Below, piece after piece: positions 1 to 64,000 of a stretch of 64,000 nt of DNA. The notes under the pieces are model-generated. The model saw only the letters and a list, made by a program, of their open reading frames with translations, did no database searches and was not told the DNA's origin. The translations under genes and the position numbers were made by a program. The stretch lies in the NCBI GenBank assembly GCA_018402085.1, contig JAGYJM010000002.1:1984001-2048000 (forward strand). Direction: 5' to 3'. Within the stretch, counting starts at the first letter, position 1. Each line of letters opens with the position of its first letter. This DNA is from Flavobacteriales bacterium (GTDB lineage Bacteria > Bacteroidota > Bacteroidia > Flavobacteriales_D > Sanyastnellaceae).

Positions 1-3000
1 GGAGGGTAGTGATGTCCATGTCGTCCATGAGATCAGTAGAGAGCACGTTTCCTGAAGCTACGTGGTAAAGCAGGATGTCTGCAAGGTCACCGGTAGGATC
101 ATCAAGAAGTTCGTCAAGGATACCTGCAGGCAGTGCATCAAATGCAGCGTCGGTTGGTGCGAATACGGTGAACGGACCTTCACCTGAGAGATCGTCATCG
201 AGCTCAGCTGCGATAACCGCTGCCTCAAGCGTCTCGTGATCAGGGCTGTTGACAATAATATCCACAACCGTGGTAGTTTCAACTTCCGGCAGTAATACGG
301 CATCAATGACGTGTACCACACCGTTGTCTGCTTCAAGATCCGCAACGATTACCATGGCATCGTTGATCATAACGTTGCCGTCACCGTCAATAGATACGGT
401 TACGTCCTCTCCGAAGAGGGTCGTGATCATCTGACCATCTGAAAGGTCGCCTGAAAGTACGTTGCCTGAAGCTACGTGGTACAGAAGGATGTCTGCAAGT
501 GCTCCGGTTGGATCGTCAAGCAAATCGTCAAGAACACCTGCAGGCAGTGCATCAAATGCAGCGTCGGTTGGTGCGAATACGGTGAACGGACCTTCACCTG
601 AGAGATCGTCATCGAGCTCAGCTGCGATAACCGCTGCCTCAAGCGTCTCGTGATCAGGGCTGTTGACAATAATATCCACAACCGTGGTAGTTTCAACTTC
701 CGGCAGTAATACGGCATCAATGACGTGTACTACACCGTTATCTGCAGTAATGTCTGCAACGGTTACCATCGCATCGTTGATCATGACGTTGCCATCACCG
801 TCGATAGATACCGTTACGTCCTCTCCGAAGAGCGTCGTGATCATCTGACCATCTGAAAGGTCGCCTGAAAGTACGTTGCCTGAAGCTACGTGGTACAGTA
901 GGATGTCTGCAAGGTCACCTGTTGGGTCAGCAAGAAGAGCGTCCAGTACTCCGGCAGGAAGCGCATCAAATGCAGCGTCGGTTGGTGCGAATACGGTGAA
1001 CGGACCTTCACCTGAGAGATCGTCATCGAGCTCAGCTGCGATAACCGCTGCCTCAAGCGTCTCGTGGTCAGGGCTGTTTACGATGATATCAACAACCGTT
1101 GTGGTTGGCGGCAAGAGTACCGCGTCAATGACGTGAACCACGCCGTTGTCTGCAGTTACGTCAGCCACAGTAACCATCGCATTGTTGATCATTACGTTAC
1201 CGTCTCCATCAATAGATACCGTTACATCCTCTCCGAAGAGCGTCGTGATCATCTGACCATCTGAAAGGTCGCCTGAAAGTACGTTGCCTGAAGCTACGTG
1301 GTACAGTAGGATGTCTGCAAGGTCACCTGTTGGGTCAGCAAGAAGAGCGTCCAGTACTCCGGCAGGAAGCGCATCAAATGCAGCATCGGTTGGTGCGAAT
1401 ACGGTGAACGGACCTTCACCTGAGAGATCGTCATCGAGCTCAGCTGCGATAACCGCTGCCTCAAGCGTCTCGTGGTCAGGGCTGTTTACGATGATATCAA
1501 CAACCGTTGTGGTTGGCGGCAAGAGTACCGCGTCAATGACGTGAACCACGCCGTTGTCTGCAGTTACGTCAGCCACAGTAACCATCGCATTGTTGATCAT
1601 TACGTTACCGTCTCCATCAATAGATACCGTTACATCCTCTCCGAAGAGCGTCGTGATCATCTGACCATCTGAAAGGTCGCCTGAAAGTACGTTGCCTGAA
1701 GCTACGTGGTACAGCAGGATGTCTGCAAGGTCACCTGTTGGGTCAGCAAGAAGAGCGTCCAGTACTCCGGCAGGAAGCGCATCAAATGCAGCATCGGTTG
1801 GTGCGAATACGGTGAACGGACCTTCACCTGAGAGATCGTCATCGAGCTCAGCTGCGATAACCGCTGCCTCAAGCGTCTCGTGATCAGGGCTGTTTACAAT
1901 GATATCAACAACTGTGGTGGTTGGAGGCAAGAGTACCGCGTCAATGACGTGAACCACGCCGTTGTCTGCAGTTACGTCAGCCAAAGTAACCATCGCATTA
2001 TTGATCATTACGTTGCCGTCTCCATCAATAGATACCGTTACATCCTCTCCGAAGAGCGTCGTGATCATCTGACCGTCTGAAAGGTCGCCTGAAAGTACGT
2101 TGCCTGAAGCCACGTGGTACAGGAGGATGTCTGCAAGGTCACCTGTTGGGTCAGCAAGAAGAGCGTCCAGTACTCCGGCAGGAAGCGCGTCGAATGCAGC
2201 ATCGGTTGGTGCGAATACGGTGAACGGACCTTCACCTGAGAGATCGTCATCGAGCTCAGCTGCGATAACCGCTGCCTCAAGCGTTTCGTGATCAGGGCTG
2301 TTTACAATGATATCAACAACTGTTGTGGTTGGAGGCAAAAGTACCGCGTCAATGACGTGAACCACGCCGTTGTCTGCAGTTACGTCAGCCACAGTAACCA
2401 TGGCATTGTTGATCATTACGTTGCCGTCTCCATCAATAGATACCGTTACATCCTCTCCGAAGAGCGTCGTGATCATCTGACCGTCTGAAAGGTCGCCTGA
2501 AAGTACGTTGCCTGAAGCCACGTGGTACAGGAGGATGTCTGCAAGGTCACCTGTTGGGTCAGCAAGAAGAGCGTCCAGTACTCCGGCAGGAAGCGCGTCG
2601 AATGCAGCATCGGTTGGTGCGAATACGGTGAACGGACCTTCACCTGAGAGATCGTCATCGAGCTCAGCTGCGATAACCGCTGCCTCAAGCGTCTCGTGAT
2701 CAGGGCTGTTTACAATGATATCAACAACTGTGGTGGTTGGAGGCAAGAGTACCGCGTCAATGACGTGAACCACGCCGTTGTCTGCAGTTACGTCAGCCAA
2801 AGTAACCATCGCATTGTTGATCATTACGTTGCCGTCTCCATCAATAGATACCGTTACATCCTCTCCGAAGAGCGTCGTGATCATCTGACCGTCTGAAAGG
2901 TCGCCTGAAAGTACGTTGCCTGAAGCCACGTGGTACAGGAGGATGTCTGCAAGGTCACCTGTTGGGTCAGCAAGAAGAGCGTCCAGTACTCCGGCAGGAA
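1..3000 (-). repeat. tandem 408/414-bp near-identical FAS1-coding repeats
   Basis: Equivalent bases recur at 2916, 2508, 2100, 1692, 1284 and 876 (period 408) and then 462 and about 48 (period 414). Neighbouring units such as 876-1283 and 1284-1691 differ at only about one base. Silent positions are conserved too, which points to recent duplication or concerted exchange rather than selection on protein alone. The most 5' unit (3000-3140) is clearly diverged in nucleotides. Confidence 0.95.
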
Positions 3001-3202
3001 GCGCGTCGAAGGCTGCATCTGTAGGAGCAAATACTGTGAATGGTCCAGGGCTCGACAGGTCGTCATCCAATTCAGCAGCGATAACTGCGGTTTCAAGTGT
3101 CTCGTGATCTGGACTGTTCACGATGACGTCAACAACTGTTCCCTGGGCGAATAGGCCAACAGAAAACAGCATCAGCGTAAGTGTGTAGAAATACCGTTTC
3201 AT
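1..3202 (-). CDS. multi-FAS1 (fasciclin) repeat surface protein, C-terminus beyond window
   Basis: Reading from an ATG at 3202-3200 the frame stays open to the window edge (about 1067 codons). It begins with a signal peptide (MKRYFYTLTLMLFSVGLFAQ, cleavage after Ala-Gln). FAS1 domains of 136-138 residues follow, each with the two family boxes: a GPFTVFAPTDAAFDALP-like H1 box and a VHVIDAVLLPP-like H2 box. I count eight YHVASGNVLS motifs (near positions 2916, 2508, 2100, 1692, 1284, 876, 462 and 50), so seven complete domains and one incomplete. FAS1 domains mediate cell-cell or matrix adhesion; the protein is expected outside the cell. Domain 1 differs from the rest in codon choice and in SSPGPF instead of SGEGPF. 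The sorting signal, if there is one, lies off the left edge. Strand and frame are certain; ligand and role are not. Confidence 0.93.
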   Translation of the reverse strand, partial: MKRYFYTLTLMLFSVGLFAQGTVVDVIVNSPDHETLETAVIAAELDDDLSSPGPFTVFAPTDAAFDALPAGVLDALLADPTGDLADILLYHVASGNVLSGDLSDGQMITTLFGEDVTVSIDGDGNVMINNAMVTLADVTADNGVVHVIDAVLLPPTTTVVDIIVNSPDHETLEAAVIAAELDDDLSGEGPFTVFAPTDAAFDALPAGVLDALLADPTGDLADILLYHVASGNVLSGDLSDGQMITTLFGEDVTVSIDGDGNVMINNAMVTVADVTADNGVVHVIDAVLLPPTTTVVDIIVNSPDHETLEAAVIAAELDDDLSGEGPFTVFAPTDAAFDALPAGVLDALLADPTGDLADILLYHVASGNVLSGDLSDGQMITTLFGEDVTVSIDGDGNVMINNAMVTLADVTADNGVVHVIDAVLLPPTTTVVDIIVNSPDHETLEAAVIAAELDDDLSGEGPFTVFAPTDAAFDALPAGVLDALLADPTGDLADILLYHVASGNVLSGDLSDGQMITTLFGEDVTVSIDGDGNVMINNAMVTVADVTADNGVVHVIDAVLLPPTTTVVDIIVNSPDHETLEAAVIAAELDDDLSGEGPFTVFAPTDAAFDALPAGVLDALLADPTGDLADILLYHVASGNVLSGDLSDGQMITTLFGEDVTVSIDGDGNVMINNAMVTVADVTADNGVVHVIDAVLLPPTTTVVDIIVNSPDHETLEAAVIAAELDDDLSGEGPFTVFAPTDAAFDALPAGVLDALLADPTGDLADILLYHVASGNVLSGDLSDGQMITTLFGEDVTVSIDGDGNVMINDAMVTVADITADNGVVHVIDAVLLPEVETTTVVDIIVNSPDHETLEAAVIAAELDDDLSGEGPFTVFAPTDAAFDALPAGVLDDLLDDPTGALADILLYHVASGNVLSGDLSDGQMITTLFGEDVTVSIDGDGNVMINDAMVIVADLEADNGVVHVIDAVLLPEVETTTVVDIIVNSPDHETLEAAVIAAELDDDLSGEGPFTVFAPTDAAFDALPAGILDELLDDPTGDLADILLYHVASGNVLSTDLMDDMDITTL

Positions 3203-3559
3203 AAAATTGTGCTTAAATGGTTTGGCAGTGTAACACGAGGGTATGTGTATTGTTTAGGAAGGAATGAATCATGAAAGCGCAAATGTTGAATTTCCAAACT
3301 GTACAATCAATCCTTAACCTTCACTTAACGAACATCTTAGATGCTGACAACGAGAAAGAATGAATGTCAAAAAAATAGCAATAAAATGCATTTTAACACT
3401 CATTAAGATACGTGTCGCCATCCTGTGAACAAGATGGTATACCTCCTGTTGTAAGGGTGCTAGTGCAATTGCACAGCGATCGTAAGGTGTTAATCAAGTA
3501 ATTTGATTTTGGACGGGTAGCTCGGCAGATGTCGGGCTACCTTTTTTTACATTCAACTC
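3203..3559. other. intergenic region between divergent FAS1 and photolyase genes
   Basis: This 357-bp AT-rich spacer has no convincing ORF. It holds a perfect 12-bp palindrome GTGCAATTGCAC at 3463-3474 and a terminator-like hairpin at 3516-3548, just before the photolyase start. Promoters for both divergent genes should lie here, but I see no exact TAnnTTTG; TGATTTTG at 3504-3511 is one base off. Confidence 0.6.
3516..3548 (+). terminator. hairpin plus T7 tract 11 nt upstream of photolyase start
   Basis: GGTAGC (3516-3521) pairs with GCTACC (3536-3541) and is followed directly by seven T. This is the form of an intrinsic terminator reading rightward. No rightward gene lies upstream, so it either ends a small RNA or acts as an attenuator in the photolyase leader. 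Confidence 0.6.
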
Positions 3560-4864
3560 ATGGAAAAACAGGCAATCAGCATCTTCTGGCACCGTCGCGA
3601 CCTGCGATTGAACGACAACTGCGGCCTTGACAAGGCGCTAAGCGGTGATTATCCCGTGCTGCCCTTGTTCATTTTTGACTCGAACATCCTCACCGAACTC
3701 GATGATGCCCGTGACGCCCGTGTCCTTTTCATCTACAAAGAAATACAGCGACTGCAGGATGAACTGAAGTCGTATGGCAGCGCAATGCTTGTCCGATATG
3801 GGAAACCCGAAGAAGTGTGGACTAATCTTCTGAACGAATACGAAATCAAAGAAGTCTACATCAACAGAGATTATGAGCCCTATGCCCGTGATCGTGACAA
3901 AATGGTGTATGATTTGATGAGTGATGGAGGCATCACACTTAAAGGGGCTAAAGATCACGTGATTCTCGAGAAGTCAGAGGTAGTAAAGGATGACGGCTCT
4001 CCATACTCAGTCTTTACACCTTACATGAAGAAATGGAAAGCGACAGTTACCACTGATGATCTGGCTCCTCTAAATACACTTTCCAAGAAAGACAACTTCT
4101 TCAAAACGGCTCCTCTCCCCTGTCCGACTCTCAATGAAATGGGCTTCGAAGACTTTGAGTTTGAATTCCCCGACCGCGATGTTGATGCTGACTTACTCGA
4201 GCGGTACGGCGACCGCAGAGACATTCCATCAGTGCGTGGCACCTCACGCCTGAGCATGCACCTTCGGTTTGGCACCATATCGATTCGCGCATTGGCACAA
4301 AAAGGATTCAAGCACAGCGAGAAATGGTTGAACGAACTTATCTGGCGCGATTTCTACCAGATGTTTATCTACCACAATCCGCAAATATCAAACGAATCGT
4401 TCAAGCCAAAGTACGATCGTGTTCCGTGGATTAACGATGAAGAACAGTTTCAGGCATGGTGTGAAGGACGAACAGGCTACCCCATCGTTGATGCCGGTAT
4501 GCGCGAACTGAACAGCACGGGCTTCATGCACAACCGTGTGCGAATGATCGTTGCCAGTTTTCTGACCAAGCACCTGCTCATCGACTGGCGCTGGGGTGAG
4601 CGCTATTTTGCCAAAAAACTACTCGACTTTGAGCTTGCGAGTAATGTCGGCGGGTGGCAGTGGGCGTCAGGCGGCGGAGCCGATGCAGCGCCTTATTTCC
4701 GCGTGTTCAACCCGACTTCGCAAGAGAAGAAGTTTGATCCTGACCGCAAGTACATCCGCAAATGGGTGCCTGAGGTTGATAGCCAAAGCTACCCGAAACC
4801 CATCGTTGAGCACAAAATGGCGCGCGAAAGAGCCATTCAGACATACAAAGAAGCACTCTCCTGA
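3560..4864 (+). CDS. phr: cryptochrome/photolyase family protein (deoxyribodipyrimidine photo-lyase)
   Basis: 434 residues. The N-terminal alpha/beta photolyase domain starts with ISIFWHRRDLRLNDN, the usual signature near residue 10. The C-terminal FAD-binding domain includes LIWRDFYQMF, GMRELNSTGFMHNRVRM and SNVGGWQWASGGGADAAPYF, typical of class I CPD photolyases and related cryptochromes. Known role of the family: light-driven repair of UV pyrimidine dimers with reduced FAD. Length is slightly short of E. coli PhrB (472), as is usual in Bacteroidota. The gene stands behind a hairpin/T-tract (3516-3548), so its expression may be attenuated. The CoA-transferase gene follows 13 nt later. Sequence alone does not settle CPD photolyase against a cryptochrome-like photoreceptor, but the conserved active-site neighbourhood favours repair. 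Confidence 0.9.
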   Translation: MEKQAISIFWHRRDLRLNDNCGLDKALSGDYPVLPLFIFDSNILTELDDARDARVLFIYKEIQRLQDELKSYGSAMLVRYGKPEEVWTNLLNEYEIKEVYINRDYEPYARDRDKMVYDLMSDGGITLKGAKDHVILEKSEVVKDDGSPYSVFTPYMKKWKATVTTDDLAPLNTLSKKDNFFKTAPLPCPTLNEMGFEDFEFEFPDRDVDADLLERYGDRRDIPSVRGTSRLSMHLRFGTISIRALAQKGFKHSEKWLNELIWRDFYQMFIYHNPQISNESFKPKYDRVPWINDEEQFQAWCEGRTGYPIVDAGMRELNSTGFMHNRVRMIVASFLTKHLLIDWRWGERYFAKKLLDFELASNVGGWQWASGGGADAAPYFRVFNPTSQEKKFDPDRKYIRKWVPEVDSQSYPKPIVEHKMARERAIQTYKEALS

Positions 4865-4877
4865 GTACCTTCGTAGA

Positions 4878-5942
4878 GTGAATCTATGGAATGATCTTAA
4901 AGTAGTAGACCTGTCGAGCGTGCTGGCCGGTCCGTCTGTCGCGACCTTTTTAGCTGAACTCGGAGCTCATGTTACCCGTTTTGAAAAACCGGGTGGCGAT
5001 GTGACTCGTGGGTGGAAACTTCCTTCTGAAGATTCAACGCAGCCCGTCTCGGCGTACTACGCCAGTGTCAATTATGGTAAAGAATTGCATACTGCAGACT
5101 TGCGCGACCCCGAGCAGCGTGCCACGGTTTTGAAAGTCATTGCGAAAGCAGACATTCTCATCCAGAATTTCAAAACCAAAGACCTCGAGCGTTTTGAACT
5201 CCTTCCCGATGCCCTGCGTGAATGCTTTCCCCGTCTCATTCACTGTCACCTCAAGGGCTTTCTTAATGATCCGCAGCGCGTGGCGTTTGACGTGGTGCTT
5301 CAGGCCGAAACCGGTTGGCTCTCGATGAACGGCACTCCTGAATCCGGACCGGTGAAAATGCCGGTGGCCATGATCGATGTGCTCGCGGCGCACCAGTTGA
5401 AAGAGGCGCTGCTGGCTGCCTTGTATTTAAGAGAGCGCGACGGCAAGGGTGCTTTCATCGAGGCGTCGCTCGAGGAGGCAGGCATCGCCGCGCTGGCCAA
5501 TCAGGGCTCCAATTACCTGATGGCAAAGCACATTGCACAACGCATGGGTATGCAGCACCCGAATATTGCCCCTTATGGTGATACGTTTATATGTAAAGAC
5601 GGTCAGCAGGTGGTGCTCGCAGTGGGCAGCGATGCTCAATTTCGCAAGTTGTGTCTTTTTTTGAACGCCGCAAAAGCGGCGGATGATGAATTGTTCGCTA
5701 CCAATGCGAACCGCGTGAAAAACCGACCTGCATTGATCCAACTACTGAGTCACCACCTCGCCGAAGTGGATTCCGACGAACTTCTTAAATGGTGTCACCG
5801 TGAACAGGTACCTGCAGGAGCGATACGCAACATCAAAGAGGTGAGTGAGTCTGCTGCCGGACAAGCAATGACGCTAGAATCGGAAATGGAGGGTCAGCTT
5901 ACAAAACGATTCAGCAGCAAAGGATTTACCATCCACCGATAA
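4878..5942 (+). CDS. CaiB/BaiF (family III) CoA-transferase
   Basis: 354 residues from a GTG start at 4878. An open frame runs further back, but only inside the photolyase gene and without family homology, so I reject that start. The protein opens LWNDLKVVDLSSVLAGPSVA, then LAELGAHVTRFEKPGGD and DLRDPEQR, the usual family III order. Such enzymes move CoA between acyl-CoA and a free acid through an aspartyl anhydride; the usual Asp lies in the YASVNYGKE...DLRDP / VAFDVVLQAETGW area. Substrate cannot be told. The stop comes 3 nt before the convergent lytic transglycosylase stop. A copy of the 20-bp GATG hairpin element (5666-5685) is read in frame as Ala-Ala-Lys-Ala-Ala-Asp near residue 265. 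Confidence 0.85.
   Translation: MNLWNDLKVVDLSSVLAGPSVATFLAELGAHVTRFEKPGGDVTRGWKLPSEDSTQPVSAYYASVNYGKELHTADLRDPEQRATVLKVIAKADILIQNFKTKDLERFELLPDALRECFPRLIHCHLKGFLNDPQRVAFDVVLQAETGWLSMNGTPESGPVKMPVAMIDVLAAHQLKEALLAALYLRERDGKGAFIEASLEEAGIAALANQGSNYLMAKHIAQRMGMQHPNIAPYGDTFICKDGQQVVLAVGSDAQFRKLCLFLNAAKAADDELFATNANRVKNRPALIQLLSHHLAEVDSDELLKWCHREQVPAGAIRNIKEVSESAAGQAMTLESEMEGQLTKRFSSKGFTIHR
5666..5685 (+). repeat. GATG hairpin element copy 1 (in CoA-transferase gene)
   Basis: CGCCGC-AAAA-GCGGCG-GATG: perfect 6-bp stem, AAAA loop, GATG tail. Same strand as the gene. Confidence 0.85.
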
Positions 5943-5945
5943 ATC

Positions 5946-6872
5946 TTACTCCGGAAACTTCAGCATGTAGGTCTTTCCGCTGCTATTGCGCAGTGAACGA
6001 TCCCTAAGCCATGGATTCAGCGACTTTAGAATATTGTAATTCGCTCCCTGCTCTTTAGCAAACAAGGCAAAATCCTCAACCGAAGAATCCAGGGGCACTT
6101 CGCGTGTTCGATAGGGTTCATAGAGGTCTTTTGGACGAATGACAAAACCGTAATCATCACTGTTGTTGAGTATTTCCTTCACCGCGAGAATACGGTAAAC
6201 GTAGCGGCTGGTTTCAGAGTTTAACAACAGATCCCAGTACTCATCCACCTGCTGACGCTCAAGCTGACGCTCAAGTCCTGCCATACCCATGTTATACGAA
6301 GCTGCTACCAACGACCAGTCTCCGTATCGCTCATAAGCGTCAAGCAGGTACTTACACGCCGCATCCGTTGATTTTTCAACGTGATAACGTTCATCTACCT
6401 CATCGTTGATTTCCAAACCATATTCTTTGCCCGTACTTTTCAAAAACTGCCAGAAACCAGTAGCTCCAGCCGGAGAAACCGCATTGGTCAATCCGCTCTC
6501 AATCACTGCAAGGTATTTGAAATCGTCAGGCACTCCATTGGCTTTAAGAATCGGCTCAATCACCGGAAACCAGCGATTTGCTCGTTTGAATAGCAAGAAC
6601 GTATTGCTGTGCCAGTACGTATTCACCAGCAATTCGCGGTCAAGCTTTTCCTGTACACCAAAACGCTCAAGCGGAACCTCCTTCTCAGCAAAGGTCACCC
6701 GCTCAGGAGAAGCCAGCGAAAAGACCTTATAGTTGTCTTTCACATGCTCCTTGTATAAAGTGTCAATCTTACGGGGTTCATCTTCATGGCCTGACCCGGT
6801 CAGATTCACCGCTGTTAGCATGAGGCCCCCGACAGCCAAGAAAAAGAAGAGGAAGAGGGTATTTCGTTTCAT
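5946..6872 (-). CDS. periplasmic lytic transglycosylase (MltD/Slt-like, GH23)
   Basis: 308 residues with an N-terminal hydrophobic segment (LFLFFFLAVGGLMLTAVNL). The SLT domain shows FKYLAVIESGL, with the catalytic Glu near residue 125, then AVSPAGATGFWQFLKSTGKEYGL and SLVAASYNMGMAGLERQL, the three classical family 1 motifs. The enzyme cleaves the MurNAc-GlcNAc bond of peptidoglycan to give 1,6-anhydro ends. There are no LysM repeats, unlike E. coli MltD. The start overlaps the stop of the upstream WecA-like gene by 4 nt (ATGA), so it is probably the last gene of the polysaccharide operon, where it may open the wall for export machinery (inference). Confidence 0.88.
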   Translation of the reverse strand: MKRNTLFLFFFLAVGGLMLTAVNLTGSGHEDEPRKIDTLYKEHVKDNYKVFSLASPERVTFAEKEVPLERFGVQEKLDRELLVNTYWHSNTFLLFKRANRWFPVIEPILKANGVPDDFKYLAVIESGLTNAVSPAGATGFWQFLKSTGKEYGLEINDEVDERYHVEKSTDAACKYLLDAYERYGDWSLVAASYNMGMAGLERQLERQQVDEYWDLLLNSETSRYVYRILAVKEILNNSDDYGFVIRPKDLYEPYRTREVPLDSSVEDFALFAKEQGANYNILKSLNPWLRDRSLRNSSGKTYMLKFPE

Positions 6873-7918
6873 GAATGGTAAGCGTATTTCGCTTGTTTTA
6901 AGTTTCTACGAGAAAGAATCAGAAAAGATATCCAGACGAGCAACAAGTAGCCGGTCACAACAAGATACCAACGCTGCAAGTGATGCCCTTCGTATGTGCG
7001 AAGTGAAATCGCACCTACACCATTGACCATTGACCACAGTACGTAAAACACCGCAATGCGACGGTCTGACCAGCCCAGATAAGACAAGTTATGCGTGGTA
7101 TGATCTCTGCCCCCCACAAAGGGAGACCTTCTATGCCGAAGTCGGTTGAAGCTTACAAACGCCGTATCACATAGTGGAGTGAAAAAGAGGAGAACCAATG
7201 ACAAAGTGAAGCCGATCCCGTCTGCCTCCGGGAGGTCAATGCCGGCATTCCAGACCAGCAATGAGATGGCTGCAAGAATAAACCCGATCAACTGGCTGCC
7301 GCTGTCGCCCATGAAAATCGATGCCGGTGGCCCATTGAAGCGAAGAAATCCGGCGAGCGTAAATGCCATGCCTGCCACAATCCATTGAAGTGCACACGGC
7401 GGCAGCAAGATCGCTATGACGGCCAGTAAAACCAACGAAACACTTCCGGTGATTCCATCCATATTATCAAGCATATTCAAGGAGTTCATCAGCGCCACGA
7501 CCCAGAAGATCGTCAGCGCAAAGTTCACAACTTCCGGAACATCAAATCCAAATTGGGCACCTGCAGCATAGGCCAGTACACCGCAAACAAACTGCACCAT
7601 AAACTTCAGGAGCGGGCGCGTATTAAAAGCGTCATCGGCCAGCCCCATCAGAAAGGCTGCAATCGCACCGAGCAACAGCCAAATGGCCGATTGATCACCC
7701 AGATAAACGACATCGGCTAATGCAAGTCCTCCCAACACGGATAAAAGCAATCCGGTGAAAAAAGAAATACCGCCAATGGTAGGCTTCGCCTGATGGCTCC
7801 AGCGCAACTCTACCCGTTGATCCTGGTTCTTGGTTCCGAGTGTTTTCAGAAAGCGCAACAAAAGGTAATTCACCGCTACTGAAATCAACCCAAGAACCAC
7901 TGCAAACAACCAGATCAT
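6869..7918 (-). CDS. MraY/WecA-like polyprenyl-phosphate phospho-sugar transferase
   Basis: 349 residues, about ten hydrophobic segments. Hallmarks: KPTIGGISFFTG near residue 45, GLADDAFNT (Mg-binding Asp-Asp) near residue 93, NSLNMLDNMDGI near 150 and FMGDSGSQLIG near 205. The family transfers a sugar-1-phosphate from a UDP-sugar to undecaprenyl phosphate, the first membrane step of O-antigen, capsule or exopolysaccharide synthesis. MraY itself normally sits in the dcw cluster, so the export-gene context here favours a WecA-type role. It lies 3 nt after rfbC and overlaps the transglycosylase gene by 4 nt. The sugar specificity cannot be read. Confidence 0.87.
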   Translation of the reverse strand: MIWLFAVVLGLISVAVNYLLLRFLKTLGTKNQDQRVELRWSHQAKPTIGGISFFTGLLLSVLGGLALADVVYLGDQSAIWLLLGAIAAFLMGLADDAFNTRPLLKFMVQFVCGVLAYAAGAQFGFDVPEVVNFALTIFWVVALMNSLNMLDNMDGITGSVSLVLLAVIAILLPPCALQWIVAGMAFTLAGFLRFNGPPASIFMGDSGSQLIGFILAAISLLVWNAGIDLPEADGIGFTLSLVLLFFTPLCDTAFVSFNRLRHRRSPFVGGRDHTTHNLSYLGWSDRRIAVFYVLWSMVNGVGAISLRTYEGHHLQRWYLVVTGYLLLVWISFLILSRRNLKQAKYAYHS

Positions 7919-7921
7919 GGC

Positions 7922-8485
7922 TTACTCAATTCCTCGGTAGGTGAATGGACTTTCGAAATCAGCGAAAAGAGGAGCTTCCCGATCTTTATCAGAGAGCAGT
8001 GGATCAGCTATTCCCCAGTCAATACCGAGTGAAGGATCATTCCACCGCAATGCCCAATCAGAAGCTTTATGGTAATATGCCGTGCACTTATACGTAAAAA
8101 GCGTGTCGTCTTCAAGGGTCAGAAAACCATGTGCAAAGCCCGGCGGAATCCAATATTGCAACTTATTTGAGGCGCTGAGCATCACACTGTGGTGCTGCCC
8201 GAAAGTAGGTGAGCCGATGCGCAGGTCTACCGCCACATCAAGGGCAGCACCACGACTCACCCTGACCAGTTTTCCCTGATCATGAGGTGGCACCTGAAAA
8301 TGAAGTCCGCGAAGCGTATGCTTCACAGAGCCTGACTCATTGTCTTGTACAAATGAGGGACGCAAACCGGTGTGTTCTTCAAATCGACGCACGTTGAACG
8401 ATTCCATGAAAAACCCGCGGTCATCTGAAAATACCGCAGGTTCAATGATCAGCAGGCCTTCAATTGGAGTTGAATGGATGGTCAT
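7922..8485 (-). CDS. rfbC: dTDP-4-dehydrorhamnose 3,5-epimerase
   Basis: 187 residues, full family length. The cupin fold shows FSDDRGFFMESFN at the N-terminus, then VQDNESGSVKHTLRGLHFQ with the catalytic His near residue 62, KLVRVSRGAALDVAVDLR, and WIPPGFAHGFLTLEDDTLFTYKCTAYY with the substrate-gating Tyr. It epimerises dTDP-4-keto-6-deoxyglucose at C3 and C5 on the way to dTDP-L-rhamnose. RfbA, B and D are not in the window, so the rest of the route must be encoded elsewhere. The start overlaps the kinase gene by 4 nt (8482-8485), consistent with translational coupling. Confidence 0.93.
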   Translation of the reverse strand: MTIHSTPIEGLLIIEPAVFSDDRGFFMESFNVRRFEEHTGLRPSFVQDNESGSVKHTLRGLHFQVPPHDQGKLVRVSRGAALDVAVDLRIGSPTFGQHHSVMLSASNKLQYWIPPGFAHGFLTLEDDTLFTYKCTAYYHKASDWALRWNDPSLGIDWGIADPLLSDKDREAPLFADFESPFTYRGIE

Positions 8486-10890
8486 CGAGAGAATAGTCGT
8501 TTTAGCAAACCCCGCTTCTTCTTTCGATCTTCAGTGTAATAACCGTAGCCGTAACCATAGCCATAACCATAACCATAGCCATAACCTGAATAGCGTTTAC
8601 GATCAAAATCAACCGCGTTGAGCACGACCGAAAGACGCGCGATTTTGTTTTCATTAATAAGGCGATCCACATTTTGTACGAACTTCTTCTTGCTGTAGTC
8701 AGCCCGGAAGATGTACAGCGGAAAATCAGCGTGACTGATCATGGATATCCCATCAGTGACCAGCCCTACCGGTGGCGTATCTACAATGATAAAGTCGTAC
8801 TTGGATTTTAATTCTGCAAAGACTTCTTCCATTTTCGGACTGATAATCAGCTCGCTCGGATTGGGAGGAATGGGCCCGGCAGTAATGAAATCAAGGTTCT
8901 CCTGACCTGATTTCTGCACACAATCATCGATGGTGGTTTTCCCGATAAGAATGGTGCTCATTCCTTTCGTATTCTCTACATCAAAGCCACGGTGGATCTT
9001 CGGCTTACGCATGTCAAGATCAAGAACGATCACTTTTTTTCCGCTGTACGCGATGATCCCGGCCAGGTTCAAAGCAATGAAGGTCTTTCCTTCACCGGAA
9101 ATAGTTGACGTGATTGCAGCTACTTTCGTGCCCGATGTGTTATCGATGAACTGCATATTGGTACGTACAGTCCTAAAGGCCTCAGCCACAACTGATTTCG
9201 GACTTTTATGCACCAAAAGCATCGATACAGGAATGTCTTCTTTATACTTAGGAATAACGCCAAGTGTGCTGATCGAAGCATTGGAGAGACGCACAATCTC
9301 ATTGAGGCTGGTAATCTCCTGGTGCAGCAGGTAGCGCACTGAGATAAAGATGAACGAGATGATCAGTCCGCTCATGAAAAAAGAGATGAAAATCACATTC
9401 CGCCGGGGCTCAATAGGACGGTTGGGTATTCGGGCTTCGTCGAGCACCTGGTTTTGCGTAACGTAGCCCTCTTTCGATATACTATACTCAATGCGTTTTT
9501 CAAGCAGCATCGTGTAGTACTTCTCGTTGATGGTAAACAACCTTTCAAGCCGGGCAAACTCCAGCTCTTTTGTGGGCAGTTTGTAGTAGATTTCTTCTAC
9601 CTGACTTAGCTGACGGGCAACCTCTTCCTTTCGCTCTTTAAGTTTTCTCCGAAGTGCATCGATCGTTTCTACGATCACTTCCTTCTGTATTCCAATCTGG
9701 TATTCGAGAGCCAGCATACGGTCACTCTGCTCGGTGTAGGTATAATAAGACTCCTCCTTTCTCAGCAGCAAATCCTCGAGGTTTGCAAGCAAGGTGCTCA
9801 ATGACTGTTCATACTGGCTTCCGGCTACGAGCGGCGTGAGATTGTAGATGGCAATTTCATCAGAACTCAGGTTCGTGAGCTTCTTCACTTCATTCAGCAG
9901 CTTTTCTTCTAACTCCAGTTGAATAAAACGGGTTTCTAAGTTGTTCAGCCGGTCAAGGTATACCCCCGAAATGCTCTCCAGATCAGTGATCTTATTTTGC
10001 TGCTTGTACTCATTGAGCAACACTTCACTGGTGCGCAAGCGATCAAAAACCGTATCGATCTGACTATCTATGAAGCTAAGAATGTTCTCATCGCTACGTT
10101 GGCGCTTCTGCAGATCGAATCGAATGAACTCATCCGCGAGGGCACTTACAAAATCCCTGACCAGAAAAGGGTTGTTGTCTTTGTAGCTGAGCTGAACGGT
10201 CTTGGCTGTGCTGTTCAGCACCCTGACATCGAGTCCGCGTGCAAAACGATTCGCCAGCGTGCGCAGGTTATTGATGCGGAAATACAGGTCATATTGCTCT
10301 TCGAGGTTCAGCAGCTCCTCTTTGTTCAACACCTTGAGCTCGAAGATCATTTCGTCTGTTCTGACTTTCTGGTCTTGACGAAACGGACCGTACAACTTGC
10401 CTTTGATGTTAAGATTGAAACTAAGGTCTTCGTTAAAGTCAATGAAGATGGGCAGGTTGCGAAGTGAAGGCGCCAGCAAGCTGTCAATTTTCACCCGGTA
10501 AGGAGACAGAATGTAATGTTCATTCGTTAATATCTGCCCTTTGGCGAAGTAGCTGATCTCTACCGGAATATTCTTCAAAGTCTCCAGAATCAAGAGCTTC
10601 GAGCGCATCAGCTCCACCCGCCCTTCAAGCTCATCATCGACCGCTACCGAATTCACATTCAGAATACGGTTTGCGCTGTCATCAGTGCTCAATTGCAGCG
10701 TAGCTGAAGACTCATAAACCTCATGCGTGTAACGAAGAAAAACAAAGGCCGAAAAAAGACTCAATCCGAGCAGCCCCACAATCCAGGGCAAAGACTTTCG
10801 AAGAATAAGTACGAAAAGACCAAGATCAAACTCATACGAGAAGTTTGTCAGCCTTTCTTTATAATCGTCGTAGTTAGGATTCTCCTGCAT
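8482..10890 (-). CDS. polysaccharide co-polymerase / BY-tyrosine kinase (Wzc-like)
   Basis: 802 residues. An N-terminal Wzz domain follows a membrane segment near residues 34-53, a long coiled-coil periplasmic region comes next, and a second membrane segment lies near 490-515. The cytoplasmic kinase has Walker A TSTISGEGKT (about residue 600), Walker A' VIVLDLDMRKPKIH and Walker B FIIVDTPP (about 702). The C-terminus is a striking (Gly-Tyr)n run, the autophosphorylated tyrosine cluster, then a basic tail. Such kinases control chain length and export together with the Wza channel, whose gene lies 6 nt upstream. The Gly-Tyr run is encoded by near-perfect hexanucleotide repeats (about 8538-8586). 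Confidence 0.93.
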   Translation of the reverse strand: MQENPNYDDYKERLTNFSYEFDLGLFVLILRKSLPWIVGLLGLSLFSAFVFLRYTHEVYESSATLQLSTDDSANRILNVNSVAVDDELEGRVELMRSKLLILETLKNIPVEISYFAKGQILTNEHYILSPYRVKIDSLLAPSLRNLPIFIDFNEDLSFNLNIKGKLYGPFRQDQKVRTDEMIFELKVLNKEELLNLEEQYDLYFRINNLRTLANRFARGLDVRVLNSTAKTVQLSYKDNNPFLVRDFVSALADEFIRFDLQKRQRSDENILSFIDSQIDTVFDRLRTSEVLLNEYKQQNKITDLESISGVYLDRLNNLETRFIQLELEEKLLNEVKKLTNLSSDEIAIYNLTPLVAGSQYEQSLSTLLANLEDLLLRKEESYYTYTEQSDRMLALEYQIGIQKEVIVETIDALRRKLKERKEEVARQLSQVEEIYYKLPTKELEFARLERLFTINEKYYTMLLEKRIEYSISKEGYVTQNQVLDEARIPNRPIEPRRNVIFISFFMSGLIISFIFISVRYLLHQEITSLNEIVRLSNASISTLGVIPKYKEDIPVSMLLVHKSPKSVVAEAFRTVRTNMQFIDNTSGTKVAAITSTISGEGKTFIALNLAGIIAYSGKKVIVLDLDMRKPKIHRGFDVENTKGMSTILIGKTTIDDCVQKSGQENLDFITAGPIPPNPSELIISPKMEEVFAELKSKYDFIIVDTPPVGLVTDGISMISHADFPLYIFRADYSKKKFVQNVDRLINENKIARLSVVLNAVDFDRKRYSGYGYGYGYGYGYGYGYYTEDRKKKRGLLKRLFSR
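8538..8586 (-). repeat. hexanucleotide repeats coding (Gly-Tyr)n tail
   Basis: On the minus strand the hexamer GGTTAT/GGCTAT is repeated about eight times, coding alternating Gly and Tyr. Length changes in steps of 6 bp would keep the frame and only alter the number of phosphorylatable tyrosines. Confidence 0.85.
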
Positions 10891-10896
10891 GTGTTG

Positions 10897-11658
10897 TTAG
10901 AATGCACCTTGCACCAGCGCATAAATCAGTGCTACGCTAGATACCAGTGTCACCACCGGTGAGAGGTCTTGCAAGAGTTCACGGGCAATTTCAGGCACAG
11001 GATCAACATAAATAACGTCATTCGCCTGAACGATCATGGATCCCTGCTGAACCCCCTCAATGGTACTCAAATCGAATTGATAAATCTCACGCCGCTCACC
11101 GAGGTAACGGATCAGTTTTACCCGCCTCGCATCTCCTCTGTTAGCCACACCTCCGGCCAGCGCCAGCGCTTCAATCAGTGTGGTATTGTTGTTCTGTAAG
11201 GGAATCACAGCAGCTTCACCGCCACTGCCTGGAAAAACAATCACACGGTTATTGGTGATCTGCAGCAAAACATACGGCTCTTTGTAATAGACCTCATATT
11301 GATCTTGAAGAAACTCGCGCGCTTCATAAAGGGTATATCCCCTCAAATTGGTCATACCAATCTCCGGCAGATCAACATTTCCCTGGTTATCGATGATGTA
11401 GAATACATTCGCGTTTTGCATGAACACCTGGCCATCTCCACTACCTGCAGTCATCTCCAGAAGCCGCGATCCCTCATTGGCAAATACCTGCAAAGTGATC
11501 ACGTCATTAGGTGAAATGCGGTATTCAACACTGTCATTTGACCCCGCCGGTGGCTGGTCAAACACGTAATCATGATCCGTTTTGAACATGATGTTCCTGT
11601 TGATCGTGCAACTGCCAAGGCCGATAACCAAGACCAGGATTAAGCTAGTGTACCTCAT
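10897..11658 (-). CDS. polysaccharide export lipoprotein (Wza-like, SLBB)
   Basis: 253 residues from ATG 11658. An upstream in-frame ATG at 11790 would put 44 unrelated residues before the signal peptide. The lipoprotein signal LVLVIGLGSC gives Cys near residue 17. The Poly_export domain follows (YRISPNDVITLQVFANEG), then a soluble-ligand-binding beta-grasp part (PYVLLQITNNRVIVFPGSGGEAAVIPL...TTLIEALALAGG), and a C-terminal hydrophobic helix (LVSSVALIYALVQGAF) like the outer-membrane helix of Wza. It forms the outer-membrane exit channel for capsule or EPS. It is the first gene of the minus-strand operon and lies 6 nt from the kinase start. Confidence 0.88.
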   Translation of the reverse strand: MRYTSLILVLVIGLGSCTINRNIMFKTDHDYVFDQPPAGSNDSVEYRISPNDVITLQVFANEGSRLLEMTAGSGDGQVFMQNANVFYIIDNQGNVDLPEIGMTNLRGYTLYEAREFLQDQYEVYYKEPYVLLQITNNRVIVFPGSGGEAAVIPLQNNNTTLIEALALAGGVANRGDARRVKLIRYLGERREIYQFDLSTIEGVQQGSMIVQANDVIYVDPVPEIARELLQDLSPVVTLVSSVALIYALVQGAF

Positions 11659-11750
11659 GTGATGACCCTGCGTGTTTGGGTTAAGTATCCGACAAATGTA
11701 ACGAAAGCGTATCAGTCGTGCTACCTGCCTAATCCGTTGGTCTTTGTTCA

Positions 11751-11770
11751 CCGCGTAAAAACGCGGGATG
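11751..11770 (+). repeat. GATG hairpin element copy 2 (intergenic)
   Basis: CCGCGT-AAAA-ACGCGG-GATG: perfect stem closed by T-A instead of C-G, which supports conservation of pairing rather than of sequence. Confidence 0.85.
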
Positions 11771-11804
11771 CAGATTTCGTGCTGACACAATTCTTCATTT
11801 CACG

Positions 11805-11872
11805 GCGCACACTGCAGTGTGCGCTAACACTCCCATTTGGATTTCGATGCGTGCATTGCATTGCGCGCTTAC
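11805..11872. repeat. two REP-like palindromes (GCGCACA family)
   Basis: GCGCACACTGCAGTGTGCGC at 11805-11824 is a perfect palindrome followed by TAAC. A decayed copy at 11849-11868 is followed by TTAC. The same element recurs at 18982, 53242, 53275, 58244-58406 and 61621. Confidence 0.85.
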
Positions 11873-11885
11873 ATCTCCATTCCAC

Positions 11886-11893
11886 TACCTTTG
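11886..11893 (+). promoter_or_regulatory. Bacteroidota -7 element TACCTTTG
   Basis: Exact match to TAnnTTTG, ending 5 nt before the ATG at 11899. Transcription would start at or next to the start codon, so the message would be leaderless or nearly so. The REP-like repeat ends 13 nt upstream, where the -33 element would be expected. Confidence 0.6.
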
Positions 11894-11898
11894 CCTGC

Positions 11899-12267
11899 AT
11901 GGGAAAAACAGTCATTGTAGGAGCAAGTCCAAACCCAGGTCGATACAGTTACATCGCAACACAGCGCCTTAAGTCGTATGGCGAGGAAGTCTTTCCGGTG
12001 GGGATTCGCGAAGGACATATCGGCGGCGATGCTATTTATACCAATCTGCCAATGATCGAAGATGTAGATACCATAACCTTGTACGTTGGCCCAAATCACC
12101 AGGCCGCATGGGTAGACTATATGCTCGGATTACAGCCGAAAAGGGTCATCTTCAATCCCGGAACCGAAAATCCTGCCCTCGAACGTAAACTTCAGGCAGC
12201 CGGAATTGAAACAGAAATCGCCTGTACCCTCGTTCTACTATCCACCAACTCATACGATATCGCATGA
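11899..12267 (+). CDS. CoA-binding domain protein (YccU-like)
   Basis: 122 residues from ATG 11899, chosen because the Rossmann motif begins at once (MGKTVIVGASPNPGRYSYIA) and a -7 element lies 5 nt upstream. A longer frame from 11659 would translate the REP repeats. Small CoA_binding_2 proteins bind CoA or a nucleotide in a Rossmann fold (VIVGAS..PGRYSY; FPVGIREGHIGG; VIFNPGTENP); their cellular role is not well defined. The stop overlaps the following GNAT start by 4 nt and that gene overlaps mltG likewise, so these three are one operon. Confidence 0.83.
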   Translation: MGKTVIVGASPNPGRYSYIATQRLKSYGEEVFPVGIREGHIGGDAIYTNLPMIEDVDTITLYVGPNHQAAWVDYMLGLQPKRVIFNPGTENPALERKLQAAGIETEIACTLVLLSTNSYDIA

Positions 12268-12782
12268 ACCTGCAAGGCCGTACCTGCTTTCTTCGCGCTG
12301 TAGAGCCGCATGACATTGAGCACTTTTTCAAGTGGGAAAATGACACCGCTAACTGGCTTGTGAGCGGAACCAACGCACCATTCAGCAAAGAAGATCTGCG
12401 CCGATACGTAAGAGGAATCCGAGATATCTACGCCGATCGCCAGTTGCGCTTGGTCATCTCAACCGAAGAACGTCCGGTAGGCTCTATTGATTTGTTTGAT
12501 TTCGACCCTACGCATAAGCGCGCAGGGGTTGGGATTCTGATCGGAGAAACCGATGAACGCAACAAAGGAATTGCTGAAGATGCCCTGCGATTGCTAATCG
12601 ATTATGGCTTTGATGTGTTGCACTTACATCAGATCTACGCAAATGTGCCGGCCAACAACACAGCAAGCCTGGCCTTATTCAAAAAATGTGGCTTTGAACC
12701 CACAGGAATACGCCGTGACTGGCTGAAGACACCCGCAGGCTGGGTAGATGAGCACGTCTTTCAACTGATGAACGCCGAATGA
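12264..12782 (+). CDS. GNAT N-acetyltransferase (RimJ/SpeG-like)
   Basis: 172 residues. The Acetyltransf_3-type fold shows LRAVEPHDIEHFFKWEND at the N-terminus, the acetyl-CoA loop region VGILIGETDERNKGIAEDALRLLIDYGF (residues about 92-120) and YANVPANNTASLALFKKCGF, the usual C-terminal motif. These enzymes move acetyl from acetyl-CoA to an amine: a ribosomal-protein N-terminus, spermidine or an antibiotic. The acceptor cannot be predicted. The gene is coupled at both ends by ATGA overlaps with the CoA-binding protein and mltG. Confidence 0.85.
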   Translation: MNLQGRTCFLRAVEPHDIEHFFKWENDTANWLVSGTNAPFSKEDLRRYVRGIRDIYADRQLRLVISTEERPVGSIDLFDFDPTHKRAGVGILIGETDERNKGIAEDALRLLIDYGFDVLHLHQIYANVPANNTASLALFKKCGFEPTGIRRDWLKTPAGWVDEHVFQLMNAE

Positions 12783-13819
12783 AACGTTTTCTGCTGGTTG
12801 CTGCCTTTACAGGGCTCGCCATTGGTGCCATGTTCGTATGGCATTACTATAACCTCATCAAAAGTCCCGCTACCGGCTTTGCGGAGCCCTCACGGATCGT
12901 CATAATCGATGCACGCCTGTCAACTGATTCGCTCGCCCGTCGCCTGCTGGCTGACAGCATTATTACTTCGGCAGACGACTTCATGTCGGTGGCTGCTATG
13001 AAATCGTTCAAGGCCAACAGGCCCGGTCGTTACCAAATCAATGCGGGCTCCAGTCTGAACCGGATCATCAATCTACTGCGCGCAGGTATTCAAGCTCCGG
13101 TGTACCTGAGTTTTCCGGGGTACAGAACACCTGAAGAACTTGCCGGACGAGTGGCTGCTCAAATACAGGCTGACTCTGCCGCGATCATGCACCTCTTGCA
13201 AGATCCCGAAACCGCTGTCCAGTTTGGTTTTAACAGTGAAAATTTTCGCTGTATGTTCATACCGAACACCTATGAATGCTGGTATACAACGGATGCCACG
13301 GAGTTCATTGACCGCATGAAACGGGAGCATGAGCACTTCTGGAATGCTGAACGCAAGCAAAAAGCCTCTCAACTCGGATTGACACCAACTGAGGTGAGTA
13401 TCCTTGCGTCAATTGTCAAAGCCGAAACGGCCATGCGTGATGAGGCGCCTAAGGTAGCTGGGTTGTACTTAAACAGATTGCGCATCGGCATGGCTCTGCA
13501 GGCTGATCCCACTCTTATTTTTGCCTTGGGCGATTACTCCATTAAACGAGTGCTGGATATCCACAAAGAGGTGCAGTCACCTTATAACACATACCAACAC
13601 GCGGGCTTACCACCGGGCCCGATTAACTTTCCTGAGCCCCACTACATTGACGCAGTGCTCGATGCAGCGGCTCACGACTACCTGTACATGTGCGCCAAAC
13701 CTGATTTCAGCGGATACCACAATTTTAGCAAGAGCCTGCGACAACATAACCAGTATGCGAGTCAATACCGCAGGGCCCTCTCACGCGAAATGAGAGAAGC
13801 AAGAAGAAAGCAAAAATGA
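12779..13819 (+). CDS. mltG: endolytic murein transglycosylase MltG (YceG-like)
   Basis: 346 residues with one N-terminal membrane helix (RFLLVAAFTGLAIGAMFVWHY). A LysM-like region comes first (PGRYQINAGSSLNRIINLLRAG), then the YceG catalytic domain: MFIPNTYECWYT, LTPTEVSILASIVKAETAMRDEAPKVAGLYLNRLRIGMALQADPT (catalytic Glu in VKAET) and SPYNTYQHAGLPPGPINFP. It cuts nascent glycan strands at the inner membrane and so sets chain length. The stop abuts the convergent hutH stop with no spacer. Confidence 0.93.
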   Translation: MKRFLLVAAFTGLAIGAMFVWHYYNLIKSPATGFAEPSRIVIIDARLSTDSLARRLLADSIITSADDFMSVAAMKSFKANRPGRYQINAGSSLNRIINLLRAGIQAPVYLSFPGYRTPEELAGRVAAQIQADSAAIMHLLQDPETAVQFGFNSENFRCMFIPNTYECWYTTDATEFIDRMKREHEHFWNAERKQKASQLGLTPTEVSILASIVKAETAMRDEAPKVAGLYLNRLRIGMALQADPTLIFALGDYSIKRVLDIHKEVQSPYNTYQHAGLPPGPINFPEPHYIDAVLDAAAHDYLYMCAKPDFSGYHNFSKSLRQHNQYASQYRRALSREMREARRKQK

Positions 13820-15298
13820 TCAGCGCTCAAGAAAGGCGATGCTCTTCTGAATGTGAGGGTGCATGTACTCGTCTTCTTCGATGAATGGCACCTGCTTTCT
13901 GTAGCGTACGTGCAGTTGGCGAATCTCAGGTGCAGCCTCTTCCACTCCCCGAAATTCTAGTGCCTGAGCCGCATTCATGAGCTCTATGGCCAGCACGGTC
14001 TTCACATTTTGCACCACCCTGTAAGCTTTGGTTGCGGCGTTGGCTCCCATACTTACATGATCCTCTTGTCCGTTGCTTGAATCAATACTATCAGCACTTG
14101 CCGGCACCACGAGCTGACGGTTCTGGCTAACCACCGAGGCCGCCGTGTACTGCGGAATCATAAAGCCCGAATTCAAACCCGGATTCGCCACCAGAAACTC
14201 CGGCAGCCCCCGTTTACCACTGACCAGCTTGAAGGTGCGGCGCTCTGAAATACTCCCCACCTCATGCATAGCAAGTGCGAGATGATCCAGCACCAGCGCC
14301 AGCGGTTGCCCGTGAAAATTACCTGCACTGACAATCGCATCTTCTTCGGGCAGGATCACGGGATTATCAGTCACCGCTTCGATTTCACGCTCCACAATGG
14401 TTTGCACGTAAGCGAGGGCATCTCTTGAAGCTCCGTGCACCTGGGGCACACAGCGAAATGAATACGGATCCTGCACGTGTTCTTTTGCGCGTTTCATTCC
14501 TGCGCTTTCGCGCAGGATCTCACGTATACGCGCTGCCGTGGTGATCTGTCCGTGTTGCTTACGCACAGCATTCACACCTCTACCAAAAGCCTCGATACGT
14601 CCGTCAAATGCCTCAAGGCTCATCGCCGCGATCCGATCAGCCCATTCCATGAGGTGCTTTGACTCCATCAGGAGCTCGCAAGCATAGGCAGACATGAATT
14701 GTGTACCGTTTAGCAGGGCCAAGCCTTCTTTTGATGCCAGTTCAATAGGCTCCCAATTGAGCGCCCAGTATACTTCTTTGGTAGGTTTAGGCGCATTCTC
14801 CTGCCAGAGTTGCCCTTCTCCGATGAGTGGCAGGCTGAGGTGTGCCAATGGGGCAAGGTCTCCACTCGCCCCCAGAGACCCCTGTTGGTAAATGACCGGC
14901 AATAGTCCATGATTATAAAGATCAAGCAGTCTCTGCACCGTCTCGAGGCGAACGCCTGAGTGACCTAGACTCAATCCGTGAACTTTCAGCAAGATCATCC
15001 AGCGCACCACATGTTGTGGCACGGTATCTCCGGTACCGCAAGCGTGTGACAATACCAGGTTGCGTTGTAATTTCGCGAGATCTTCCGGCTGAATACGTCG
15101 GTCGTAAAGTGAGCCAAATCCGGTATTTATGCCGTAAATAGCCTCACTTGATTGTGCCAGTCGGCGCTCCAGATAGGTTCGGCAATGCGTGATCGCATCC
15201 GCCGCTTCTGCGGCGAGTTCAACCTTATACTTATGACGTACCGCCGCATCAAGTTCTTCAAGACGAAGCGGTTGGTGATCAAGCGTGATTTTCTCCAT
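13820..15298 (-). CDS. hutH: histidine ammonia-lyase
   Basis: 492 residues from ATG 15298 (MEKITLDHQPL). The longer frame to 15352 adds 18 atypical residues. The MIO prosthetic group forms from Ala-Ser-Gly in GSLGASGDLAPLAHLSLPLIGEG, near residues 144-146. YGINTGFGSL and RCVPQVHGASRDAL are also diagnostic. The enzyme deaminates L-histidine to trans-urocanate. No hutU, hutI or hutG lies nearby, so the pathway is split or the product is used otherwise. Two GATG hairpin elements lie in the gene (14495-14515, with a one-base variant tail, and 15196-15215). Confidence 0.95.
   Translation of the reverse strand: MEKITLDHQPLRLEELDAAVRHKYKVELAAEAADAITHCRTYLERRLAQSSEAIYGINTGFGSLYDRRIQPEDLAKLQRNLVLSHACGTGDTVPQHVVRWMILLKVHGLSLGHSGVRLETVQRLLDLYNHGLLPVIYQQGSLGASGDLAPLAHLSLPLIGEGQLWQENAPKPTKEVYWALNWEPIELASKEGLALLNGTQFMSAYACELLMESKHLMEWADRIAAMSLEAFDGRIEAFGRGVNAVRKQHGQITTAARIREILRESAGMKRAKEHVQDPYSFRCVPQVHGASRDALAYVQTIVEREIEAVTDNPVILPEEDAIVSAGNFHGQPLALVLDHLALAMHEVGSISERRTFKLVSGKRGLPEFLVANPGLNSGFMIPQYTAASVVSQNRQLVVPASADSIDSSNGQEDHVSMGANAATKAYRVVQNVKTVLAIELMNAAQALEFRGVEEAAPEIRQLHVRYRKQVPFIEEDEYMHPHIQKSIAFLER
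14495..14515 (-). repeat. GATG hairpin element copy 3 (variant tail GAATG, in hutH)
   Basis: On the minus strand CTGCGC-GAAA-GCGCAG then GAATG, one extra A relative to GATG. Perfect stem; read in a different frame from the Ala-Lys-Ala copies. Confidence 0.6.
15196..15215 (-). repeat. GATG hairpin element copy 4 (in hutH)
   Basis: On the minus strand CGCCGC-AGAA-GCGGCG-GATG; perfect stem, loop AGAA. Encodes Ala-Ala-Glu-Ala-Ala-Asp in HutH. Confidence 0.75.
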
Positions 15299-15428
15299 TC
15301 TGGTGCGAAAGTTAATCCATGTCAACCAAAAAGTTGTATCACCGTTCGTCACAAAGAGCGACCGTTTGTACGCTTCTTACAGACTAAAGTCACATATACC
15401 TTACTTTAGCGGCATAAACCAAAATGAT

Positions 15429-16775
15429 ATGAGAACACGAGCGCTTCTTATGCTGCTCTTCGCCGGTATTTTGTCGGGAACCTCTGCCCTCGCACAGCAA
15501 AAGCAGATTGAATTCGAAGAGTACAGCCTTAAAAACGGACTTCATGTGATTTTACACGAGGATCACAGCACCCCGATTGTGGCGGTGACCGCGATGTACC
15601 ATGTTGGATCGAAAAATGAAAACCCTGAACGCACCGGTATGGCGCACTTCTTCGAACATCTCCTTTTCGAAGGTTCTGAGAACATCGGTCGCGGTGAATT
15701 TTCGCGCTACGTTGAGAACGCGGGCGGTGTATTGAACGCCAACACAACCAATGATCGCACCTTTTATTATGAAGTGCTGCCCAGCAATCAGCTCGAACTC
15801 GGTCTGTGGCTTGAGTCAGAGCGCATGCTGCATGCGAAGGTTGAAAATGAAGGAATCGAGACGCAGCGCGAAGTGGTGAAAGAAGAAAAGCGCCAGCGCA
15901 TGGATAACCAACCTTATGGCAATCTGCTTTCAGAAACCATGAAGCGCGCTTACCAGGATCATCCATACCAGTGGCCGGTGATCGGCTCAATGGAGCACCT
16001 CAACGCCGCGCAGGAAGATGAGTTCATTGATTTCTACAAAACCTTCTACGTGCCCAACAATGCAGTTCTTTCGATTGCTGGTGATATTGACATCGAAGAA
16101 ACCAAGAAGCTCATCAAGCAGTACTTCTCAGGTATTCCGAAGGGCGAGAACGAAGTACCCCGTCCTGACATCGTTGAGCCGAAGAAAACAGAAGAAGTGC
16201 GCGACACCATCTGGGGCGATGACCAGCTTCCGATGATCGTGCAGGCTTACCACATCCCTGCGCAGGGTGAAGATGAGTTCTACGCCGTGAGCATGCTCAA
16301 CAAGTTAATGAGCGATGGTGAGTCAAGCCGACTGAATCGCGCTGTTGTAGAAGAGAAAGAACTCGCACTTTACGCCGGTGCCTTCAGCTTTCCGCTTGAA
16401 GATCCCGGGGTGACCCTCGCATTTGCACTCGCCAACATGGGCGTGGATCCAAAAGAGGTGGAAGATGCTATGAACGAAGAATTCGTGAAAGCCCAGCAAG
16501 AAATGATCACCGAGCAGGAGCTCGCCAAGGTCAAGAACCAGATCGAAAACGACTTTATCTCATCAAACTCTTCTGTCGCCGGTATTGCTGAATCACTGGC
16601 CAACTATCACATGTATTACGGCGACGCGAATCTTATCAATACAGAGATCGAGCGCTACCTTGCCGTAACCCGTGAAGACATTCTCAATGCAGCGAAAAAG
16701 TACTACCAGCCTGAAAACCGCGTAGTGCTGTACTTCCTTTTTGACGAGGAAGCTGCCAATTCAATGGAACAATAA
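15429..16775 (+). CDS. M16 zinc metallopeptidase (active subunit), secreted
   Basis: 448 residues from ATG 15429, which is followed at once by a signal peptide ending in SALAQQ. The longer frame from 15285 overlaps the 5' end of hutH and is rejected. The inverted zinc motif HFFEH lies near residues 73-77 (GMAHFFEHLLFEGS), with the downstream Glu in the LESERM..EVVKEEKRQR area. Processing-peptidase and pitrilysin-like proteins work as an active and an inactive half. The next gene, 18 nt downstream, encodes just such a partner without HxxEH. The pair is likely periplasmic and degrades peptides (inference). A possible -7 element TACTTTAG lies at 15402-15409. Confidence 0.9.
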   Translation: MRTRALLMLLFAGILSGTSALAQQKQIEFEEYSLKNGLHVILHEDHSTPIVAVTAMYHVGSKNENPERTGMAHFFEHLLFEGSENIGRGEFSRYVENAGGVLNANTTNDRTFYYEVLPSNQLELGLWLESERMLHAKVENEGIETQREVVKEEKRQRMDNQPYGNLLSETMKRAYQDHPYQWPVIGSMEHLNAAQEDEFIDFYKTFYVPNNAVLSIAGDIDIEETKKLIKQYFSGIPKGENEVPRPDIVEPKKTEEVRDTIWGDDQLPMIVQAYHIPAQGEDEFYAVSMLNKLMSDGESSRLNRAVVEEKELALYAGAFSFPLEDPGVTLAFALANMGVDPKEVEDAMNEEFVKAQQEMITEQELAKVKNQIENDFISSNSSVAGIAESLANYHMYYGDANLINTEIERYLAVTREDILNAAKKYYQPENRVVLYFLFDEEAANSMEQ

Positions 16776-16793
16776 GCCGAGAACCCGAATACG

Positions 16794-18872
16794 ATGAAAA
16801 TACTAAAATATACCCTTATTCTTATGAGTGCAGTCCTCATGGCCTGCGCCCCCAAAGTTGACCGAAGCACCGCTCCCGAACCGGGTCCGGCTCCGGATAT
16901 TTCACTGGGCAACTACGAAACCTTCAAACTTGACAATGGCCTGAATGTAATTGTTGTTCAAAATGACAAACTCCCGCGTGTCTCTTACCGACTGACGGTA
17001 GACCGCGACCCCATCATGGAAGGCCCAAAAGCCGGATTCGTGGGCTTCGCCGGTGACCTCCTTAAGGCAGGTACCGAGAATCGCTCGAAGGCTCAGATCG
17101 ATGAGGCTGTTGACTTTATGGGTGCTTCGTTGAGCACCTACAGCACAGGAATGTCAGGCTCATGCCTCAAGAAGCACAGTGAGGAGCTACTTGAGCTGAT
17201 GAATGATATCCTGCTGAACCCTACTTTCCCGGAAGAGGAGCTTGAGAAGGTGCGCAAACAAACTCTTTCTGGCCTCGCCAGCGCAAAAACTTCTGCTGAC
17301 CAAATCAGTGGTAACATCACCCGCGCCATGACGTACTCGCTGCAGCACCCCTACGGTGAGCAGCAGACCGAGAAAACCACAGAAGCGATAACCCGTGAAG
17401 ACCTCGTAGCCTATTACAAGACCTTTTTCCGACCAAATATTTCGTACCTCGTAGTGGTAGGTGATATTTCTGCCGAAGAAGCCAAAAGCCAGGCCAATAA
17501 GTACTTTGGTGAATGGGAAATGGCTGAAGTACCTGAACTCGAGTACCCTACACCTATTCCTCCAAAAGAAAACAAGGTGGCGTTCGTACCCCTCCGTGGT
17601 GCAGTGCAATCAGTCATCAGTATCACTCAACCCGTTGACCTCGCACCCGGACATCCAGATGCCATTGCTACAAGCGTAATGAACAGCATTCTCGGTGGTG
17701 GTGTATTTGGCGGAAGGCTCATGCAGAACCTCCGTGAAGATAAAGCCTTCACCTACGGAGCACGGTCAAGCCTGATTACCGATGAACTCGTGGGTCGCTT
17801 CCAGGCAGGTGCGAGCGTTCGCAACGAAGTAACCGACAGCGCGATCACTGAATTTCTCTACGAAATTGAGCGTCTTACACTCGAAACGGTAGAGGATACC
17901 ACCTTGCGTTTCATCAAAAACTACATGAACGGAAGTTTCGCACGAAGCCTTGAGTCTCCGCAGACCATCGCTCGCTTCGCGCTGAACATTGAGCGCTACA
18001 ACCTGCCAAAAGATTATTACGCTACCTACCTCACCAAACTGGAGGCTGTAACCAAAGAGGATATCCTTCGCGTGGCGCAACGCTACATCATGCCGAATAA
18101 CCTCTACATCACCGTAGTTGGGAACAAAGATGAGGTAGCTGATAAACTTGTCAGGTTCGCAGGGAGCGGTGAAGTTGACTTCTATGATATGTACGGACAA
18201 CCATACACCGATATGGAGGCCGCCCCTGAAGGTATGACCGCCAGTGATGTTTTCGCCATGTATTACGATGCCGTCGGCGGCGCTGATAAACTCAAAGACG
18301 TGAACTCTGTCATAGAACAAGGCAAAATGATCACAGGTCCTACCCAACTCGATTACGAGCGCAAAGTGAAAGGTAACAACAAAATGAGCATGAGCGTGAT
18401 GATGGGTGGACAAGCGCTGATGCAGCAAGTTGTCAATGGCGACCAGGGCAGCAGCAGCCAAATGGGCCAATCTCAGCCGATGACCGAAGATCAGATTCTT
18501 GAAGCGAAAATGCAGATGAACATGCTAGCCTTCGAGAGCCTCGATCAGTACAACATGACCGCCGAGCTAAAGGGCATCACAAATGTGAACGACCAACGGG
18601 TTTACGTGGTAGATATGATGAAGGGTGGTGAGGTGACAAGTACCAACTACTTCTCTGTTGAAACCGGACTCATGACCGGCTCCGAATCAACCCAGGAAAC
18701 GCCGCAGGGAGACATTACCGTGGGAACCACGATTCGAGAATATATGACCGTGATGGATCTCAAATTCCCAAGCTATATCGTGCAGAGCGTAGGTCCGCAA
18801 ACCATCGAGGTGAAACTTGATGAAATCCAGATCAACCGCCGTATAAACGACAGCGAATTCAAAGTGAACTGA
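16794..18872 (+). CDS. M16-family lipoprotein, apparently inactive partner, with extra C-terminal domain
   Basis: 692 residues. Lipoprotein signal LMSAVLMAC gives Cys near residue 18. Two M16 domains follow (FKLDNGLNVIVVQNDKLPRVSYRL at the start; GVFGGRLMQNLREDKAFTYGA near residue 300). Where the active protein has HFFEH this one has VGFAGDLLKAGTENRSK, so the zinc ligands are missing. About 200 further residues after residue 480 include a Met/Gln-rich part and resemble outer-membrane lipoprotein carrier-like folds in composition only; I do not recognise that domain. Probably forms a heteromer with the preceding active peptidase. A strong terminator follows at 18896. Confidence 0.85.
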   Translation: MKILKYTLILMSAVLMACAPKVDRSTAPEPGPAPDISLGNYETFKLDNGLNVIVVQNDKLPRVSYRLTVDRDPIMEGPKAGFVGFAGDLLKAGTENRSKAQIDEAVDFMGASLSTYSTGMSGSCLKKHSEELLELMNDILLNPTFPEEELEKVRKQTLSGLASAKTSADQISGNITRAMTYSLQHPYGEQQTEKTTEAITREDLVAYYKTFFRPNISYLVVVGDISAEEAKSQANKYFGEWEMAEVPELEYPTPIPPKENKVAFVPLRGAVQSVISITQPVDLAPGHPDAIATSVMNSILGGGVFGGRLMQNLREDKAFTYGARSSLITDELVGRFQAGASVRNEVTDSAITEFLYEIERLTLETVEDTTLRFIKNYMNGSFARSLESPQTIARFALNIERYNLPKDYYATYLTKLEAVTKEDILRVAQRYIMPNNLYITVVGNKDEVADKLVRFAGSGEVDFYDMYGQPYTDMEAAPEGMTASDVFAMYYDAVGGADKLKDVNSVIEQGKMITGPTQLDYERKVKGNNKMSMSVMMGGQALMQQVVNGDQGSSSQMGQSQPMTEDQILEAKMQMNMLAFESLDQYNMTAELKGITNVNDQRVYVVDMMKGGEVTSTNYFSVETGLMTGSESTQETPQGDITVGTTIREYMTVMDLKFPSYIVQSVGPQTIEVKLDEIQINRRINDSEFKVN

Positions 18873-18895
18873 TCATAAGGAATGCACAACTCAAG

Positions 18896-18923
18896 AAGCC
18901 GGGGCATTTGCTCCGGCTTTTTT
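18896..18923 (+). terminator. intrinsic terminator after the M16 pair
   Basis: AAGCCGG (18896-18902) pairs with CCGGCTT (18913-18919); a T tract follows to 18923. It sits 24 nt after the stop of the M16-like gene. Confidence 0.85.
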
Positions 18924-18981
18924 GTTGGTAGTTTGTAGTCGGGGGTTGGTGCATCCTTGTCTGTCACAAATTCAATTTCAT

Positions 18982-19005
18982 GCGCACACTGCAGTGTGCG
19001 CTTAC
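18982..19005. repeat. REP-like palindrome (GCGCACA family)
   Basis: GCGCACACTGCAGTGTGCGC at 18982-19001, perfect, followed by TTAC. Its end lies 16 nt upstream of the -7 element of the outer-membrane barrel gene. Confidence 0.85.
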
Positions 19006-19021
19006 ATTTCCTTATCTCCCC

Positions 19022-19029
19022 TATCTTTA
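19022..19029 (+). promoter_or_regulatory. -7-like element TATCTTTA
   Basis: One base from TAnnTTTG, ending 4 nt before ATG 19034. Same arrangement as at 11886, 25844 and 61652. Confidence 0.5.
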
Positions 19030-19033
19030 CCCA

Positions 19034-19711
19034 ATGCAGTTTATTCGCCCTACATTCCTCACCTTGCTGTTGGTTGTGCTCTTCGTTCTCTGCGCAAAAG
19101 CGCAGGATGAAGATACAGGCCCAGACTACACTGAACAGGCCAAAGATTTTCAATGGGGATTTGTAGCCGGACTTGAGTCCGGACTCTTTACCGGAGCCTC
19201 CACCCCCACCGAAGCTTCACTGGCAAAATACGAGCATGCCTTCGGACGCATGGGTTACGGCGCATCAGTTGGAGCGTCACTGCAGTGGCGATTGAACGCC
19301 CGATGGGCCTTTCGTCCTCAAGCCATGCTCTCGGTGCTCACCACTAGGGTGAGATATGAGCAATACGGTTTTCGCCACGAAACCCACATGATCTATCCCC
19401 TTACCGCTGATATCCTCGCACACATCATCGTGAATAACCCAACTGAAAGCAGACGCCTCGGTGCTCATTTTGGTCCGGCCATTGAATTCAACATCCCTTC
19501 ACTCGATAGTCCGAGGCAGACCTCTACACCTTTCTCACTCCGGGCAGATGCCGGACTGAGCATACCTGTGAATCTCGGCATCGGCACCTTTCTGCTCGAT
19601 GTGAGCTACGGTTATTCACTCACCGATATGATCAGCGGTGAAACCCTCCTCGATCAATGGTGGGGCAACAATGGTCGCCACCGCCTGGGAGTGCGGCTTC
19701 ACCTCTACTAA
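19034..19711 (+). CDS. outer-membrane beta-barrel protein (PorT-like fold)
   Basis: 225 residues from ATG 19034; an upstream GTG/ATG would read through the REP palindrome. The signal peptide ends LCAKAQDED. The mature part has alternating hydrophobic strands with aromatic girdles (FQWGFVAGLESGLF, YGASVGASLQWRLNARWAFRPQAML, LDVSYGYSLTDM) and ends HRLGVRLHLY, with a terminal aromatic residue as in barrels. An 8-stranded barrel of unknown function is the likeliest reading. The residues at the signal-peptide cleavage site are encoded by a GATG hairpin element (19090-19109). Confidence 0.72.
   Translation: MQFIRPTFLTLLLVVLFVLCAKAQDEDTGPDYTEQAKDFQWGFVAGLESGLFTGASTPTEASLAKYEHAFGRMGYGASVGASLQWRLNARWAFRPQAMLSVLTTRVRYEQYGFRHETHMIYPLTADILAHIIVNNPTESRRLGAHFGPAIEFNIPSLDSPRQTSTPFSLRADAGLSIPVNLGIGTFLLDVSYGYSLTDMISGETLLDQWWGNNGRHRLGVRLHLY
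19090..19109 (+). repeat. GATG hairpin element copy 5 (at signal-peptide cleavage site)
   Basis: CTGCGC-AAAA-GCGCAG-GATG, perfect stem; encodes Cys-Ala-Lys-Ala-Gln-Asp at the cleavage site. Confidence 0.85.
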
Positions 19712-20173
19712 GCGGGTAACACCGTTCATCCTTAAGAAGTTGTAAAGATGACTGCCTTAACCTACCTTTCAATAAGTTGTGGAGATCACCACCCTTAGTA
19801 ACTTCTTCGACCATCCCCATGAATTTGAAGTTCGGTATGTTTGTTCTGATGAGTTGTGTGAATAGCACAGTGAACACCGTTGCACATCTTGGAACAATGA
19901 GAGTCGCCGCTGTGTTGAATTATCTGATACATGAGGGCGTAACCCGATCGAATCGAACATCCGATTCATTAAACTACCCGAATCAATGCCTGACTTGATT
20001 TTACACATGCCTGAACGCACTTTCGCTTTCACCTGGGGGGTGTTCCGAAAGACGCGAGTAGGTGCTGCGCTTGGCAAGAAGACCTCACCACCCAGACAGA
20101 CACCGCTGAAATTGAGCGAATAATCACTCGGCTCACTCTTTTGAAATACGAACAATAGTTAAACCCAGCATAA
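19712..20173. other. 462-bp intergenic stretch without recognised gene
   Basis: Short frames exist on both strands, for example 60 codons on the plus strand from 19819, but none has a signal peptide, family motif or promoter. I see no terminator hairpin with a T tract. It may hold decayed coding sequence. Confidence 0.5.
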
Positions 20174-21139
20174 ATGAACAATCAGGACATCAACATAAAC
20201 GAGATCCAGCAAACCATAAAAAAGTACTACAAGGCTGCCATACTGGTCTTAGTAGTCGGTGTGATCGGATTTGGTTCATTCTTTCAGGTAGAAGCAGAAG
20301 AAGAAGGCGTGGTGACACGCTTCGGTGAGCATGTGCGAACCGTTGAGCCCGGACTAAAGATGAAAATACCCTTCATCGAAAAAGTGTATAAGGTGCCGGT
20401 AGAACGCCAAAAAAAGCAAGAATTCGGCTTTCGCACCGAGCAGGCGGGCGTGCGCACACAATACAGCCGCACCGGTTCAGTCACGGAAGATGAAGCCATC
20501 ATGCTCACGGGAGACCTCAACCTCGCAAACGTGCAGTGGGTAGTACAATACCGTGTAAGTGACCCCTATGAGTACTTGTTTAAAGTGCGCAACCCTGACA
20601 ATACCTTGCGCGATCTCTCTGAAGCCGTGACGCGTCAGGTTGTGGGCGATCGCACCGTGAATGAAGTACTCACGATTGGCCGCGCAGAAATTGCGAGCGA
20701 GGTGAAAATTCTTCTGCAGAAAATGGCAAAAGAATACTCGCTGGGTATTGAAATCGCCCAGGTAGTATTGCAAGATATCAATCCGCCTGAATCTGTCAAA
20801 CAGGCCTTCAACGCTGTCAACGAAGCTCAGCAAGAAAGAGAAACGCTGATCAATGAGGCGAAATCAGAATACAATAAAGTGATACCGCGCGCCAGAGGGC
20901 AAGCCCTGGAGACCATTCAAAAGGCCGAAGGTTACGCAACACAGCGGGTCAACAACGCGCAGGGGGAGGTTGCCCGCTTCAACGACTTGTATGAAGAGTA
21001 CATCAGGGCACCTGAGGTGACAAAAAAGAGGATCTACCTCGAAACAATGCAGGAGGTGCTGCCAAAACTCGGTGATAAGATCATCACCTCAGAAGATGGC
21101 AACAATATGATCCCTCTCCTGAAAAAAGACCTGAACTAA
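20174..21139 (+). CDS. hflK: HflK-like SPFH/band-7 protein
   Basis: 321 residues. The short cytoplasmic N-terminus is followed by one membrane helix (AAILVLVVGVIGFGSFF) and the SPFH domain: VEAEEEGVVTRFGEHVRTVEPGLKMKIPFIEKVYKVPVERQKKQEFGF. A helical region rich in Ala/Glu (QAFNAVNEAQQERETLINEAKSEYNKVIPRARGQALE) is typical of HflK. HflK and HflC form a large cage at the membrane around FtsH and limit proteolysis of membrane proteins. The hflC gene follows directly. Confidence 0.88.
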   Translation: MNNQDININEIQQTIKKYYKAAILVLVVGVIGFGSFFQVEAEEEGVVTRFGEHVRTVEPGLKMKIPFIEKVYKVPVERQKKQEFGFRTEQAGVRTQYSRTGSVTEDEAIMLTGDLNLANVQWVVQYRVSDPYEYLFKVRNPDNTLRDLSEAVTRQVVGDRTVNEVLTIGRAEIASEVKILLQKMAKEYSLGIEIAQVVLQDINPPESVKQAFNAVNEAQQERETLINEAKSEYNKVIPRARGQALETIQKAEGYATQRVNNAQGEVARFNDLYEEYIRAPEVTKKRIYLETMQEVLPKLGDKIITSEDGNNMIPLLKKDLN

Positions 21140-21171
21140 GCGAATACATGACATCCCCGAAAAGAGAACAC

Positions 21172-22119
21172 ATGAACAAAAGAAATAAACTGATCCTTCT
21201 TACCGCCTTGGTGGTTGCTGCGATTATCGTGCTATCACAAAGTATCTACATCGTCAACGAAACCCAACAGGTGGTGATCACTCAATTCGGTAGACCAATA
21301 GGAGACGCCATCACCGAACCGGGGCTCCAATTCAAAACACCTTTCGTGCAAAAAGCGAATTTCTTCGAAAAACGCTACATGGAATGGGACGGCGACCCGA
21401 ACCAGATCCCCACAAAAGAGAAAAAATTCATCTTCGTCGATAGTTATGCCCGCTGGCAAATTACCGACCCGCTACAATTCTATAAACGACTCACCAACGA
21501 ACGAGGAGCACAAAGCAGACTCGATGATATCATTGACGGTGAAACACGTGATCAGGTAGCCAGCCACAGCCTCGAAGAAGTGGTTAGAAATACCAACCGA
21601 CAAGCAGACACAACTGCCAAAATAAGCGAGATCATTGAAGATTCACTCGCCCGAATTAAGGTAGGTAGACAAAAGATTCAAAATATGATCCAGGAAAAGG
21701 CCAATGAAGAAACCAAAGACCTCGGTATTGAAATCCTTGACTTTCGGTTTAAGCGCATCAACTACGTGGAGGATGTAAGGCAGCGCGTTTACGACCGAAT
21801 GAAGAGTGAAAGGATCCGTATTGCAGACAAATTCAGATCAGAAGGTGAAGGAGAGGCTTCAAGAATCAATGGAGAAAAAGAACGCGAACTCAACCAAATT
21901 CAATCGGAAGCATACAAAGAAGCCGAAACTATCAAGGGGAAAGCAGATGCAGAAGCAGCCCGAATTTATGCCGATGCATATAACAGATCCAGCCGTGCAA
22001 TTGAATTGTATAGCTTCATTAAAAGCATGGAGACCTTTAGCAATACCTTTGATTCTACCACCACGGTGATCCTGTCAACTGACAGCGACCTCTTTAAGTA
22101 TCTTAAGAGTATGGATTAG
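21172..22119 (+). CDS. hflC: HflC-like SPFH/band-7 protein
   Basis: 315 residues from ATG 21172, which has a purine-rich stretch just upstream and puts the membrane helix (LILLTALVVAAIIVLSQSIYIV) at the N-terminus. An ATG at 21148 would add eight polar residues and cannot be excluded. SPFH features: VNETQQVVITQFGRPIGDAITEPGLQFKTPFVQKANFFEKRYMEWDG and DSYARWQITDPLQFYKR. The coiled-coil part has SRINGEKERELNQIQSEAYKEAETIKGKADAEAARIYADAY, characteristic of HflC. Partner of the preceding gene. Confidence 0.88.
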   Translation: MNKRNKLILLTALVVAAIIVLSQSIYIVNETQQVVITQFGRPIGDAITEPGLQFKTPFVQKANFFEKRYMEWDGDPNQIPTKEKKFIFVDSYARWQITDPLQFYKRLTNERGAQSRLDDIIDGETRDQVASHSLEEVVRNTNRQADTTAKISEIIEDSLARIKVGRQKIQNMIQEKANEETKDLGIEILDFRFKRINYVEDVRQRVYDRMKSERIRIADKFRSEGEGEASRINGEKERELNQIQSEAYKEAETIKGKADAEAARIYADAYNRSSRAIELYSFIKSMETFSNTFDSTTTVILSTDSDLFKYLKSMD

Positions 22120-22276
22120 CCTATGAAAGGCTCTCCCCAAGAGAAACATATCACTTCAGAGTGAGGATGCCTCAAACAAGACAGTGAAACAATGCACCAA
22201 CCATCATAAAGGCACACACAGCAACCGCAATGTGCACAGCTTAAAAAATCCCAATCCTCAAAAAAAACAATCAACC

Positions 22277-22981
22277 TTGAACCTCGAAAACACCATAGCC
22301 CTTGTCACCGGAGGAAACTCCGGACTGGGAAAAGCAACGGCCCAATTGCTTATTGAAAAAGGCGCAAAAGTGGTCATCACCGGCCGCGACGAAAAGAAAA
22401 CCGCCGATGTAGCAGGTGAGCTCGGCGCTGTTCCCTTTCACTGCGATGTTACCAGCGACCAGGACATTCAAAAAATGTATGACTTCATCGAAGAAAAATT
22501 CGGCCGCCTCGATATCCTGATCAACAACGCAGGCATCGGCGGATGGTCAGCACTCGGTGAGATTACACGCGAAAAAATGAAGGAAGTCTATGAAGTGAAT
22601 GTCTTCGGAGCCACCATGGTCGCCAGCGGAGCCCTGCGCTTCTTCCTGAAGCAAAAATCCGGCAACATAATAAATATCGCCTCCACCGCCTCGCTCAAAG
22701 GCTACCCGCAGGGCAGTATTTATGCCTCTTCTAAATTCGCCCTTCGCGGCCTGACCCAGTGCTGGCAAGCAGAATTACGGCGAGACAATATCCGCGTCAT
22801 CCAGATCAATCCCAGCGAAGTACCCACTGCTTTCGGTGATGAAGAGAACCGCAAAGAACGTCCGATCGAAGACAAGAAACTCACGCCTCACGAAATTGCA
22901 CACACGATCATCTGCACCCTTGAAATGGACAATCGCGGATACATTCCAGAAGTCACTGTGCACGCTACCAACCCCTTTTAA
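22277..22981 (+). CDS. short-chain dehydrogenase/reductase (FabG-like)
   Basis: 234 residues if started at TTG 22277 (MNLENTIALVTGGNSGLGKATA), the distance to the cofactor motif usual for SDRs. An open frame reaches back to GTG 22184 but adds a polar His/Asn/Lys tail without homology. Classical SDR features: TGGNSGLG (NAD(P)-binding), CDVTSDQD, NNAGIGG, the catalytic Ser in NIASTASL and YASSKFAL (Tyr-x-x-x-Lys). Substrate unknown; the closest general class is 3-oxoacyl-ACP-reductase-like oxidoreductases. It lies between hflC and an AraC-type regulator. Confidence 0.85.
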   Translation: MNLENTIALVTGGNSGLGKATAQLLIEKGAKVVITGRDEKKTADVAGELGAVPFHCDVTSDQDIQKMYDFIEEKFGRLDILINNAGIGGWSALGEITREKMKEVYEVNVFGATMVASGALRFFLKQKSGNIINIASTASLKGYPQGSIYASSKFALRGLTQCWQAELRRDNIRVIQINPSEVPTAFGDEENRKERPIEDKKLTPHEIAHTIICTLEMDNRGYIPEVTVHATNPF

Positions 22982-23307
22982 TCGGTCAAAGCCACACAAA
23001 AAAGCAGAGCGCATCTTCTCCGCCTACCGCTGAACAATCAGTTATTATTGCTACCTTCAGGATCACGGCAACGTTCGGTTCAAATGCGGCGCATTGTTTA
23101 TAAAGCGTGTGCCATCGCTTGCCCCAACGCTGCATGAAGCGGTCGTTCTCACAATATGTCACAGGGCTCACTACTCCGTGTACTTTTCGCTTAGGGCCAC
23201 ATTCAGAAAAGCCTCAGACCAATACTGAACTGCGCACGACGGAAAACATAAGGCCACAGGTGTCCGGCTGTTCAGTGAAAGCAGCATAATCTTCAAAATG
23301 ACCTCCG
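22982..23307. other. 326-bp intergenic stretch upstream of AraC-type gene
   Basis: No supported gene. It includes a short GC palindromic stretch (TGCGGCGCA near 23083) and several partial open frames. I see no -7 consensus or terminator I would defend. Confidence 0.45.
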
Positions 23308-23868
23308 ATGAAGCTCTACGTCAAGTACATGGTGAGCCTGCGATGCAAAATGCTGGTTAAGGACGAACTCAATAACCTCGGGATTCGCTACGTTGTGGTT
23401 GAACTCGGTGTTATTGAAGTACTCGAAAGCATCTCAGCGGCTCAGAAAGAGCAGTTAAAAATCAATCTGCTAAAATCAGGACTCGAATTACTCGATGATA
23501 AACGCAGCATCCTGGTTGAATCCATCAAAACTACGATCATTGAAATGATCCACCACACCAATGATCTTCCAAAAATGAACTACTCCAGCTACATTAGTTC
23601 AATTCTTGGATATGACTACACCTACCTCGCCAATGTATTCTCAGAAGTCAAGGGTATCACCATTCAACAATTTATTATATTAAATAAAATTGAAAAGGTA
23701 AAAGAACTTCTCCTTTACAATGAGTTAAACCTCACCGAAATCGCTCACCGGCTCCATTACAGTAGTGTAGCGCATTTATCGAATCAATTTAAAAAGATGA
23801 CCGGACTCACTCCTACCTTCTATAAAGGCATCGCCGGTAAGCGCCGCCAAAACCTCGAAGATGTGTGA
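23308..23868 (+). CDS. small AraC-type transcriptional regulator
   Basis: 186 residues from ATG 23308. The C-terminal half is an AraC double helix-turn-helix: YISSILGYDYTYLANVFSEVKGITIQQFIILNKIEKVKELLLYNELNLTEIAHRLHYSSVAHLSNQFKKMTGLTPTFYK. The N-terminal 80 residues (LYVKYMVSLRCKMLVKDELNNLGI...VELGVIEV) form a small alpha/beta domain reminiscent of ferredoxin-like heavy-metal-associated folds, without a CxxC motif. It could sense a small ligand or partner. It probably controls the neighbouring CsbD-like and SPFH genes (inference from position). Confidence 0.82.
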   Translation: MKLYVKYMVSLRCKMLVKDELNNLGIRYVVVELGVIEVLESISAAQKEQLKINLLKSGLELLDDKRSILVESIKTTIIEMIHHTNDLPKMNYSSYISSILGYDYTYLANVFSEVKGITIQQFIILNKIEKVKELLLYNELNLTEIAHRLHYSSVAHLSNQFKKMTGLTPTFYKGIAGKRRQNLEDV

Positions 23869-23970
23869 TACATGTAACTTCTCTACAGCTTAATGTAACG
23901 CAGCAACGGTAAGTTAGTGCCAACTTTGCTGTGTTGTGAGAACGAACTCGCAGTAAAACCCTCAAAAATT

Positions 23971-24195
23971 ATGGACAATACCAAAAACACGCATTCCGGC
24001 GATTTTAAAATTACCGGCAACTGGTCTGACCAGTCGAAAGCGCTGAAAAGCAAGTATGCGCAACTTACCGACGAGGATCTGAAATTTGAGGCAGGCAAAG
24101 AAAACGACCTCCTTAAAAAGGTCGAAACGCGCTTGAATAAAAAGCGTGAAGAGGTGATCAACATCATCAAAAAGGGCCAGCCCAAAGCGGTTTAA
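23971..24195 (+). CDS. CsbD-like general stress protein
   Basis: 74 residues from ATG 23971; an earlier in-frame start at 23917 adds 18 residues unlike the family. Contains FKITGNWSDQSKALKSKYAQLTDEDLKFEAGKENDLLKKVETRLNKKREEV, matching the CsbD pattern of short amphipathic helices (NW..lKgklk..y..LTddDl...eGk.deL). CsbD proteins accumulate under general stress; their mechanism is unknown. CAACTTTG at 23927-23934 resembles a -7 element. A terminator follows at 24225-24257. Confidence 0.82.
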   Translation: MDNTKNTHSGDFKITGNWSDQSKALKSKYAQLTDEDLKFEAGKENDLLKKVETRLNKKREEVINIIKKGQPKAV

Positions 24196-24224
24196 CCGAA
24201 AGTTTAAACCTCAAAACACAAATG

Positions 24225-24257
24225 GACAAGCCCTCAACAGGCTTGTCTATTTTTTTA
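24225..24257 (+). terminator. intrinsic terminator after csbD-like gene
   Basis: GACAAGCC (24225-24232) pairs with GGCTTGTC (24240-24247), followed by TA and seven T. It separates the stress gene from the stomatin-like gene. Confidence 0.85.
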
Positions 24258-24290
24258 AGTATCATTTCTCTAGCTGAAAGCAAACCAATT

Positions 24291-25184
24291 ATGGACTCAA
24301 ATTACCTCTACCTCATCATTGCCATGATGATCATTTTCATCTCTGGCATCCGAATCGTAAGGCCAACTCACAAAGGGTTGATCGAACGGCTTGGTAAATA
24401 CCGCAAACTGGCTACGCCGGGCTTTCACTGGATCATTCCGCTGGTAGACCGCATGTATCTCGTCAATATGACCGAGCAAATGGTTGACGCTGAACCACAA
24501 GAAATCATTACCAATGACAACCTGAATGCCAGCGTAGACGCCCAGGTCTACTTTCGTGTGAAGTCAGATGAGAAAAGCGTCAAAGGTTCTACATATGACG
24601 TGAACGATTACCAATACCAAATCGTAAACCTCGCACGAACTACCTTGCGGAACATCATCGGAACACTCACCCTTAAGTCTGCCAACAGCGAACGTGGCAA
24701 AATCAACATGGAGCTCCACCAGACACTTCATAAAGAAACCAAAAACTGGGGCATCGAGATCATCCGCACTGAACTGAAGCAAATTGACCCGCCTGCGGAT
24801 GTACAAGAAACCATGAACAAGGTGGTGAAAGCAGAAAACGAAAAAATTGCCGCAATTGACTCTGCCACTGCCGCCGAAACAGTGGCTGATGGTATCAAAC
24901 GTGCCAAAATAAAAGAAGCTGAAGGCTTTAAGCGCGCCAAAATACTGCACGCCGAAGGCGAAGCCGATGCTATAAAACTTGTGAACGAAGCCGCCGACAA
25001 ATACTTTATCGGCAATGCACAAATGCTGCGAAAACTAGAGGCCATGGAAACAGCCCTGCAAGACAATACCAAAATCATTGTCCCAAACGGCTCTGACCTC
25101 GTAAATGTCATGGGCGAAATGGCCGGGGTGATCCCAATGAAGACCCAAAAAACCACCGCAGCTATCTCTAGAAACAACATCTGA
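24291..25184 (+). CDS. stomatin/QmcA-like SPFH membrane protein
   Basis: 297 residues from ATG 24291; a longer frame from 24222 would cross the terminator T tract. N-terminal helix (YLYLIIAMMIIFISGI) then an SPFH domain: RPTHKGLIERLGKYRKLATPGFHWIIPLVDRMYLVNMTEQMVDAEPQEIITNDNLNASVDAQVYFRV. A coiled-coil region rich in Ala/Glu/Lys follows, then a LVNVMGEMAGVIP-like tail. This is the third SPFH protein within 5 kb. No NfeD partner gene lies beside it. Probable membrane microdomain scaffold. Confidence 0.87.
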   Translation: MDSNYLYLIIAMMIIFISGIRIVRPTHKGLIERLGKYRKLATPGFHWIIPLVDRMYLVNMTEQMVDAEPQEIITNDNLNASVDAQVYFRVKSDEKSVKGSTYDVNDYQYQIVNLARTTLRNIIGTLTLKSANSERGKINMELHQTLHKETKNWGIEIIRTELKQIDPPADVQETMNKVVKAENEKIAAIDSATAAETVADGIKRAKIKEAEGFKRAKILHAEGEADAIKLVNEAADKYFIGNAQMLRKLEAMETALQDNTKIIVPNGSDLVNVMGEMAGVIPMKTQKTTAAISRNNI

Positions 25185-25237
25185 AGACTGACCTCAACAG
25201 GCTCAGTGTTAAATGAACATGCAGTCATAAAGTACCT

Positions 25238-25369
25238 ATGGTCAAAAAGACCGAAAAGACTCCCAAAGGCACAAGCCTTGCAGCACGTGTGCAAATGCTA
25301 AACGACTTGATACTAAAGCAGGAATCACTTGCTTCGGAATATGAAAAACGAATTCAACATGGAAAATAA
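25238..25369 (+). CDS. small hypothetical protein, 43 aa
   Basis: An ATG frame of 43 codons (MVKKTEKTPKGTSLAARVQM at the N-terminus, ending EYEKRIQHGK) closes 11 nt inside the next small gene. Basic, probably helical and soluble. The overlap suggests translational coupling. I recognise no family. Confidence 0.5.
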   Translation: MVKKTEKTPKGTSLAARVQMLNDLILKQESLASEYEKRIQHGK

Positions 25370-25538
25370 ATATCAAGTCGGACAAGTGGTTCAAGCCAAA
25401 GCCGCGCCAGAATTGAAACTCGTGATCAGAAGATACATCGATCGCATCTACTATTGCAAGGTCAAAGATAACCCCACGCGAAGAGAACTAGTCTACTTCG
25501 AACGAGAAATTGAACCAGATGAGGCTCCCGACGGTTGA
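25359..25538 (+). CDS. conserved small Bacteroidota protein, 59 aa
   Basis: Starts at ATG 25359 (MENKYQVGQVVQAK); an in-frame ATG at 25341 is possible. Compact beta-rich protein with VGQVVQAKAAPELKLVIRRYIDRIYYCKV and ELVYFERE, resembling small SH3-like proteins (DUF2158-like in outline) seen in Bacteroidota. Function unknown. It overlaps the preceding 43-codon gene by 11 nt. Confidence 0.68.
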   Translation: MENKYQVGQVVQAKAAPELKLVIRRYIDRIYYCKVKDNPTRRELVYFEREIEPDEAPDG

Positions 25539-25608
25539 CTTTACGCCCGGTAGAACTCTCTGCCGCATGATTGCTTGACCTCAACCTAATCAGCACAAGT
25601 CAATCCCT

Positions 25609-25628
25609 CATCCTGCGCTTTTGCGCAG
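25609..25628 (-). repeat. GATG hairpin element copy 6 (intergenic)
   Basis: On the minus strand CTGCGC-AAAA-GCGCAG-GATG; the same stem as copies 5 and 11 but outside any gene. Confidence 0.85.
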
Positions 25629-25843
25629 AACCAGGTCGCAGCAAACTGATGCAACCTGCATATTCAACCACCAAAAGCCTGCGGCCGCCATAACGGCCAG
25701 TCATGAGTTCGCAGAACACATGTGAGTATGCCCCTCTGTTTCCCTCGCCATGATCCATACCAATCCCTACCTACCTCAAATACCCCACGTCAGTCTGTCC
25801 ATAAGTCGCTCTCCCCCGCCCACATCGCCTCACAATTCTTTAC

Positions 25844-25851
25844 TACTTTCG
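25844..25851 (+). promoter_or_regulatory. -7-like element TACTTTCG
   Basis: Close to TAnnTTTG, ending 4 nt before ATG 25856. Confidence 0.45.
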
Positions 25852-25855
25852 ACAC

Positions 25856-26557
25856 ATGGAGCCCATCGTTCATATAAGCGACGCGCGCATCGCACAGCAC
25901 GAAAACATTGTGCTCGATGACGTCAACCTCGAAATCGCACCCGGCGAATTCATCTACCTCATCGGTAAAACAGGAAGCGGAAAGAGTTCGCTGCTCAAAA
26001 CGCTCTACGGAGAACTGCCCTTGAAAAGCGGCAGCGGACAAGTCTGCGGCTTCGACCTGGTGAAACTAAAAAAGCGCAAAATCCCTTACCTGCGCCGCAA
26101 ACTCGGTATTGTATTTCAGGATTTCGAGCTCCTGACCGACCGCAGTGTCAATGAGAACCTCAAATTCGTGCTCAAGGCCACCGGCTGGAAAGACAAGAGC
26201 AAAACCAATGAGCGCATTGAAGAAGTACTCACCAAAGTTGGCCTCCAGACCAAAGGCTACAAGATGCCTCACGAACTCTCCGGCGGCGAGCAACAGCGAA
26301 TCGCCATAGCCCGCGCACTGCTAAATGAACCTGACCTCATTCTTGCTGATGAGCCCACCGGCAACCTGGATCCTACCACCACTGAGGGCATCCTGCAACT
26401 CCTCTTCGACATCAGCAAAGGTGGCAAAGGAGTGCTGATGGCTACACATGACTACGCATCGATGAAAAAATTTGAGGCCCGTACCCTGGTATGCACCGAC
26501 GGCAAACTGCGTGATGCCGCTTCGTTCAATCATTTCGCAGACTACTCCTACCGCTGA
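25856..26557 (+). CDS. ftsE: ABC transporter ATPase, FtsE-like
   Basis: 233 residues. Walker A GKTGSGKSS near residue 40, Q-loop FQDFELL, signature LSGGEQQR, Walker B LILADEPTGNLDP and switch His in MATHDY. The length and FQDFELLTDRSVNENLKFVL pattern match FtsE, which with FtsX couples divisome state to periplasmic hydrolases. FtsX is not adjacent: the next gene, 2 nt downstream, is a glycosyltransferase. That separation is common in Bacteroidota, but another lipoprotein-type ABC ATPase remains possible. Confidence 0.8.
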   Translation: MEPIVHISDARIAQHENIVLDDVNLEIAPGEFIYLIGKTGSGKSSLLKTLYGELPLKSGSGQVCGFDLVKLKKRKIPYLRRKLGIVFQDFELLTDRSVNENLKFVLKATGWKDKSKTNERIEEVLTKVGLQTKGYKMPHELSGGEQQRIAIARALLNEPDLILADEPTGNLDPTTTEGILQLLFDISKGGKGVLMATHDYASMKKFEARTLVCTDGKLRDAASFNHFADYSYR

Positions 26558-26559
26558 CC

Positions 26560-27285
26560 ATGTCTGCGCGCACAAGCATCATTATCCCGGTGTACAACGC
26601 AAGGCAACTTATCACCGACTGCTTAAAGAGCCTTGCGCCATTGACTTCCAAGGCTGAAATCATTCTATGCGACGGTGGCTCTGATGATGACACGCGCCAA
26701 CTGGCCGAATCCTTCGGGCTCGCCAATCTCAAGATCGTTGATACCACCGGAGATAAAGGCATTTACGATGCCATGAACCGCGGTATTGATGCTGCCTCAG
26801 GTGAGTACCTTTATTTCATGGGGGCAGATGATCGTTTGCACAGCGCAAAAGCGCTGGATGTGATCACCCAAAATACAAAGGCAAAAGTGCTGCTGGCAGG
26901 GGTAAGACAATCTGAGCCGCGGCACCCAAAGGTGCCTGAATGGTACACGCCTAAGTGGTCAGGCGAACTACTGCTTCGCAATTGTGTGCACCACCAGGGA
27001 GCCCTCTACCACCGCAGTGTTTTTAAGAACTACCGTTACCCGGTCAATTTCAGCATCCTCGCCGACTACCACCTCAACCTGAAGCTCTGGCTTGAAGGAG
27101 TGAGCGTTGATCACCACGACGTGCACCTCGCAACCTGCGGATCTGAAGGGGTTTCGAAGAAGTTCACCGCATCGCTCTACCGCGAAGAATGGGCGGTTAA
27201 GAGATCTATCCTACCCTTTCAACACCTTTGGTGGCAGCCGCCCTGGCTGGTACTGAAGTTCTTGCGAAAGCAACGACTCAAGTGA
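26560..27285 (+). CDS. family 2 glycosyltransferase
   Basis: 241 residues. GT-A fold: SIIIPVYNARQLI at the N-terminus, IILCDGGSDDDTR (in place of the usual DDGSTD), DKGIYDAMNRGIDAASGEYLYFMGADDRL with the DxD-equivalent ADD near residue 89, then HHQGALYHRSVF. Close to the WcaA/colanic-acid type. Donor and acceptor unknown. The 3' end overlaps the convergent GT4 gene by 8 nt. A GATG hairpin element (26841-26860) is encoded as Ser-Ala-Lys-Ala-Leu-Asp directly after the ADDRLH motif. Confidence 0.88.
   Translation: MSARTSIIIPVYNARQLITDCLKSLAPLTSKAEIILCDGGSDDDTRQLAESFGLANLKIVDTTGDKGIYDAMNRGIDAASGEYLYFMGADDRLHSAKALDVITQNTKAKVLLAGVRQSEPRHPKVPEWYTPKWSGELLLRNCVHHQGALYHRSVFKNYRYPVNFSILADYHLNLKLWLEGVSVDHHDVHLATCGSEGVSKKFTASLYREEWAVKRSILPFQHLWWQPPWLVLKFLRKQRLK
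26841..26860 (+). repeat. GATG hairpin element copy 7 (in GT2 gene)
   Basis: CAGCGC-AAAA-GCGCTG-GATG, perfect stem. Confidence 0.85.
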
Positions 27286-28396
27286 GCTGACAAGCTTCAA
27301 GCATTTGCTCAATCACCTCCGACTCTTTCTCCCATCGAAAGTCTTCCTGGGCGCGGGCCAACCCTTCCATCCACCGCTTTCGCGGTGCTGAAAGCACCTC
27401 GCGTAAAGCCGACGAAATGCCTTCGGGAGACCAGTCTTCAATGACACTGCCAATGCCATAATTCTCAACCACGCTGCTTACTTCAGGCATCGGTGAAGCC
27501 ACCACAGGGATACCGGCATGAATGTAATCAAAGAGCTTATTCGGGAGACTGTAGTAATAGTTAAAGTGTGTACCCTTGTCAAGGCTCAGTCCGACATCAG
27601 CGCTGCGGGTGAAGGTCACAAGGCGCTCATAAGGCTGTTTCGGTAAAATGGTGAGGCGCGATTCGAGCTGCAAGGAGGTGCGCAACCGCTTGGCTTCGAG
27701 CCATTCTTCACCCGCGCCAACCAGCAATAAGTGAAGCTCCGGCAATTGAGCCAAAGCCTTGACCGCCTCTACTACCCCCCGATCTTTATCCATGAACGCT
27801 CCCTGCAAAATCGCCAGTTGACCTTCAGGCAAACCGAGGGCCGCTCGCGAAGGCTGTTGAGCGGGCAAAGCTTTAACTGAAGGCACATTGCGTACCACCT
27901 GCACCGGTACCTGATACTTATCGCGGTAGATGCGTGCGATGCTCTCGTTCACTGTGATGACGTGCTTCAATTTCGGAAAGATGCGACGTTCAATCTGCGT
28001 CCAAACCCACTTCGGAAAAGGCCTGTTGGTTAGTCCGGCAGCCTCTGTAAAATATTCATGGCTGTCATAAATAAGCGGTATGCGCAGTTGTCGGGAAGAC
28101 AGGTATGCCGGCCACAGCGTGTCGAGGTCGTTACTCCAGATGGCGTCCCAGTCAGCGGCACGACTCCGAAGAAACCGGGCGAGACCGCGCTGCAACGAAG
28201 CATAAAACAACGCACCCGTGTGATACCTGAGCTTTAAACGCACCGTCTCGTACGATCGATCTATGGGAGCCGAATCAGGCAATTCGCGGCCAACCAATGT
28301 AACCTCAAGACCTGCCTTCTGCAATACCTCACAGGTCTTGTGAACCCGTTGGTCATGGGTCAGGTCATTGGATACAAGGACAGCGATTCGCTTCAC
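27278..28396 (-). CDS. family 4 glycosyltransferase (GT-B)
   Basis: 372 residues. N-terminal Rossmann half with IAVLVSNDLTHDQRVHKTCEVLQKAGLEVTLVG, a middle with VITVNESIARIYRDKY, and a C-terminal half with LPEGQLAILQGAF, LLLVGAGEEW and NKLFDYIHAGIPVVASPMPEVSSVVENYGIGSVIED, the nucleotide-sugar site (E-x7-E region). Retaining transfer to a lipid-linked or surface glycan is expected. The start overlaps the exonuclease stop by 4 nt. A GATG hairpin element (27368-27387) lies near the 3' end. Confidence 0.86.
   Translation of the reverse strand: MKRIAVLVSNDLTHDQRVHKTCEVLQKAGLEVTLVGRELPDSAPIDRSYETVRLKLRYHTGALFYASLQRGLARFLRSRAADWDAIWSNDLDTLWPAYLSSRQLRIPLIYDSHEYFTEAAGLTNRPFPKWVWTQIERRIFPKLKHVITVNESIARIYRDKYQVPVQVVRNVPSVKALPAQQPSRAALGLPEGQLAILQGAFMDKDRGVVEAVKALAQLPELHLLLVGAGEEWLEAKRLRTSLQLESRLTILPKQPYERLVTFTRSADVGLSLDKGTHFNYYYSLPNKLFDYIHAGIPVVASPMPEVSSVVENYGIGSVIEDWSPEGISSALREVLSAPRKRWMEGLARAQEDFRWEKESEVIEQMLEACQLT
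27368..27387 (-). repeat. GATG hairpin element copy 8 (in GT4 gene)
   Basis: On the minus strand CACCGC-GAAA-GCGGTG-GATG, perfect stem with a GNRA-type loop; read as Pro-Arg-Lys-Arg-Trp-Met, a different frame from the Ala-Lys-Ala copies. Confidence 0.82.
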
Positions 28397-29223
28397 ACCT
28401 TGCGGATTTCATTGCGAACCCGATTGAGTACTTTTTTCGTGTAGAGGGGGAAGTTTCCTTGCATCATCCATCCATAATAGCCCGGATCCTGTGCCAGTAC
28501 ATCGCGTACTGACTTCCCTTTGTATTTACCGAAGTTGAAGAGCACCTCATCATTTTCGCCATAAATGAGTCTCCCCATCAAATCTGCATTTCGACTGCGT
28601 TGGCAGAACCGGTGTACCGTTTCCATGTCGTTCTCGAGCGGCTCAAGAACATTGCCGCGCGCATCAATGACGGCCTGACCCGCGTAGCGTTCAATCTGTG
28701 CCTTGAAAATCTCATAGGTCGCCATGGTATCCGGAAGTGCTTCGTGCGCATCGTCAAGGTCTTTGCCACAATAAAATTTATAGCCAGCCTTCAGGGTGCG
28801 CTGCTCCATAATGTGAAAGATCACCTGCGCGTCAATGAGATTTCGACCTTCAAGACTGAAGTCTATTCCGACCCGCAGAAACTCCTCTGCCAGCAGTGGA
28901 ATATCAAAACGGTTGGAGTTAAATCCACCAAGGTCACAATCGTGTATGAACTTAAACAGTTTATCGGCCACCTGTTCAAAGGTCGGTGCGTCTTTCACGT
29001 CATCGTCGTAAATACCATGAACCATACTGGGCTCAGCAGGAATCGGCACTGTAGGGTTTATGAGAAAACGGTGCTCAGCTCCGCTCTTCTCTGGCTTGGT
29101 GTGCATGCTTCCGTCTGGCATGATCTTCACCATGGCAATCTCTACGATACGGTCAGTCGCTACATCAGTACCGGTGGTTTCAAGGTCAAAAAAGACTAGC
29201 GGACGTTTCAGGTTCAATTTCAT
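28393..29223 (-). CDS. DnaQ-like 3'-5' exonuclease
   Basis: 276 residues from ATG 29223 (MKLNLKRPLVFFDLETTGTD); a longer frame from 29277 lacks homology. DEDDh motifs: Exo I FFDLETTGTD, Exo II GGFNSNRFDIPLL, Exo III HEALPDTMATYEIF. The C-terminal extension FNFGKYKGKSVRDVLAQDPGYYGWMMQG is a small domain often attached to Bacteroidota exonucleases. Likely trims DNA 3' ends as a proofreading-type or free nuclease. The downstream GT4 gene overlaps by 4 nt, with no evident functional link. Confidence 0.88.
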   Translation of the reverse strand: MKLNLKRPLVFFDLETTGTDVATDRIVEIAMVKIMPDGSMHTKPEKSGAEHRFLINPTVPIPAEPSMVHGIYDDDVKDAPTFEQVADKLFKFIHDCDLGGFNSNRFDIPLLAEEFLRVGIDFSLEGRNLIDAQVIFHIMEQRTLKAGYKFYCGKDLDDAHEALPDTMATYEIFKAQIERYAGQAVIDARGNVLEPLENDMETVHRFCQRSRNADLMGRLIYGENDEVLFNFGKYKGKSVRDVLAQDPGYYGWMMQGNFPLYTKKVLNRVRNEIRKV

Positions 29224-29298
29224 AAAGCGCAAATTAAAGCAATTGGCCGTACCTAACCACCCAAGGTGTGCGAACACGACGACCGGGGGGGGAGACGA

Positions 29299-29338
29299 AT
29301 CGACTTATCGACCGATCGACCCATCGACTTATCGACTA
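29299..29338 (+). repeat. 8-bp tandem repeat ATCGACNN x5
   Basis: ATCGACTT, ATCGACCG, ATCGACCC, ATCGACTT, ATCGACTA in succession. Related arrays lie at 36316-36363 and, reduced, near 56978. Confidence 0.9.
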
Positions 29339-29346
29339 ATGGGCAT

Positions 29347-29455
29347 TTCGGGAAACCGGGAAACGGGGAAACCGGGAAACCGGGAAACGGGGAAACCGGG
29401 AAACCGGGAAACGGGGAAACCGGGAAGCCGGGAAACGGGGAAACGGGGAAGCGGC
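29347..29455 (+). repeat. 9-bp tandem repeat GGGAAACCG/GGGAAACGG
   Basis: About eleven 9-bp units with a 27-bp higher-order pattern (two CC-type units, one GG-type). Similar short runs lie at about 29573-29597, 36365-36378 and 56992-57023. Confidence 0.9.
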
Positions 29456-29644
29456 CGGAATGCAGCGCATACTTGCGCTGCCTCTAGTCGTTCAAGTACG
29501 CGCAGTGTGGCGGCGGCTATTGCCGCCGGTCTTCCGCAGCGAAGCGCATAGACCTATGGACGCGTTCGTGAAACTGGGAAACTGGGAAACTGGGAGAATA
29601 TAAAGTGCTGAATAATAACCAATGAATAATAAATCAGCAATCTG

Positions 29645-29785
29645 CACTCATGCAATCTGCAATCCTGCCGTCTAAGACCCCTCACCCGCTGCTGCTTCGC
29701 AGCTTCGGGAGCTCCCCTGATTCCAGGGGAGCCTTTAAGATCTAACCTGTCCCGCAGGAGTCCTGAAAGCGTCCCGTAGGTATCT
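29645..29785 (+). repeat. ~140-bp dispersed intergenic element, copy 1
   Basis: Shares long blocks with 36463-36600: CTCATGCAATC, then CTGCCGTCTAAGACCCCTCA, then the hairpin GCTCCCCTG/CAGGGGAGC (29711-29732), then CCTTTAA and GTCCTGAAAGC. The internal variable stem (CTGCTGCTTCGCAG) differs in sequence from copy 2. Confidence 0.85.
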
Positions 29786-29866
29786 GAACAATTTCCTGAA
29801 ACAACCCCGCGTTATACCTAACGTAGAGTAGCAGGTCTCTTATGGCAGAGACCAAACAGGCAAACG

Positions 29867-29892
29867 AAAACCCTTCCTTTTGGAAGGGTTTT
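29867..29892. terminator. bidirectional terminator downstream of PorE-like gene
   Basis: AAAACCCTTCC (29867-29877) pairs with GGAAGGGTTTT (29882-29892): an 11-bp perfect stem flanked by A and T runs. It lies 28 nt beyond the stop of the minus-strand gene. Confidence 0.88.
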
Positions 29893-29920
29893 CTACTTTA
29901 TTGAAATGTGTGGTTCTCGC

Positions 29921-32023
29921 CTACTCTGCCCAGATCTTGATGTACTGGTACTTCTCATACACATCTTTACGCTTCTGGGCGTCGTTTTGGTAATCAGGAC
30001 CGCCAACGAGTTCACGCGCATCCTGAAAGACGAAGTCTTCTCCTTTCTTGTACCCCAGGTCTTCAAGCGCCTTTGTCACCTCTGTGCGGGCAAGCTTGTT
30101 ACGGAAGGCACTCAACTCCTTATTGTTTTGGAAACGACTCGACGGTACTTTAGAGGCGCTTGACTCAATCAGGATTCTCGCCTTGCCTTTCGTCTTGATC
30201 AAAGCTTCCACTCCGTCAACGAAGTCCTGGAAAGTTGCCTGCACTTTCTCATCATTCCACTCGCCCATATCATAGAGGAAGTAACGCTGGTAGTAGGCTT
30301 TTGCAGCATCAGCCACTGTAATAACCTTATCATCCTCTTTTACACCTTCAGGTGTTTCAGGTACAATGTCGTTTTCTTTGATTTCAGGAGAACCGGTAGG
30401 GTCTGACGCAATCGCACCGCCAAGATGAACGGGCAAAAGGTAAATTTCTTTGTCGATTTCGCTGTAAGACGACTCACAAGGCACATTGATGAAGTCTTTG
30501 TGTACCACTTCGGCGTTCGCAAAGTATTCTACCTTGTAAGAGATACATGGCGGGAGTACTGCTACATAAGAACCATCGCGGCTACGCGGACGATATTCAG
30601 TGACTTCGCCGGTTTCCTGATTGGTTACTACAACGTAGGTCTCGTCTGGAAGCTCTTCGCCTTCGGCGGGGTAAATAAAACCTTTCAAAACGGCCAGATC
30701 GGGTTCAACCGGAGAATCAGGCATATCTACCATGTAGATGTCTTTGAGACCGAATCCTTCTTCCTTGCGCGAAGAGTAGTAAGCACGCTTGCCGTTAGCG
30801 GTGGGCGAGAAGAAAATATCGTCATCAACGGTATTCACCGGATAACCAATGTTCACAGGCTTCGACCATTCACCATCATCGCCAAGACTAGAATAGAAAA
30901 TATCAAAGCCACCCATACTGCTATGCCCTTTCGAAGCAAAATAAAGCGTGCGACCGTCGGCACTCAGCACAGGAGACTCTTCTTCCCACTGCGTATTGAT
31001 GGTCTCTCCAATATTCAGTGCCTTCGACCAATCGCCATTCGGCAACTTCACACAACGGTAGATGTCACGTCCGCCATATCCACCATCACGATTACTCGTA
31101 AAGTAAAGCGTCTTGCCATCAGCCGAAACCGTGGCATGCGTTTCCCATGAAGATGTATTGATATCACTGCCCAGCATTTCAGGTTCACTCCAGGTCTCCC
31201 CTACAAGCGCGCTCTTCCAGAGCTGACCGTCTCCGTCTTCATCGTAATAGATGTAGAGCTCTTGTCCGTCAGGAGAAGTAGATATCGTTGCTGCGTGTTG
31301 ATCCGTATTGATGTTCAGCAATTCCGGCTCTAGCCAATTGCCTTCAATATCTTTGTAGGACACGTAAATATCTTCTCTGAACTCACCGGTATCTTCGTCA
31401 ATGATGAACTGGTTACTGCTGTCAGGACGCATACGTCGGCTCGTAAAAAACAGCGCACTCTCGTCAATGGAAATCACAGGCGAGTACTCGTTAGTCTCAT
31501 CGTTGATGACATCACCCACATTCGAAATCAGAAAGTTCTGCGGATTTTTCACCTGCTGCTTCGCATTTTCGCACATCTCGATTTCGTGCTGTGCCTGCGC
31601 ATGCAAACGGTGTTTCTTCGGGATGTTCTTCAGAAAACGCTCGTACTCTTTGATGGCCTTATCCATCTCATAATTCAGGTGGTACGCTTGCCCGAGGTGG
31701 AAAATAGTTTCCACGGGTACCTTGGTCTCTTTGGTGTCATACGGATCGTATTTATCTGAAATCTCCTGATAGGCCGCGTACTCGAGATAAGGAAGTGACT
31801 TGAGTTTCTGGTTCGCAGTCTGGAGATAGCAATAACCCAACTTGTAGTTGACGTTAGCATTCTCTTTGTTGCTGTCGTAAAGATTCTTCCAGATATCAAT
31901 CGATTGATTCCAGAGCTTTTCTTCCATAAGCTGATTAGCCTCAAGGAAATCTGCACTGAAGTCACCGCCGAAACTGCGGGTCACTGCAATCAGGATAGAA
32001 AAACTGAGTAGTACGTATTTCAT
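29921..32023 (-). CDS. PorE-like TPR / PD40-propeller / OmpA-family protein
   Basis: 700 residues with signal peptide (MKYVLLSFSILIAVTRSFGG). Domains in order: TPR-like helices (about 25-160: LWNQSIDIWKNLYDSNKENANVNYKLGYCYL; HLGQAYHLNYEMDKAIKEYERFL), PD40/WD40-like propeller blades (about 185-440: SPDGQELYIYY; SADGKTLYFTSNRDGGYGGRDIYR; SADGRTLYFASKGHSSMGGFDIFYS), a carboxypeptidase-regulatory-like part (about 450-530) and a C-terminal OmpA-like domain (about 580-700). This is the architecture of PorE, the peptidoglycan-linked component of the type IX secretion system, and of related proteins. The OmpA peptidoglycan motif is weak, so PorE identity is likely rather than certain. Confidence 0.78.
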   Translation of the reverse strand: MKYVLLSFSILIAVTRSFGGDFSADFLEANQLMEEKLWNQSIDIWKNLYDSNKENANVNYKLGYCYLQTANQKLKSLPYLEYAAYQEISDKYDPYDTKETKVPVETIFHLGQAYHLNYEMDKAIKEYERFLKNIPKKHRLHAQAQHEIEMCENAKQQVKNPQNFLISNVGDVINDETNEYSPVISIDESALFFTSRRMRPDSSNQFIIDEDTGEFREDIYVSYKDIEGNWLEPELLNINTDQHAATISTSPDGQELYIYYDEDGDGQLWKSALVGETWSEPEMLGSDINTSSWETHATVSADGKTLYFTSNRDGGYGGRDIYRCVKLPNGDWSKALNIGETINTQWEEESPVLSADGRTLYFASKGHSSMGGFDIFYSSLGDDGEWSKPVNIGYPVNTVDDDIFFSPTANGKRAYYSSRKEEGFGLKDIYMVDMPDSPVEPDLAVLKGFIYPAEGEELPDETYVVVTNQETGEVTEYRPRSRDGSYVAVLPPCISYKVEYFANAEVVHKDFINVPCESSYSEIDKEIYLLPVHLGGAIASDPTGSPEIKENDIVPETPEGVKEDDKVITVADAAKAYYQRYFLYDMGEWNDEKVQATFQDFVDGVEALIKTKGKARILIESSASKVPSSRFQNNKELSAFRNKLARTEVTKALEDLGYKKGEDFVFQDARELVGGPDYQNDAQKRKDVYEKYQYIKIWAE

Positions 32024-32239
32024 CTGCGCAAATTTGGCAAGTTGACGTAAAAATAGGTCAATTCAACGAACTATACCAAGCGCCAACAAGACGGATATCA
32101 GGAAGATGCCAACAGAAGAAGGACACGGAGGCCTCAATTGTTCAGGAGACCTGCAATGCGCGGAGGTGCGAGAGATTAAGCTCAGGCAACGCATACACGC
32201 TATCTCTCTGATCAATAAAAATTTACCGCTGCCTTGCTC

Positions 32240-33643
32240 TTACCAGAGCGCACGCTCGGGATCGAACTGCTCGAGGTAATCTGCTACCCTTCGTACAAAG
32301 GTTCCGCCGAGCATTCCGTCAACCACGCGGTGGTCATAGCTGTGCGAAAGGAACATGAAGTGTCGCACACCGATCATATCACCCTGCGGGGTTTCAATCA
32401 CCGCCGGCTTCTTGCGAATAGCACCTAGTGCCATAATGGCTACCTGAGGCTGGTTAATGATCGGAGTTCCCATCACATTACCGAAAGTACCTACGTTTGA
32501 AATGGTGTACGTACCTCCCGAAATCTCATCCGGAGAAAGTTTGTTCGTGCGGGCACGATCCGCGAGGTCATTTACCGTCTTGGCCAAACCAATCAAATTG
32601 TAGCGGTCTGCATTCTTGATCACCGGTACAATCAAATTGCCGCTCGGCGTGGCTGCCGCCATCCCCACGTTGATATCTTTGCGGTAAATCAGTTTATCGC
32701 CGTCAACCGAGATGTTGATGTTCGGGAAGTCTTTGATCGCACGCGCTATAGCCTCCACGAAGATCGGAGTGAAGGTCAGCTTCTCGCCTTCGCGCTGCTG
32801 AAACTCCTTCTTCATTTTATTCCGCCAGTTCACAAGATTCGTCACATCAGCTTCTACGAATGAAGTCACATGAGGCGAAACATGCTTAGACATCACCATA
32901 TGCTCGGCGATCATCTTGCGCATACGATCCATTTCAACGATCTCGTCGTTCGGACCAACCGTAACCTTGGGTGCCTTGATAGCAGGAGTAGCAGAAACAA
33001 CAGGCGATTTTTCTGTCGCCTTAGGTGCCGCCTTCGTTTGTCCGTTACTCGCAACTACCGGTGCTTTCATCGGTGCAGACTTCCGCTGAGCGATATAAGC
33101 AAGCATATCTTTCTTGGTCACACGACCGTCTGACCCCGAGCCTTCAATTTGCTCGAGTTCTTCCATCGCGATGCCTTCTTCTTTAGCAATACTCCGCACC
33201 AGCGGGCTGTAGAATCGTCCTGACGGACCCTTTCGCTCTACTTCGCTGCCGCCTTTCACTCCTTCAAGGGGGGCACTTACGGCCTCTACGACTTCTTGAG
33301 CAGGTACTTCTTCCCTTTCAGGCGCTTTTTCAGACGCCGCGGAACTTGTCCCGACTTGTCGGGAAGCGGCGGATGAAGACCCGTCAGGTGCCGCAGTATC
33401 TCCGTCAGTACTGAAAATGGCGATCGGTTGACCGACTTCCACAACATCATCCTGGTTCACCAGGATTTTTACAATCACTCCATATTCAGGTGCCGGAACC
33501 TCGGAATCCACCTTATCGGTAGCGATTTCGACGATCGGCTCGTCTGCTTCAACCGTCTGGCCTTCTTCAATAAGCCATTTGATAATGGTCGCCTCAGCGA
33601 CGCTTTCACCCATTTTTGGAAGCAGAATCTCTGTTTGTGCCAT
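32240..33643 (-). CDS. 2-oxo acid dehydrogenase E2 (dihydrolipoamide acyltransferase)
   Basis: 467 residues. Lipoyl domain at the N-terminus (LLPKMGESVAEATIIKW; lipoylated Lys in IATDKVDSEVP near residue 44), a Ser/Ala/Glu linker (about 90-135), the E3-binding domain (RFYSPLVRSIAKEEGIAMEEL...GSDGRVTKKDM) and a catalytic domain ending SHSYDHRVVDGMLGG (His and Asp of the active site). It moves acyl groups from lipoamide to CoA. Succinyl, acetyl or branched-chain specificity cannot be told; no E1 or E3 gene is adjacent. A GATG-type element with a 25-nt loop lies in the linker (33335-33375). Confidence 0.92.
   Translation of the reverse strand: MAQTEILLPKMGESVAEATIIKWLIEEGQTVEADEPIVEIATDKVDSEVPAPEYGVIVKILVNQDDVVEVGQPIAIFSTDGDTAAPDGSSSAASRQVGTSSAASEKAPEREEVPAQEVVEAVSAPLEGVKGGSEVERKGPSGRFYSPLVRSIAKEEGIAMEELEQIEGSGSDGRVTKKDMLAYIAQRKSAPMKAPVVASNGQTKAAPKATEKSPVVSATPAIKAPKVTVGPNDEIVEMDRMRKMIAEHMVMSKHVSPHVTSFVEADVTNLVNWRNKMKKEFQQREGEKLTFTPIFVEAIARAIKDFPNINISVDGDKLIYRKDINVGMAAATPSGNLIVPVIKNADRYNLIGLAKTVNDLADRARTNKLSPDEISGGTYTISNVGTFGNVMGTPIINQPQVAIMALGAIRKKPAVIETPQGDMIGVRHFMFLSHSYDHRVVDGMLGGTFVRRVADYLEQFDPERALW
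33335..33375 (+). repeat. GATG hairpin element copy 9 (long-loop form, in E2 linker)
   Basis: CGCCGC (33335-33340) pairs with GCGGCG (33366-33371), followed by GATG. The loop is 25 nt instead of 4 and carries its own stem CCCGAC-TT-GTCGGG. Orientation is opposite to the gene. Confidence 0.7.
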
Positions 33644-33710
33644 AATCGAAATCTCCGTTTGAGTGGTGCAAAATTAGTCAATTTACGATAGGCCTCCGCC
33701 ATGATGATCA

Positions 33711-35654
33711 TCAATCATCTCCGAGATAGGCGAAGAAGCGGTACATCATACTGAGGTCTTTTATAAATCGGTAGTCTCGCGCATAGATCACATTCAGCCG
33801 CTGCATCATTTCGTCAGTGCGCTGACCTTCAGGGATGCCTGTTGCCGGATTGATCACGCCGCTTGACACAGAAGGCAGCTCTTGCGCAGCCTTTGAAGTT
33901 GCGTAGCCTACCCAGGTGCGATCACCGAACAATACCCTGAAGAGGTTCAGGATGTAGTGCCCCTTCTTTCGCACAAACCAGATGCTGACAGGCAGGGTCA
34001 CCAGCAAAAACAGTGCACTGAGCAGGTCAAACACACGCTTCTTGCGCCGGTTGGCCGGCTTGTGGATGCCGTTCGTCTCCAACATAAAAAGGTCACCGCT
34101 CGTATCAATGCTGTTGCTGCCGATCATGTAGAGCGTATCCGGAGGAGCGATCTTGAAGTCAACCCCGGTGTTCGAATAACGTCCCATCAAATCAATGATC
34201 TCCCCTGCTGGCACGTCTCTGCTGCTGAATACCACTTCATCCACTCGGTGCACACGGATGATCTCAGCCAGCTGATCCACCGTGCCAAACTGCCCTTTTG
34301 CCACCTGTTTACCCGGGGCTACCGAAATCACCGTCGGCAGGGTCGCTTTCGCCTGCCCGATAAGGGCTTCAATGCGCTCAGTCTCATCAGGCTCAGCCAC
34401 CACGGCAAAATGTTTGTTGCCGCTGCCTTCCCAGGCAAATTGCTCTTTGTTCAGTAGGTGAAAAACCACGCGGCTCAACGCAAAATAGACCACCGACCAA
34501 ATAGAGCCGATTAGCACCAGTGCCCGCGAAAAACGAAGGTTTTCAGGCAATAAGGAATAGGCCAGTAAGATCAGTACACTGCCGATCAGCACGCCGCGCA
34601 AAATGCGCAGCATCGACAGCGGACGATCATATCCTCCTGAAAAGAATACCGAAAGCATCCACGCCAGGGTGTAGCTGCTGAAGGCATTGCGAACGAGCGT
34701 TGCATCAAAGATTTTATGTTGTACTTCCGCATAGTATTCTTGCAGCAACCATAGCCCACCGAAAAGCAACACCCCATCCGTGAAGGGAAGCCATAGGCGC
34801 TTCACGAAGCGGTTGAGTATGGCAAGTGCGGCCCGCGCATAGATCGCCAGGTTGATCAGGGTGGTGAAAGCCTGCGCATTTCGCGCCGAAAAGTGCTTCT
34901 TGGCGAATATGACCATCGCCCGGTAAAACACAAACACATAGTTCAGACTGCCTTTCTTGGTACTTTCTCCTTTGTAATGAATAATGGTAGTATCCGGCAG
35001 GTACCAGTTGTCCCAACCGCCGGTAACAATCCGCCAACTAAGGTCGATGTCTTCGCCGTACATGAAGAACGACTCATCCAGCAATCCAACCTGATCGAGT
35101 GCGTCTTTACGCATCAGCATAAATGCCCCGCTGAGGATTTCCACTTCATTGGCTTCATCTTCCTCGAGGTAGCCCATGTAGTAGTGGTTGAAACGCTTTG
35201 ATTTCGGGAACAGGCGGTAGACGCCGGCGATCTTGCAGAAAGCCACCCAGGGTGTCGGTAAACCACGCTTGCTTTCCGGTAAGAACTTACCTTTCCCATC
35301 AACCATACGTACACCGAGTCCTCCTGCCTTCGGGTGATCATCCATAAAATCAATCACTTTCCGAAAAGTATCTTCCTCAACAACGGTATCGGGGTTCAGC
35401 AACAAGACATACTCGCCGTTAGACGCTCGGATCGCCTGGTTGTTGGCGCGGGAGAAGCCGACATTGTCTTTGTTACGCACCAGCTTCACCTCGGGAAAGC
35501 GCTCTTCAACCATGGCGCAGGAACCATCTACACTGGCATTGTCAACCACCCACGTCTCTACCTGCAGCTCCTCGCTGGCACGCCGCACCGAAAGCAGGCA
35601 CTGCTCAAGAAAGTGCTCTACATTGTAATTGACGATGATGACGCTGAGCTTCAT
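33711..35654 (-). CDS. GT2 glycosyltransferase fused to membrane and degenerate sugar-transferase region
   Basis: 647 residues. Residues 1-250 are a rhamnosyltransferase-like GT2 ([68 protein letters not shown]). About four membrane helices follow (residues ~280-400), then a Rossmann-like domain ([19 protein letters not shown]...[20 protein letters not shown]) like that in front of WbaP-type transferases. The C-terminus has the first helix of a bacterial sugar-transferase domain ([23 protein letters not shown]) and its last part ([15 protein letters not shown]...[18 protein letters not shown]), but the catalytic middle is absent. The start overlaps recR by 4 nt. Role: surface polysaccharide synthesis, acceptor unknown. 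Confidence 0.82.
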
Positions 35655-36271
35655 TGACTGCCGCGTGCGTTTTCGTAAGGTAAGCGTTGCATAATCGACC
35701 GGCCAAGGGTCACTTCATCCGCATATTGTAACTCATCGCCAATGGCCACGCCACGAGCAATCGCGGTCACATTGACATTCAAAGGTGACAATTTACGGTA
35801 GAGGTAGAATGCGGTGGTTTCCCCTTCCATGGTGGTGCTGAGCGCAAAGATGACTTCATTCACTTGACCAGACTCCACCCTGCTCACCAGTGAGGGGATA
35901 TGCAGGTCATTCGGTCCTACCCCATCCATCGGTGAGATCACCCCGCCAATAACGTGATAAGTGCCACGGTATTGCTCGGTCGCCTCTATTGCCATCAACT
36001 CGCGAATGCTCTCCACCACGCAAACGGTACCCGCATCCCGACGGTCGTTACTACAAACTGAACAACGCGAATGATCTGACAGGTTATGACACACTTCACA
36101 TTCTCGAATGCCTGATTTCAGGTCGGTAAAGGCTCTCGAAAACCGATTCACCTGTTCCTCATCACGCGAAAGCAAATGCAACACCAGGCGCAAAGCAGTG
36201 CGCTTTCCGATGCCCGGCAGTGAAGCCATCTGTTCTACGGCCTCCTCTATGAGTTGAGATGAATATTGCAC
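35651..36271 (-). CDS. recR: recombination mediator RecR
   Basis: 206 residues, full length. Helix-hairpin-helix at the N-terminus ([20 protein letters not shown]), four-Cys zinc finger [16 protein letters not shown] (about 58-73), Toprim domain ([33 protein letters not shown]) and the C-terminal Walker-B-like part ([25 protein letters not shown]). RecR works with RecO/RecF to load RecA at gaps. The 3' end overlaps the GT2-fusion gene by 4 nt. Confidence 0.96.
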
Positions 36272-36315
36272 GCCGCAAAGCTAAGGGATTCGCAAATGCA
36301 ATGATCTACGGCCGT

Positions 36316-36363
36316 ATCGACCAATCGACTTATCGACTCATCGACCTATCGACCTATCGACAA
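36316..36363 (+). repeat. 8-bp tandem repeat ATCGACNN x6
   Basis: Six units (ATCGACCA, ATCGACTT, ATCGACTC, ATCGACCT, ATCGACCT, ATCGACAA), followed by TTTGGGAAACTGGGAGG as at the other two loci. Confidence 0.9.
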
Positions 36364-36423
36364 TTTGGGAAACTGGGAGGTAGGGAGGAAGCGAGGTAGG
36401 GAAACAGTTGGAATCAGGTACCT

Positions 36424-36447
36424 GTAGGGACGCGATTTATCGCGTCC
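36424..36447 (+). repeat. GTAG-footed hairpin (REP-like, second type)
   Basis: GTAG at 36424-36427, then GGACGCG-ATTTAT-CGCGTCC: a perfect 7-bp stem. The GTAG foot is the tetranucleotide expected of REP sequences. Confidence 0.7.
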
Positions 36448-36462
36448 GCCTGTCGCTAATCT

Positions 36463-36600
36463 CCACTCATGCAATCAGCAATTCTGCCGTCTAAGACCCC
36501 TCACCCGAAGCCGCTACGCGGCATCGGGAGCTCCCCTCATTTGAGGGGAGCCTTTAACTTAGTTGTAAGCCCCACAGGCGTCCTGAAAGCATACCGAGGG
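36463..36600 (+). repeat. ~140-bp dispersed intergenic element, copy 2
   Basis: Matches 29645-29785. The hairpin is GCTCCCCTCA-TT-TGAGGGGAGC (36530-36551), a perfect 10-bp stem whose loop-proximal pairs differ from copy 1 yet remain complementary. CCTTTAA follows in both. Confidence 0.85.
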
Positions 36601-36603
36601 CCT

Positions 36604-38235
36604 CTACTTCCGCACCGTCTTCAAATTCAACATATTCACCCCGTTCGTCTCAAAATAAACCACCTCCCTTCTGACAAAATGACTCACCTGATCATAAAAC
36701 AGCGGAATCACGGGCGATTCAGCCATCACGAGGCTATCCATTTTGCGGTAGAGGGGAATGCGGTCTTTGTGGTCTGGAAAGGATGCCGCAGTAAGGTACA
36801 AACTGTCAAAAGTGGCGTTCCGGAAGTGGGTGTAGTTCGGGCCTTTCGGACAAAAATTTTCGCTGTAGAACAAAGCCAGGAAATTCTCGGCATCAGCATA
36901 GTCGGCGAGCCATGATTTGCGGAAGAGCATCGCCTGTGACTTCGACACTTTTTCGCGGTGTGCGGCTCCTGGTAGAACTTCCACCTCCACCTCTACGCCG
37001 ATCTGCTGCCACTGGTGTTGCAAATATTCGCATAAATCAACGTAGTCGCCGGTGGTAGACAGGGCCACCGGCGGTATCCCCTGACCGTTCGGATAGCCGG
37101 CACTGTCAAGCAGATCGCGGGCATAGCCGGGGTCGTAGCTCACGGCAGCCACACGATCACCACCAGATGAAGGCAATCCTTGCGGAATAAACCCGCCTGA
37201 AGCCTCGAATACCGCATTGTTTCGAAGGTAGCGCACCATCTTCTTGCGATCGATGGCGAAGGTTAGTGCCCTCCTCACCCTGCGATCACTGAAGGGATGC
37301 TGCTGCACCTGCGGTAAATCGGGATCCACAAGGATGCCGATGTAGTCGGTTTTGATGAACGGACGACGCTGGAAACGGATCTTGTTGGTAAAGCCCTCGC
37401 GCAAGGTGCCGCTGTTCGTTAGCAACTCATTGGTGTAGGCCGGATGCAAACCCGACATCATATCAAACTGCCCCTGAAGAAGTCCGAGAAACTCGGCGCC
37501 CATGTCGCGCACGAAGCTGATCTTGACCGCATCGAGGTAGGGCAGCACCTGACCTTCCGCATCTTGCTGCCAGAAACGCTCGTTTCGGTGAAAGACCAAG
37601 GCGACATCCTCGAGCCAGAAGGCAAATTTGAACGGGCCCGCACCGATCGGATGTGCACGGAAATCCGGTCCGTAATGCTCAACCACTTCGCGCGGAACCA
37701 CATTGGCGTACTGCGTAGTCAACATCCCAAGGAAGGGCGGAAAAGCATCTTTCAAACGCAGCACCAGGGTGCTGTCATTCACTGCCTCCATCCCGCCATT
37801 TCTGGCGGAACGTAAACGATCAAAAATCCACTTTCCGGGCGAAGCCGTTCCGGGATCTATGATTCGACTGAAACTGTACACGAAATCCTGCGCCGTGACG
37901 AAACGATTCAGGCTGTCAGCAAAAAGGGGTGAGGGATGAAAACGCACATCGGTGCGGAGGTGAAAGGTGTAAGTACGCCCGCTGTCGCTGACCTCCCATG
38001 ACCGTGCGATCAGTGGTTGAATGGTCAGGCTACTGTCAAGCTCTACGAGTCCGTCAAACAGTTGGTTCACCGCCCACATGTTTTCCAGATTGCGGGCAAA
38101 AGCAGGATCAAGCGAAGTAATGCCGTTTGACTCGTTATACCGAAAAACCGTTCGGTCATCACGGCGGTCATTGTCTCCGCCGCACGCGGCAAGCATCGAC
38201 GCAATCAAAAAATAAATGAGGATCCGCAGCTTCAT
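36604..38235 (-). CDS. peptide ABC transporter substrate-binding lipoprotein (SBP family 5)
   Basis: 543 residues. Lipoprotein signal IASMLAAC gives Cys near residue 19. DppA/OppA-type features: GITSLDPAFARNLENMWAVNQLFDGLVELDSSLTIQPLIARSWEVSDSGRTYTFHLRTDVRFH and VRRALTFAIDRKKMVRYL. The family binds oligopeptides or similar ligands in the periplasm for an ABC importer; no permease genes lie nearby, so it is an orphan here. A GATG hairpin element (37789-37808) is read as Ala-Arg-Asn-Gly-Gly-Met. Confidence 0.9.
   Translation of the reverse strand: MKLRILIYFLIASMLAACGGDNDRRDDRTVFRYNESNGITSLDPAFARNLENMWAVNQLFDGLVELDSSLTIQPLIARSWEVSDSGRTYTFHLRTDVRFHPSPLFADSLNRFVTAQDFVYSFSRIIDPGTASPGKWIFDRLRSARNGGMEAVNDSTLVLRLKDAFPPFLGMLTTQYANVVPREVVEHYGPDFRAHPIGAGPFKFAFWLEDVALVFHRNERFWQQDAEGQVLPYLDAVKISFVRDMGAEFLGLLQGQFDMMSGLHPAYTNELLTNSGTLREGFTNKIRFQRRPFIKTDYIGILVDPDLPQVQQHPFSDRRVRRALTFAIDRKKMVRYLRNNAVFEASGGFIPQGLPSSGGDRVAAVSYDPGYARDLLDSAGYPNGQGIPPVALSTTGDYVDLCEYLQHQWQQIGVEVEVEVLPGAAHREKVSKSQAMLFRKSWLADYADAENFLALFYSENFCPKGPNYTHFRNATFDSLYLTAASFPDHKDRIPLYRKMDSLVMAESPVIPLFYDQVSHFVRREVVYFETNGVNMLNLKTVRK
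37789..37808 (-). repeat. GATG hairpin element copy 10 (in SBP gene)
   Basis: On the minus strand CCGCCA-GAAA-TGGCGG-GATG, perfect stem closed by A-T. A stem sequence unlike the other copies. Confidence 0.82.
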
Positions 38236-38254
38236 CGCTGCGAAGATAAGATGA

Positions 38255-38686
38255 TTAGCCGCCCATTACGTCGCGTATGACGGCCGCGCCTTCGGGGTCA
38301 TAATAACGGTCAGGCTTACGTCCGCCCGAAGCAGTATACCGCTCCCACGATCCGACCTTGACGCCAAACTCATAGCGACCGCGTGATTCGATTTGTCCGC
38401 TCGGATGATAAAATACGAACTCTCCGTGCTCAAAGAGTTTGTTTTGTGCTTTTTTGTAGCTCCCGATATACTTGACGCGATCGCTTGCGTCATAAACGGT
38501 GCATGTATAAAGGTCGTCACTGACCTTTTCCATTTCTCGCCGATATACAGCCTTTCGTTTCTTAGTGTCGTTGAGCTGTGCGTCCAGGTAGTGCACCTCA
38601 TCCTGCGCTTTTGCGCAGTCAGAAAAAGAGAGCAATGGAAGCAGGAACAAAATAGACAGGATATATGTAACTCTAATGCGTATCAT
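38255..38686 (-). CDS. secreted MORN/YwqK-like repeat protein
   Basis: 143 residues from ATG 38686, where a signal peptide begins (IRVTYILSILFLLPLLSFSDCAKAQDE); the longer frame to 38791 would run into the divergent receptor gene's leader. The mature part has repeats of MORN/YwqK type (KYIGSYKKAQNKLFEHGEFVFYHPSGQIESRGRYEFGVKVGSWERYTASG). Function unknown; a periplasmic or surface repeat protein. The cleavage-site residues Cys-Ala-Lys-Ala-Gln-Asp are encoded by a GATG hairpin element (38599-38618), the same hexapeptide as in the unrelated barrel protein at 19034. Confidence 0.72.
   Translation of the reverse strand: MIRIRVTYILSILFLLPLLSFSDCAKAQDEVHYLDAQLNDTKKRKAVYRREMEKVSDDLYTCTVYDASDRVKYIGSYKKAQNKLFEHGEFVFYHPSGQIESRGRYEFGVKVGSWERYTASGGRKPDRYYDPEGAAVIRDVMGG
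38599..38618 (-). repeat. GATG hairpin element copy 11 (at signal-peptide cleavage site)
   Basis: On the minus strand CTGCGC-AAAA-GCGCAG-GATG, identical to copy 5. Confidence 0.85.
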
Positions 38687-38769
38687 TCTCGGTTTGCCTG
38701 CAAAGGTGAATACGTGGGTATACGGATGCATTTCAGAATAGTTACACCTCGAGACGCGCTGCAAATGCC

Positions 38770-38777
38770 TAATTTTG
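38770..38777 (+). promoter_or_regulatory. -7 element TAATTTTG
   Basis: Exact TAnnTTTG, 17 nt before the receptor ATG at 38795. No clear -33 TTG at the usual distance. Confidence 0.5.
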
Positions 38778-38794
38778 CGCGGCCATTGCACACC

Positions 38795-41200
38795 ATGAAA
38801 CAGCTGCTTACGACTTCTCTGCTTTTGCTGACCCTTGCTTTGTCAGCCCAAAAGAGCGTGACCCTGAGCGGTAGCATCAACGATGCCGCCACGGGAGAAT
38901 CGATTTTGGGCGCTACGGTCTACGTTGAAGAGCTCGAGACCGGGGTGGCGAGTAATTTGTACGGTTTTTACTCACTGACCTTGAAACCCGGAGACTACAC
39001 CGTGAGTTATAGCTTCATTGGCTATGAAAAAGTCACGCGTCAGCTTTCGCTTAATGGCGACCAGACCCTGAACATCGAGCTGCAAACGATGGCCATTCAG
39101 ACCGAAGAAGCCATCGTCGTGGGCGAAAAGAGTGCCAACACGGAGAGCACTGATATGGGACGTGTAGACCTTGAGATCGAGCAGATCAAAACGCTGCCCG
39201 CCCTGCTCGGAGAAGTGGATATCCTTAAGGCCATCCAGTTCATGCCCGGAGTGCAATCGGCAGGTGAAGGCAACAGTGGTTTCTACGTGCGCGGGGGCGG
39301 ACCCGACCAGAACCTGATATTACTTGACAACGCCACCATTTACAACGCTTCGCACTTGTTTGGCTTCTTCTCTGTCTTCAATGCAGATGCCGTAAAAAAC
39401 ATTGAGCTCATTAAAGGTGGCATGCCGGCGAGTTATGGCGGACGTATCTCCTCCGTGCTCGACATCTCCCTCAAAGAAGGAAATAACAAACGCTACCAGT
39501 TTGACGGAGGTATCGGTCTCATCAGCTCGCGCTTCACGGCACAGGGTCCGCTGAAGAAAAACGTATCGAGCTTCATCATCAGCGGACGACGCACTTACAT
39601 CGATGTGCTGGCCCAGCCCTTCATCAACCCCGAATCGAATTTCGCCGGCAGCGGCTACTTTTTTTACGACCTGAATGCGAAAGTCAACTACAAGCTTTCT
39701 AATAAAGACCAGCTTTTCCTCAGCGGTTACTTCGGGCGCGATGTGTTCGGTTTCCGCAGCAGCAATGCAGGCTTCGAAGTAGACATCCCCTGGGGCAACG
39801 CCATGGGCAGCCTGCGTTGGAACCACCTCTTCAGTGACAAGCTATTCATGAACATGAATGTGACCTACAGTGATTACCGTTTTGAGTTTGCGGGCGGACA
39901 AGATGACTTTCGCTTTACGCTTCGTTCGGGCATCGAAGACTGGTCAGGCAAGGTACAGTTCAGCTGGTATCCTGATGTGCGCCACAATGTGAAGTTCGGC
40001 GTTGACTATGTTTTCCATGAGTTTTCACCGAGCCAGGCTACCGCGCAGTCAGGAGATACCGAATTCATTCTCGGCGAAGAGATGCTCACCTACAGCCATG
40101 AGGTTGCGGCTTATATCGAAGACGAGTTCGACCTCACCACCAACCTCCGCGTCAATGCCGGCCTCCGCTACAGCTACTTCGCGCACGTGGGTCCGTTCAC
40201 GCGTTTTGTTGAAGATGAAAACCAGGATGTTTTTGGCGCAGTGGGGCCGCCTGAAACCATTGTGTACGACCGCGGCGAGCTGATCAAATCGTATGGCGGA
40301 CTTGAGCCGCGTTTGAGCGCACGCTACCGCATCAACGAACGTTCATCGATTAAAGCAGGCTTTGCGCAGAACTACCAGTACGTTCACCTGGCGAGCCTCT
40401 CTCCTACTTCGTTGCCTACTGATGTATGGCTTCCCAGCACCGATGTGGTCGCACCGCAGTTCGGGCGCCAGTACAGCCTTGGTTACTTCCGTAATTTCTT
40501 TGATGACCGCTACGAAGCCTCGGTTGAGATTTACTACAAAGACATGCGCAACCTCGTAGAGTACGAAGAAGGCGCCCAGCCGGAAAACAACCTGAACAAC
40601 AATACCGATAACCAGCTTGTGTTCGGCGATGGATACTCCTACGGCGCCGAGTTTTTCTTCAAGAAGGTCTATGGCAGCCTGACCGGCTGGATCGGTTACA
40701 CCTGGAGTAAAACCATGCGCCAGTTTGAAGAGTTGAATGGCGGACGCGAGTTTCCGTTCCGCTTTGATCGCCGACATGACCTCAGCGTGATTGCGAGTTA
40801 CAAGCTCGATGACCGCTGGGAGTTCGGCGCGGCCTTCGTGTATGCGACCGGCAACGCCATCACCTTACCGGTGCAGCGCTTCTTCTACGAAGGGCGCATC
40901 GTTGACGTGTACGGCGATCGCAATGGTTTCCGCATGGCACCCTTCCACCGCGCGGATGTCTCGGCGACCTATTTTCCGCAGAATAGCAGGAAAAAGAAAG
41001 AGAAGACCGATGCAAGCGGCAAGCGGCGTTTTTCGAGCAGCTGGACCTTCTCGATTTACAATCTTTATAACCGCATGAACCCTTATTTCATTTACTTTGG
41101 TAACGACGGCAACCTCAGTGAAGGCACCCTGGAGATCAACGCTTACCAGGTCAGCCTCTTCCCCATTTTGCCGTCGGTCACCTGGAATTTCCGCTTTTAG
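38795..41200 (+). CDS. TonB-dependent outer-membrane receptor with carboxypeptidase-regulatory N-domain
   Basis: 801 residues from ATG 38795. Signal peptide (QLLTTSLLLLTLALSAQKS), then a CarboxypepD_reg-like domain (VTLSGSINDAATGESILGATVYVEELETG...YGFYSLTLKPGDYTVSYSFIGYE), the plug (LPALLGEVDILKAIQFMPGVQSAGEGNSGFYVRGGGPDQNLILLDNATIYN) and a barrel of about 550 residues ending LPSVTWNFRF with a terminal Phe. SusC-type receptors import glycans, peptides or metal chelates; there is no SusD gene, so this is not a classical polysaccharide locus. Ligand unknown. The stop lies 3 nt before the ABC exporter start. Confidence 0.92.
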   Translation: MKQLLTTSLLLLTLALSAQKSVTLSGSINDAATGESILGATVYVEELETGVASNLYGFYSLTLKPGDYTVSYSFIGYEKVTRQLSLNGDQTLNIELQTMAIQTEEAIVVGEKSANTESTDMGRVDLEIEQIKTLPALLGEVDILKAIQFMPGVQSAGEGNSGFYVRGGGPDQNLILLDNATIYNASHLFGFFSVFNADAVKNIELIKGGMPASYGGRISSVLDISLKEGNNKRYQFDGGIGLISSRFTAQGPLKKNVSSFIISGRRTYIDVLAQPFINPESNFAGSGYFFYDLNAKVNYKLSNKDQLFLSGYFGRDVFGFRSSNAGFEVDIPWGNAMGSLRWNHLFSDKLFMNMNVTYSDYRFEFAGGQDDFRFTLRSGIEDWSGKVQFSWYPDVRHNVKFGVDYVFHEFSPSQATAQSGDTEFILGEEMLTYSHEVAAYIEDEFDLTTNLRVNAGLRYSYFAHVGPFTRFVEDENQDVFGAVGPPETIVYDRGELIKSYGGLEPRLSARYRINERSSIKAGFAQNYQYVHLASLSPTSLPTDVWLPSTDVVAPQFGRQYSLGYFRNFFDDRYEASVEIYYKDMRNLVEYEEGAQPENNLNNNTDNQLVFGDGYSYGAEFFFKKVYGSLTGWIGYTWSKTMRQFEELNGGREFPFRFDRRHDLSVIASYKLDDRWEFGAAFVYATGNAITLPVQRFFYEGRIVDVYGDRNGFRMAPFHRADVSATYFPQNSRKKKEKTDASGKRRFSSSWTFSIYNLYNRMNPYFIYFGNDGNLSEGTLEINAYQVSLFPILPSVTWNFRF

Positions 41201-41203
41201 CCT

Positions 41204-43159
41204 ATGCGCGCACTGCTCACACTCAATCATTACTTCTGGAAGTACCGCGGCAAGCTAGCGCTGGGTATTTTTTTCATCATTTTGACCAACGTCTTCACAG
41301 TGTTTGCTCCGCTTCTGATAGGTGACGGAGTGCAGGTGTTGCGTCAGGCAAATGAGCGTTTTTTTGAGCCGATTGACGCCTTTCAGACTAATGATGACGC
41401 CGCAAAAGCGGCGGATGCGAACACGCAAGGCACGCCCGAGGGTCAGTCGAAAGAAGAACTCTTCAGTAAGCCCACCGATCTCGAACTGCCTTTCACTTTG
41501 CAAGGACTCTCGGATGTATTCGGCATTTCGATCGGAGCTACAAAGAACATCAGCAGCTTCAGCCAATTGCAGAATGCAATTCTTCAGGTGGGCATTCTGC
41601 TTGCTGTGCTGTACATCGTCGCTTACTTTCTGAAAGGGGTATTCCTCTTCTTCACACGCCAGACCATCATCGTCATGTCGCGCCTGATTGAATACGATCA
41701 GAAAAACGAAATCTACCAGCACTACCAGGAGCTGAGCATGGGCTTTTACAAGCGCAACCGCACCGGCGACTTGATGAACCGAATCAGTGAAGATGTATCC
41801 AAAGTCAGAATGTACCTGGGTCCGGCCGTCATGTACACACTGAACCTTGTCGTATTGATCGTACTGGTGGTCTCGGTGATGCTCTTCATCGACTGGGAGC
41901 TCACGCTCTATGCGCTGCTACCCCTGCCGTTTATGTCGGTATGCATCTACTACGTCAGCAGCACCATCAACAAGCGCAGCGAACAAGTGCAACGCCAGCA
42001 GTCGCGCCTGAGCACCATTGTGCAAGAATCAATGTCAGGCATTCGTGTGCTCAAAGCTTACCACCGTGAAGAGAATAGCAACCGCCATTTCAGCGAAGAA
42101 TCTGACCTCTACAAAATGAAGGCGCTCTCACTTGTAAAGGTCGATGCCCTGTTCATGCCGATCATCGTCTTGCTGGTGGGCTTGAGCACCATTTTGACGA
42201 TCTACATTGGCGGACAAAAAGTCATTGCGGGTGAACTTGGGGTGGAGCATATTTTCAGCTTCGTCTTTTTCGTCAACCAGCTCACCTGGCCATTTGCTTC
42301 CGTCGGCTGGGTAACCTCCCTCGTGCAAAAAGCTGAGGCCTCGCAAGAACGCATCAACGAGTTTCTCGACACAAAGCCTGAGATCACCAATTCGGCTGAA
42401 GAAGCCCCGAAGATCAACGGTGAGATTGAGTTCAGAAACGTTTCGTTTGTTTACCCTGATTCCGGCATCCGGGCACTCAAGGATGTCTCCTTCCATATTT
42501 CCCCCGGAGAAACCCTGGCGATCATCGGACGAACGGGAAGCGGGAAAAGTACCATCGCCAACTTAATCGCTCGACAGTTCGATCCTTCTCAGGGTGAGGT
42601 TTTGCTCGATGGCAAGCCCTTGCCGGAGCATAACCTTTATCAGTTGCGGTCGAGCATAGGCTACGTTCCTCAGGAGGTCTTTCTCTTCTCAGACAGCATT
42701 CGCGAGAACATTGCTTTCGGACTCGATCATACAGACGATGCTGAAGTGATTCAGGCAGCCAAAGACGCACAGGTACACCAAAACATTGAAGATTTCCCGA
42801 AGCAATACGATACCCGTCTCGGTGAGCGGGGCATCAACCTGAGCGGCGGACAAAAACAGCGGATTTCGATCGCTCGTGCGATCATCAAAAACCCGCAGAT
42901 CCTGATGTTTGATGATTGCCTCAGTGCCGTTGATACCGAAACAGAAGAGGCGATCCTGAACAACCTCAAGCGCATCATGCAAGGGAAGACCTCGATCATT
43001 ATCTCACACCGCGTCTCTTCCATTAAACACGCTGACCGCATCCTGGTTATGGACAACGGCGAAATCATCGAGCGCGGCACGCACGAAGAACTGGTTGAAG
43101 CCGATGGCACCTACGCCGAACTCTACCGCAAGCAATTGTTAGAAGAGCAGGCGGTGTAA
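41204..43159 (+). CDS. ABC exporter, fused membrane and ATPase domains (MsbA/YheI-like)
   Basis: 651 residues. Membrane domain to about residue 390, with a long soluble insertion between helices 1 and 2 (about 45-100). ATPase: Walker A IIGRTGSGKST, Q-loop YVPQEVFLFSD, signature LSGGQKQR, Walker B ILMFDDCLSAVD, switch His in IIISHRVSS. Walker B ends Asp-Asp instead of Asp-Glu, as in the weak half of heterodimeric exporters. A partner is not adjacent. A GATG hairpin element (41398-41417) lies in the inter-helix insertion. The last 44 bp (43116-43159) recur after each of the two giant genes downstream. Confidence 0.9.
   Translation: MRALLTLNHYFWKYRGKLALGIFFIILTNVFTVFAPLLIGDGVQVLRQANERFFEPIDAFQTNDDAAKAADANTQGTPEGQSKEELFSKPTDLELPFTLQGLSDVFGISIGATKNISSFSQLQNAILQVGILLAVLYIVAYFLKGVFLFFTRQTIIVMSRLIEYDQKNEIYQHYQELSMGFYKRNRTGDLMNRISEDVSKVRMYLGPAVMYTLNLVVLIVLVVSVMLFIDWELTLYALLPLPFMSVCIYYVSSTINKRSEQVQRQQSRLSTIVQESMSGIRVLKAYHREENSNRHFSEESDLYKMKALSLVKVDALFMPIIVLLVGLSTILTIYIGGQKVIAGELGVEHIFSFVFFVNQLTWPFASVGWVTSLVQKAEASQERINEFLDTKPEITNSAEEAPKINGEIEFRNVSFVYPDSGIRALKDVSFHISPGETLAIIGRTGSGKSTIANLIARQFDPSQGEVLLDGKPLPEHNLYQLRSSIGYVPQEVFLFSDSIRENIAFGLDHTDDAEVIQAAKDAQVHQNIEDFPKQYDTRLGERGINLSGGQKQRISIARAIIKNPQILMFDDCLSAVDTETEEAILNNLKRIMQGKTSIIISHRVSSIKHADRILVMDNGEIIERGTHEELVEADGTYAELYRKQLLEEQAV
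41398..41417 (+). repeat. GATG hairpin element copy 12 (in ABC exporter gene)
   Basis: CGCCGC-AAAA-GCGGCG-GATG, identical to copies 1 and 13. Encodes Ala-Ala-Lys-Ala-Ala-Asp in a soluble insertion. Confidence 0.85.
43116..43159 (+). repeat. 44-bp direct repeat, copy A (3' end of ABC exporter gene)
   Basis: Begins CCGAACTCTACCGCAAGCA and ends CGGTGTAA, the exporter's stop codon. Copy C (52182-52225) is identical over 44 bp; copy B (47048-47091) has five or six mismatches. Confidence 0.9.
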
Positions 43160-43344
43160 GACGTCATTATAGAAAGAAGATGCCTAGAAGTTCTTAATCT
43201 AATCAGAATCAACAAAAGCGTTTTCACTGTTTTGCCCGCTTCACGCAATCGAAGGAATCAAGAAATGATACAATGCAACCGGTAATTCATTGATAAGAGC
43301 CCGGTTAAATGATTATCTTCGAAGAAGATAGAGAAAATTCTGAC

Positions 43345-46300
43345 ATGCGCCTTTTAACCGTCTTTCTCTTAACAATCAGTTCATTTTTTCTCAATGCACA
43401 ACAGTTCATTGAAAATACCGGTCAGTGGCCTGACCACGTGCTGTTTTGTGCGGAGTTGGCTGATATGACATGTTATATTGAGACAGGAGGCATTACCACA
43501 GTCGTCACGCATCCTGAAGACCGACGTAAATGGGCACTTCAACAGCACAATGATGCTGAAGAAGATGCTACTTTCGCGCCCCGTGCTCACGCCTTGAAAT
43601 TCAACTGGTTGAAGACCTCTGAAAACACCAAGGTTTCATCAGTGAACTGGAGCAGCGAAGCCATTTACCGCTACTACGGTTGCTTTGGTGAGCAGAAAGA
43701 GCCCTCTCGTGCCGCTTCCGCGTTTACACTTACCAACGTTTGGCCGGGTATTGATATTCGCTTTGGCTTCAACGGGGGTAAGTTGAAGTACGACTACCTG
43801 GTCTCAGCAGAAGCTGATAAGAACGATATCGCCATAGAAATTGAAGGAGCTGATGCGCTGAACCTTAGAAACAATGCCCTGCACATTGGCACCTCTTGCG
43901 GCACCCTCATTGAACATTTGCCCGAGTGTTGGGCGGTGAACGAAGGCGAAAAAACGACGGTTGATATTGACTACACCGTGGAGGGGAGAAGAGTTGGTTT
44001 GCGATGGTTAGCAGACCATGAGTCTGCCTACATTATTGATCCTGAATTGGTCTTCGCGACTTATATTGGAGCTACTTTACAGCCCGATGGGATTCCAGCT
44101 ACGAATAATTCAATTGGCTGTGGAAGTAACAGTTCTCCAAACGGTGATATGGTGGTTACATCTATGTTTGGAAATGATGTGAATTATCCTCAAACCATCG
44201 GTACTATTCTTCTTCTGCCTGGAAATGGTGGTGTAGGTGTCACAAGATTTTCTAGTGACGGCAATGAATTGACTTGGTCAACAAGAATAAATTTAGGTGC
44301 TCGGCCTCTCGCCATGTATTTCGAGAGTGATTACTTAGCTCTTGTTATAGCATCAAACGAATGTTCATCACAGAGTCTATTCTTCACCGAACCACAGCTC
44401 TGTGCTTCTGACCCTGACCCCGTGTATGAATACCTCAGTATGTTGGTGTTCACCGCTGACGGCAGTGAGTTGATCGCAGCGCGCTGCATTGGGTCTTACG
44501 ATCACCACAATTCAGGCGGGCCAAAGCGCCCCCTTGCCGGTATTGACCGAACACCAGAGGGAGATTATGTGGTGGTGGCTTCCTCTCCTGACTCCAATTT
44601 TCCCTCAACACCCGGTGTAGCGCAAGAGAACTGGGCGGGTACACGCGATGCCGTGCTCTTCAAAATCAGTGATGACCTTGAAACCTTGCATTGGAGTACC
44701 TACTATGGTGGTGAAAGCAATGATTACGGCTCCAGTGTGAAAGTAGCAGAAGATGGCAGCATATACATTTGCGGTCATACTACGTCTAATGATTTTATAT
44801 TCGATGGTACCCTTTCACCGGACGACTTTCCGGGACTTCTTTCTTTACAAGCCGGCTTTCTTGCGCATTTCACGGCTGAAGGTGAGCTATTGAATGCGCG
44901 AGTCTTTGATTACCTCCCTGATTTCGATTTAGACTATTTGGGAGTTGGATTGAAGGAAGCTCTTTTTTTTGTCGATACTGACCCTCAAGGCAATGTGGTG
45001 GTGATCGGTACTAACGAAAACAACACTGCCGACATACCCGTTACCGAAGGCCTGTACCTTAACCCAGACGGAGGCTGCTTCATTGCGGCCTGCACTCCTG
45101 ACCTCAACGAAGTCATCTACACGACCCGTATTGGCTATGAACCCACCCGCAACCACATGCCTGTGGCCTTTATGGTTGATGATTGCGGGTATATCTACAC
45201 CTCTATTTGCACCCGCTCAGGTGGCCTCATTACTGACGCTCCGTTGACGGATGACGCCCTTGCTGATCAGGGTGGCTTTTACCTCGCGGTCTACGAACCG
45301 GGCATGACCGGTCTTGAATATGCAACGCTCGCAGGTGGCGATCATATTGATGCCGGCTACAGCGTTTTTGATGAACGCGGTGTTGTCTACCAGACGGTCT
45401 GCGTGCCGCCTGAAGAAACCTACTTCACTACCACACCCGGTGCATGGGCTGAAGAGAAATCGCTTCTTTATGAATTAGGCGCCTTCAAAATTGATATGGA
45501 GCGCAACATCAGCGTCGCGCAATTTGGTCTTTCAAGAATCGATACTACAGAGTGTCCGCCCTACCACATTGCATTCAACAACTTCAGTACCGAAGGCGAA
45601 GTTGGTTTCTTCATCAATGGTGAACCCACTGAACTGGCAGATACCCTCGTTTTTGACAGCGGTGGTACCTACGAGATCGGCTTGAGCGTATTCAATCCTG
45701 AAACATGTAACCAGACCGATACGTTGTATAAGGTGCTGAACCTTCCTGAGTACAGTCCGCCGGTTTCACTCGCTGATATTGCCACCTCTGATCTTTGCAC
45801 ACCCGGCGGTTTTCAGGTTGATGGCGTATTCACCGGTGATACAAACGGTGAGGTACTGTGGCAACTCAATGATGATCCCGTGGCCAGTGGTGACGTCTTG
45901 AATACCACCCTCAACCTTGCGGGCAGTTACGAACTTCAGGTCATCGCCACTGACTCGCTTTGTTTTGCCAATGATACGCTCTCTGCAAGTTTTGACTATA
46001 CGCCCTTTGACGTGAGTTTTGAGACCACCGTCTCTGACAGTTGCACGTTGCCGGTAACTTTTAATGCTACTGTTCAAGGAAATGGCTGGTCTGCTACGCA
46101 ATGGCTCACAGATGGAAGCATTCAGTCAGATCAAGTGACCTTCTCAACAGCGTTTAGCGACCCCGGTACTTACACCATCACTGCTGAAGTCTCTTCGGAG
46201 GCCTGCGGAACGGTCTCGCAATCATGGGAAGTTGAAGCACTGGGAACGGTCGTCGTCGCTACAGAACTTGAAGATGATATCACCCTGTGTGAAGGCGACG

Positions 46301-47043
46301 CCATTGAACTCAACGCCTCCACCTCGCAAGGAACCATTGAATGGGTAAACAGTGAAGGTGCATCCTTTGACAACGGTCAGGCGTTCACCGCCTCAAACGA
46401 ACAAGATACCCTATTGGCCGTTGCCACTGATCTGCAGAGCTGCAACCTGGCTGATACGCTTGAAATCACCATTCAAACTGTCACGCCTCCCAATGCAGGC
46501 ATGACTATCTCATGGCTGTCTGACATCTGTGACCCGGAAGCTCTGCTGCAACTCTCGTATACAGGCCAAAATGCGCAAGAGGTCGAGTGGAGTGACGGAC
46601 AAGGAAACACACCGGTTGGTGAATCAACATTGGCGACATACACCGAAAGCGGTACTTACACCATCGAGCAATGGGCTGTTAACCCACCCTGCCAACCGGC
46701 ATATACCTCTGAGGAGGTATTTGTTGAAGTCTTTGAGCCCGGGTCAAATGAACTTTCGGTTGTTCCGAACATTATCACTCCAAACAACGATGCCGTCAAC
46801 GACTGTTTTCGTTTGCCTTCAAATGATGCTGAACAATCACTCAGGTCGAACATCTCTCTGGAAATCTACAACCGATGGGGCGTGCTTATTGCTGCTGTCG
46901 AAGGTGACAACCCACAGTGGTGTCCTACACCAGACATCAGCGCCGGTCAGTATATCGCAGTCCTGAAATTTCTTGATATCTGCTCCGGAGAGCAGCAAGT
47001 CATCAGGCAGTACCTGACGGTGAAGAAGGATTACCGCAGATAG
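43345..47043 (+). CDS. giant secreted protein, propeller-like, T9SS (CHU_C-type) C-terminus, paralogue 1
   Basis: 1232 residues from ATG 43345, which opens a signal peptide (RLLTVFLLTISSFFLNAQQ); an ATG at 43309 adds 12 acidic residues. N-terminal part QFIENTGQWPDHVLFCAELADMTCYIETGG matches the DUF7948-like domain of Bacteroidota surface proteins. An SBBP-like propeller follows (residues ~230-720: HWSTYYGGESNDYGSSVKVAEDGSIYICGHT), then Cys-containing Ig/PKD-like repeats (~730-1130) and a gliding-motility C-terminal domain (VVPNIITPNNDAVNDCFRLP...LEIYNRWGVLI...GQYIAVLKF). Probably exported by the type IX system. A paralogue lies at 48473. Function unknown; adhesin or matrix protein is a guess. 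Confidence 0.87.
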   Translation: MRLLTVFLLTISSFFLNAQQFIENTGQWPDHVLFCAELADMTCYIETGGITTVVTHPEDRRKWALQQHNDAEEDATFAPRAHALKFNWLKTSENTKVSSVNWSSEAIYRYYGCFGEQKEPSRAASAFTLTNVWPGIDIRFGFNGGKLKYDYLVSAEADKNDIAIEIEGADALNLRNNALHIGTSCGTLIEHLPECWAVNEGEKTTVDIDYTVEGRRVGLRWLADHESAYIIDPELVFATYIGATLQPDGIPATNNSIGCGSNSSPNGDMVVTSMFGNDVNYPQTIGTILLLPGNGGVGVTRFSSDGNELTWSTRINLGARPLAMYFESDYLALVIASNECSSQSLFFTEPQLCASDPDPVYEYLSMLVFTADGSELIAARCIGSYDHHNSGGPKRPLAGIDRTPEGDYVVVASSPDSNFPSTPGVAQENWAGTRDAVLFKISDDLETLHWSTYYGGESNDYGSSVKVAEDGSIYICGHTTSNDFIFDGTLSPDDFPGLLSLQAGFLAHFTAEGELLNARVFDYLPDFDLDYLGVGLKEALFFVDTDPQGNVVVIGTNENNTADIPVTEGLYLNPDGGCFIAACTPDLNEVIYTTRIGYEPTRNHMPVAFMVDDCGYIYTSICTRSGGLITDAPLTDDALADQGGFYLAVYEPGMTGLEYATLAGGDHIDAGYSVFDERGVVYQTVCVPPEETYFTTTPGAWAEEKSLLYELGAFKIDMERNISVAQFGLSRIDTTECPPYHIAFNNFSTEGEVGFFINGEPTELADTLVFDSGGTYEIGLSVFNPETCNQTDTLYKVLNLPEYSPPVSLADIATSDLCTPGGFQVDGVFTGDTNGEVLWQLNDDPVASGDVLNTTLNLAGSYELQVIATDSLCFANDTLSASFDYTPFDVSFETTVSDSCTLPVTFNATVQGNGWSATQWLTDGSIQSDQVTFSTAFSDPGTYTITAEVSSEACGTVSQSWEVEALGTVVVATELEDDITLCEGDAIELNASTSQGTIEWVNSEGASFDNGQAFTASNEQDTLLAVATDLQSCNLADTLEITIQTVTPPNAGMTISWLSDICDPEALLQLSYTGQNAQEVEWSDGQGNTPVGESTLATYTESGTYTIEQWAVNPPCQPAYTSEEVFVEVFEPGSNELSVVPNIITPNNDAVNDCFRLPSNDAEQSLRSNISLEIYNRWGVLIAAVEGDNPQWCPTPDISAGQYIAVLKFLDICSGEQQVIRQYLTVKKDYRR

Positions 47044-47047
47044 ATTA

Positions 47048-47091
47048 CCGAACTCTACCGCAAGCAGTTGTTAGAGGAACAGACGGTGTGA
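47048..47091 (+). repeat. 44-bp direct repeat, copy B
   Basis: Follows the stop of paralogue 1 by 4 nt. CCGAACTCTACCGCAAGCA is intact; the rest has five or six substitutions relative to the exporter's 3' end, and the reading frame is not used. Confidence 0.85.
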
Positions 47092-47116
47092 AGGAAGTCG
47101 ATCTGAGGTGAGCCTC

Positions 47117-48421
47117 TCAAGGACAATTCCCTGCACAAAGATCCGTCCAGTCAAGGCCAAAAGAAGAAAGCAGTATGTTTTGATCTGCTACATTGACGAT
47201 CCCGTCGCCATTGATATCTTGAGGACAACTACACGTATTACCCAATTCCCCAAGGAATAATGTCAAGTCAGCGGTATTGACAGCACCATCTTGATTAATG
47301 TCACCGTCAATACTACATTGAATCTCTTCAACTGTATTCTCAGTAGCTATGAAACAATCACCAACTGCGTCATCAGTTGAGAGCGTCAACGTGTAGTCGT
47401 CTGGAGTATCAATTTCACTGTAAACGAAATCTAAACTGTCATCGAAGCTACCCGGTGACCATTCTCCGTTAAATGTCAAGTTACTATCAGGAGAAGTAAA
47501 GAACACTTCTACAGAACCTTCTTGTAGAGTAACGCTATCGGTAGAAATTATGCAGTCAATTAGCACAGAGTCTAAGGTAAGCTCGAGTGAGTCTATCGGA
47601 ATGACGACATCGATTGAACTGGCGCAACCTGTAATAGTGTCCGTTACTTCTGATGAAAATGGTGAACTATCGATACCATTGTACTGAAAAGTATCAGCGT
47701 TCTGAGTAAGCTCAGCGAGCGGATGGGATTGGGTAACCAATGTATACTCACCACTGAAGGTGTTCACAATGCCATTCACAGACGCGTTCAGCGACCCACC
47801 AGCAGAGTCTGTACCAATCGTAAAGCAATTGAATAGCGTATCTATGCTGGTGATCTCAATCTCTGGAACGCCGTCTTCAACGGTAACCGATTCTATTAAT
47901 GTAGTGTCTACACAAAATTCGTCTTCAATAACTACAAGGTATTCTCCTTCAGACACCTCACTCCAGCCTACTCCTGGTGTAAAGTTTGGTGAAACATTAC
48001 CTAGTAGTTCAAGTTGACTTCCTTGATTCGCAATTACCGTGACTGAACCGGTTGAATCCGCGCAATCAGGTTCGGTCACAATTGTCAACGAATCAGCATT
48101 GAAGGGTACGTAAGCCGGATAACCAATAAAATCAATAAGCAATGAATCTAAAGTCGTGGTAAGTTCCAGATCAATATCACCACCGATGGACGCGTCAAAA
48201 TCCAGAACAACCTTGCTTATGCCTCCTTGAACAAATGACGTATCGAAAGTTGCACCAGATACTTCAATCGTAGAGTCAATCGGTGAGCCCCAGGCAGTAT
48301 TCGGAAACGCGAAACATACTTCACTGTCAGACGGATCAGCACAGTTCACCATCAAATCCCAAGTTTGGGAATAACCACAAAGACATAGTAGGCAGAAGAG
48401 AGATGTTAAGATATTCTTCAT
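47117..48421 (-). CDS. secreted protein with C-terminal dockerin-like Ca-binding repeats
   Basis: 434 residues with signal peptide (KNILTSLFCLLCLCGYSQT). A low-complexity, Asp/Ser/Thr-rich beta region (20-370) carries several Cys. The C-terminus has two dockerin/EF-hand-like repeats: GDINQDGAVNTADLTLFLGELG and QDINGDGIVNVADQNILLSSFG. In this group such repeats often close secreted proteins and may bind Ca or serve sorting; no cohesin is seen. It lies between the two giant paralogues in the opposite direction; its start is 15 nt from an upstream copy of the paralogue 2 leader. No family recognised for the middle. Confidence 0.75.
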   Translation of the reverse strand: MKNILTSLFCLLCLCGYSQTWDLMVNCADPSDSEVCFAFPNTAWGSPIDSTIEVSGATFDTSFVQGGISKVVLDFDASIGGDIDLELTTTLDSLLIDFIGYPAYVPFNADSLTIVTEPDCADSTGSVTVIANQGSQLELLGNVSPNFTPGVGWSEVSEGEYLVVIEDEFCVDTTLIESVTVEDGVPEIEITSIDTLFNCFTIGTDSAGGSLNASVNGIVNTFSGEYTLVTQSHPLAELTQNADTFQYNGIDSSPFSSEVTDTITGCASSIDVVIPIDSLELTLDSVLIDCIISTDSVTLQEGSVEVFFTSPDSNLTFNGEWSPGSFDDSLDFVYSEIDTPDDYTLTLSTDDAVGDCFIATENTVEEIQCSIDGDINQDGAVNTADLTLFLGELGNTCSCPQDINGDGIVNVADQNILLSSFGLDWTDLCAGNCP

Positions 48422-48472
48422 GAGAGAGAGATTTAAATGATTATCTTCGAGGAAGATAGAGAAAAATCTGAC

Positions 48473-51400
48473 ATGCGCCTTTTAACCGTCTTTGTCTTAA
48501 CAATCAGTTCATTTTTTCTCAATGCACAACAGTTCATTGAGAATACCGGTCAGTGGCCTGACCATGTGCTGTTTTGTGCGGAGTTGGCTGATATGACATG
48601 TTATATTGAGACAGGAGGCATTACCACGGTCATCACGCATCCTGAAGACAGACGCAAATGGGCACTTCAACAGCACAATGATGCTGAAGAAAATGCTTCT
48701 TTCGCGCCCCGTGCTCACGCTTTGAAATTCAACTGGTTGAAGACCTCTGAAAACACCAAGGTTTCATCAGTGAAATGGCGCAGCGAAGCCATTTACCGCT
48801 ACTACGGGTGCTTTGGTGAGCAGAAAGAGCCCTCTCGTGCCGCTTCAGGGTTTACACTTACCAACGTTTGGCCGGGTATTGATGTTCGCTTTAGTTTCAA
48901 TAAAGGTAAATTGAAGTACGACTACCTGGTCTCAGCTGAAGCTGATAAGAACGATATCGCCATAGAAATTGAAGGGGCTGATGCGCTGAACCTAAGAAAC
49001 AATGCCCTGCATATCGGCACCTCATGCGGCACCCTCATTGAGCACTTACCCAAATGTTGGGCGGTGAACGAAGGTGAAAAAACTACCGTTGATATTGACT
49101 ACACCTTGGAGGGGAAAAGCGTTGGTTTGCGTTGGTTAGCAGACCATGAGTCTGCCTACATTATTGATCCCGAATTGGTCTTCGCGACTTATATTGGGGC
49201 AACAATGGAGCCTGGCGGCAATCCAGAGTCAAGTAATGCCTTAGGTTGCGGTTCGAGTTCTTTTCCAAACGGCGATATGTTGGTGACGTCATTGTTCGGG
49301 ACAGGTACTATTTATCCAATCACGTCCGGTTCATTTATACCAGCAGGCGATGGTTCGGGTTGCATCGGATTGACAAGAATCTTGAGTGATGGTAGTGAGG
49401 TCTCATGGTCTACCAAAATTTGCACCCCTAACCTTAGACCGCTTGCTGTTCACTCAGATCAAGACAAGGCAGTGATTGTGATTAGATCACAAGATTGTTA
49501 TTCACAAAGTTTGTTTTACACTGAGCCACAGCTCTGTGCTTCTGATCCTGACCCGGCCTACGACTACCTCAGTATGTTGGTGTTCACCGCTGACGGCAGT
49601 GAGTTGATCGCAGCGCGCTGCATTGGGTCTTACGATCACCACAATTCAGGCGGGCCAAAGCGCCCCCTTGCCGGTATTGACCGAACACCAGAGGGAGATT
49701 ATGTGGTGGTGGCTTCCTCTCCTGACTCCAATTTTCCTTCGACACCCGGGGTGGCGCAAGAGAACTGGGCGGGTACACGCGATGCCGTGCTATTCAAAAT
49801 CAGTGATGACCTCGAAACCTTGCATTGGAGCACCTACTATGGTGGTGATAACCTCGACTACGGATCGAGTGTGAAAGTCGCAGAAGATGGCAGCATATAC
49901 ATTTGTGGTCACACGCGTTCGCATGATTTCATTTACAACGGGACGTTGTTTCCGGATGACTTACCCGGTTGGCTCAGTAGTGCTGCCGGCTTCGTGGCAC
50001 GTTTTACCACAGAAGGTGAACTTATGAATGCACGAGTTTTTGACTACCCGAACGACCCTGATGCTGATTATGGTAACAATGACTGGCAGGAGGCGCTTCT
50101 TTTTGTGGATACAGATCCGGAAGGCAATGTCGTAGTCATTGGACGCAACGAAAACAACACTGCTGACATCCCCGTTACCGAGGGGCTTTATCTCAACCCT
50201 GACGGTGGTTGTTTCATTGCGGCCTGCACTCCTGACCTCAACGAAGTCATCTACACGACCCGTATTGGCTATGAACCCACCCGCAACCACATGCCTGTGG
50301 CCTTTATGGTAGATGATTGCGGGTATATCTACACCTCTATTTGTACCCGCTCAGGAGGTCTCATCACTGACGCTCCGTTGACTGAGGATGCCCTTGCTGA
50401 TCAAGGCGGTTTTTACCATGCGGTCTATGAACCGGGTATGACCGGTCTTGAATATGCAACGCTCGCAGGTGGCGATCATATTGATGCCGGGTACAGCGTT
50501 TTTGATGAACGCGGTGTTGTCTACCAGACGGTCTGTGTGCCGCCTGAAGAAACCTACTTCACCACCACACCCGGTGCATGGGCTGAAGAAAAAACGCTTC
50601 TTTATGAGTTAGGCGCCTTCAAAATTGATATGGAGCGCAACATCAGCGTCGCGCAATTTGGTTTTTCAAGAATTGATACTACAGAATGTCCGCCCTACCA
50701 GATTGCATTCAACAACTTCAGTACCGAAGGCGAAGTTGGCTTCTTCATCAACGGCGAACTTTCTGAACTGGCAGATACCCTCGTTTTTGACAGCGGTGGT
50801 ACCTACGAGATCGGCTTGAGCGTATTCAATCCTGAAACGTGCAATCAGACTGATACGCTGTACAAAGTGCTGAACCTTCCTGAGTACAGTCCGCCGGTTT
50901 CACTCGCTGACATTACCACCTCTGATCTTTGCACACCCGGCGGCTTTCAGGTTGAAGGCGTATTCACCGGCAACACGAACGGAGAGGTACTCTGGCAACT
51001 CAATGATGCCCCTGTGGCAAGTGGTGACGCCTTGAATACAACGCTCAACCTTGCGGGCAGTTACGAACTTCAGGTCATCGCCACTGACTCGCTTTGCTTT
51101 GCCAATGATACGCTCTCTACAAGTTTTGACTACACGCCCTTTGACGTGAGTTTTGAGACCACCGTCTCTGACAGTTGCACGTTGCCGGTAACTTTTGACG
51201 CTATTGTTCAAGGAGATGGCTGGTCTGCTGCGCAATGGCTCACAGATGGAAGCATTCAGTCGGGTCAAGTGACATTTTCAACAGCGTTTAGCGATCAGGG
51301 TACCTACACTGTCACCGCTGAAGTCTCTTCAGAGACCTGCGGAACGGTCTCGCAATCATGGGAAGTTGAAGCACTGGGAACGGTTGTCATCGCTACAGAG

Positions 51401-52177
51401 CTTGAAGATGATATAACCCTGTGCCAAGGTGACGCCATTGAACTCACCGCCTCCACCTCGCAAGGAACCATTGAATGGGTAAACAGTGAAGGTGCATCCT
51501 TTGACAACGGTCAGGCGTTCACCGCCTCAAACGAACAAGATACCCTATTGGCCGTTGCCACTGATCTGCAGAGCTGCAACCTGGCTGATACGCTTGAAAT
51601 CACCATTCAAACTGTCACGCCTCCCAATGCAGGCATGACTATCTCATGGCTGTCTGACATCTGTGACCCGGAAGCTCTGCTGCAACTCTCGTATACAGGC
51701 CAAAATGCGCAAGAGGTCGAGTGGAGTGACGGACAAGGAAACACACCGGTTGGTGAATCAACATTGGCGACATACACCGAAAGCGGTACTTACACCATCG
51801 AGCAATGGGCTGTTAACCCACCCTGCCAACCGGCATATACCTCTGAGGAGGTATTTGTTGAAGTCTTTGAGCCAGGGTCAAATGAACTTTCGGTTGTTCC
51901 GAACATTATCACTCCAAACAACGATGCCGTCAACGACTGTTTTCGTTTGCCTTCAAATGATGCTGAACAATCACTCAGGTCGAACATCTCTCTGGAAATC
52001 TACAACCGATGGGGCGTGCTTATTGCTGCTGTCGAAGGTGACAACCCACAGTGGTGTCCTACACCAGACATCAGCGCCGGTCAGTATATCGCAGTCCTGA
52101 AATTTCTTGATATCTGCTCCGGAGAGCAGCAAGTCATCAGGCAGTACCTGACGGTGAAGAAGGATTACCGCAGATAG
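48473..52177 (+). CDS. giant secreted protein, T9SS (CHU_C-type) C-terminus, paralogue 2
   Basis: 1234 residues from ATG 48473, with the same signal peptide and domain order as the gene at 43345. The last ~740 bp are nearly identical to paralogue 1 (I see one difference after the GAACTC/ACCGCC site), and the first ~700 bp are close. Two blocks differ strongly: residues ~245-345 (49200-49520) and ~475-545 (49900-50120), where length and sequence change. Such mosaic divergence suggests exchange at the ends and selection or recombination in the propeller loops. A 44-bp copy of the exporter 3' end follows the stop. Confidence 0.87.
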   Translation: MRLLTVFVLTISSFFLNAQQFIENTGQWPDHVLFCAELADMTCYIETGGITTVITHPEDRRKWALQQHNDAEENASFAPRAHALKFNWLKTSENTKVSSVKWRSEAIYRYYGCFGEQKEPSRAASGFTLTNVWPGIDVRFSFNKGKLKYDYLVSAEADKNDIAIEIEGADALNLRNNALHIGTSCGTLIEHLPKCWAVNEGEKTTVDIDYTLEGKSVGLRWLADHESAYIIDPELVFATYIGATMEPGGNPESSNALGCGSSSFPNGDMLVTSLFGTGTIYPITSGSFIPAGDGSGCIGLTRILSDGSEVSWSTKICTPNLRPLAVHSDQDKAVIVIRSQDCYSQSLFYTEPQLCASDPDPAYDYLSMLVFTADGSELIAARCIGSYDHHNSGGPKRPLAGIDRTPEGDYVVVASSPDSNFPSTPGVAQENWAGTRDAVLFKISDDLETLHWSTYYGGDNLDYGSSVKVAEDGSIYICGHTRSHDFIYNGTLFPDDLPGWLSSAAGFVARFTTEGELMNARVFDYPNDPDADYGNNDWQEALLFVDTDPEGNVVVIGRNENNTADIPVTEGLYLNPDGGCFIAACTPDLNEVIYTTRIGYEPTRNHMPVAFMVDDCGYIYTSICTRSGGLITDAPLTEDALADQGGFYHAVYEPGMTGLEYATLAGGDHIDAGYSVFDERGVVYQTVCVPPEETYFTTTPGAWAEEKTLLYELGAFKIDMERNISVAQFGFSRIDTTECPPYQIAFNNFSTEGEVGFFINGELSELADTLVFDSGGTYEIGLSVFNPETCNQTDTLYKVLNLPEYSPPVSLADITTSDLCTPGGFQVEGVFTGNTNGEVLWQLNDAPVASGDALNTTLNLAGSYELQVIATDSLCFANDTLSTSFDYTPFDVSFETTVSDSCTLPVTFDAIVQGDGWSAAQWLTDGSIQSGQVTFSTAFSDQGTYTVTAEVSSETCGTVSQSWEVEALGTVVIATELEDDITLCQGDAIELTASTSQGTIEWVNSEGASFDNGQAFTASNEQDTLLAVATDLQSCNLADTLEITIQTVTPPNAGMTISWLSDICDPEALLQLSYTGQNAQEVEWSDGQGNTPVGESTLATYTESGTYTIEQWAVNPPCQPAYTSEEVFVEVFEPGSNELSVVPNIITPNNDAVNDCFRLPSNDAEQSLRSNISLEIYNRWGVLIAAVEGDNPQWCPTPDISAGQYIAVLKFLDICSGEQQVIRQYLTVKKDYRR

Positions 52178-52181
52178 ATTA

Positions 52182-52225
52182 CCGAACTCTACCGCAAGCA
52201 ATTGTTAGAAGAGCAGGCGGTGTAA
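52182..52225 (+). repeat. 44-bp direct repeat, copy C
   Basis: Identical to the exporter's last 44 bp, stop codon included, although no exporter frame precedes it. It directly abuts the convergent lipoprotein gene's stop at 52226. Confidence 0.9.
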
Positions 52226-52648
52226 TTACTCTGCCTCAAGCTTAACTTCTACGCGCTGTATAACTCCGTCAGACTCGCGCAAGAAATCAAACCAGAACTC
52301 CTCTCGCGTCAAGCGACGGATCTCTAGCTCGCGCTCTTCGCCATTATCAAAGGTCAGCGCAATATCTTCTTTGCTGTTGGCGAACTCCCATGTGCCTGTA
52401 AATGAACCTGAGGGATACGTTCCAATGAAATCATCATACGATTCAATGAAATCTCCGTCGGCGTCGAAGTCCAGATCCCAGGTGGTAATGGTTGTAGAAG
52501 TTTGTCCGTCAACCTGCGCTTCAGACAGCTTCCACTTGCGCGCAAGTCGATTCGTTTTGGTGAAAACCGAAAAAGCCGGACCGTCTTCGTACTTCCCACA
52601 AGAGAAAAGAAAAAGGCCCAGAAAGGAAAAAATGATCAATCGTTTCAT
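52226..52648 (-). CDS. lipocalin-like lipoprotein
   Basis: 140 residues. Lipoprotein signal LGLFLFSC gives Cys near residue 17. The body is a small beta-barrel pattern typical of lipocalin-like Bacteroidota proteins (ARKWKLSEAQVDGQ; TWDLDFDADGDFIESYDD; FTGTWEFANSKEDIALTFDNGEERELEIRRLTREEFWFDF). Ligand unknown. Its stop lies exactly at the end of direct repeat C. Confidence 0.72.
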   Translation of the reverse strand: MKRLIIFSFLGLFLFSCGKYEDGPAFSVFTKTNRLARKWKLSEAQVDGQTSTTITTWDLDFDADGDFIESYDDFIGTYPSGSFTGTWEFANSKEDIALTFDNGEERELEIRRLTREEFWFDFLRESDGVIQRVEVKLEAE

Positions 52649-52680
52649 CTGATGTTCATTAGTGATTGAATGGAGTCGCC

Positions 52681-53130
52681 TTACTTTAGTTTACCCAACC
52701 GAGCAGTGGTTTTCACCGTGGTAACCTTCTTAAAAAGACCAATGCCGAGAATGGGTCGCTCAATGGTGGTTTCGTACTGAGGGTAGAATACCACATCGTA
52801 ACCGGGGCTCGACTGCATGAGGTTGTACAAGGCGTAATTGGCCGTTGGGTCAACGATGAGGCTGCCAACCACAGGAATCTGCGCAAGACTGATCGGCACC
52901 GCACCGCGCTCTACCTCGCCGGTCTGTTTGTTGCGAAGCCGTTTCCAGTCGATACCCAGCACATAGGTTGTTGACGCTTCGGCCGTTACCTGTGTCGAGA
53001 GTTCAAAGTCTTCTTTGTCTATTTCAACCAGCACGTTCGGCTCTCGCATAGTCTTGTGCACAGAAGTACAGCTCGAGAACAGCGACAGGAAAACAACAGC
53101 GAATAAGGCTAAAGGAAGGAGCTTTTTCAT
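52681..53130 (-). CDS. small lipoprotein (DUF6567-like)
   Basis: 149 residues from ATG 53130 with lipoprotein signal FLSLFSSC; the longer frame to 53307 reads through repeats. The body has NVLVEIDKEDFELSTQVTAEASTTYVLGIDW and the helix-rich ALYNLMQSSPGYDVVFYPQYETT, a pattern common in Bacteroidota lipoproteins of unknown role. A -7 element (TACTTTTG on the minus strand, 53154-53161) lies 24 nt upstream. Confidence 0.68.
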   Translation of the reverse strand: MKKLLPLALFAVVFLSLFSSCTSVHKTMREPNVLVEIDKEDFELSTQVTAEASTTYVLGIDWKRLRNKQTGEVERGAVPISLAQIPVVGSLIVDPTANYALYNLMQSSPGYDVVFYPQYETTIERPILGIGLFKKVTTVKTTARLGKLK

Positions 53131-53153
53131 AGCAGTGAGTGGTAATGTTTGGT

Positions 53154-53161
53154 CAAAAGTA
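53154..53161 (-). promoter_or_regulatory. -7 element TACTTTTG for the small lipoprotein gene
   Basis: Exact TAnnTTTG on the minus strand, 24 nt before ATG 53130. Confidence 0.5.
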
Positions 53162-53199
53162 AACCAAATCTGGGCAGTTAGGCGAATCAATTTCGAAGC

Positions 53200-53298
53200 G
53201 GATGCCTCTGAGGCATCCCTCTCTGTGATTTCGATTTCACGGCGCACACAGCAGTGTGCGCTTACACTTCCATAGCGCACAATGCATTGTGCGCCTAC
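53200..53298. repeat. palindrome cluster: GGATGCCTC hairpin and two REP-like palindromes
   Basis: GGATGCCTC-T-GAGGCATCC at 53200-53218; then REP-like palindromes at 53242-53261 (followed by TTAC) and 53275-53294 (followed by CTAC). The last CTAC runs into the stop codon of the choice-of-anchor-B gene. Confidence 0.85.
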
Positions 53299-55946
53299 TA
53301 CGGACATTCTGTTCCAAACAAAGTCAGAAAGGCGAGCACATCAGCCGCAGTGATCAATCCGTCGTTATCAAGATCGTAGCTACAATCTTGTAGGCATCCA
53401 AACTCCGAGAGCAACATCAGAAAATCATCAGTGGCACGAATACCGTCATTATTGAAGTCTCCAGGACAAGCAGCAGGGGCCTCCTCATCAGCTTCAATCA
53501 CACCACTGCAATCGTTATCGATACCTTCAGCCGTTGCCGGTGCACCGGGATAAACGGCATTATTGGTATCATCACAATCTCCGCCATTTGTCGTGAATCC
53601 AATTTGAGGTTCACATAAGGCCACTGCCGCACCGGAACCAAATCCGTCGCCATCGTTGTCTTCAAAGTAGGTCGCCGGGAAAGTGCACGTACCATCATCA
53701 CATAAGGCCGTATTGTCATAGTTGCAAGCCAGAGGGTCGGTGCACCCATCAGGTAATTGACACGATCCATCATCCAGTGTAGCAGTAGGATCAAAGTTAC
53801 AGGCCGCCGAATCGGTGCAACCTGCGCACGAGACAAACTCACAGCTGCCATCGTCACACAACGCAGCAGGATCGAAGTTACAGGCACCGGCATCGGTACA
53901 ACCGTCAGGAAGAATGCACGTGCCATCGTCACACTGCGCGGCAGGATCAAAGTTGCAGGCCGAAGGGTCGGTGCATCCGTCAGGTAGCACACAACTGCCG
54001 TCGTCGGTAGTTGAGGCCGGATTGAAGTTGCAAGCTGCAGGATCGGTGCACCCGGGCACATCGATCGATACACAGAAAGGTTCATCTACTCCGGTGCCGT
54101 ATGCAGCAGTGGCCATTTGCACGAGCACAGTACCATTGACATCTGTAATGTTGTAATCACCGTCAACGCCACAACTGCCGTACTGTGCGCCGTTCATACC
54201 GTCGCCAAACCCGTCTGAGATTGACCAGGTGTAGCATCCTGCCGGCAGGCAGTAACTCCAGGTAGTGGTTTGCTGATTCCCCAGGGTGCCTTCACCGACT
54301 TGGTCAATGGCATTACCATTATCGTCCAACAACACCCAGCTCACTTCGCTGCCCCAACAATCGGTGGTGATTTCGAGGGTTACATCCACACAGGGGAAAA
54401 TGCATGAGCCGTCATCAATCGTCGCAGCAGGATCAAAGTTCGACGCCGCAGGATCGGTACAGCCAAATACCTCGTTCGCACAGTCAACGACCTGCACACT
54501 GACCTCACTGCGGAACGTTCCACTTGCGGCCGTGCCAACCACTTCAAGGTCGAGCTGCTGGGTTTGCTGTGGCAGGTTCGATATGGTCAGCGTGTAGGTT
54601 CCCGGCCCTACATTGTTATCGCTAAAGGTAGCTGTTGCCCCGCCGGGGAGTCCGTTCACACTCAGGTTCACAGGACCCGCTAAACCGTTCTCAATTGTCA
54701 CGTCAATCAGGAGGTCTTGATCTGCACAATGCGGGTCGGTCTGTGCTACAGCCGAAAGGAGGTTGACCTTGAGCAGGAATAAGCCCTCTTCGATGTGGCT
54801 AACGGCAATCACACCGGAGTCAAAGTAGGGGTAGTTGCTCCAGCTTCCATTGAACTGCGCGGCATCCGATGAGGGATAAACGTCAAAAAAGGCGATTTCA
54901 CTGAGGTTCGCATTCGCGATATCTGAACCGTCAAGCACACGCAATCCGGCGCGGTAATTCGATTGGTACACTAAATCTCCTTTGATGTAGAGGTTGTGGT
55001 CAATGGCTGCCGCAGAGCTCAGGTACTCTCCAATCACTACCGGATTGTCCAGATCAAGGCAATCGAAGATGATGGTGCGAGTGTTGTTGCCAAAATTCGA
55101 TTCATCCAGCTCGTCACCAAGTAAAAAGTAACGATGATCTTCTGTCAACCATCCCTGGTGCGCGTATGCCACATTGCTGTATCCGGTGCTTGAAAGCTCC
55201 TGCGTATCTGTAGGGTCTTCCACGTCTACGATCGTAAGGGTATTCTCGTTTGAGTTAAACGCAATTTGACGTCCGACATAAGCCGCGTCCGGACCGTTGT
55301 AGGTCACCACCTGTGCATCATGGGTGTAGCCGTCAGCAGCAAAATCACCGGCAATTACCGGGTTCAACGGGTCGCTGATGTCTACAATGTGAAGGCCACC
55401 GGCGAAGGTGTTTGAACCGACGCCATAGGCGCGGGCCACTTCCGGGTTGATCACAATGTTGTGGCAATTGCCAAAATTGCCGTAGTGGGCGTCTTCGGTA
55501 AAGGTCTCGGGAGGCACAGCCGTGCGCAAGCGCGTCAGGTCAAAGACCTGCATTCCGTGCCCACTGGCTTCCGCTACAATGAAAGCGTAGTTGTCATACA
55601 CCTTGATATCTCGCCAGAGCGATGAAGTAGTGTGTGTAGGCAGAAAACCGAGGTACACCGGATTCACCGGATCTGTGATATCAACAAAAGACGTACCGTC
55701 AACTTGTCCTAACAGCACATATTCTTTGCCATCCAGTGGGTCAGTCCACCCCCAGATATCATTGTAATCAACATTTGGGTTACCCGCGAGGTCATTCGGC
55801 CCCATGAAAGCGAGCAGATCAACATTATCGCAGGGATAAATGCCTGCTGAAAGGCCGTCTACACAAGGATTTTGAGAAGATGCGCTGAGAAAAGAAAAAA
55901 GCATCGACAGCGCGAAGAACGCTGCAAAAAAATCTGTACGCTTCAT
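53298..55946 (-). CDS. choice-of-anchor-B family secreted protein with Cys-rich and dockerin-like repeats
   Basis: 882 residues with signal peptide (FAALSMLFSFLSASSQN-like). Residues ~25-400 are a LVIVD-type propeller (DIWGWTDPLDGKEYVLLGQVDGTSFVDITDPVNPVYLG; GGLHIVDISDPLNPVIAG), the choice-of-anchor-B architecture. Five to six repeats GCTDPAACNFDPAATxDDGSC follow (~490-720), each with two Cys; a MopE-like metal-binding stretch (EDNDGDGFGS..CDDTNNAVYPGAP..IDNDCSG); and a closing dockerin-like pair (GDFNNDGIRATDDFLMLLSEFG; YDLDNDGLITAADVLAFLTLFG). Probably surface-exposed with Ca-binding segments; function unknown. Confidence 0.86.
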   Translation of the reverse strand: MKRTDFFAAFFALSMLFSFLSASSQNPCVDGLSAGIYPCDNVDLLAFMGPNDLAGNPNVDYNDIWGWTDPLDGKEYVLLGQVDGTSFVDITDPVNPVYLGFLPTHTTSSLWRDIKVYDNYAFIVAEASGHGMQVFDLTRLRTAVPPETFTEDAHYGNFGNCHNIVINPEVARAYGVGSNTFAGGLHIVDISDPLNPVIAGDFAADGYTHDAQVVTYNGPDAAYVGRQIAFNSNENTLTIVDVEDPTDTQELSSTGYSNVAYAHQGWLTEDHRYFLLGDELDESNFGNNTRTIIFDCLDLDNPVVIGEYLSSAAAIDHNLYIKGDLVYQSNYRAGLRVLDGSDIANANLSEIAFFDVYPSSDAAQFNGSWSNYPYFDSGVIAVSHIEEGLFLLKVNLLSAVAQTDPHCADQDLLIDVTIENGLAGPVNLSVNGLPGGATATFSDNNVGPGTYTLTISNLPQQTQQLDLEVVGTAASGTFRSEVSVQVVDCANEVFGCTDPAASNFDPAATIDDGSCIFPCVDVTLEITTDCWGSEVSWVLLDDNGNAIDQVGEGTLGNQQTTTWSYCLPAGCYTWSISDGFGDGMNGAQYGSCGVDGDYNITDVNGTVLVQMATAAYGTGVDEPFCVSIDVPGCTDPAACNFNPASTTDDGSCVLPDGCTDPSACNFDPAAQCDDGTCILPDGCTDAGACNFDPAALCDDGSCEFVSCAGCTDSAACNFDPTATLDDGSCQLPDGCTDPLACNYDNTALCDDGTCTFPATYFEDNDGDGFGSGAAVALCEPQIGFTTNGGDCDDTNNAVYPGAPATAEGIDNDCSGVIEADEEAPAACPGDFNNDGIRATDDFLMLLSEFGCLQDCSYDLDNDGLITAADVLAFLTLFGTECP

Positions 55947-56056
55947 TTTGGTCCGGTTACTGGTGAAAGGTTAATCGCCTAAAGATACGAATTACCTTGC
56001 GATCTACTTTGAAACAAGCGACGGTTGGTGCTTGTTCTTATGCAAACAAACAACGA

Positions 56057-56962
56057 ATGAAAGCGATCATAAGCGGCGGCAGCGGACTCGTAGGTACGGC
56101 GCTCACGCGTCAGTTGCTTGAGAAAGGTCATCAGGTGACGCATCTTTCCCGGTCTCCGGGTTTGCCGGCAGTTTGGAAAAACGGCGTGAAAACGCCGGAT
56201 GTTTCGGTCTGGGATCCTGCCAAAGGTGAAATCGACACTTCGGTGGTGAAGGAGGCCGATGTCATTTTCAATCTGGCAGGAGCCTCGGTATCAAATCGCT
56301 GGACCGATGCCCACAAAAAGGCTATTTACAAAAGCCGCCGCGACAGCACCCGCACCCTCGTTAATGCCCTCCCGGCAGATTCGCCCAAGACCTTCATCTC
56401 GGCCAGTGCCATCGGAATCTACGCTGATTCTCAAGAGCTGGTCACTGAGCAAACCCCGCCTGACAGCGGTTTCCTGGCTGATGTGGTGCGCATGTGGGAA
56501 GAAGAAGCCCTGAAGGCATCGCAGAGGGGTCATCGGGTGGCTTGTTTGCGGATCGGACTTGTTCTTTCTGAAAAAGGAGGGGCACTCGAACGGCTGCTCC
56601 CCATTTTCAAGGCGGGGATGGGCTCTCCGGTAGGCACCGGCAAACACTGGCAAAGCTGGATCCACATCGAAGACCTCGCCGCTATGTTCATCTACGCTGC
56701 CGAGCAGCAACTCAGCGGGGTCTACAATGCTGTGGCACCCCACCCGGTAACCAACAAGGCTTTCTCCAAATCGCTCGCTGGAGCCCTCAAGAAAGCTTTT
56801 TTCATGCCGAATGTCCCCGCATTTATGCTCAAACTCGTTTTCGGCGAAATGAGCCAAATCGTGCTGGCCTCCAATAAGGTCAGCGCAGAGAAAATCGTCA
56901 ATGAAGGTTTTACTTTTCGGTTTGAAGAGATTGATCCGGCGATGAGGGAGTTGGTGGGGTAA
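56057..56962 (+). CDS. epimerase-like SDR (TIGR01777/YfcH family)
   Basis: 301 residues from ATG 56057. NAD(P)-binding SGGSGLVGTALTRQLLEKGH, RSPG, a FNLAGASVSNRWTDAHKKAIYKSR block diagnostic of the family, FISASAIGIYADS, RIGLVLSEKGGALERLLPIFKAGMGSPVGTGKHWQSWIHIEDL, and the DUF1731-like C-terminal end (VLASNKVSAEKIVNEGFTFRFEEIDPAMREL). Enzymatic role not established for the family. Monocistronic as far as visible; a 9-bp repeat locus follows. Confidence 0.9.
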   Translation: MKAIISGGSGLVGTALTRQLLEKGHQVTHLSRSPGLPAVWKNGVKTPDVSVWDPAKGEIDTSVVKEADVIFNLAGASVSNRWTDAHKKAIYKSRRDSTRTLVNALPADSPKTFISASAIGIYADSQELVTEQTPPDSGFLADVVRMWEEEALKASQRGHRVACLRIGLVLSEKGGALERLLPIFKAGMGSPVGTGKHWQSWIHIEDLAAMFIYAAEQQLSGVYNAVAPHPVTNKAFSKSLAGALKKAFFMPNVPAFMLKLVFGEMSQIVLASNKVSAEKIVNEGFTFRFEEIDPAMRELVG

Positions 56963-56977
56963 AGAGACCTACTGACT

Positions 56978-57023
56978 CATCGACTTTTCGGCAAACAGGG
57001 AAACTGGGAAACTGGGAAACCGG
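56978..57023 (+). repeat. reduced ATCGAC / GGGAAACTG composite repeat
   Basis: One ATCGACTT unit, then about four GGGAAACTG/GGGAAACCG units. This is the third locus with the same two arrays in the same order. Confidence 0.8.
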
Positions 57024-57037
57024 GAGCTTTAAAAAAC

Positions 57038-58126
57038 TCACTCAAGCAGTGGGTCAAGCAAAATCGACAAAAATTCGTGGTCGCTGTATTCGTCGGTGTC
57101 ACCCTCTGATTGACGCAGGATGATCGCATCAATTGACGGGATCATGTACATCCTGTTCTTGCCCGCTCCCATGCATGCGAAGAGGTCCGTAAAGCCGTGG
57201 TAGTAAATGAATCCACCTGCTGCGTCTTCAGGAGGTGGATCCTGGTTAGCCGATGGAAACCCATCCTGGAGGTTGAGCCATAGAAAGACACCATGCCCTG
57301 GATTCACGCTAAGCGGTTGCAACAAGCTGTCAAAGGCTTCAGGCTCAATGACCGTTTCACCTTGAAACGAGCCAAAATTCAGCAGCAACTGACCAAACCT
57401 CATCCAGTTCAAGGGGGTTAAATGCGCCCCGTTGGGGATGTGTGGGTTACCGCTGTCATCGTGATTCCAGAAAGTGTACTCGAGTCCGATCGGCTCAAAA
57501 ATGCTGTTTTCCAGATATTCCTGCGGATTCATTTCCAGCCCCGCCGCTTGCAGCTTTCGTTCAAAGAACACACCAAACGCATAGTAGTGGCTTGGTCCGT
57601 ACTGAAAATTCGTACCGGGTTCCCAGTTCAGCTCCAGGTTATCTACGGCATGCTCATAAAGATCCGGTGCCGCCGGGTCATCGCCCTGGATCCAGAAAAT
57701 ATCCTGTTCCAATCCGGAGGTCAGTGAAACAAGGTGCCGCACGGTCATCGATTGCTTGCCGGGATGCAAAGCTTCATCTTGCCATTCTGTAATGGTGTTG
57801 GCCACCACCTCATCGTAGCTCTCAATCAGCCCTTCTTCAATGGCCTTCGCTACCACAGCAGCGAAGAAACCTTTGGTTCCGCTGTGCACATGGGTAGAAG
57901 TCTCTGCACTTGCTCCGTTGTGGTAATCTTCAAAAATCAGGTCATCGTATTGCATGACCAGAACTGCCGCGCCTCCTTTTTCGGCTGAATACGCCGCTGC
58001 GCTGTCGAGCTGTTCTTGTGAAAAACTGTATTCAACCGTGTCTTCATTCACACATTCGGGTACTTCTTCGTCTTTGCTGCAGGCCAACAACAGGCAAATC
58101 GCTATGAATGAAACAAATAGTCGCAT
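57038..58126 (-). CDS. serine hydrolase lipoprotein (class C beta-lactamase fold)
   Basis: 362 residues; lipoprotein signal SFIAICLLLAC gives Cys near residue 16. The SxxK motif is in HVHSGTKGFFAAVV (near residue 82). YGPSHYYAFGVFFERKL is in the place of the YxN motif but lacks the usual Asn at that spacing. The closing region has HGFTDLFACMGAGKNRMYMIPS. Family members are penicillin-binding-protein-like esterases or peptidases; the substrate is unknown. A REP array lies immediately upstream of its start. Confidence 0.83.
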   Translation of the reverse strand: MRLFVSFIAICLLLACSKDEEVPECVNEDTVEYSFSQEQLDSAAAYSAEKGGAAVLVMQYDDLIFEDYHNGASAETSTHVHSGTKGFFAAVVAKAIEEGLIESYDEVVANTITEWQDEALHPGKQSMTVRHLVSLTSGLEQDIFWIQGDDPAAPDLYEHAVDNLELNWEPGTNFQYGPSHYYAFGVFFERKLQAAGLEMNPQEYLENSIFEPIGLEYTFWNHDDSGNPHIPNGAHLTPLNWMRFGQLLLNFGSFQGETVIEPEAFDSLLQPLSVNPGHGVFLWLNLQDGFPSANQDPPPEDAAGGFIYYHGFTDLFACMGAGKNRMYMIPSIDAIILRQSEGDTDEYSDHEFLSILLDPLLE

Positions 58127-58243
58127 ATCGCTGGTTTGACGAACGAAAAGATAAAAGGTTTAATGTCCTACCCGACCCTAACGCCAAATTTCAGACGCCT
58201 GATGCGCTTCGCCGAACCGGCGGTAATTGCCGTTTACCAGTGC

Positions 58244-58410
58244 GCGCACAATGATTGTGCGCCTAATGGAATACCCATTGCACCTCGTACGCGCACACTG
58301 CACCCAAATCGTACGCGCACAATGCATTGTGCGCCTACTGGAATACCCATTGCACCTCGTACGCGCACAATGCACCCAAATCGTACGCGCACAATGCATT
58401 GTGCGCCTAC
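58244..58410. repeat. REP-like palindromes in 72-bp tandem units
   Basis: Palindromes at 58244-58262 (one base shorter, then CTAA), 58315-58334 and 58387-58406 (each followed by CTAC). The unit from 58263 to 58334 recurs at 58335-58406, period 72, each with an internal half-palindrome and the spacer TGGAATACCCATTGCACCTC. Confidence 0.9.
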
Positions 58411-58425
58411 AGAACCTGACATTCC

Positions 58426-58433
58426 TATCTTTG
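58426..58433 (+). promoter_or_regulatory. -7 element TATCTTTG
   Basis: Exact TAnnTTTG, 16 nt before the TTG start at 58450 and 15 nt after the last REP copy. Confidence 0.58.
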
Positions 58434-58449
58434 TAGCTCAACAGAACAT

Positions 58450-58983
58450 TTGAAGTCTACCACCGCATCCATATTACTCGCTGTTTTGCTGCTTCCCTTT
58501 CTACTGGCCGGCATCCATTTGCAGATTGAGAAATACCAGCTGCGGAAGGAGGTGAAGGAGCTGCTGCTGCAAGACCTCGCTGAGCATGATTTGCGGCTGT
58601 TCACCGTTCACGCCGCAAAAGCGGCGGATGCGTTTGAATGGGAGCACGAAAGTGAGTTTCGTTACCGCGGTGAGATGTACGACGTGGTACGCACCGAGGT
58701 CATCGGTGATTCGATTCGCTACCACTGTTTCCACGATAAGGCCGAGAGTAAATTCGAGCGCAAACTCGAACGCATCATGGCTGACCTATGGCCGCACCAT
58801 CCGGAGCAGCAGAGAGATAACAAGCGCGTACACCAGTTTTTGAAAAAACTTTTTGCACCTCCTTTCGAGCGTACCGAGCGTGTTCGCATCCCGCGCTTTC
58901 GCGCGGAAATACCCCACCGGCAGCCACACTACACCACGCGGCTGATCACGCCTCCCTCCCCGCCTCCTGAGCGAATGAGCTGA
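58450..58983 (+). CDS. hypothetical membrane-anchored protein
   Basis: 177 residues from TTG 58450. An N-terminal hydrophobic helix (ASILLAVLLLPFLLAGIHL) precedes a basic, charged body with FEWEHESEFRYRGEMYDVVRTEVIGDSIRYHCFHDKAESKFERKLERIM and a Pro/His/Arg-rich tail. Looks like a signal-anchored periplasmic protein; the pattern recalls small proteins found beside TonB receptors in Bacteroidota, but I cannot name a family. It lies 60 nt ahead of the receptor gene and may share its transcript. It carries two GATG elements (58611-58630 and, inverted, 58887-58906). Confidence 0.62.
   Translation: MKSTTASILLAVLLLPFLLAGIHLQIEKYQLRKEVKELLLQDLAEHDLRLFTVHAAKAADAFEWEHESEFRYRGEMYDVVRTEVIGDSIRYHCFHDKAESKFERKLERIMADLWPHHPEQQRDNKRVHQFLKKLFAPPFERTERVRIPRFRAEIPHRQPHYTTRLITPPSPPPERMS
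58611..58630 (+). repeat. GATG hairpin element copy 13
   Basis: CGCCGC-AAAA-GCGGCG-GATG, identical to copies 1 and 12; encodes Ala-Ala-Lys-Ala-Ala-Asp. Confidence 0.85.
58887..58906 (-). repeat. GATG hairpin element copy 14 (antisense to its gene)
   Basis: On the minus strand CCGCGC-GAAA-GCGCGG-GATG, perfect stem. The gene is on the plus strand, so this copy is inverted with respect to it. Confidence 0.82.
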
Positions 58984-59043
58984 CATACGCAGCGTTTCTC
59001 GTTGCTTCTTTAACTCATTCATTCACCTCAGAGTGCACAATCA

Positions 59044-61450
59044 ATGAAACATTATGCTCTACTGACGATGATGCTGTGCCTTGTTCTTGGCGTTCAGGCG
59101 CAGCAGGTCACCACAGTGCGCGACGGTAAAACCGGGAAACCGATCGCCGGCGCGACGCTACTTAGCCAGGAACCTCGCGCTTTTGCCGTTACCAATGCAG
59201 AAGGCCAAGCCGACATCAGTGACTTCGAAGGCTCTGAAATGGTGCGCATTCAGTGCCTCGGCTATGAGCCGGTCTATACCAGCTACAAGCTGCTGCTGCG
59301 CACGGAAACCGGCATCACCCTCGAAGCCAATACGATCAATGTCGAAGAAGTGGTCATTGCCGCAACACGCTGGCGGCAGCGATCCGGACAACAACCGGCG
59401 AAGATCATTTCGATCAGACCTGAAGAAGCAGCGCTTGCAGAACCCGCAGACCGCCGCTGACCTGCTCGGGATTTCCGGCAAGGTCTTCATCCAGAAAAGC
59501 CAGCAAGGCGGCGGTAGTCCGATGATCCGCGGGTTTTCGACCAACCGGCTGCTCTTTGCCGTTGACGGTGTGCGCATGAACAGCGCCATCTTCCGCAGCG
59601 GTAACCTGCAGAACGTGATCTCGCTTGACCCTTTCACGATAGAAAGCGCCGAAGTGCTCTTCGGTCCGGGATCCGTCATCTACGGTAGCGATGCCATCGG
59701 CGGGGTCATGAGCTTTCAAACGCTGACCCCACAATTTTCATTGAATGAAGGAGCCTATGTTCACGGACAAGCGCTCGCTCGCTACGCCAGTGCCAATAAT
59801 GAAATGACGGCCCACGCACACGTGAATGTGGGCTTCCGCGACATCGCCTTCATTACCAGCATCAGCAGCTTCAGCTTTGACGACCTCCGGATGGGCCGTC
59901 ATGGACCAGATGACTACCTCAACCACTTCTACGTGCAGCAGCAGGACACCGTTGATGTGGTCATCCGAAACGATGACCCGCGGGTGCAGCGCCCCTCCGG
60001 CTACGACCAGATGAACCTGATGCAGAAAGTGCGGTACCGTCCGTCTAAAAACTGGGAGCTGCAATACGGTTTCCACTATTCGGAGACTTCTGATTACGGA
60101 CGCTACGACCGCCACCAGCGCTTTCGAAATGGTGCTCCGCGCTATGCCCAGTGGGATTATGGTCCGCAGGTCTGGATGATGAACAACCTCAGCGTCAACC
60201 ATTCACGCAACAGCGGCATCTTTGATGAAGTCACACTTAGACTGGCACAGCAGCGCTTTGAAGAAAGCCGTATCGATCGATCACTCAATGATCCCGATCG
60301 CAGCATTCGTGAAGAAGCGGTTGATGCCTACTCGGTCAACCTTGACTTTATCAAGTCGAGTGAACGCAACCAGCTTTTCTATGGCGTTGAATATGTGCTG
60401 AACGATGTGCAATCAACAGGCCTCCGGGAGGATGTGTACACCGGTAGCATCACACCCGGACCCGCGCGCTACCCGCAAAGCAACTGGCAATCATTCGCGG
60501 TGTACATCAATGACCAGTTTGAGGTGTCTGATAAGCTGAACCTGCAGGCCGGATTGCGCTACAACCAGTTCATGCTCGATGCGCAATTTGACACAACCTT
60601 CTACCCTTTCCCGTTTGACGAGGCCTCGCTGAATGAAGGCGCCTTGACAGGAAGTCTCGGACTGGTATACCGTCCGAATTACAACTGGGTCATCAGCACC
60701 AACCTCTCCACCGGTTTCCGCTCTCCCAACGTGGATGACATCGGGAAGGTGTTCGACAGCGAGCCGGGCAGTGTGGTGGTTCCGAATCCTAATCTCGCTG
60801 CTGAATACGCCTACAATGCCGATCTCAGCATCGCCCGGGTGTTTGGCGAATGGTTGAAGCTCGATGTCACCGGTTTCTACACCCAACTCGAAAACGCGAT
60901 GGTGCGTCGTGACTTCGTGTTGAATGGACAAGACAGCATTATGTACGATGGTCTTTTGAGTCAGGTGCAGGCGCTGCAAAATGCAGCCCGCGCGAACGTG
61001 TATGGTGTGCAGGCAGGGATTGAAATCCGCTTCGCCGAGCACTGGAATTTCTCGAGCGATTTCAACTGGCAAGTGGGCGAAGAAGAACTTGACGACGGTT
61101 CGGTGAGTGCTTCACGTCACGCGGCTCCCTGGTTCGGGATGAGCCGGTTAACCTTCAAACAGGGCAAGGTGAACTTGCAGCTCAACGCGCAGTACCAGGG
61201 CGAACGCAGGTTTGAAGACCTCGCCGTGAGTGAGCAAGACAAAGACGAGATATACGCCGCAGACGAGAACGGCAATCCGTACGCTCCTGCCTGGTACACG
61301 CTGAACCTCCGCACGCTGGTTGATCTCAACGACGGCTGGCAGCTGAGTGCCGGGGTTGAAAACCTGACCGACCAGCGGTATCGTCCGTACAGCTCAGGCC
61401 TCTCAGGCGCAGGGCGCAATTTCGTGACTTCGCTGCGGGTGGTGTTTTAG
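59044..61450 (+). pseudogene. TonB-dependent receptor interrupted by a +1 frameshift
   Basis: The first part (59044 to about 59437) encodes a signal peptide (LLTMMLCLVLGVQAQQ), a carboxypeptidase-regulatory-like domain and the TonB-box region (INVEEVVIAATR). The frame then ends at 59460. The rest of the receptor continues in another frame from about 59438 to 61450: LQNPQTAADLLGISGKVFIQKSQQGGGSPMIRGFSTNRLLFAVDGVRMN (plug) and a barrel ending RNFVTSLRVVF. Joining Ala-Ala-Leu to Gln-Asn-Pro-Gln-Thr-Ala requires removing one base near 59437 (GCGCTTGCAG). A full receptor would have about 800 residues, BtuB/heme-type by its plug. With the downstream binding protein, permease and ATPase it forms an uptake locus. 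It may be a true pseudogene, a read error, or slippage. Confidence 0.85.
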
Positions 61451-61500
61451 GTAAATTGAAAATGAATAATGAAAAATTGGGTGTGTTCCGCCGCATCTGA

Positions 61501-61562
61501 GAGGGATGCCTCACAGGCATCCGTGAATCGCCGAATCACGGATGCCTGTGAGGCCGTCCCTC
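61501..61562. repeat. long hairpin: perfect 19-bp inverted repeat with outer 6-bp stem
   Basis: The left arm at 61508-61526 (GCCTCACAGGCATCCGTGA) pairs perfectly with 61536-61554; the outer GAGGGA/TCCCTC pairs 61501-61506 with 61557-61562. Related in its GGATGCCTC core to 53200-53218. Confidence 0.88.
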
Positions 61563-61620
61563 CCGGTAGCGGCCACAAATCACAAAGCGCCGCAATGATG
61601 CGGCGCAGTTGCATTTCCAT

Positions 61621-61644
61621 GCGCACACCGCAGTGTGAGCCTAC
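61621..61644. repeat. REP-like palindrome (GCGCACA family), diverged
   Basis: GCGCACACCGCAGTGTGAGC then CTAC: two changes from the perfect palindrome. It ends 7 nt before the -7-like element. Confidence 0.75.
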
Positions 61645-61651
61645 ATATCGT

Positions 61652-61659
61652 TACATTCG
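61652..61659 (+). promoter_or_regulatory. -7-like element TACATTCG
   Basis: Two bases from TAnnTTTG at its 3' half, ending 4 nt before ATG 61664, as at three other genes. Confidence 0.38.
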
Positions 61660-61663
61660 CGTC

Positions 61664-62794
61664 ATGCGCAATTTTACCTGGTGTCTGATGATTTTGCTGG
61701 CCGCTTGCGGCGAGGGGGCTAACGACGCATCCGATGTTTTCACATCGCCTGAAGAAAACACGCGAACGGTGGCCAGCTATGCTAAAGGCTTCGCTTTTGT
61801 GCAGATCAACGGCGTGGATTGCGTTGAGTTGTACGACCTCGAGGCCGACAGCACTGCGATTCGCTGCACCTTGTGCAAGGGCGACCCTGCGATAAGCGAA
61901 GAATCGCTGATCATCTTACCCGAGGGCGGATGGAGCGATCTCGCCACCCTGAGTACCACGCATCTTGCCTACTTCTGGAAGCTTGGCTTGCTCGACCATG
62001 TCGCAGGTACGGCTTACGCCGATTGGGTGCGCAATGAAGAGGTGAAGGCCCGACTGGCTGACGGACGCATTGCTGATTTGAGTGGCGAGAAAGAAATTGA
62101 TTTTGAAATGACCGTCGCAAAAGCGCCGGATGCATTGATCGTGTACCCCTACGGAGGTGCTGATTACAGCCGGTTTGAGCAGGTAGACATTGCCATTGTT
62201 CCCTTTTCAGAGTACCTCGAGACGCACCCGTTGGGGCGGGCGGAGTGGATTAAAGTGATTGGTTTTATGACCGGTTTCGAAGCAAAAGCTTCGGATGTAT
62301 TCGCTGCCATTGAAAATGCCTACCGCGAAGCAAGCACGCAAGCGGCGCTGACCTCAAGACGACCCACCGTATTCACCGGAAGCCATGACAACGGGATGTG
62401 GTACGCACCACCGGGCAACAGTTTCATCGCACAGTTTATCCGCGATGCCGGAGGCAACTATCTCTTTGACGAGGTGAAGCAACGCGGCAACCTTGAGATG
62501 GATTTCGAAGTGCTGCTCACCCGTGCTCAAAGTGCCGATTATTGGGGCAAAGTTGTTTTTAATGAGGGTAAACTTGCGCTTGATGACCTCCGCGCTGATG
62601 ACGAGCGCTATGCGGCACTTCCGGCCTTTGAAAACGGGAATGTATTCTATTGCAACGCGGCCGAAACCGACTACTTCGGTGATGCGATTGTTGAGCCGGA
62701 GGCCATCCTCCGCGATCTCATTGCTATCTTGCACCCCGAGACCTTACCGGAGCATCGCTACCGGTACTTCCAACCTGTGCAAGTTGAGCCGTAA
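61664..62794 (+). CDS. metal-chelate/cobalamin-type ABC substrate-binding lipoprotein
   Basis: 376 residues from ATG 61664 with lipoprotein signal LMILLAAC (Cys near residue 14); the longer frame to 61469 translates the upstream hairpins. TroA/BtuF-type fold: LATLSTTHLAYFWKLGLLDHVAGTAYADWV, a long helix region, DYSRFEQVDIAIVPFSEYLETHPLGRAEWIKVIGFMTG, and PTVFTGSHDNGMWYAPPGNSFIAQFIRDAGGNYLF. Binds a chelate such as cobalamin, heme or a siderophore for the permease that follows (11-nt overlap). Two GATG elements lie in it (62113-62132 imperfect, 62278-62297). Confidence 0.85.
   Translation: MRNFTWCLMILLAACGEGANDASDVFTSPEENTRTVASYAKGFAFVQINGVDCVELYDLEADSTAIRCTLCKGDPAISEESLIILPEGGWSDLATLSTTHLAYFWKLGLLDHVAGTAYADWVRNEEVKARLADGRIADLSGEKEIDFEMTVAKAPDALIVYPYGGADYSRFEQVDIAIVPFSEYLETHPLGRAEWIKVIGFMTGFEAKASDVFAAIENAYREASTQAALTSRRPTVFTGSHDNGMWYAPPGNSFIAQFIRDAGGNYLFDEVKQRGNLEMDFEVLLTRAQSADYWGKVVFNEGKLALDDLRADDERYAALPAFENGNVFYCNAAETDYFGDAIVEPEAILRDLIAILHPETLPEHRYRYFQPVQVEP
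62113..62132 (+). repeat. GATG hairpin element copy 15 (one mismatch)
   Basis: CGTCGC-AAAA-GCGCCG-GATG, one T.C mismatch in the stem; encodes Val-Ala-Lys-Ala-Pro-Asp. Confidence 0.65.
62278..62297 (+). repeat. GATG hairpin element copy 16
   Basis: CGAAGC-AAAA-GCTTCG-GATG, perfect stem with a distinct sequence; encodes Glu-Ala-Lys-Ala-Ser-Asp. Confidence 0.82.
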
Positions 62795-63776
62795 ACCCTT
62801 CGTCTGGATTGTCCTCCTCATTTTGCTGATCACCCTGATCGCACTTGAACTGTTCCTCGGATCGGTTCAACTGCCCGTGCGCGAAGTGTGGCAGTCATTG
62901 ACCGCGCCGGGCGACAACCTCACCAGCGACATCATCGTCCGCCAGGCAAGACTTCCCCGCGCCCTGACCGCGTTATCCGCCGGAGGCGGACTCGCGCTGT
63001 GCGGTTTGCTGATGCAGCGTTTTTTCCAGAACCCACTTGCCGGTCCGTCGGTACTCGGCATTACCTCCGGCTCCAGCCTTGGGGTCGCCCTGATCATCCT
63101 GCTCGGAGGGGTCACCTTTGGCAGCTATTCAATCGTGCTCGGTGCCTTCACGGGTGCAATGGTGGTTCTGTCGGTCATCCTGCTATTCGCCGGGATGCGA
63201 AGGAGTCCGGTCACCCTGCTGATTTTCGGATTGATGATCGGTTATGTGGTTTCGGCAGCGGTGACCCTATTGCAAGCCGGCACCACACGTGAAGCTTTGC
63301 GTTCGTTCGTCTTCTGGGGCATGGGTAGTTTTGCTGACCTAAGCGCCGGTCAGACGCTTATCATCACCGTGACAATGGCAGGGTGCACGCTGATTGCTTT
63401 CACGATGCACCGCCAGCTTGATCTGTGGTCACTCGGAGAATCATACGCGCGAACCATGGGCTTAAGGCATCGGAGTTTCCGTTTCGGTTTATTGATCCTA
63501 ACCGGGATTCTAACCGCCACTATCACTGCATATTGTGGTCCGATCGCTTTCATTGGCCTCGCAGTGCCGCACCTCGCACGCGGACTATGGCAGCAGGGGC
63601 GCCATGCCGTGCTGATTCCGGCTGTGGTTTTGAGTGGTATGGTGATCGGACTTGCCTGCGACCTGATTTCAAGGCTTCCGGGCACTGAGGGCGGACTTCC
63701 GCTGAATGCCGTGACCTCTTTCTTCGGGGCACCGGTCGTGATTGCCATCATTCTAAGGGGCCGAAAAGTGTTTTGA
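62784..63776 (+). CDS. FecCD/BtuC-type ABC permease
   Basis: 330 residues from TTG 62784, overlapping the binding-protein gene by 11 nt. This start places the first helix (FVWIVLLILLITLIALELF) at the N-terminus; the frame stays open upstream, but only inside the binding-protein gene. Family features: RLPRALTALSAGGGLALCGLLMQRFFQNPLAGPSVLGITSGSSLG and ITAYCGPIAFIGLAVPHLAR (coupling-helix region). About nine to ten membrane segments. Transports iron-siderophore, heme or cobalamin. The ATPase start overlaps the stop (TGATG). Confidence 0.9.
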   Translation: MSRKPFVWIVLLILLITLIALELFLGSVQLPVREVWQSLTAPGDNLTSDIIVRQARLPRALTALSAGGGLALCGLLMQRFFQNPLAGPSVLGITSGSSLGVALIILLGGVTFGSYSIVLGAFTGAMVVLSVILLFAGMRRSPVTLLIFGLMIGYVVSAAVTLLQAGTTREALRSFVFWGMGSFADLSAGQTLIITVTMAGCTLIAFTMHRQLDLWSLGESYARTMGLRHRSFRFGLLILTGILTATITAYCGPIAFIGLAVPHLARGLWQQGRHAVLIPAVVLSGMVIGLACDLISRLPGTEGGLPLNAVTSFFGAPVVIAIILRGRKVF

Positions 63777-64000
63777 TGGACATGCAGCTTCACATAAAGA
63801 ATTTGCAAATCGGCTACCGGAAGAAAGTAATCGGCGAGACTTTTTCGGCGACTGTTAGCGAAAGTAGGGGACAGCTGATCTTGCTGGTCGGCCGCAACGG
63901 CAGCGGGAAAAGCACTCTGCTACGCACTCTTGCCGGACTTCAATCGGAGCTGAGTGGCGAAATCACCCTGAACGGCGAAGCATTAGCGAAAATGGACACC
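63776..64000 (+). CDS. ABC transporter ATPase of the uptake system, partial
   Basis: The first 75 codons are in the window (MDMQLHIKNLQIGYRKKVIG...). Walker A GRNGSGKST lies near residues 44-52, followed by LLRTLAGLQSELSGEITLNGEAL, typical of FecE/BtuD-type ATPases. The start overlaps the permease stop by one base. Continues beyond the right edge. Confidence 0.88.
   Translation, partial: MDMQLHIKNLQIGYRKKVIGETFSATVSESRGQLILLVGRNGSGKSTLLRTLAGLQSELSGEITLNGEALAKMDT

Follow-up and report, generated by a model that had tools for sequence, protein, structure and literature searches.

The genome studied here (G000) carries, genome-wide, a DNA hairpin whose letters vary while its fold stays constant, and which is limited to this one species among the relatives searched. 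The hairpin has the grammar C-N5-(AAAA, GAAA or AGAA)-N5′-G-GATG and a T-rich tract on its 5′ side, and the 20-mer CTGCGCAAAAGCGCAGGATG is one stem variant within this fold-defined family.

A hairpin family defined by its fold

In a 1.004-Mb sample of G000 we counted 228 copies with 63 different arms, 38 of which are singletons; the density is 0.23 per kb, and extrapolation from the sample gives ~860 copies genome-wide. The copy definition varied slightly: one version gave 193 copies in 824 kb, and the 228 in the 1.004-Mb sample come from requiring the C-G outer pair. The fixed parts are the pairing, the loop, the outer C-G pair and GAT(G), with the stem letters nearly free. Within the sample, 222 sites have all six stem pairs and 6 sites have five of six, and imperfect stems in G000 do not rise above background level. 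The tails read GATG 221 times, GATA 13 times, GATT 5 times and GATC 2 times (variants 20 together). The hairpin is computed to be stable as single-stranded DNA. The exact 20-mer CTGCGCAAAAGCGCAGGATG occurs 68 times in G000 and the GCRAAAGCNNNGGATG pattern matches 406 times, with 0 matches for either reversed control, and CTGCGCWWWWGCGCAG with up to 2 mismatches gives 6 matches against 0.48 expected. Chance origin is ruled out by this last excess together with the 68 exact 20-mers against none in the control. Orientation bias is absent, with 211 forward and 195 reverse matches to the GCRAAAGCNNNGGATG pattern and 125 and 104 to a second probe pattern, and no strand bias appeared within any of five sampled segments.

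The GCRAAAGCNNNGGATG pattern has 0 matches in two same-genus genomes, 0–2 in the other 57 relatives and 0–5 in 394 further genomes from the phylum sample. The second probe pattern has 229 matches in G000 and 0 across 398 further genomes from the order, the same-genus ones included. A phage origin was rejected: the exact 20-mer is in 0 viral contigs, and its degenerate form occurs once each in 13 contigs. No comparable fold family, or 'dialect', was found in 3–20 kb stretches of 20 relatives together with 380 kb of the relative G002 and 60 kb of the relative G001, a weak test because one 20-kb control from G000 gave 2 family copies and the other gave none among its top matches. G001 and G002 do contain recurrent hairpins, chiefly clustered, REP-like ones with a GTAG tag. 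By a crude scan the 1.004-Mb G000 sample contains 45 of these, while 600 kb of G002 yielded 15 and 60 kb of G001 yielded 8; in G000 they are a family separate from the GATG hairpin. ComEC, the sole competence gene searched, is present in G000 and equally in G001–G003, which are without the GATG hairpin.

Copies in the window and their placement

Three identical CTGCGCAAAAGCGCAGGATG copies (arms CTGCGC and GCGCAG, loop AAAA, tail GATG) lie in the window, i.e. the whole 64-kb stretch of DNA analysed: at the signal-peptide end of a barrel gene (19,090–19,109, + strand), at that of a MORN-like gene (38,599–38,618, −) and between genes (25,609–25,628, −). The earlier note counted seven further copies reading x-Ala-(Lys/Glu)-Ala-x-Asp, and all seven were recovered. 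Sense copies with arm CGCCGC and loop AAAA read AAKAAD at 5,666–5,685 (+) and at 41,398–41,417 (+), the latter adjoining a segment absent from relatives; CGCCGC with loop AGAA reads AAEAAD at 15,196–15,215 (−), where G001 has AADAAE; CAGCGC with AAAA reads SAKALD at 26,841–26,860 (+), and CGAAGC with AAAA reads EAKASD at 62,278–62,297 (+), both in sense. A further CGCCGC copy with AAAA (58,611–58,630, +) is antisense in a short ORF in one gene-calling run and a sense AAKAAD in the other, and the seventh, an imperfect copy near 62,113, has 5 of 6 pairs and takes its reading from a frame derived by hand. Variant readings are VEKSTD at 6,362–6,381 (−; CGTTGA, AAAA), against VEKSTE in G001, and GVKTPD at 56,182–56,201 (+; CGGCGT, GAAA, sense). 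Two sense copies use another frame (27,368–27,387, −, CACCGC, GAAA; 37,789–37,808, −, CCGCCA, GAAA), one is intergenic (11,751–11,770, +, CCGCGT, AAAA) and one is antisense at a lipoprotein-like N-terminus (61,728–61,747, −, CGATGT, GAAA). The copy at 58,887–58,906 (−; CCGCGC, GAAA) is intergenic in one gene-calling run and antisense in a short ORF in the other; since gene placement came from a purpose-written codon-score script, these few placements (58,611 and 58,887) differ between runs. A hairpin at 9,657 was treated as chance, as it is without the C-G outer pair and has 15–16 of its 20 nt in common with relatives.

Of the 228 sampled copies, 165 are in genes and 63 intergenic. The in-gene copies are 115 sense and 50 antisense, and 97 of the 115 sense copies use one reading frame, while the co-directional intergenic copies are 17 of 24 antisense and 7 sense. 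Antisense copies are therefore frequent both in genes and between them, which points to DNA-level reading and disfavours reading at the RNA level. The 5′ flank of intergenic copies is 60% T against a background of 26%, 40 of the 63 have six or more T within 10 nt, and the tract is clearest between genes. An intrinsic terminator was rejected, as the T-run precedes the hairpin instead of trailing it. Spacing looks random (CV 0.98 over a 424-kb segment), and closely spaced pairs are few, with 16 neighbour gaps below 200 bp. Signal-peptide ends are hot spots, holding 17 of the 165 in-gene copies against 1.6 expected, and the earlier suggestion that copies sit where the protein sequence tolerates them is supported; for the CTGCGC arm, 12 of 16 in-gene copies are at such ends (Fisher p = 1.8 × 10^-11).

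Signal-peptide ends older than the hairpin

The barrel gene (19,034–19,711, +) encodes an outer-membrane beta-barrel protein that scores over the Pfam cut-off for PF13568 (OMP_b-brl_2); the MORN-like gene (38,255–38,686, −) encodes an exported protein whose match to Pfam MORN_2 is below cut-off. In both, the identical 20-mer encodes Cys-Ala-Lys-Ala-Gln-Asp directly after a hydrophobic N-terminal segment, as the earlier note had described, with signal peptides called from hydrophobicity and homologues rather than by a dedicated predictor. Among fetched homologue loci outside G000, Ala/Ser/Cys-Gln stands at the signal-peptide end in 12 of 13 barrel N-termini, 6 of the 13 being below 26% identity and one (L168) having its Ala-Gln read from its own N-terminus and not from an aligned column. 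The same holds for 18 of 18 MORN N-termini outside G000, from the best 20 of the matches, which came from 50 of 60 genomes. None of these fetched non-G000 barrel and MORN homologues has the hairpin at its signal-peptide end. Since hairpin-free homologues already finish their signal peptides with Ala/Ser/Cys-Gln, the cleavage sites predate the hairpin. The G001 barrel reads VCLWAQDDD at this point and one MORN homologue reads VKAQD. Judged by these homologues, Ala-Lys in CAKAQD is new and Ala-Gln-Asp is older, as is Cys in the barrel of this genus. The idea that the hairpin had supplied the cleavage site would fail if homologues without it kept CAKAQD by descent, and this is largely what they do: Ala/Ser/Cys-Gln is the older part, but the full six residues are not conserved. 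The ancestral Ala-Gln-Asp codons at signal-peptide ends already match the 3′ arm and tail of the hairpin.

Copies probably written in place

At most of the orthologous sites checked, the copies look to have been written in place and not inserted. An orthologue of at least 40% identity spanning the copy was obtained for 22 of the 165 in-gene copies, with orthologues drawn only from G002 (600 kb) and G001 (60 kb), and ten copies in a CTDxxACN repeat family were dropped from this count. The net length change was 0 in 14 of the 22, +1 in 1, +2 in 4, +4 in 2 and −2 in 1; the +6 or +7 residues expected of an inserted 20-mer appeared in the scored zone of 0 of the 22 sites, contrary to the element acquisition proposed in the earlier note. 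The copies match their orthologous 20 nt at an identity of 0.50, compared with 0.27 for shifted controls (14 sites), and the rare arm CGTTGA at 6,362 is inherited, with 17 of 20 nt the same as in the G001 orthologue. Insertion is possible at 41,398, one of the +2 sites, because this copy directly adjoins a stretch of 13 or more residues that the relatives lack. Block replacement filtered by selection is also a possible route, as the orthologous DNA aligns at only 65–78% identity.

Discussion

To explain the family, we tentatively prefer a hairpin-shaped DNA signal that may have spread by substitution and drive, like an uptake sequence but read by structure; we hold this putative function to be quite possible, and well short of assured. 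The hairpin would be read as single-stranded DNA, as we infer from pairing alone being fixed. Copies would be favoured by a drive, for instance a bias towards self DNA in import or recombination during transformation, as with Haemophilus uptake sequences, and protein constraint would set their positions and the choice of stem, hence CTGCGC at signal peptides. Known uptake receptors, however, bind double-stranded sequence, and we know of no uptake receptor that reads hairpins. Like Haemophilus USS and Neisseria DUS, the hairpins form many dispersed, lineage-specific, orientation-neutral copies that lie mostly in genes, with perfect copies far outnumbering mismatched ones (222 against 6 here) and an apparent origin by substitution. 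Sections of PMC1626085 and PMC1939737 describe USS as arising by substitution and not insertion, with a very strong consensus, no orientation bias and an AT-rich flank; the G000 T-tract is likewise an AT-rich flank, a likeness to USS alone, though its place on the 5′ side of the hairpin is a difference. Unlike USS and DUS, the G000 family has no one fixed core (63 arms in 228 copies). Its density is below the ~1 per kb given for both in that literature. Its spacing, which looks random, contrasts with that of USS, reported to be somewhat regular. A more specific proposal, which we consider less likely than not, is a self-recognition code by DNA shape. This species, a Bacteroidota to judge from its named relatives, would mark its genome with hairpins of nearly any stem, and a protein reading them in single-stranded form would favour import or recombination of DNA that carries them. 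If true, this would be an uptake-sequence system that k-mer searches cannot see, free to use protein-compatible stems (CTGCGC, giving Ala-Gln-Asp, at signal-peptide ends).

Two other accounts are unlikely but deserve serious weight. The family could be a REP-like element: an IS200/TnpAREP-type HUH (Y1) enzyme would bind its hairpins in single-stranded form and disperse them, using GATG, or CATC in the opposite strand, as its guide tetranucleotide. The family shares with REP/RAYT systems (GTAG and CGTC palindromes; REPtrons) a ~20-bp hairpin, high copy number, occurrence in few species and the unpaired tetranucleotide at one end that sections of PMC3733652 describe for REPs. Enzymes of TnpAREP group 3 recognise perfect stems of fairly free sequence, as PMC3733652 and PMC8266576 indicate, and the latter reports that a mismatched stem kills activity while stem sequence is flexible and loop bases are defined, which fits the GATG hairpin grammar. 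G000 has one Y1_Tnp gene, and its genus carries GTAG-tagged REP-like hairpins, so REP-like systems do operate there. However, the insertion footprint is absent at most sites, the copies are mostly single and intragenic (only 63 of 228 intergenic, with few close pairs) whereas REPs are mainly extragenic and often paired, and the tag differs from both GTAG and CGTC. No transposase gene is flanked by GATG hairpins: the Y1 gene has no full GATG copy within 1.4 kb, although a GATA-tailed one sits ~0.6 kb from it. The Y1 tyrosine motif, YLRKQ, differs from the Y(I/V)xxNP form listed for TnpAREP classes, G001–G003 have Y1 genes but not the hairpin, and the G000 gene goes more naturally with the GTAG hairpins. 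Nearly as plausible would be a Chi-like host chromosome signal, at which replication, repair or recombination factors would bind or load and which would be maintained by selection on cell fitness, not by transfer drive. This agrees with dispersal on both strands, imperfect stems at background level and the lack of an insertion footprint at most sites, and orientation freedom would be explained because the hairpin is read at the DNA level. Many replication-linked motifs show strand bias, yet none was seen in the five sampled segments; same-genus relatives without the hairpin are odd for a core function, and selection copy by copy at ~860 sites would require strong effects.

The remaining accounts are far less probable. 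In a snap-back mutation, which seems very improbable, a polymerase template switch would copy the GATG-proximal arm upstream and make a perfect hairpin in a single event; stems would then be as varied as their targets, and perfect pairing, free stems and unchanged length are all accounted for. The first 19 sites lean this way, with a match to the orthologue of 0.61 for the 3′ arm and 0.55 for the tail, against 0.57 for the flank, 0.48 for the 5′ arm and 0.37 for the loop. After repeat paralogues were removed and orthologue DNA added, though, the arm asymmetry is weak (0.55 versus 0.45, sign-flip p = 0.27, 14 sites); at 6,362 the ancestral parts are the 5′ arm and loop, and the fixed loop, outer C-G pair and T-tract are left unexplained. 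We give slightly less credence still to the view of the earlier note, in which a mobile element inserted and was domesticated into protein sequence. The same 20-mers in unrelated genes and the abutting segment at 41,398 speak for it, but it is contradicted by the ungapped orthologous sites (14 of 22), by Ala-Gln(-Asp) being ancestral at cleavage sites and by the 63 different arms. Rickettsia palindromic elements, cited in PMC3733652, are also palindromic DNA translated within genes; as described there they are insertions, whereas most G000 copies leave gene length unchanged, 41,398 excepted. Hardly credible is an mRNA hairpin acting through processing or regulator binding: the excess of sense over antisense copies in genes would suit it, but that excess is carried by one frame, as protein tolerance would give, and the 50 antisense in-gene copies and the antisense majority among co-directional intergenic ones oppose it.

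In this family only the fold is fixed: perfectly paired hairpins, their stems varied, stand by the hundred in the working genes of one species, with no insertion footprint at most of the sites checked, and protein sequence, signal-peptide cleavage sites included, is bent to suit a DNA structure. To our knowledge, the genome-wide driven motifs described so far are fixed words. Other self-DNA signals could likewise escape k-mer counts, for example in Flavobacteriaceae, for which an own-DNA preference with no settled motif is reported. Riemerella columbina, a member of that family and a different organism from this one, is reported to prefer its own DNA; PMC7965970 gives counts of k-mers up to 10 bp whose role its authors left open, and such counting would hardly detect a free-stem hairpin. 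The hairpin grammar of G000 provides a testable, fold-based search for such signals.

A hairpin family defined by its fold

The earlier note held that one hairpin forms the end of the signal peptide in two unrelated exported proteins, and this is borne out. The 20-mer CTGCGCAAAAGCGCAGGATG encodes CAKAQD in both the outer-membrane beta-barrel gene (window 19034-19711, + strand; copy at 19090-19109, +) and the MORN-like gene (38255-38686, - strand; copy at 38599-38618, -). The same 20-mer stands a third time between genes, at 25609-25628 (-). Across the 3.775-Mb genome studied, G000, there are 68 exact matches to it and 0 to its reversed control; the broader pattern GCRAAAGCNNNGGATG gives 406 matches (211 forward, 195 reverse). 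A near-member at window 14493-14515 has the arms CTGCGC and GCGCAG around a GAAA loop, followed by GAAT in place of GATG.

The family grammar was read from 1.004 Mb of G000 (27%; the window plus further stretches). The rule is C-N5-(AAAA, GAAA or AGAA)-N5'-G, then GATG, with 6/6 stem pairs at 222 sites, 5/6 at 6 and 4/6 at 2. Perfect stems were found 0 times both in Markov-simulated 304 kb and in 160 kb from two same-genus relatives; 5/6-pair stems were found 1 and 2 times, respectively, so the six near-misses of G000 are not above background. The arms vary widely (63 different in 228 copies, 38 of them singletons), and the tails read GATG 221, GATA 13, GATT 5 and GATC 2 times. All five oligonucleotides folded as ssDNA (four copies plus a reverse complement) adopt exactly the family hairpin, with energies from -5.1 to -8.6 kcal/mol. 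It is the fold that is constrained and that defines the family. Its density of 0.23 per kb extrapolates to ~860 copies in the genome. The ten bases 5' of the stem are 60% T in intergenic copies versus 26% in the background; at least six T are present there in 40/63 intergenic copies, and past GATG in 5/63.

Using two probes, both limited to the common stems of the family, we searched other genomes. Pattern GCRAAAGCNNNGGATG has 0 matches in both same-genus genomes (G001 and G002), 0-2 in each of 57 other relatives and 0-5 in each of 394 other genomes of the phylum sample, and a tighter pattern has 229 matches in G000 and 0 among 398 other genomes of the order, same-genus ones included. Among the genomes searched, the family is confined to one species. 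The exact 20-mer was not found in the viral sequence collection; 13 viral contigs hold a degenerate form, a single time each. Named relatives of one window protein are nearly all labelled Bacteroidota (80 of at least 590).

Placement of the copies

Intergenic copies make up 63/228 (28%), against 12.5% non-coding DNA. Within genes, sense copies fall in frame 2 (97), frame 1 (13) and frame 0 (5), antisense copies in the same frames at 29, 20 and 1, and sense frame 2 reads mostly x-A-K/E-A-x-D. In an 824-kb set, the 88 sense frame 2 loops include 50 AAAA (Lys) and 36 AGAA (Glu), and AGAA is rare between genes (2/46); loop choice tracks the codon. Strand use is near equal in each of five sampled segments. 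Between co-directional genes, 17/24 intergenic copies of the 824-kb set are antisense and 7/24 sense, which argues against an mRNA role. One intergenic region (C2:1907190-1907299 of G000) carries three co-oriented hairpins at 45 bp spacing. The gene of a CTDxxACN repeat protein (C2:2127899-2130528) carries eight copies, six of them at 153-nt intervals; most of the copies align gap-free with repeats of G001 and G002 that lack the hairpin.

With signal-peptide ends called by a simple hydrophobicity rule, 17/165 in-gene copies lie where an N-terminal hydrophobic segment ends, versus 1.6 expected. For the CTGCGC arm the figure is 12/16 in-gene copies (Fisher p 1.8e-11), seven reading CAKAQD and five, antisense, SCAFAQ; the barrel and MORN-like cases are thus two of twelve in the sampled 27%.

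Origin of the copies

At the cleavage site, the barrel protein reads LCAKAQDED in G000 and VCLWAQDDD in G001, and MORN homologues read SAQSQD or VKAQD. Outside G000, Ala/Ser/Cys-Gln is kept in 12/13 barrel and 18/18 MORN N-termini. A scan of the homologue loci of both proteins found the hairpin solely in G000's own loci; locus L179 has one unrelated partial match, not at the gene start. That hairpin-free homologues keep Ala/Ser/Cys-Gln indicates cleavage sites older than the hairpin. Of the motif that the earlier note proposed to compare by homologue alignment, this core is conserved without the hairpin, but the full CAKAQD is not in the quoted homologues.

The suggestion that genes acquired the element by insertion is not supported at most of the sites compared. 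Lengths were compared at the 22 in-gene copies for which 60 kb of G001 or 600 kb of G002 supplied an orthologue of at least 40% identity; 10 copies belonging to a Cys-rich repeat family were left out. An insertion of 20 nt would add 6 or 7 residues, yet the net change within the zone scored at each copy is 0 at 14/22 sites, +1 at 1, +2 at 4, +4 at 2 and -2 at 1. The exception is window 41398, where at least 13 residues directly after the copy are missing from the relatives and the measured +2 is cut by the zone. At the 14 ungapped sites, identity to the orthologous 20 nt is 0.50 versus 0.27 for in-frame shifted controls, with flanks at 0.585. The copy at window 6362 shares a rare arm, CGTTGA, and its loop with G001 (17/20 nt equal), and the sole protein change is Glu to Asp. 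Most copies appear to have been written in place: the majority of the sites compared bear no footprint of an insertion. With orthologous DNA at 65-78% identity, block replacement that selection then filtered is still conceivable.

Other repeats nearby

REP-like hairpins tagged GTAG, with varied stems, occur in this genus: a crude scan counted 45 in the 1.004-Mb sample of G000 (for example near window 36424-36447 and at C2:1305914-1306604), 15 across 600 kb from G002 and 8 within 60 kb from G001 (locus L024). Four of those in G000 are spaced 230 bp apart, at a distance of ~2.4-3.1 kb from the Y1 transposase gene. They are a family separate from the GATG hairpins. A second palindrome, GCGCACANTGCANTGTGCGC then YTAC, stands at window 11797, 11841, 18974, 53234, 53275, 58315, 58379 and 61613, one copy immediately upstream of the barrel gene, with 12 exact matches in 824 kb; since one member reads GTAG-GCGCACACTGCAGTGTGCGC on the opposite strand, this palindrome resembles a REP with a GTAG tag. 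Short units of 8 bp, CGGGAAAC-like and ATCGACYT-like, form arrays at window 29278-29458, 36295-36413 and 56978-57026. A unit of 408-414 bp is repeated eight times in tandem over window 39-3206 and may encode a large repeat protein. A 44-bp sequence (43116-43159, 47048-47091, 52182-52225) ends the ORF 41204-43159 and recurs directly past the stop codons of two paralogous ORFs (1244-1246 aa).

Possible functions

A REP-like element handled by a TnpAREP-type enzyme is mechanistically attractive, as group 3 enzymes are described as reading perfect hairpins with fairly free stems (PMC8266576). The GATG hairpins miss the REP/RAYT definitions (PMC3733652) in tag and placement, in the absent insertion footprint and in the lone Y1 gene. 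That gene (motif YLRKQ) has no full hairpin copy within 1.4 kb and one GATA-tailed copy at ~0.6 kb. Snap-back mutation is possible, but it predicts arm asymmetry, and the asymmetry observed is not significant (p 0.27). A chromosome-maintenance signal is another possible role.

The nearest analogue is the Haemophilus uptake signal sequence (USS). According to Redfield et al. (PMC1626085), USSs lack orientation bias, have an anomalously strong consensus and AT-rich flanks, lie within genes in 65% of copies and arise through substitution, not insertion; Bakkali (PMC1939737) gives a 92-fold fall in H. influenzae over-representation at one mismatch. Unlike USS/DUS, the GATG hairpins have no fixed core, a lower density and irregular spacing. 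By membership the family is not a USS/DUS, and an uptake role is putative. ComEC is present in G000, and its presence does not discriminate. Within the family Flavobacteriaceae, Riemerella columbina is reported to prefer its own DNA, by authors who leave the role of their k-mer candidates open (PMC7965970). A literature search (titles and abstract starts of top matches, few subscription journals) did not find a comparable hairpin family with free stem sequence. Since pairing alone is fixed, a reader protein would see single-stranded DNA. Imperfect stems do not exceed background even though protein sequence is bent to accommodate the hairpin, which suggests that a drive or strong selection favours the perfect form.
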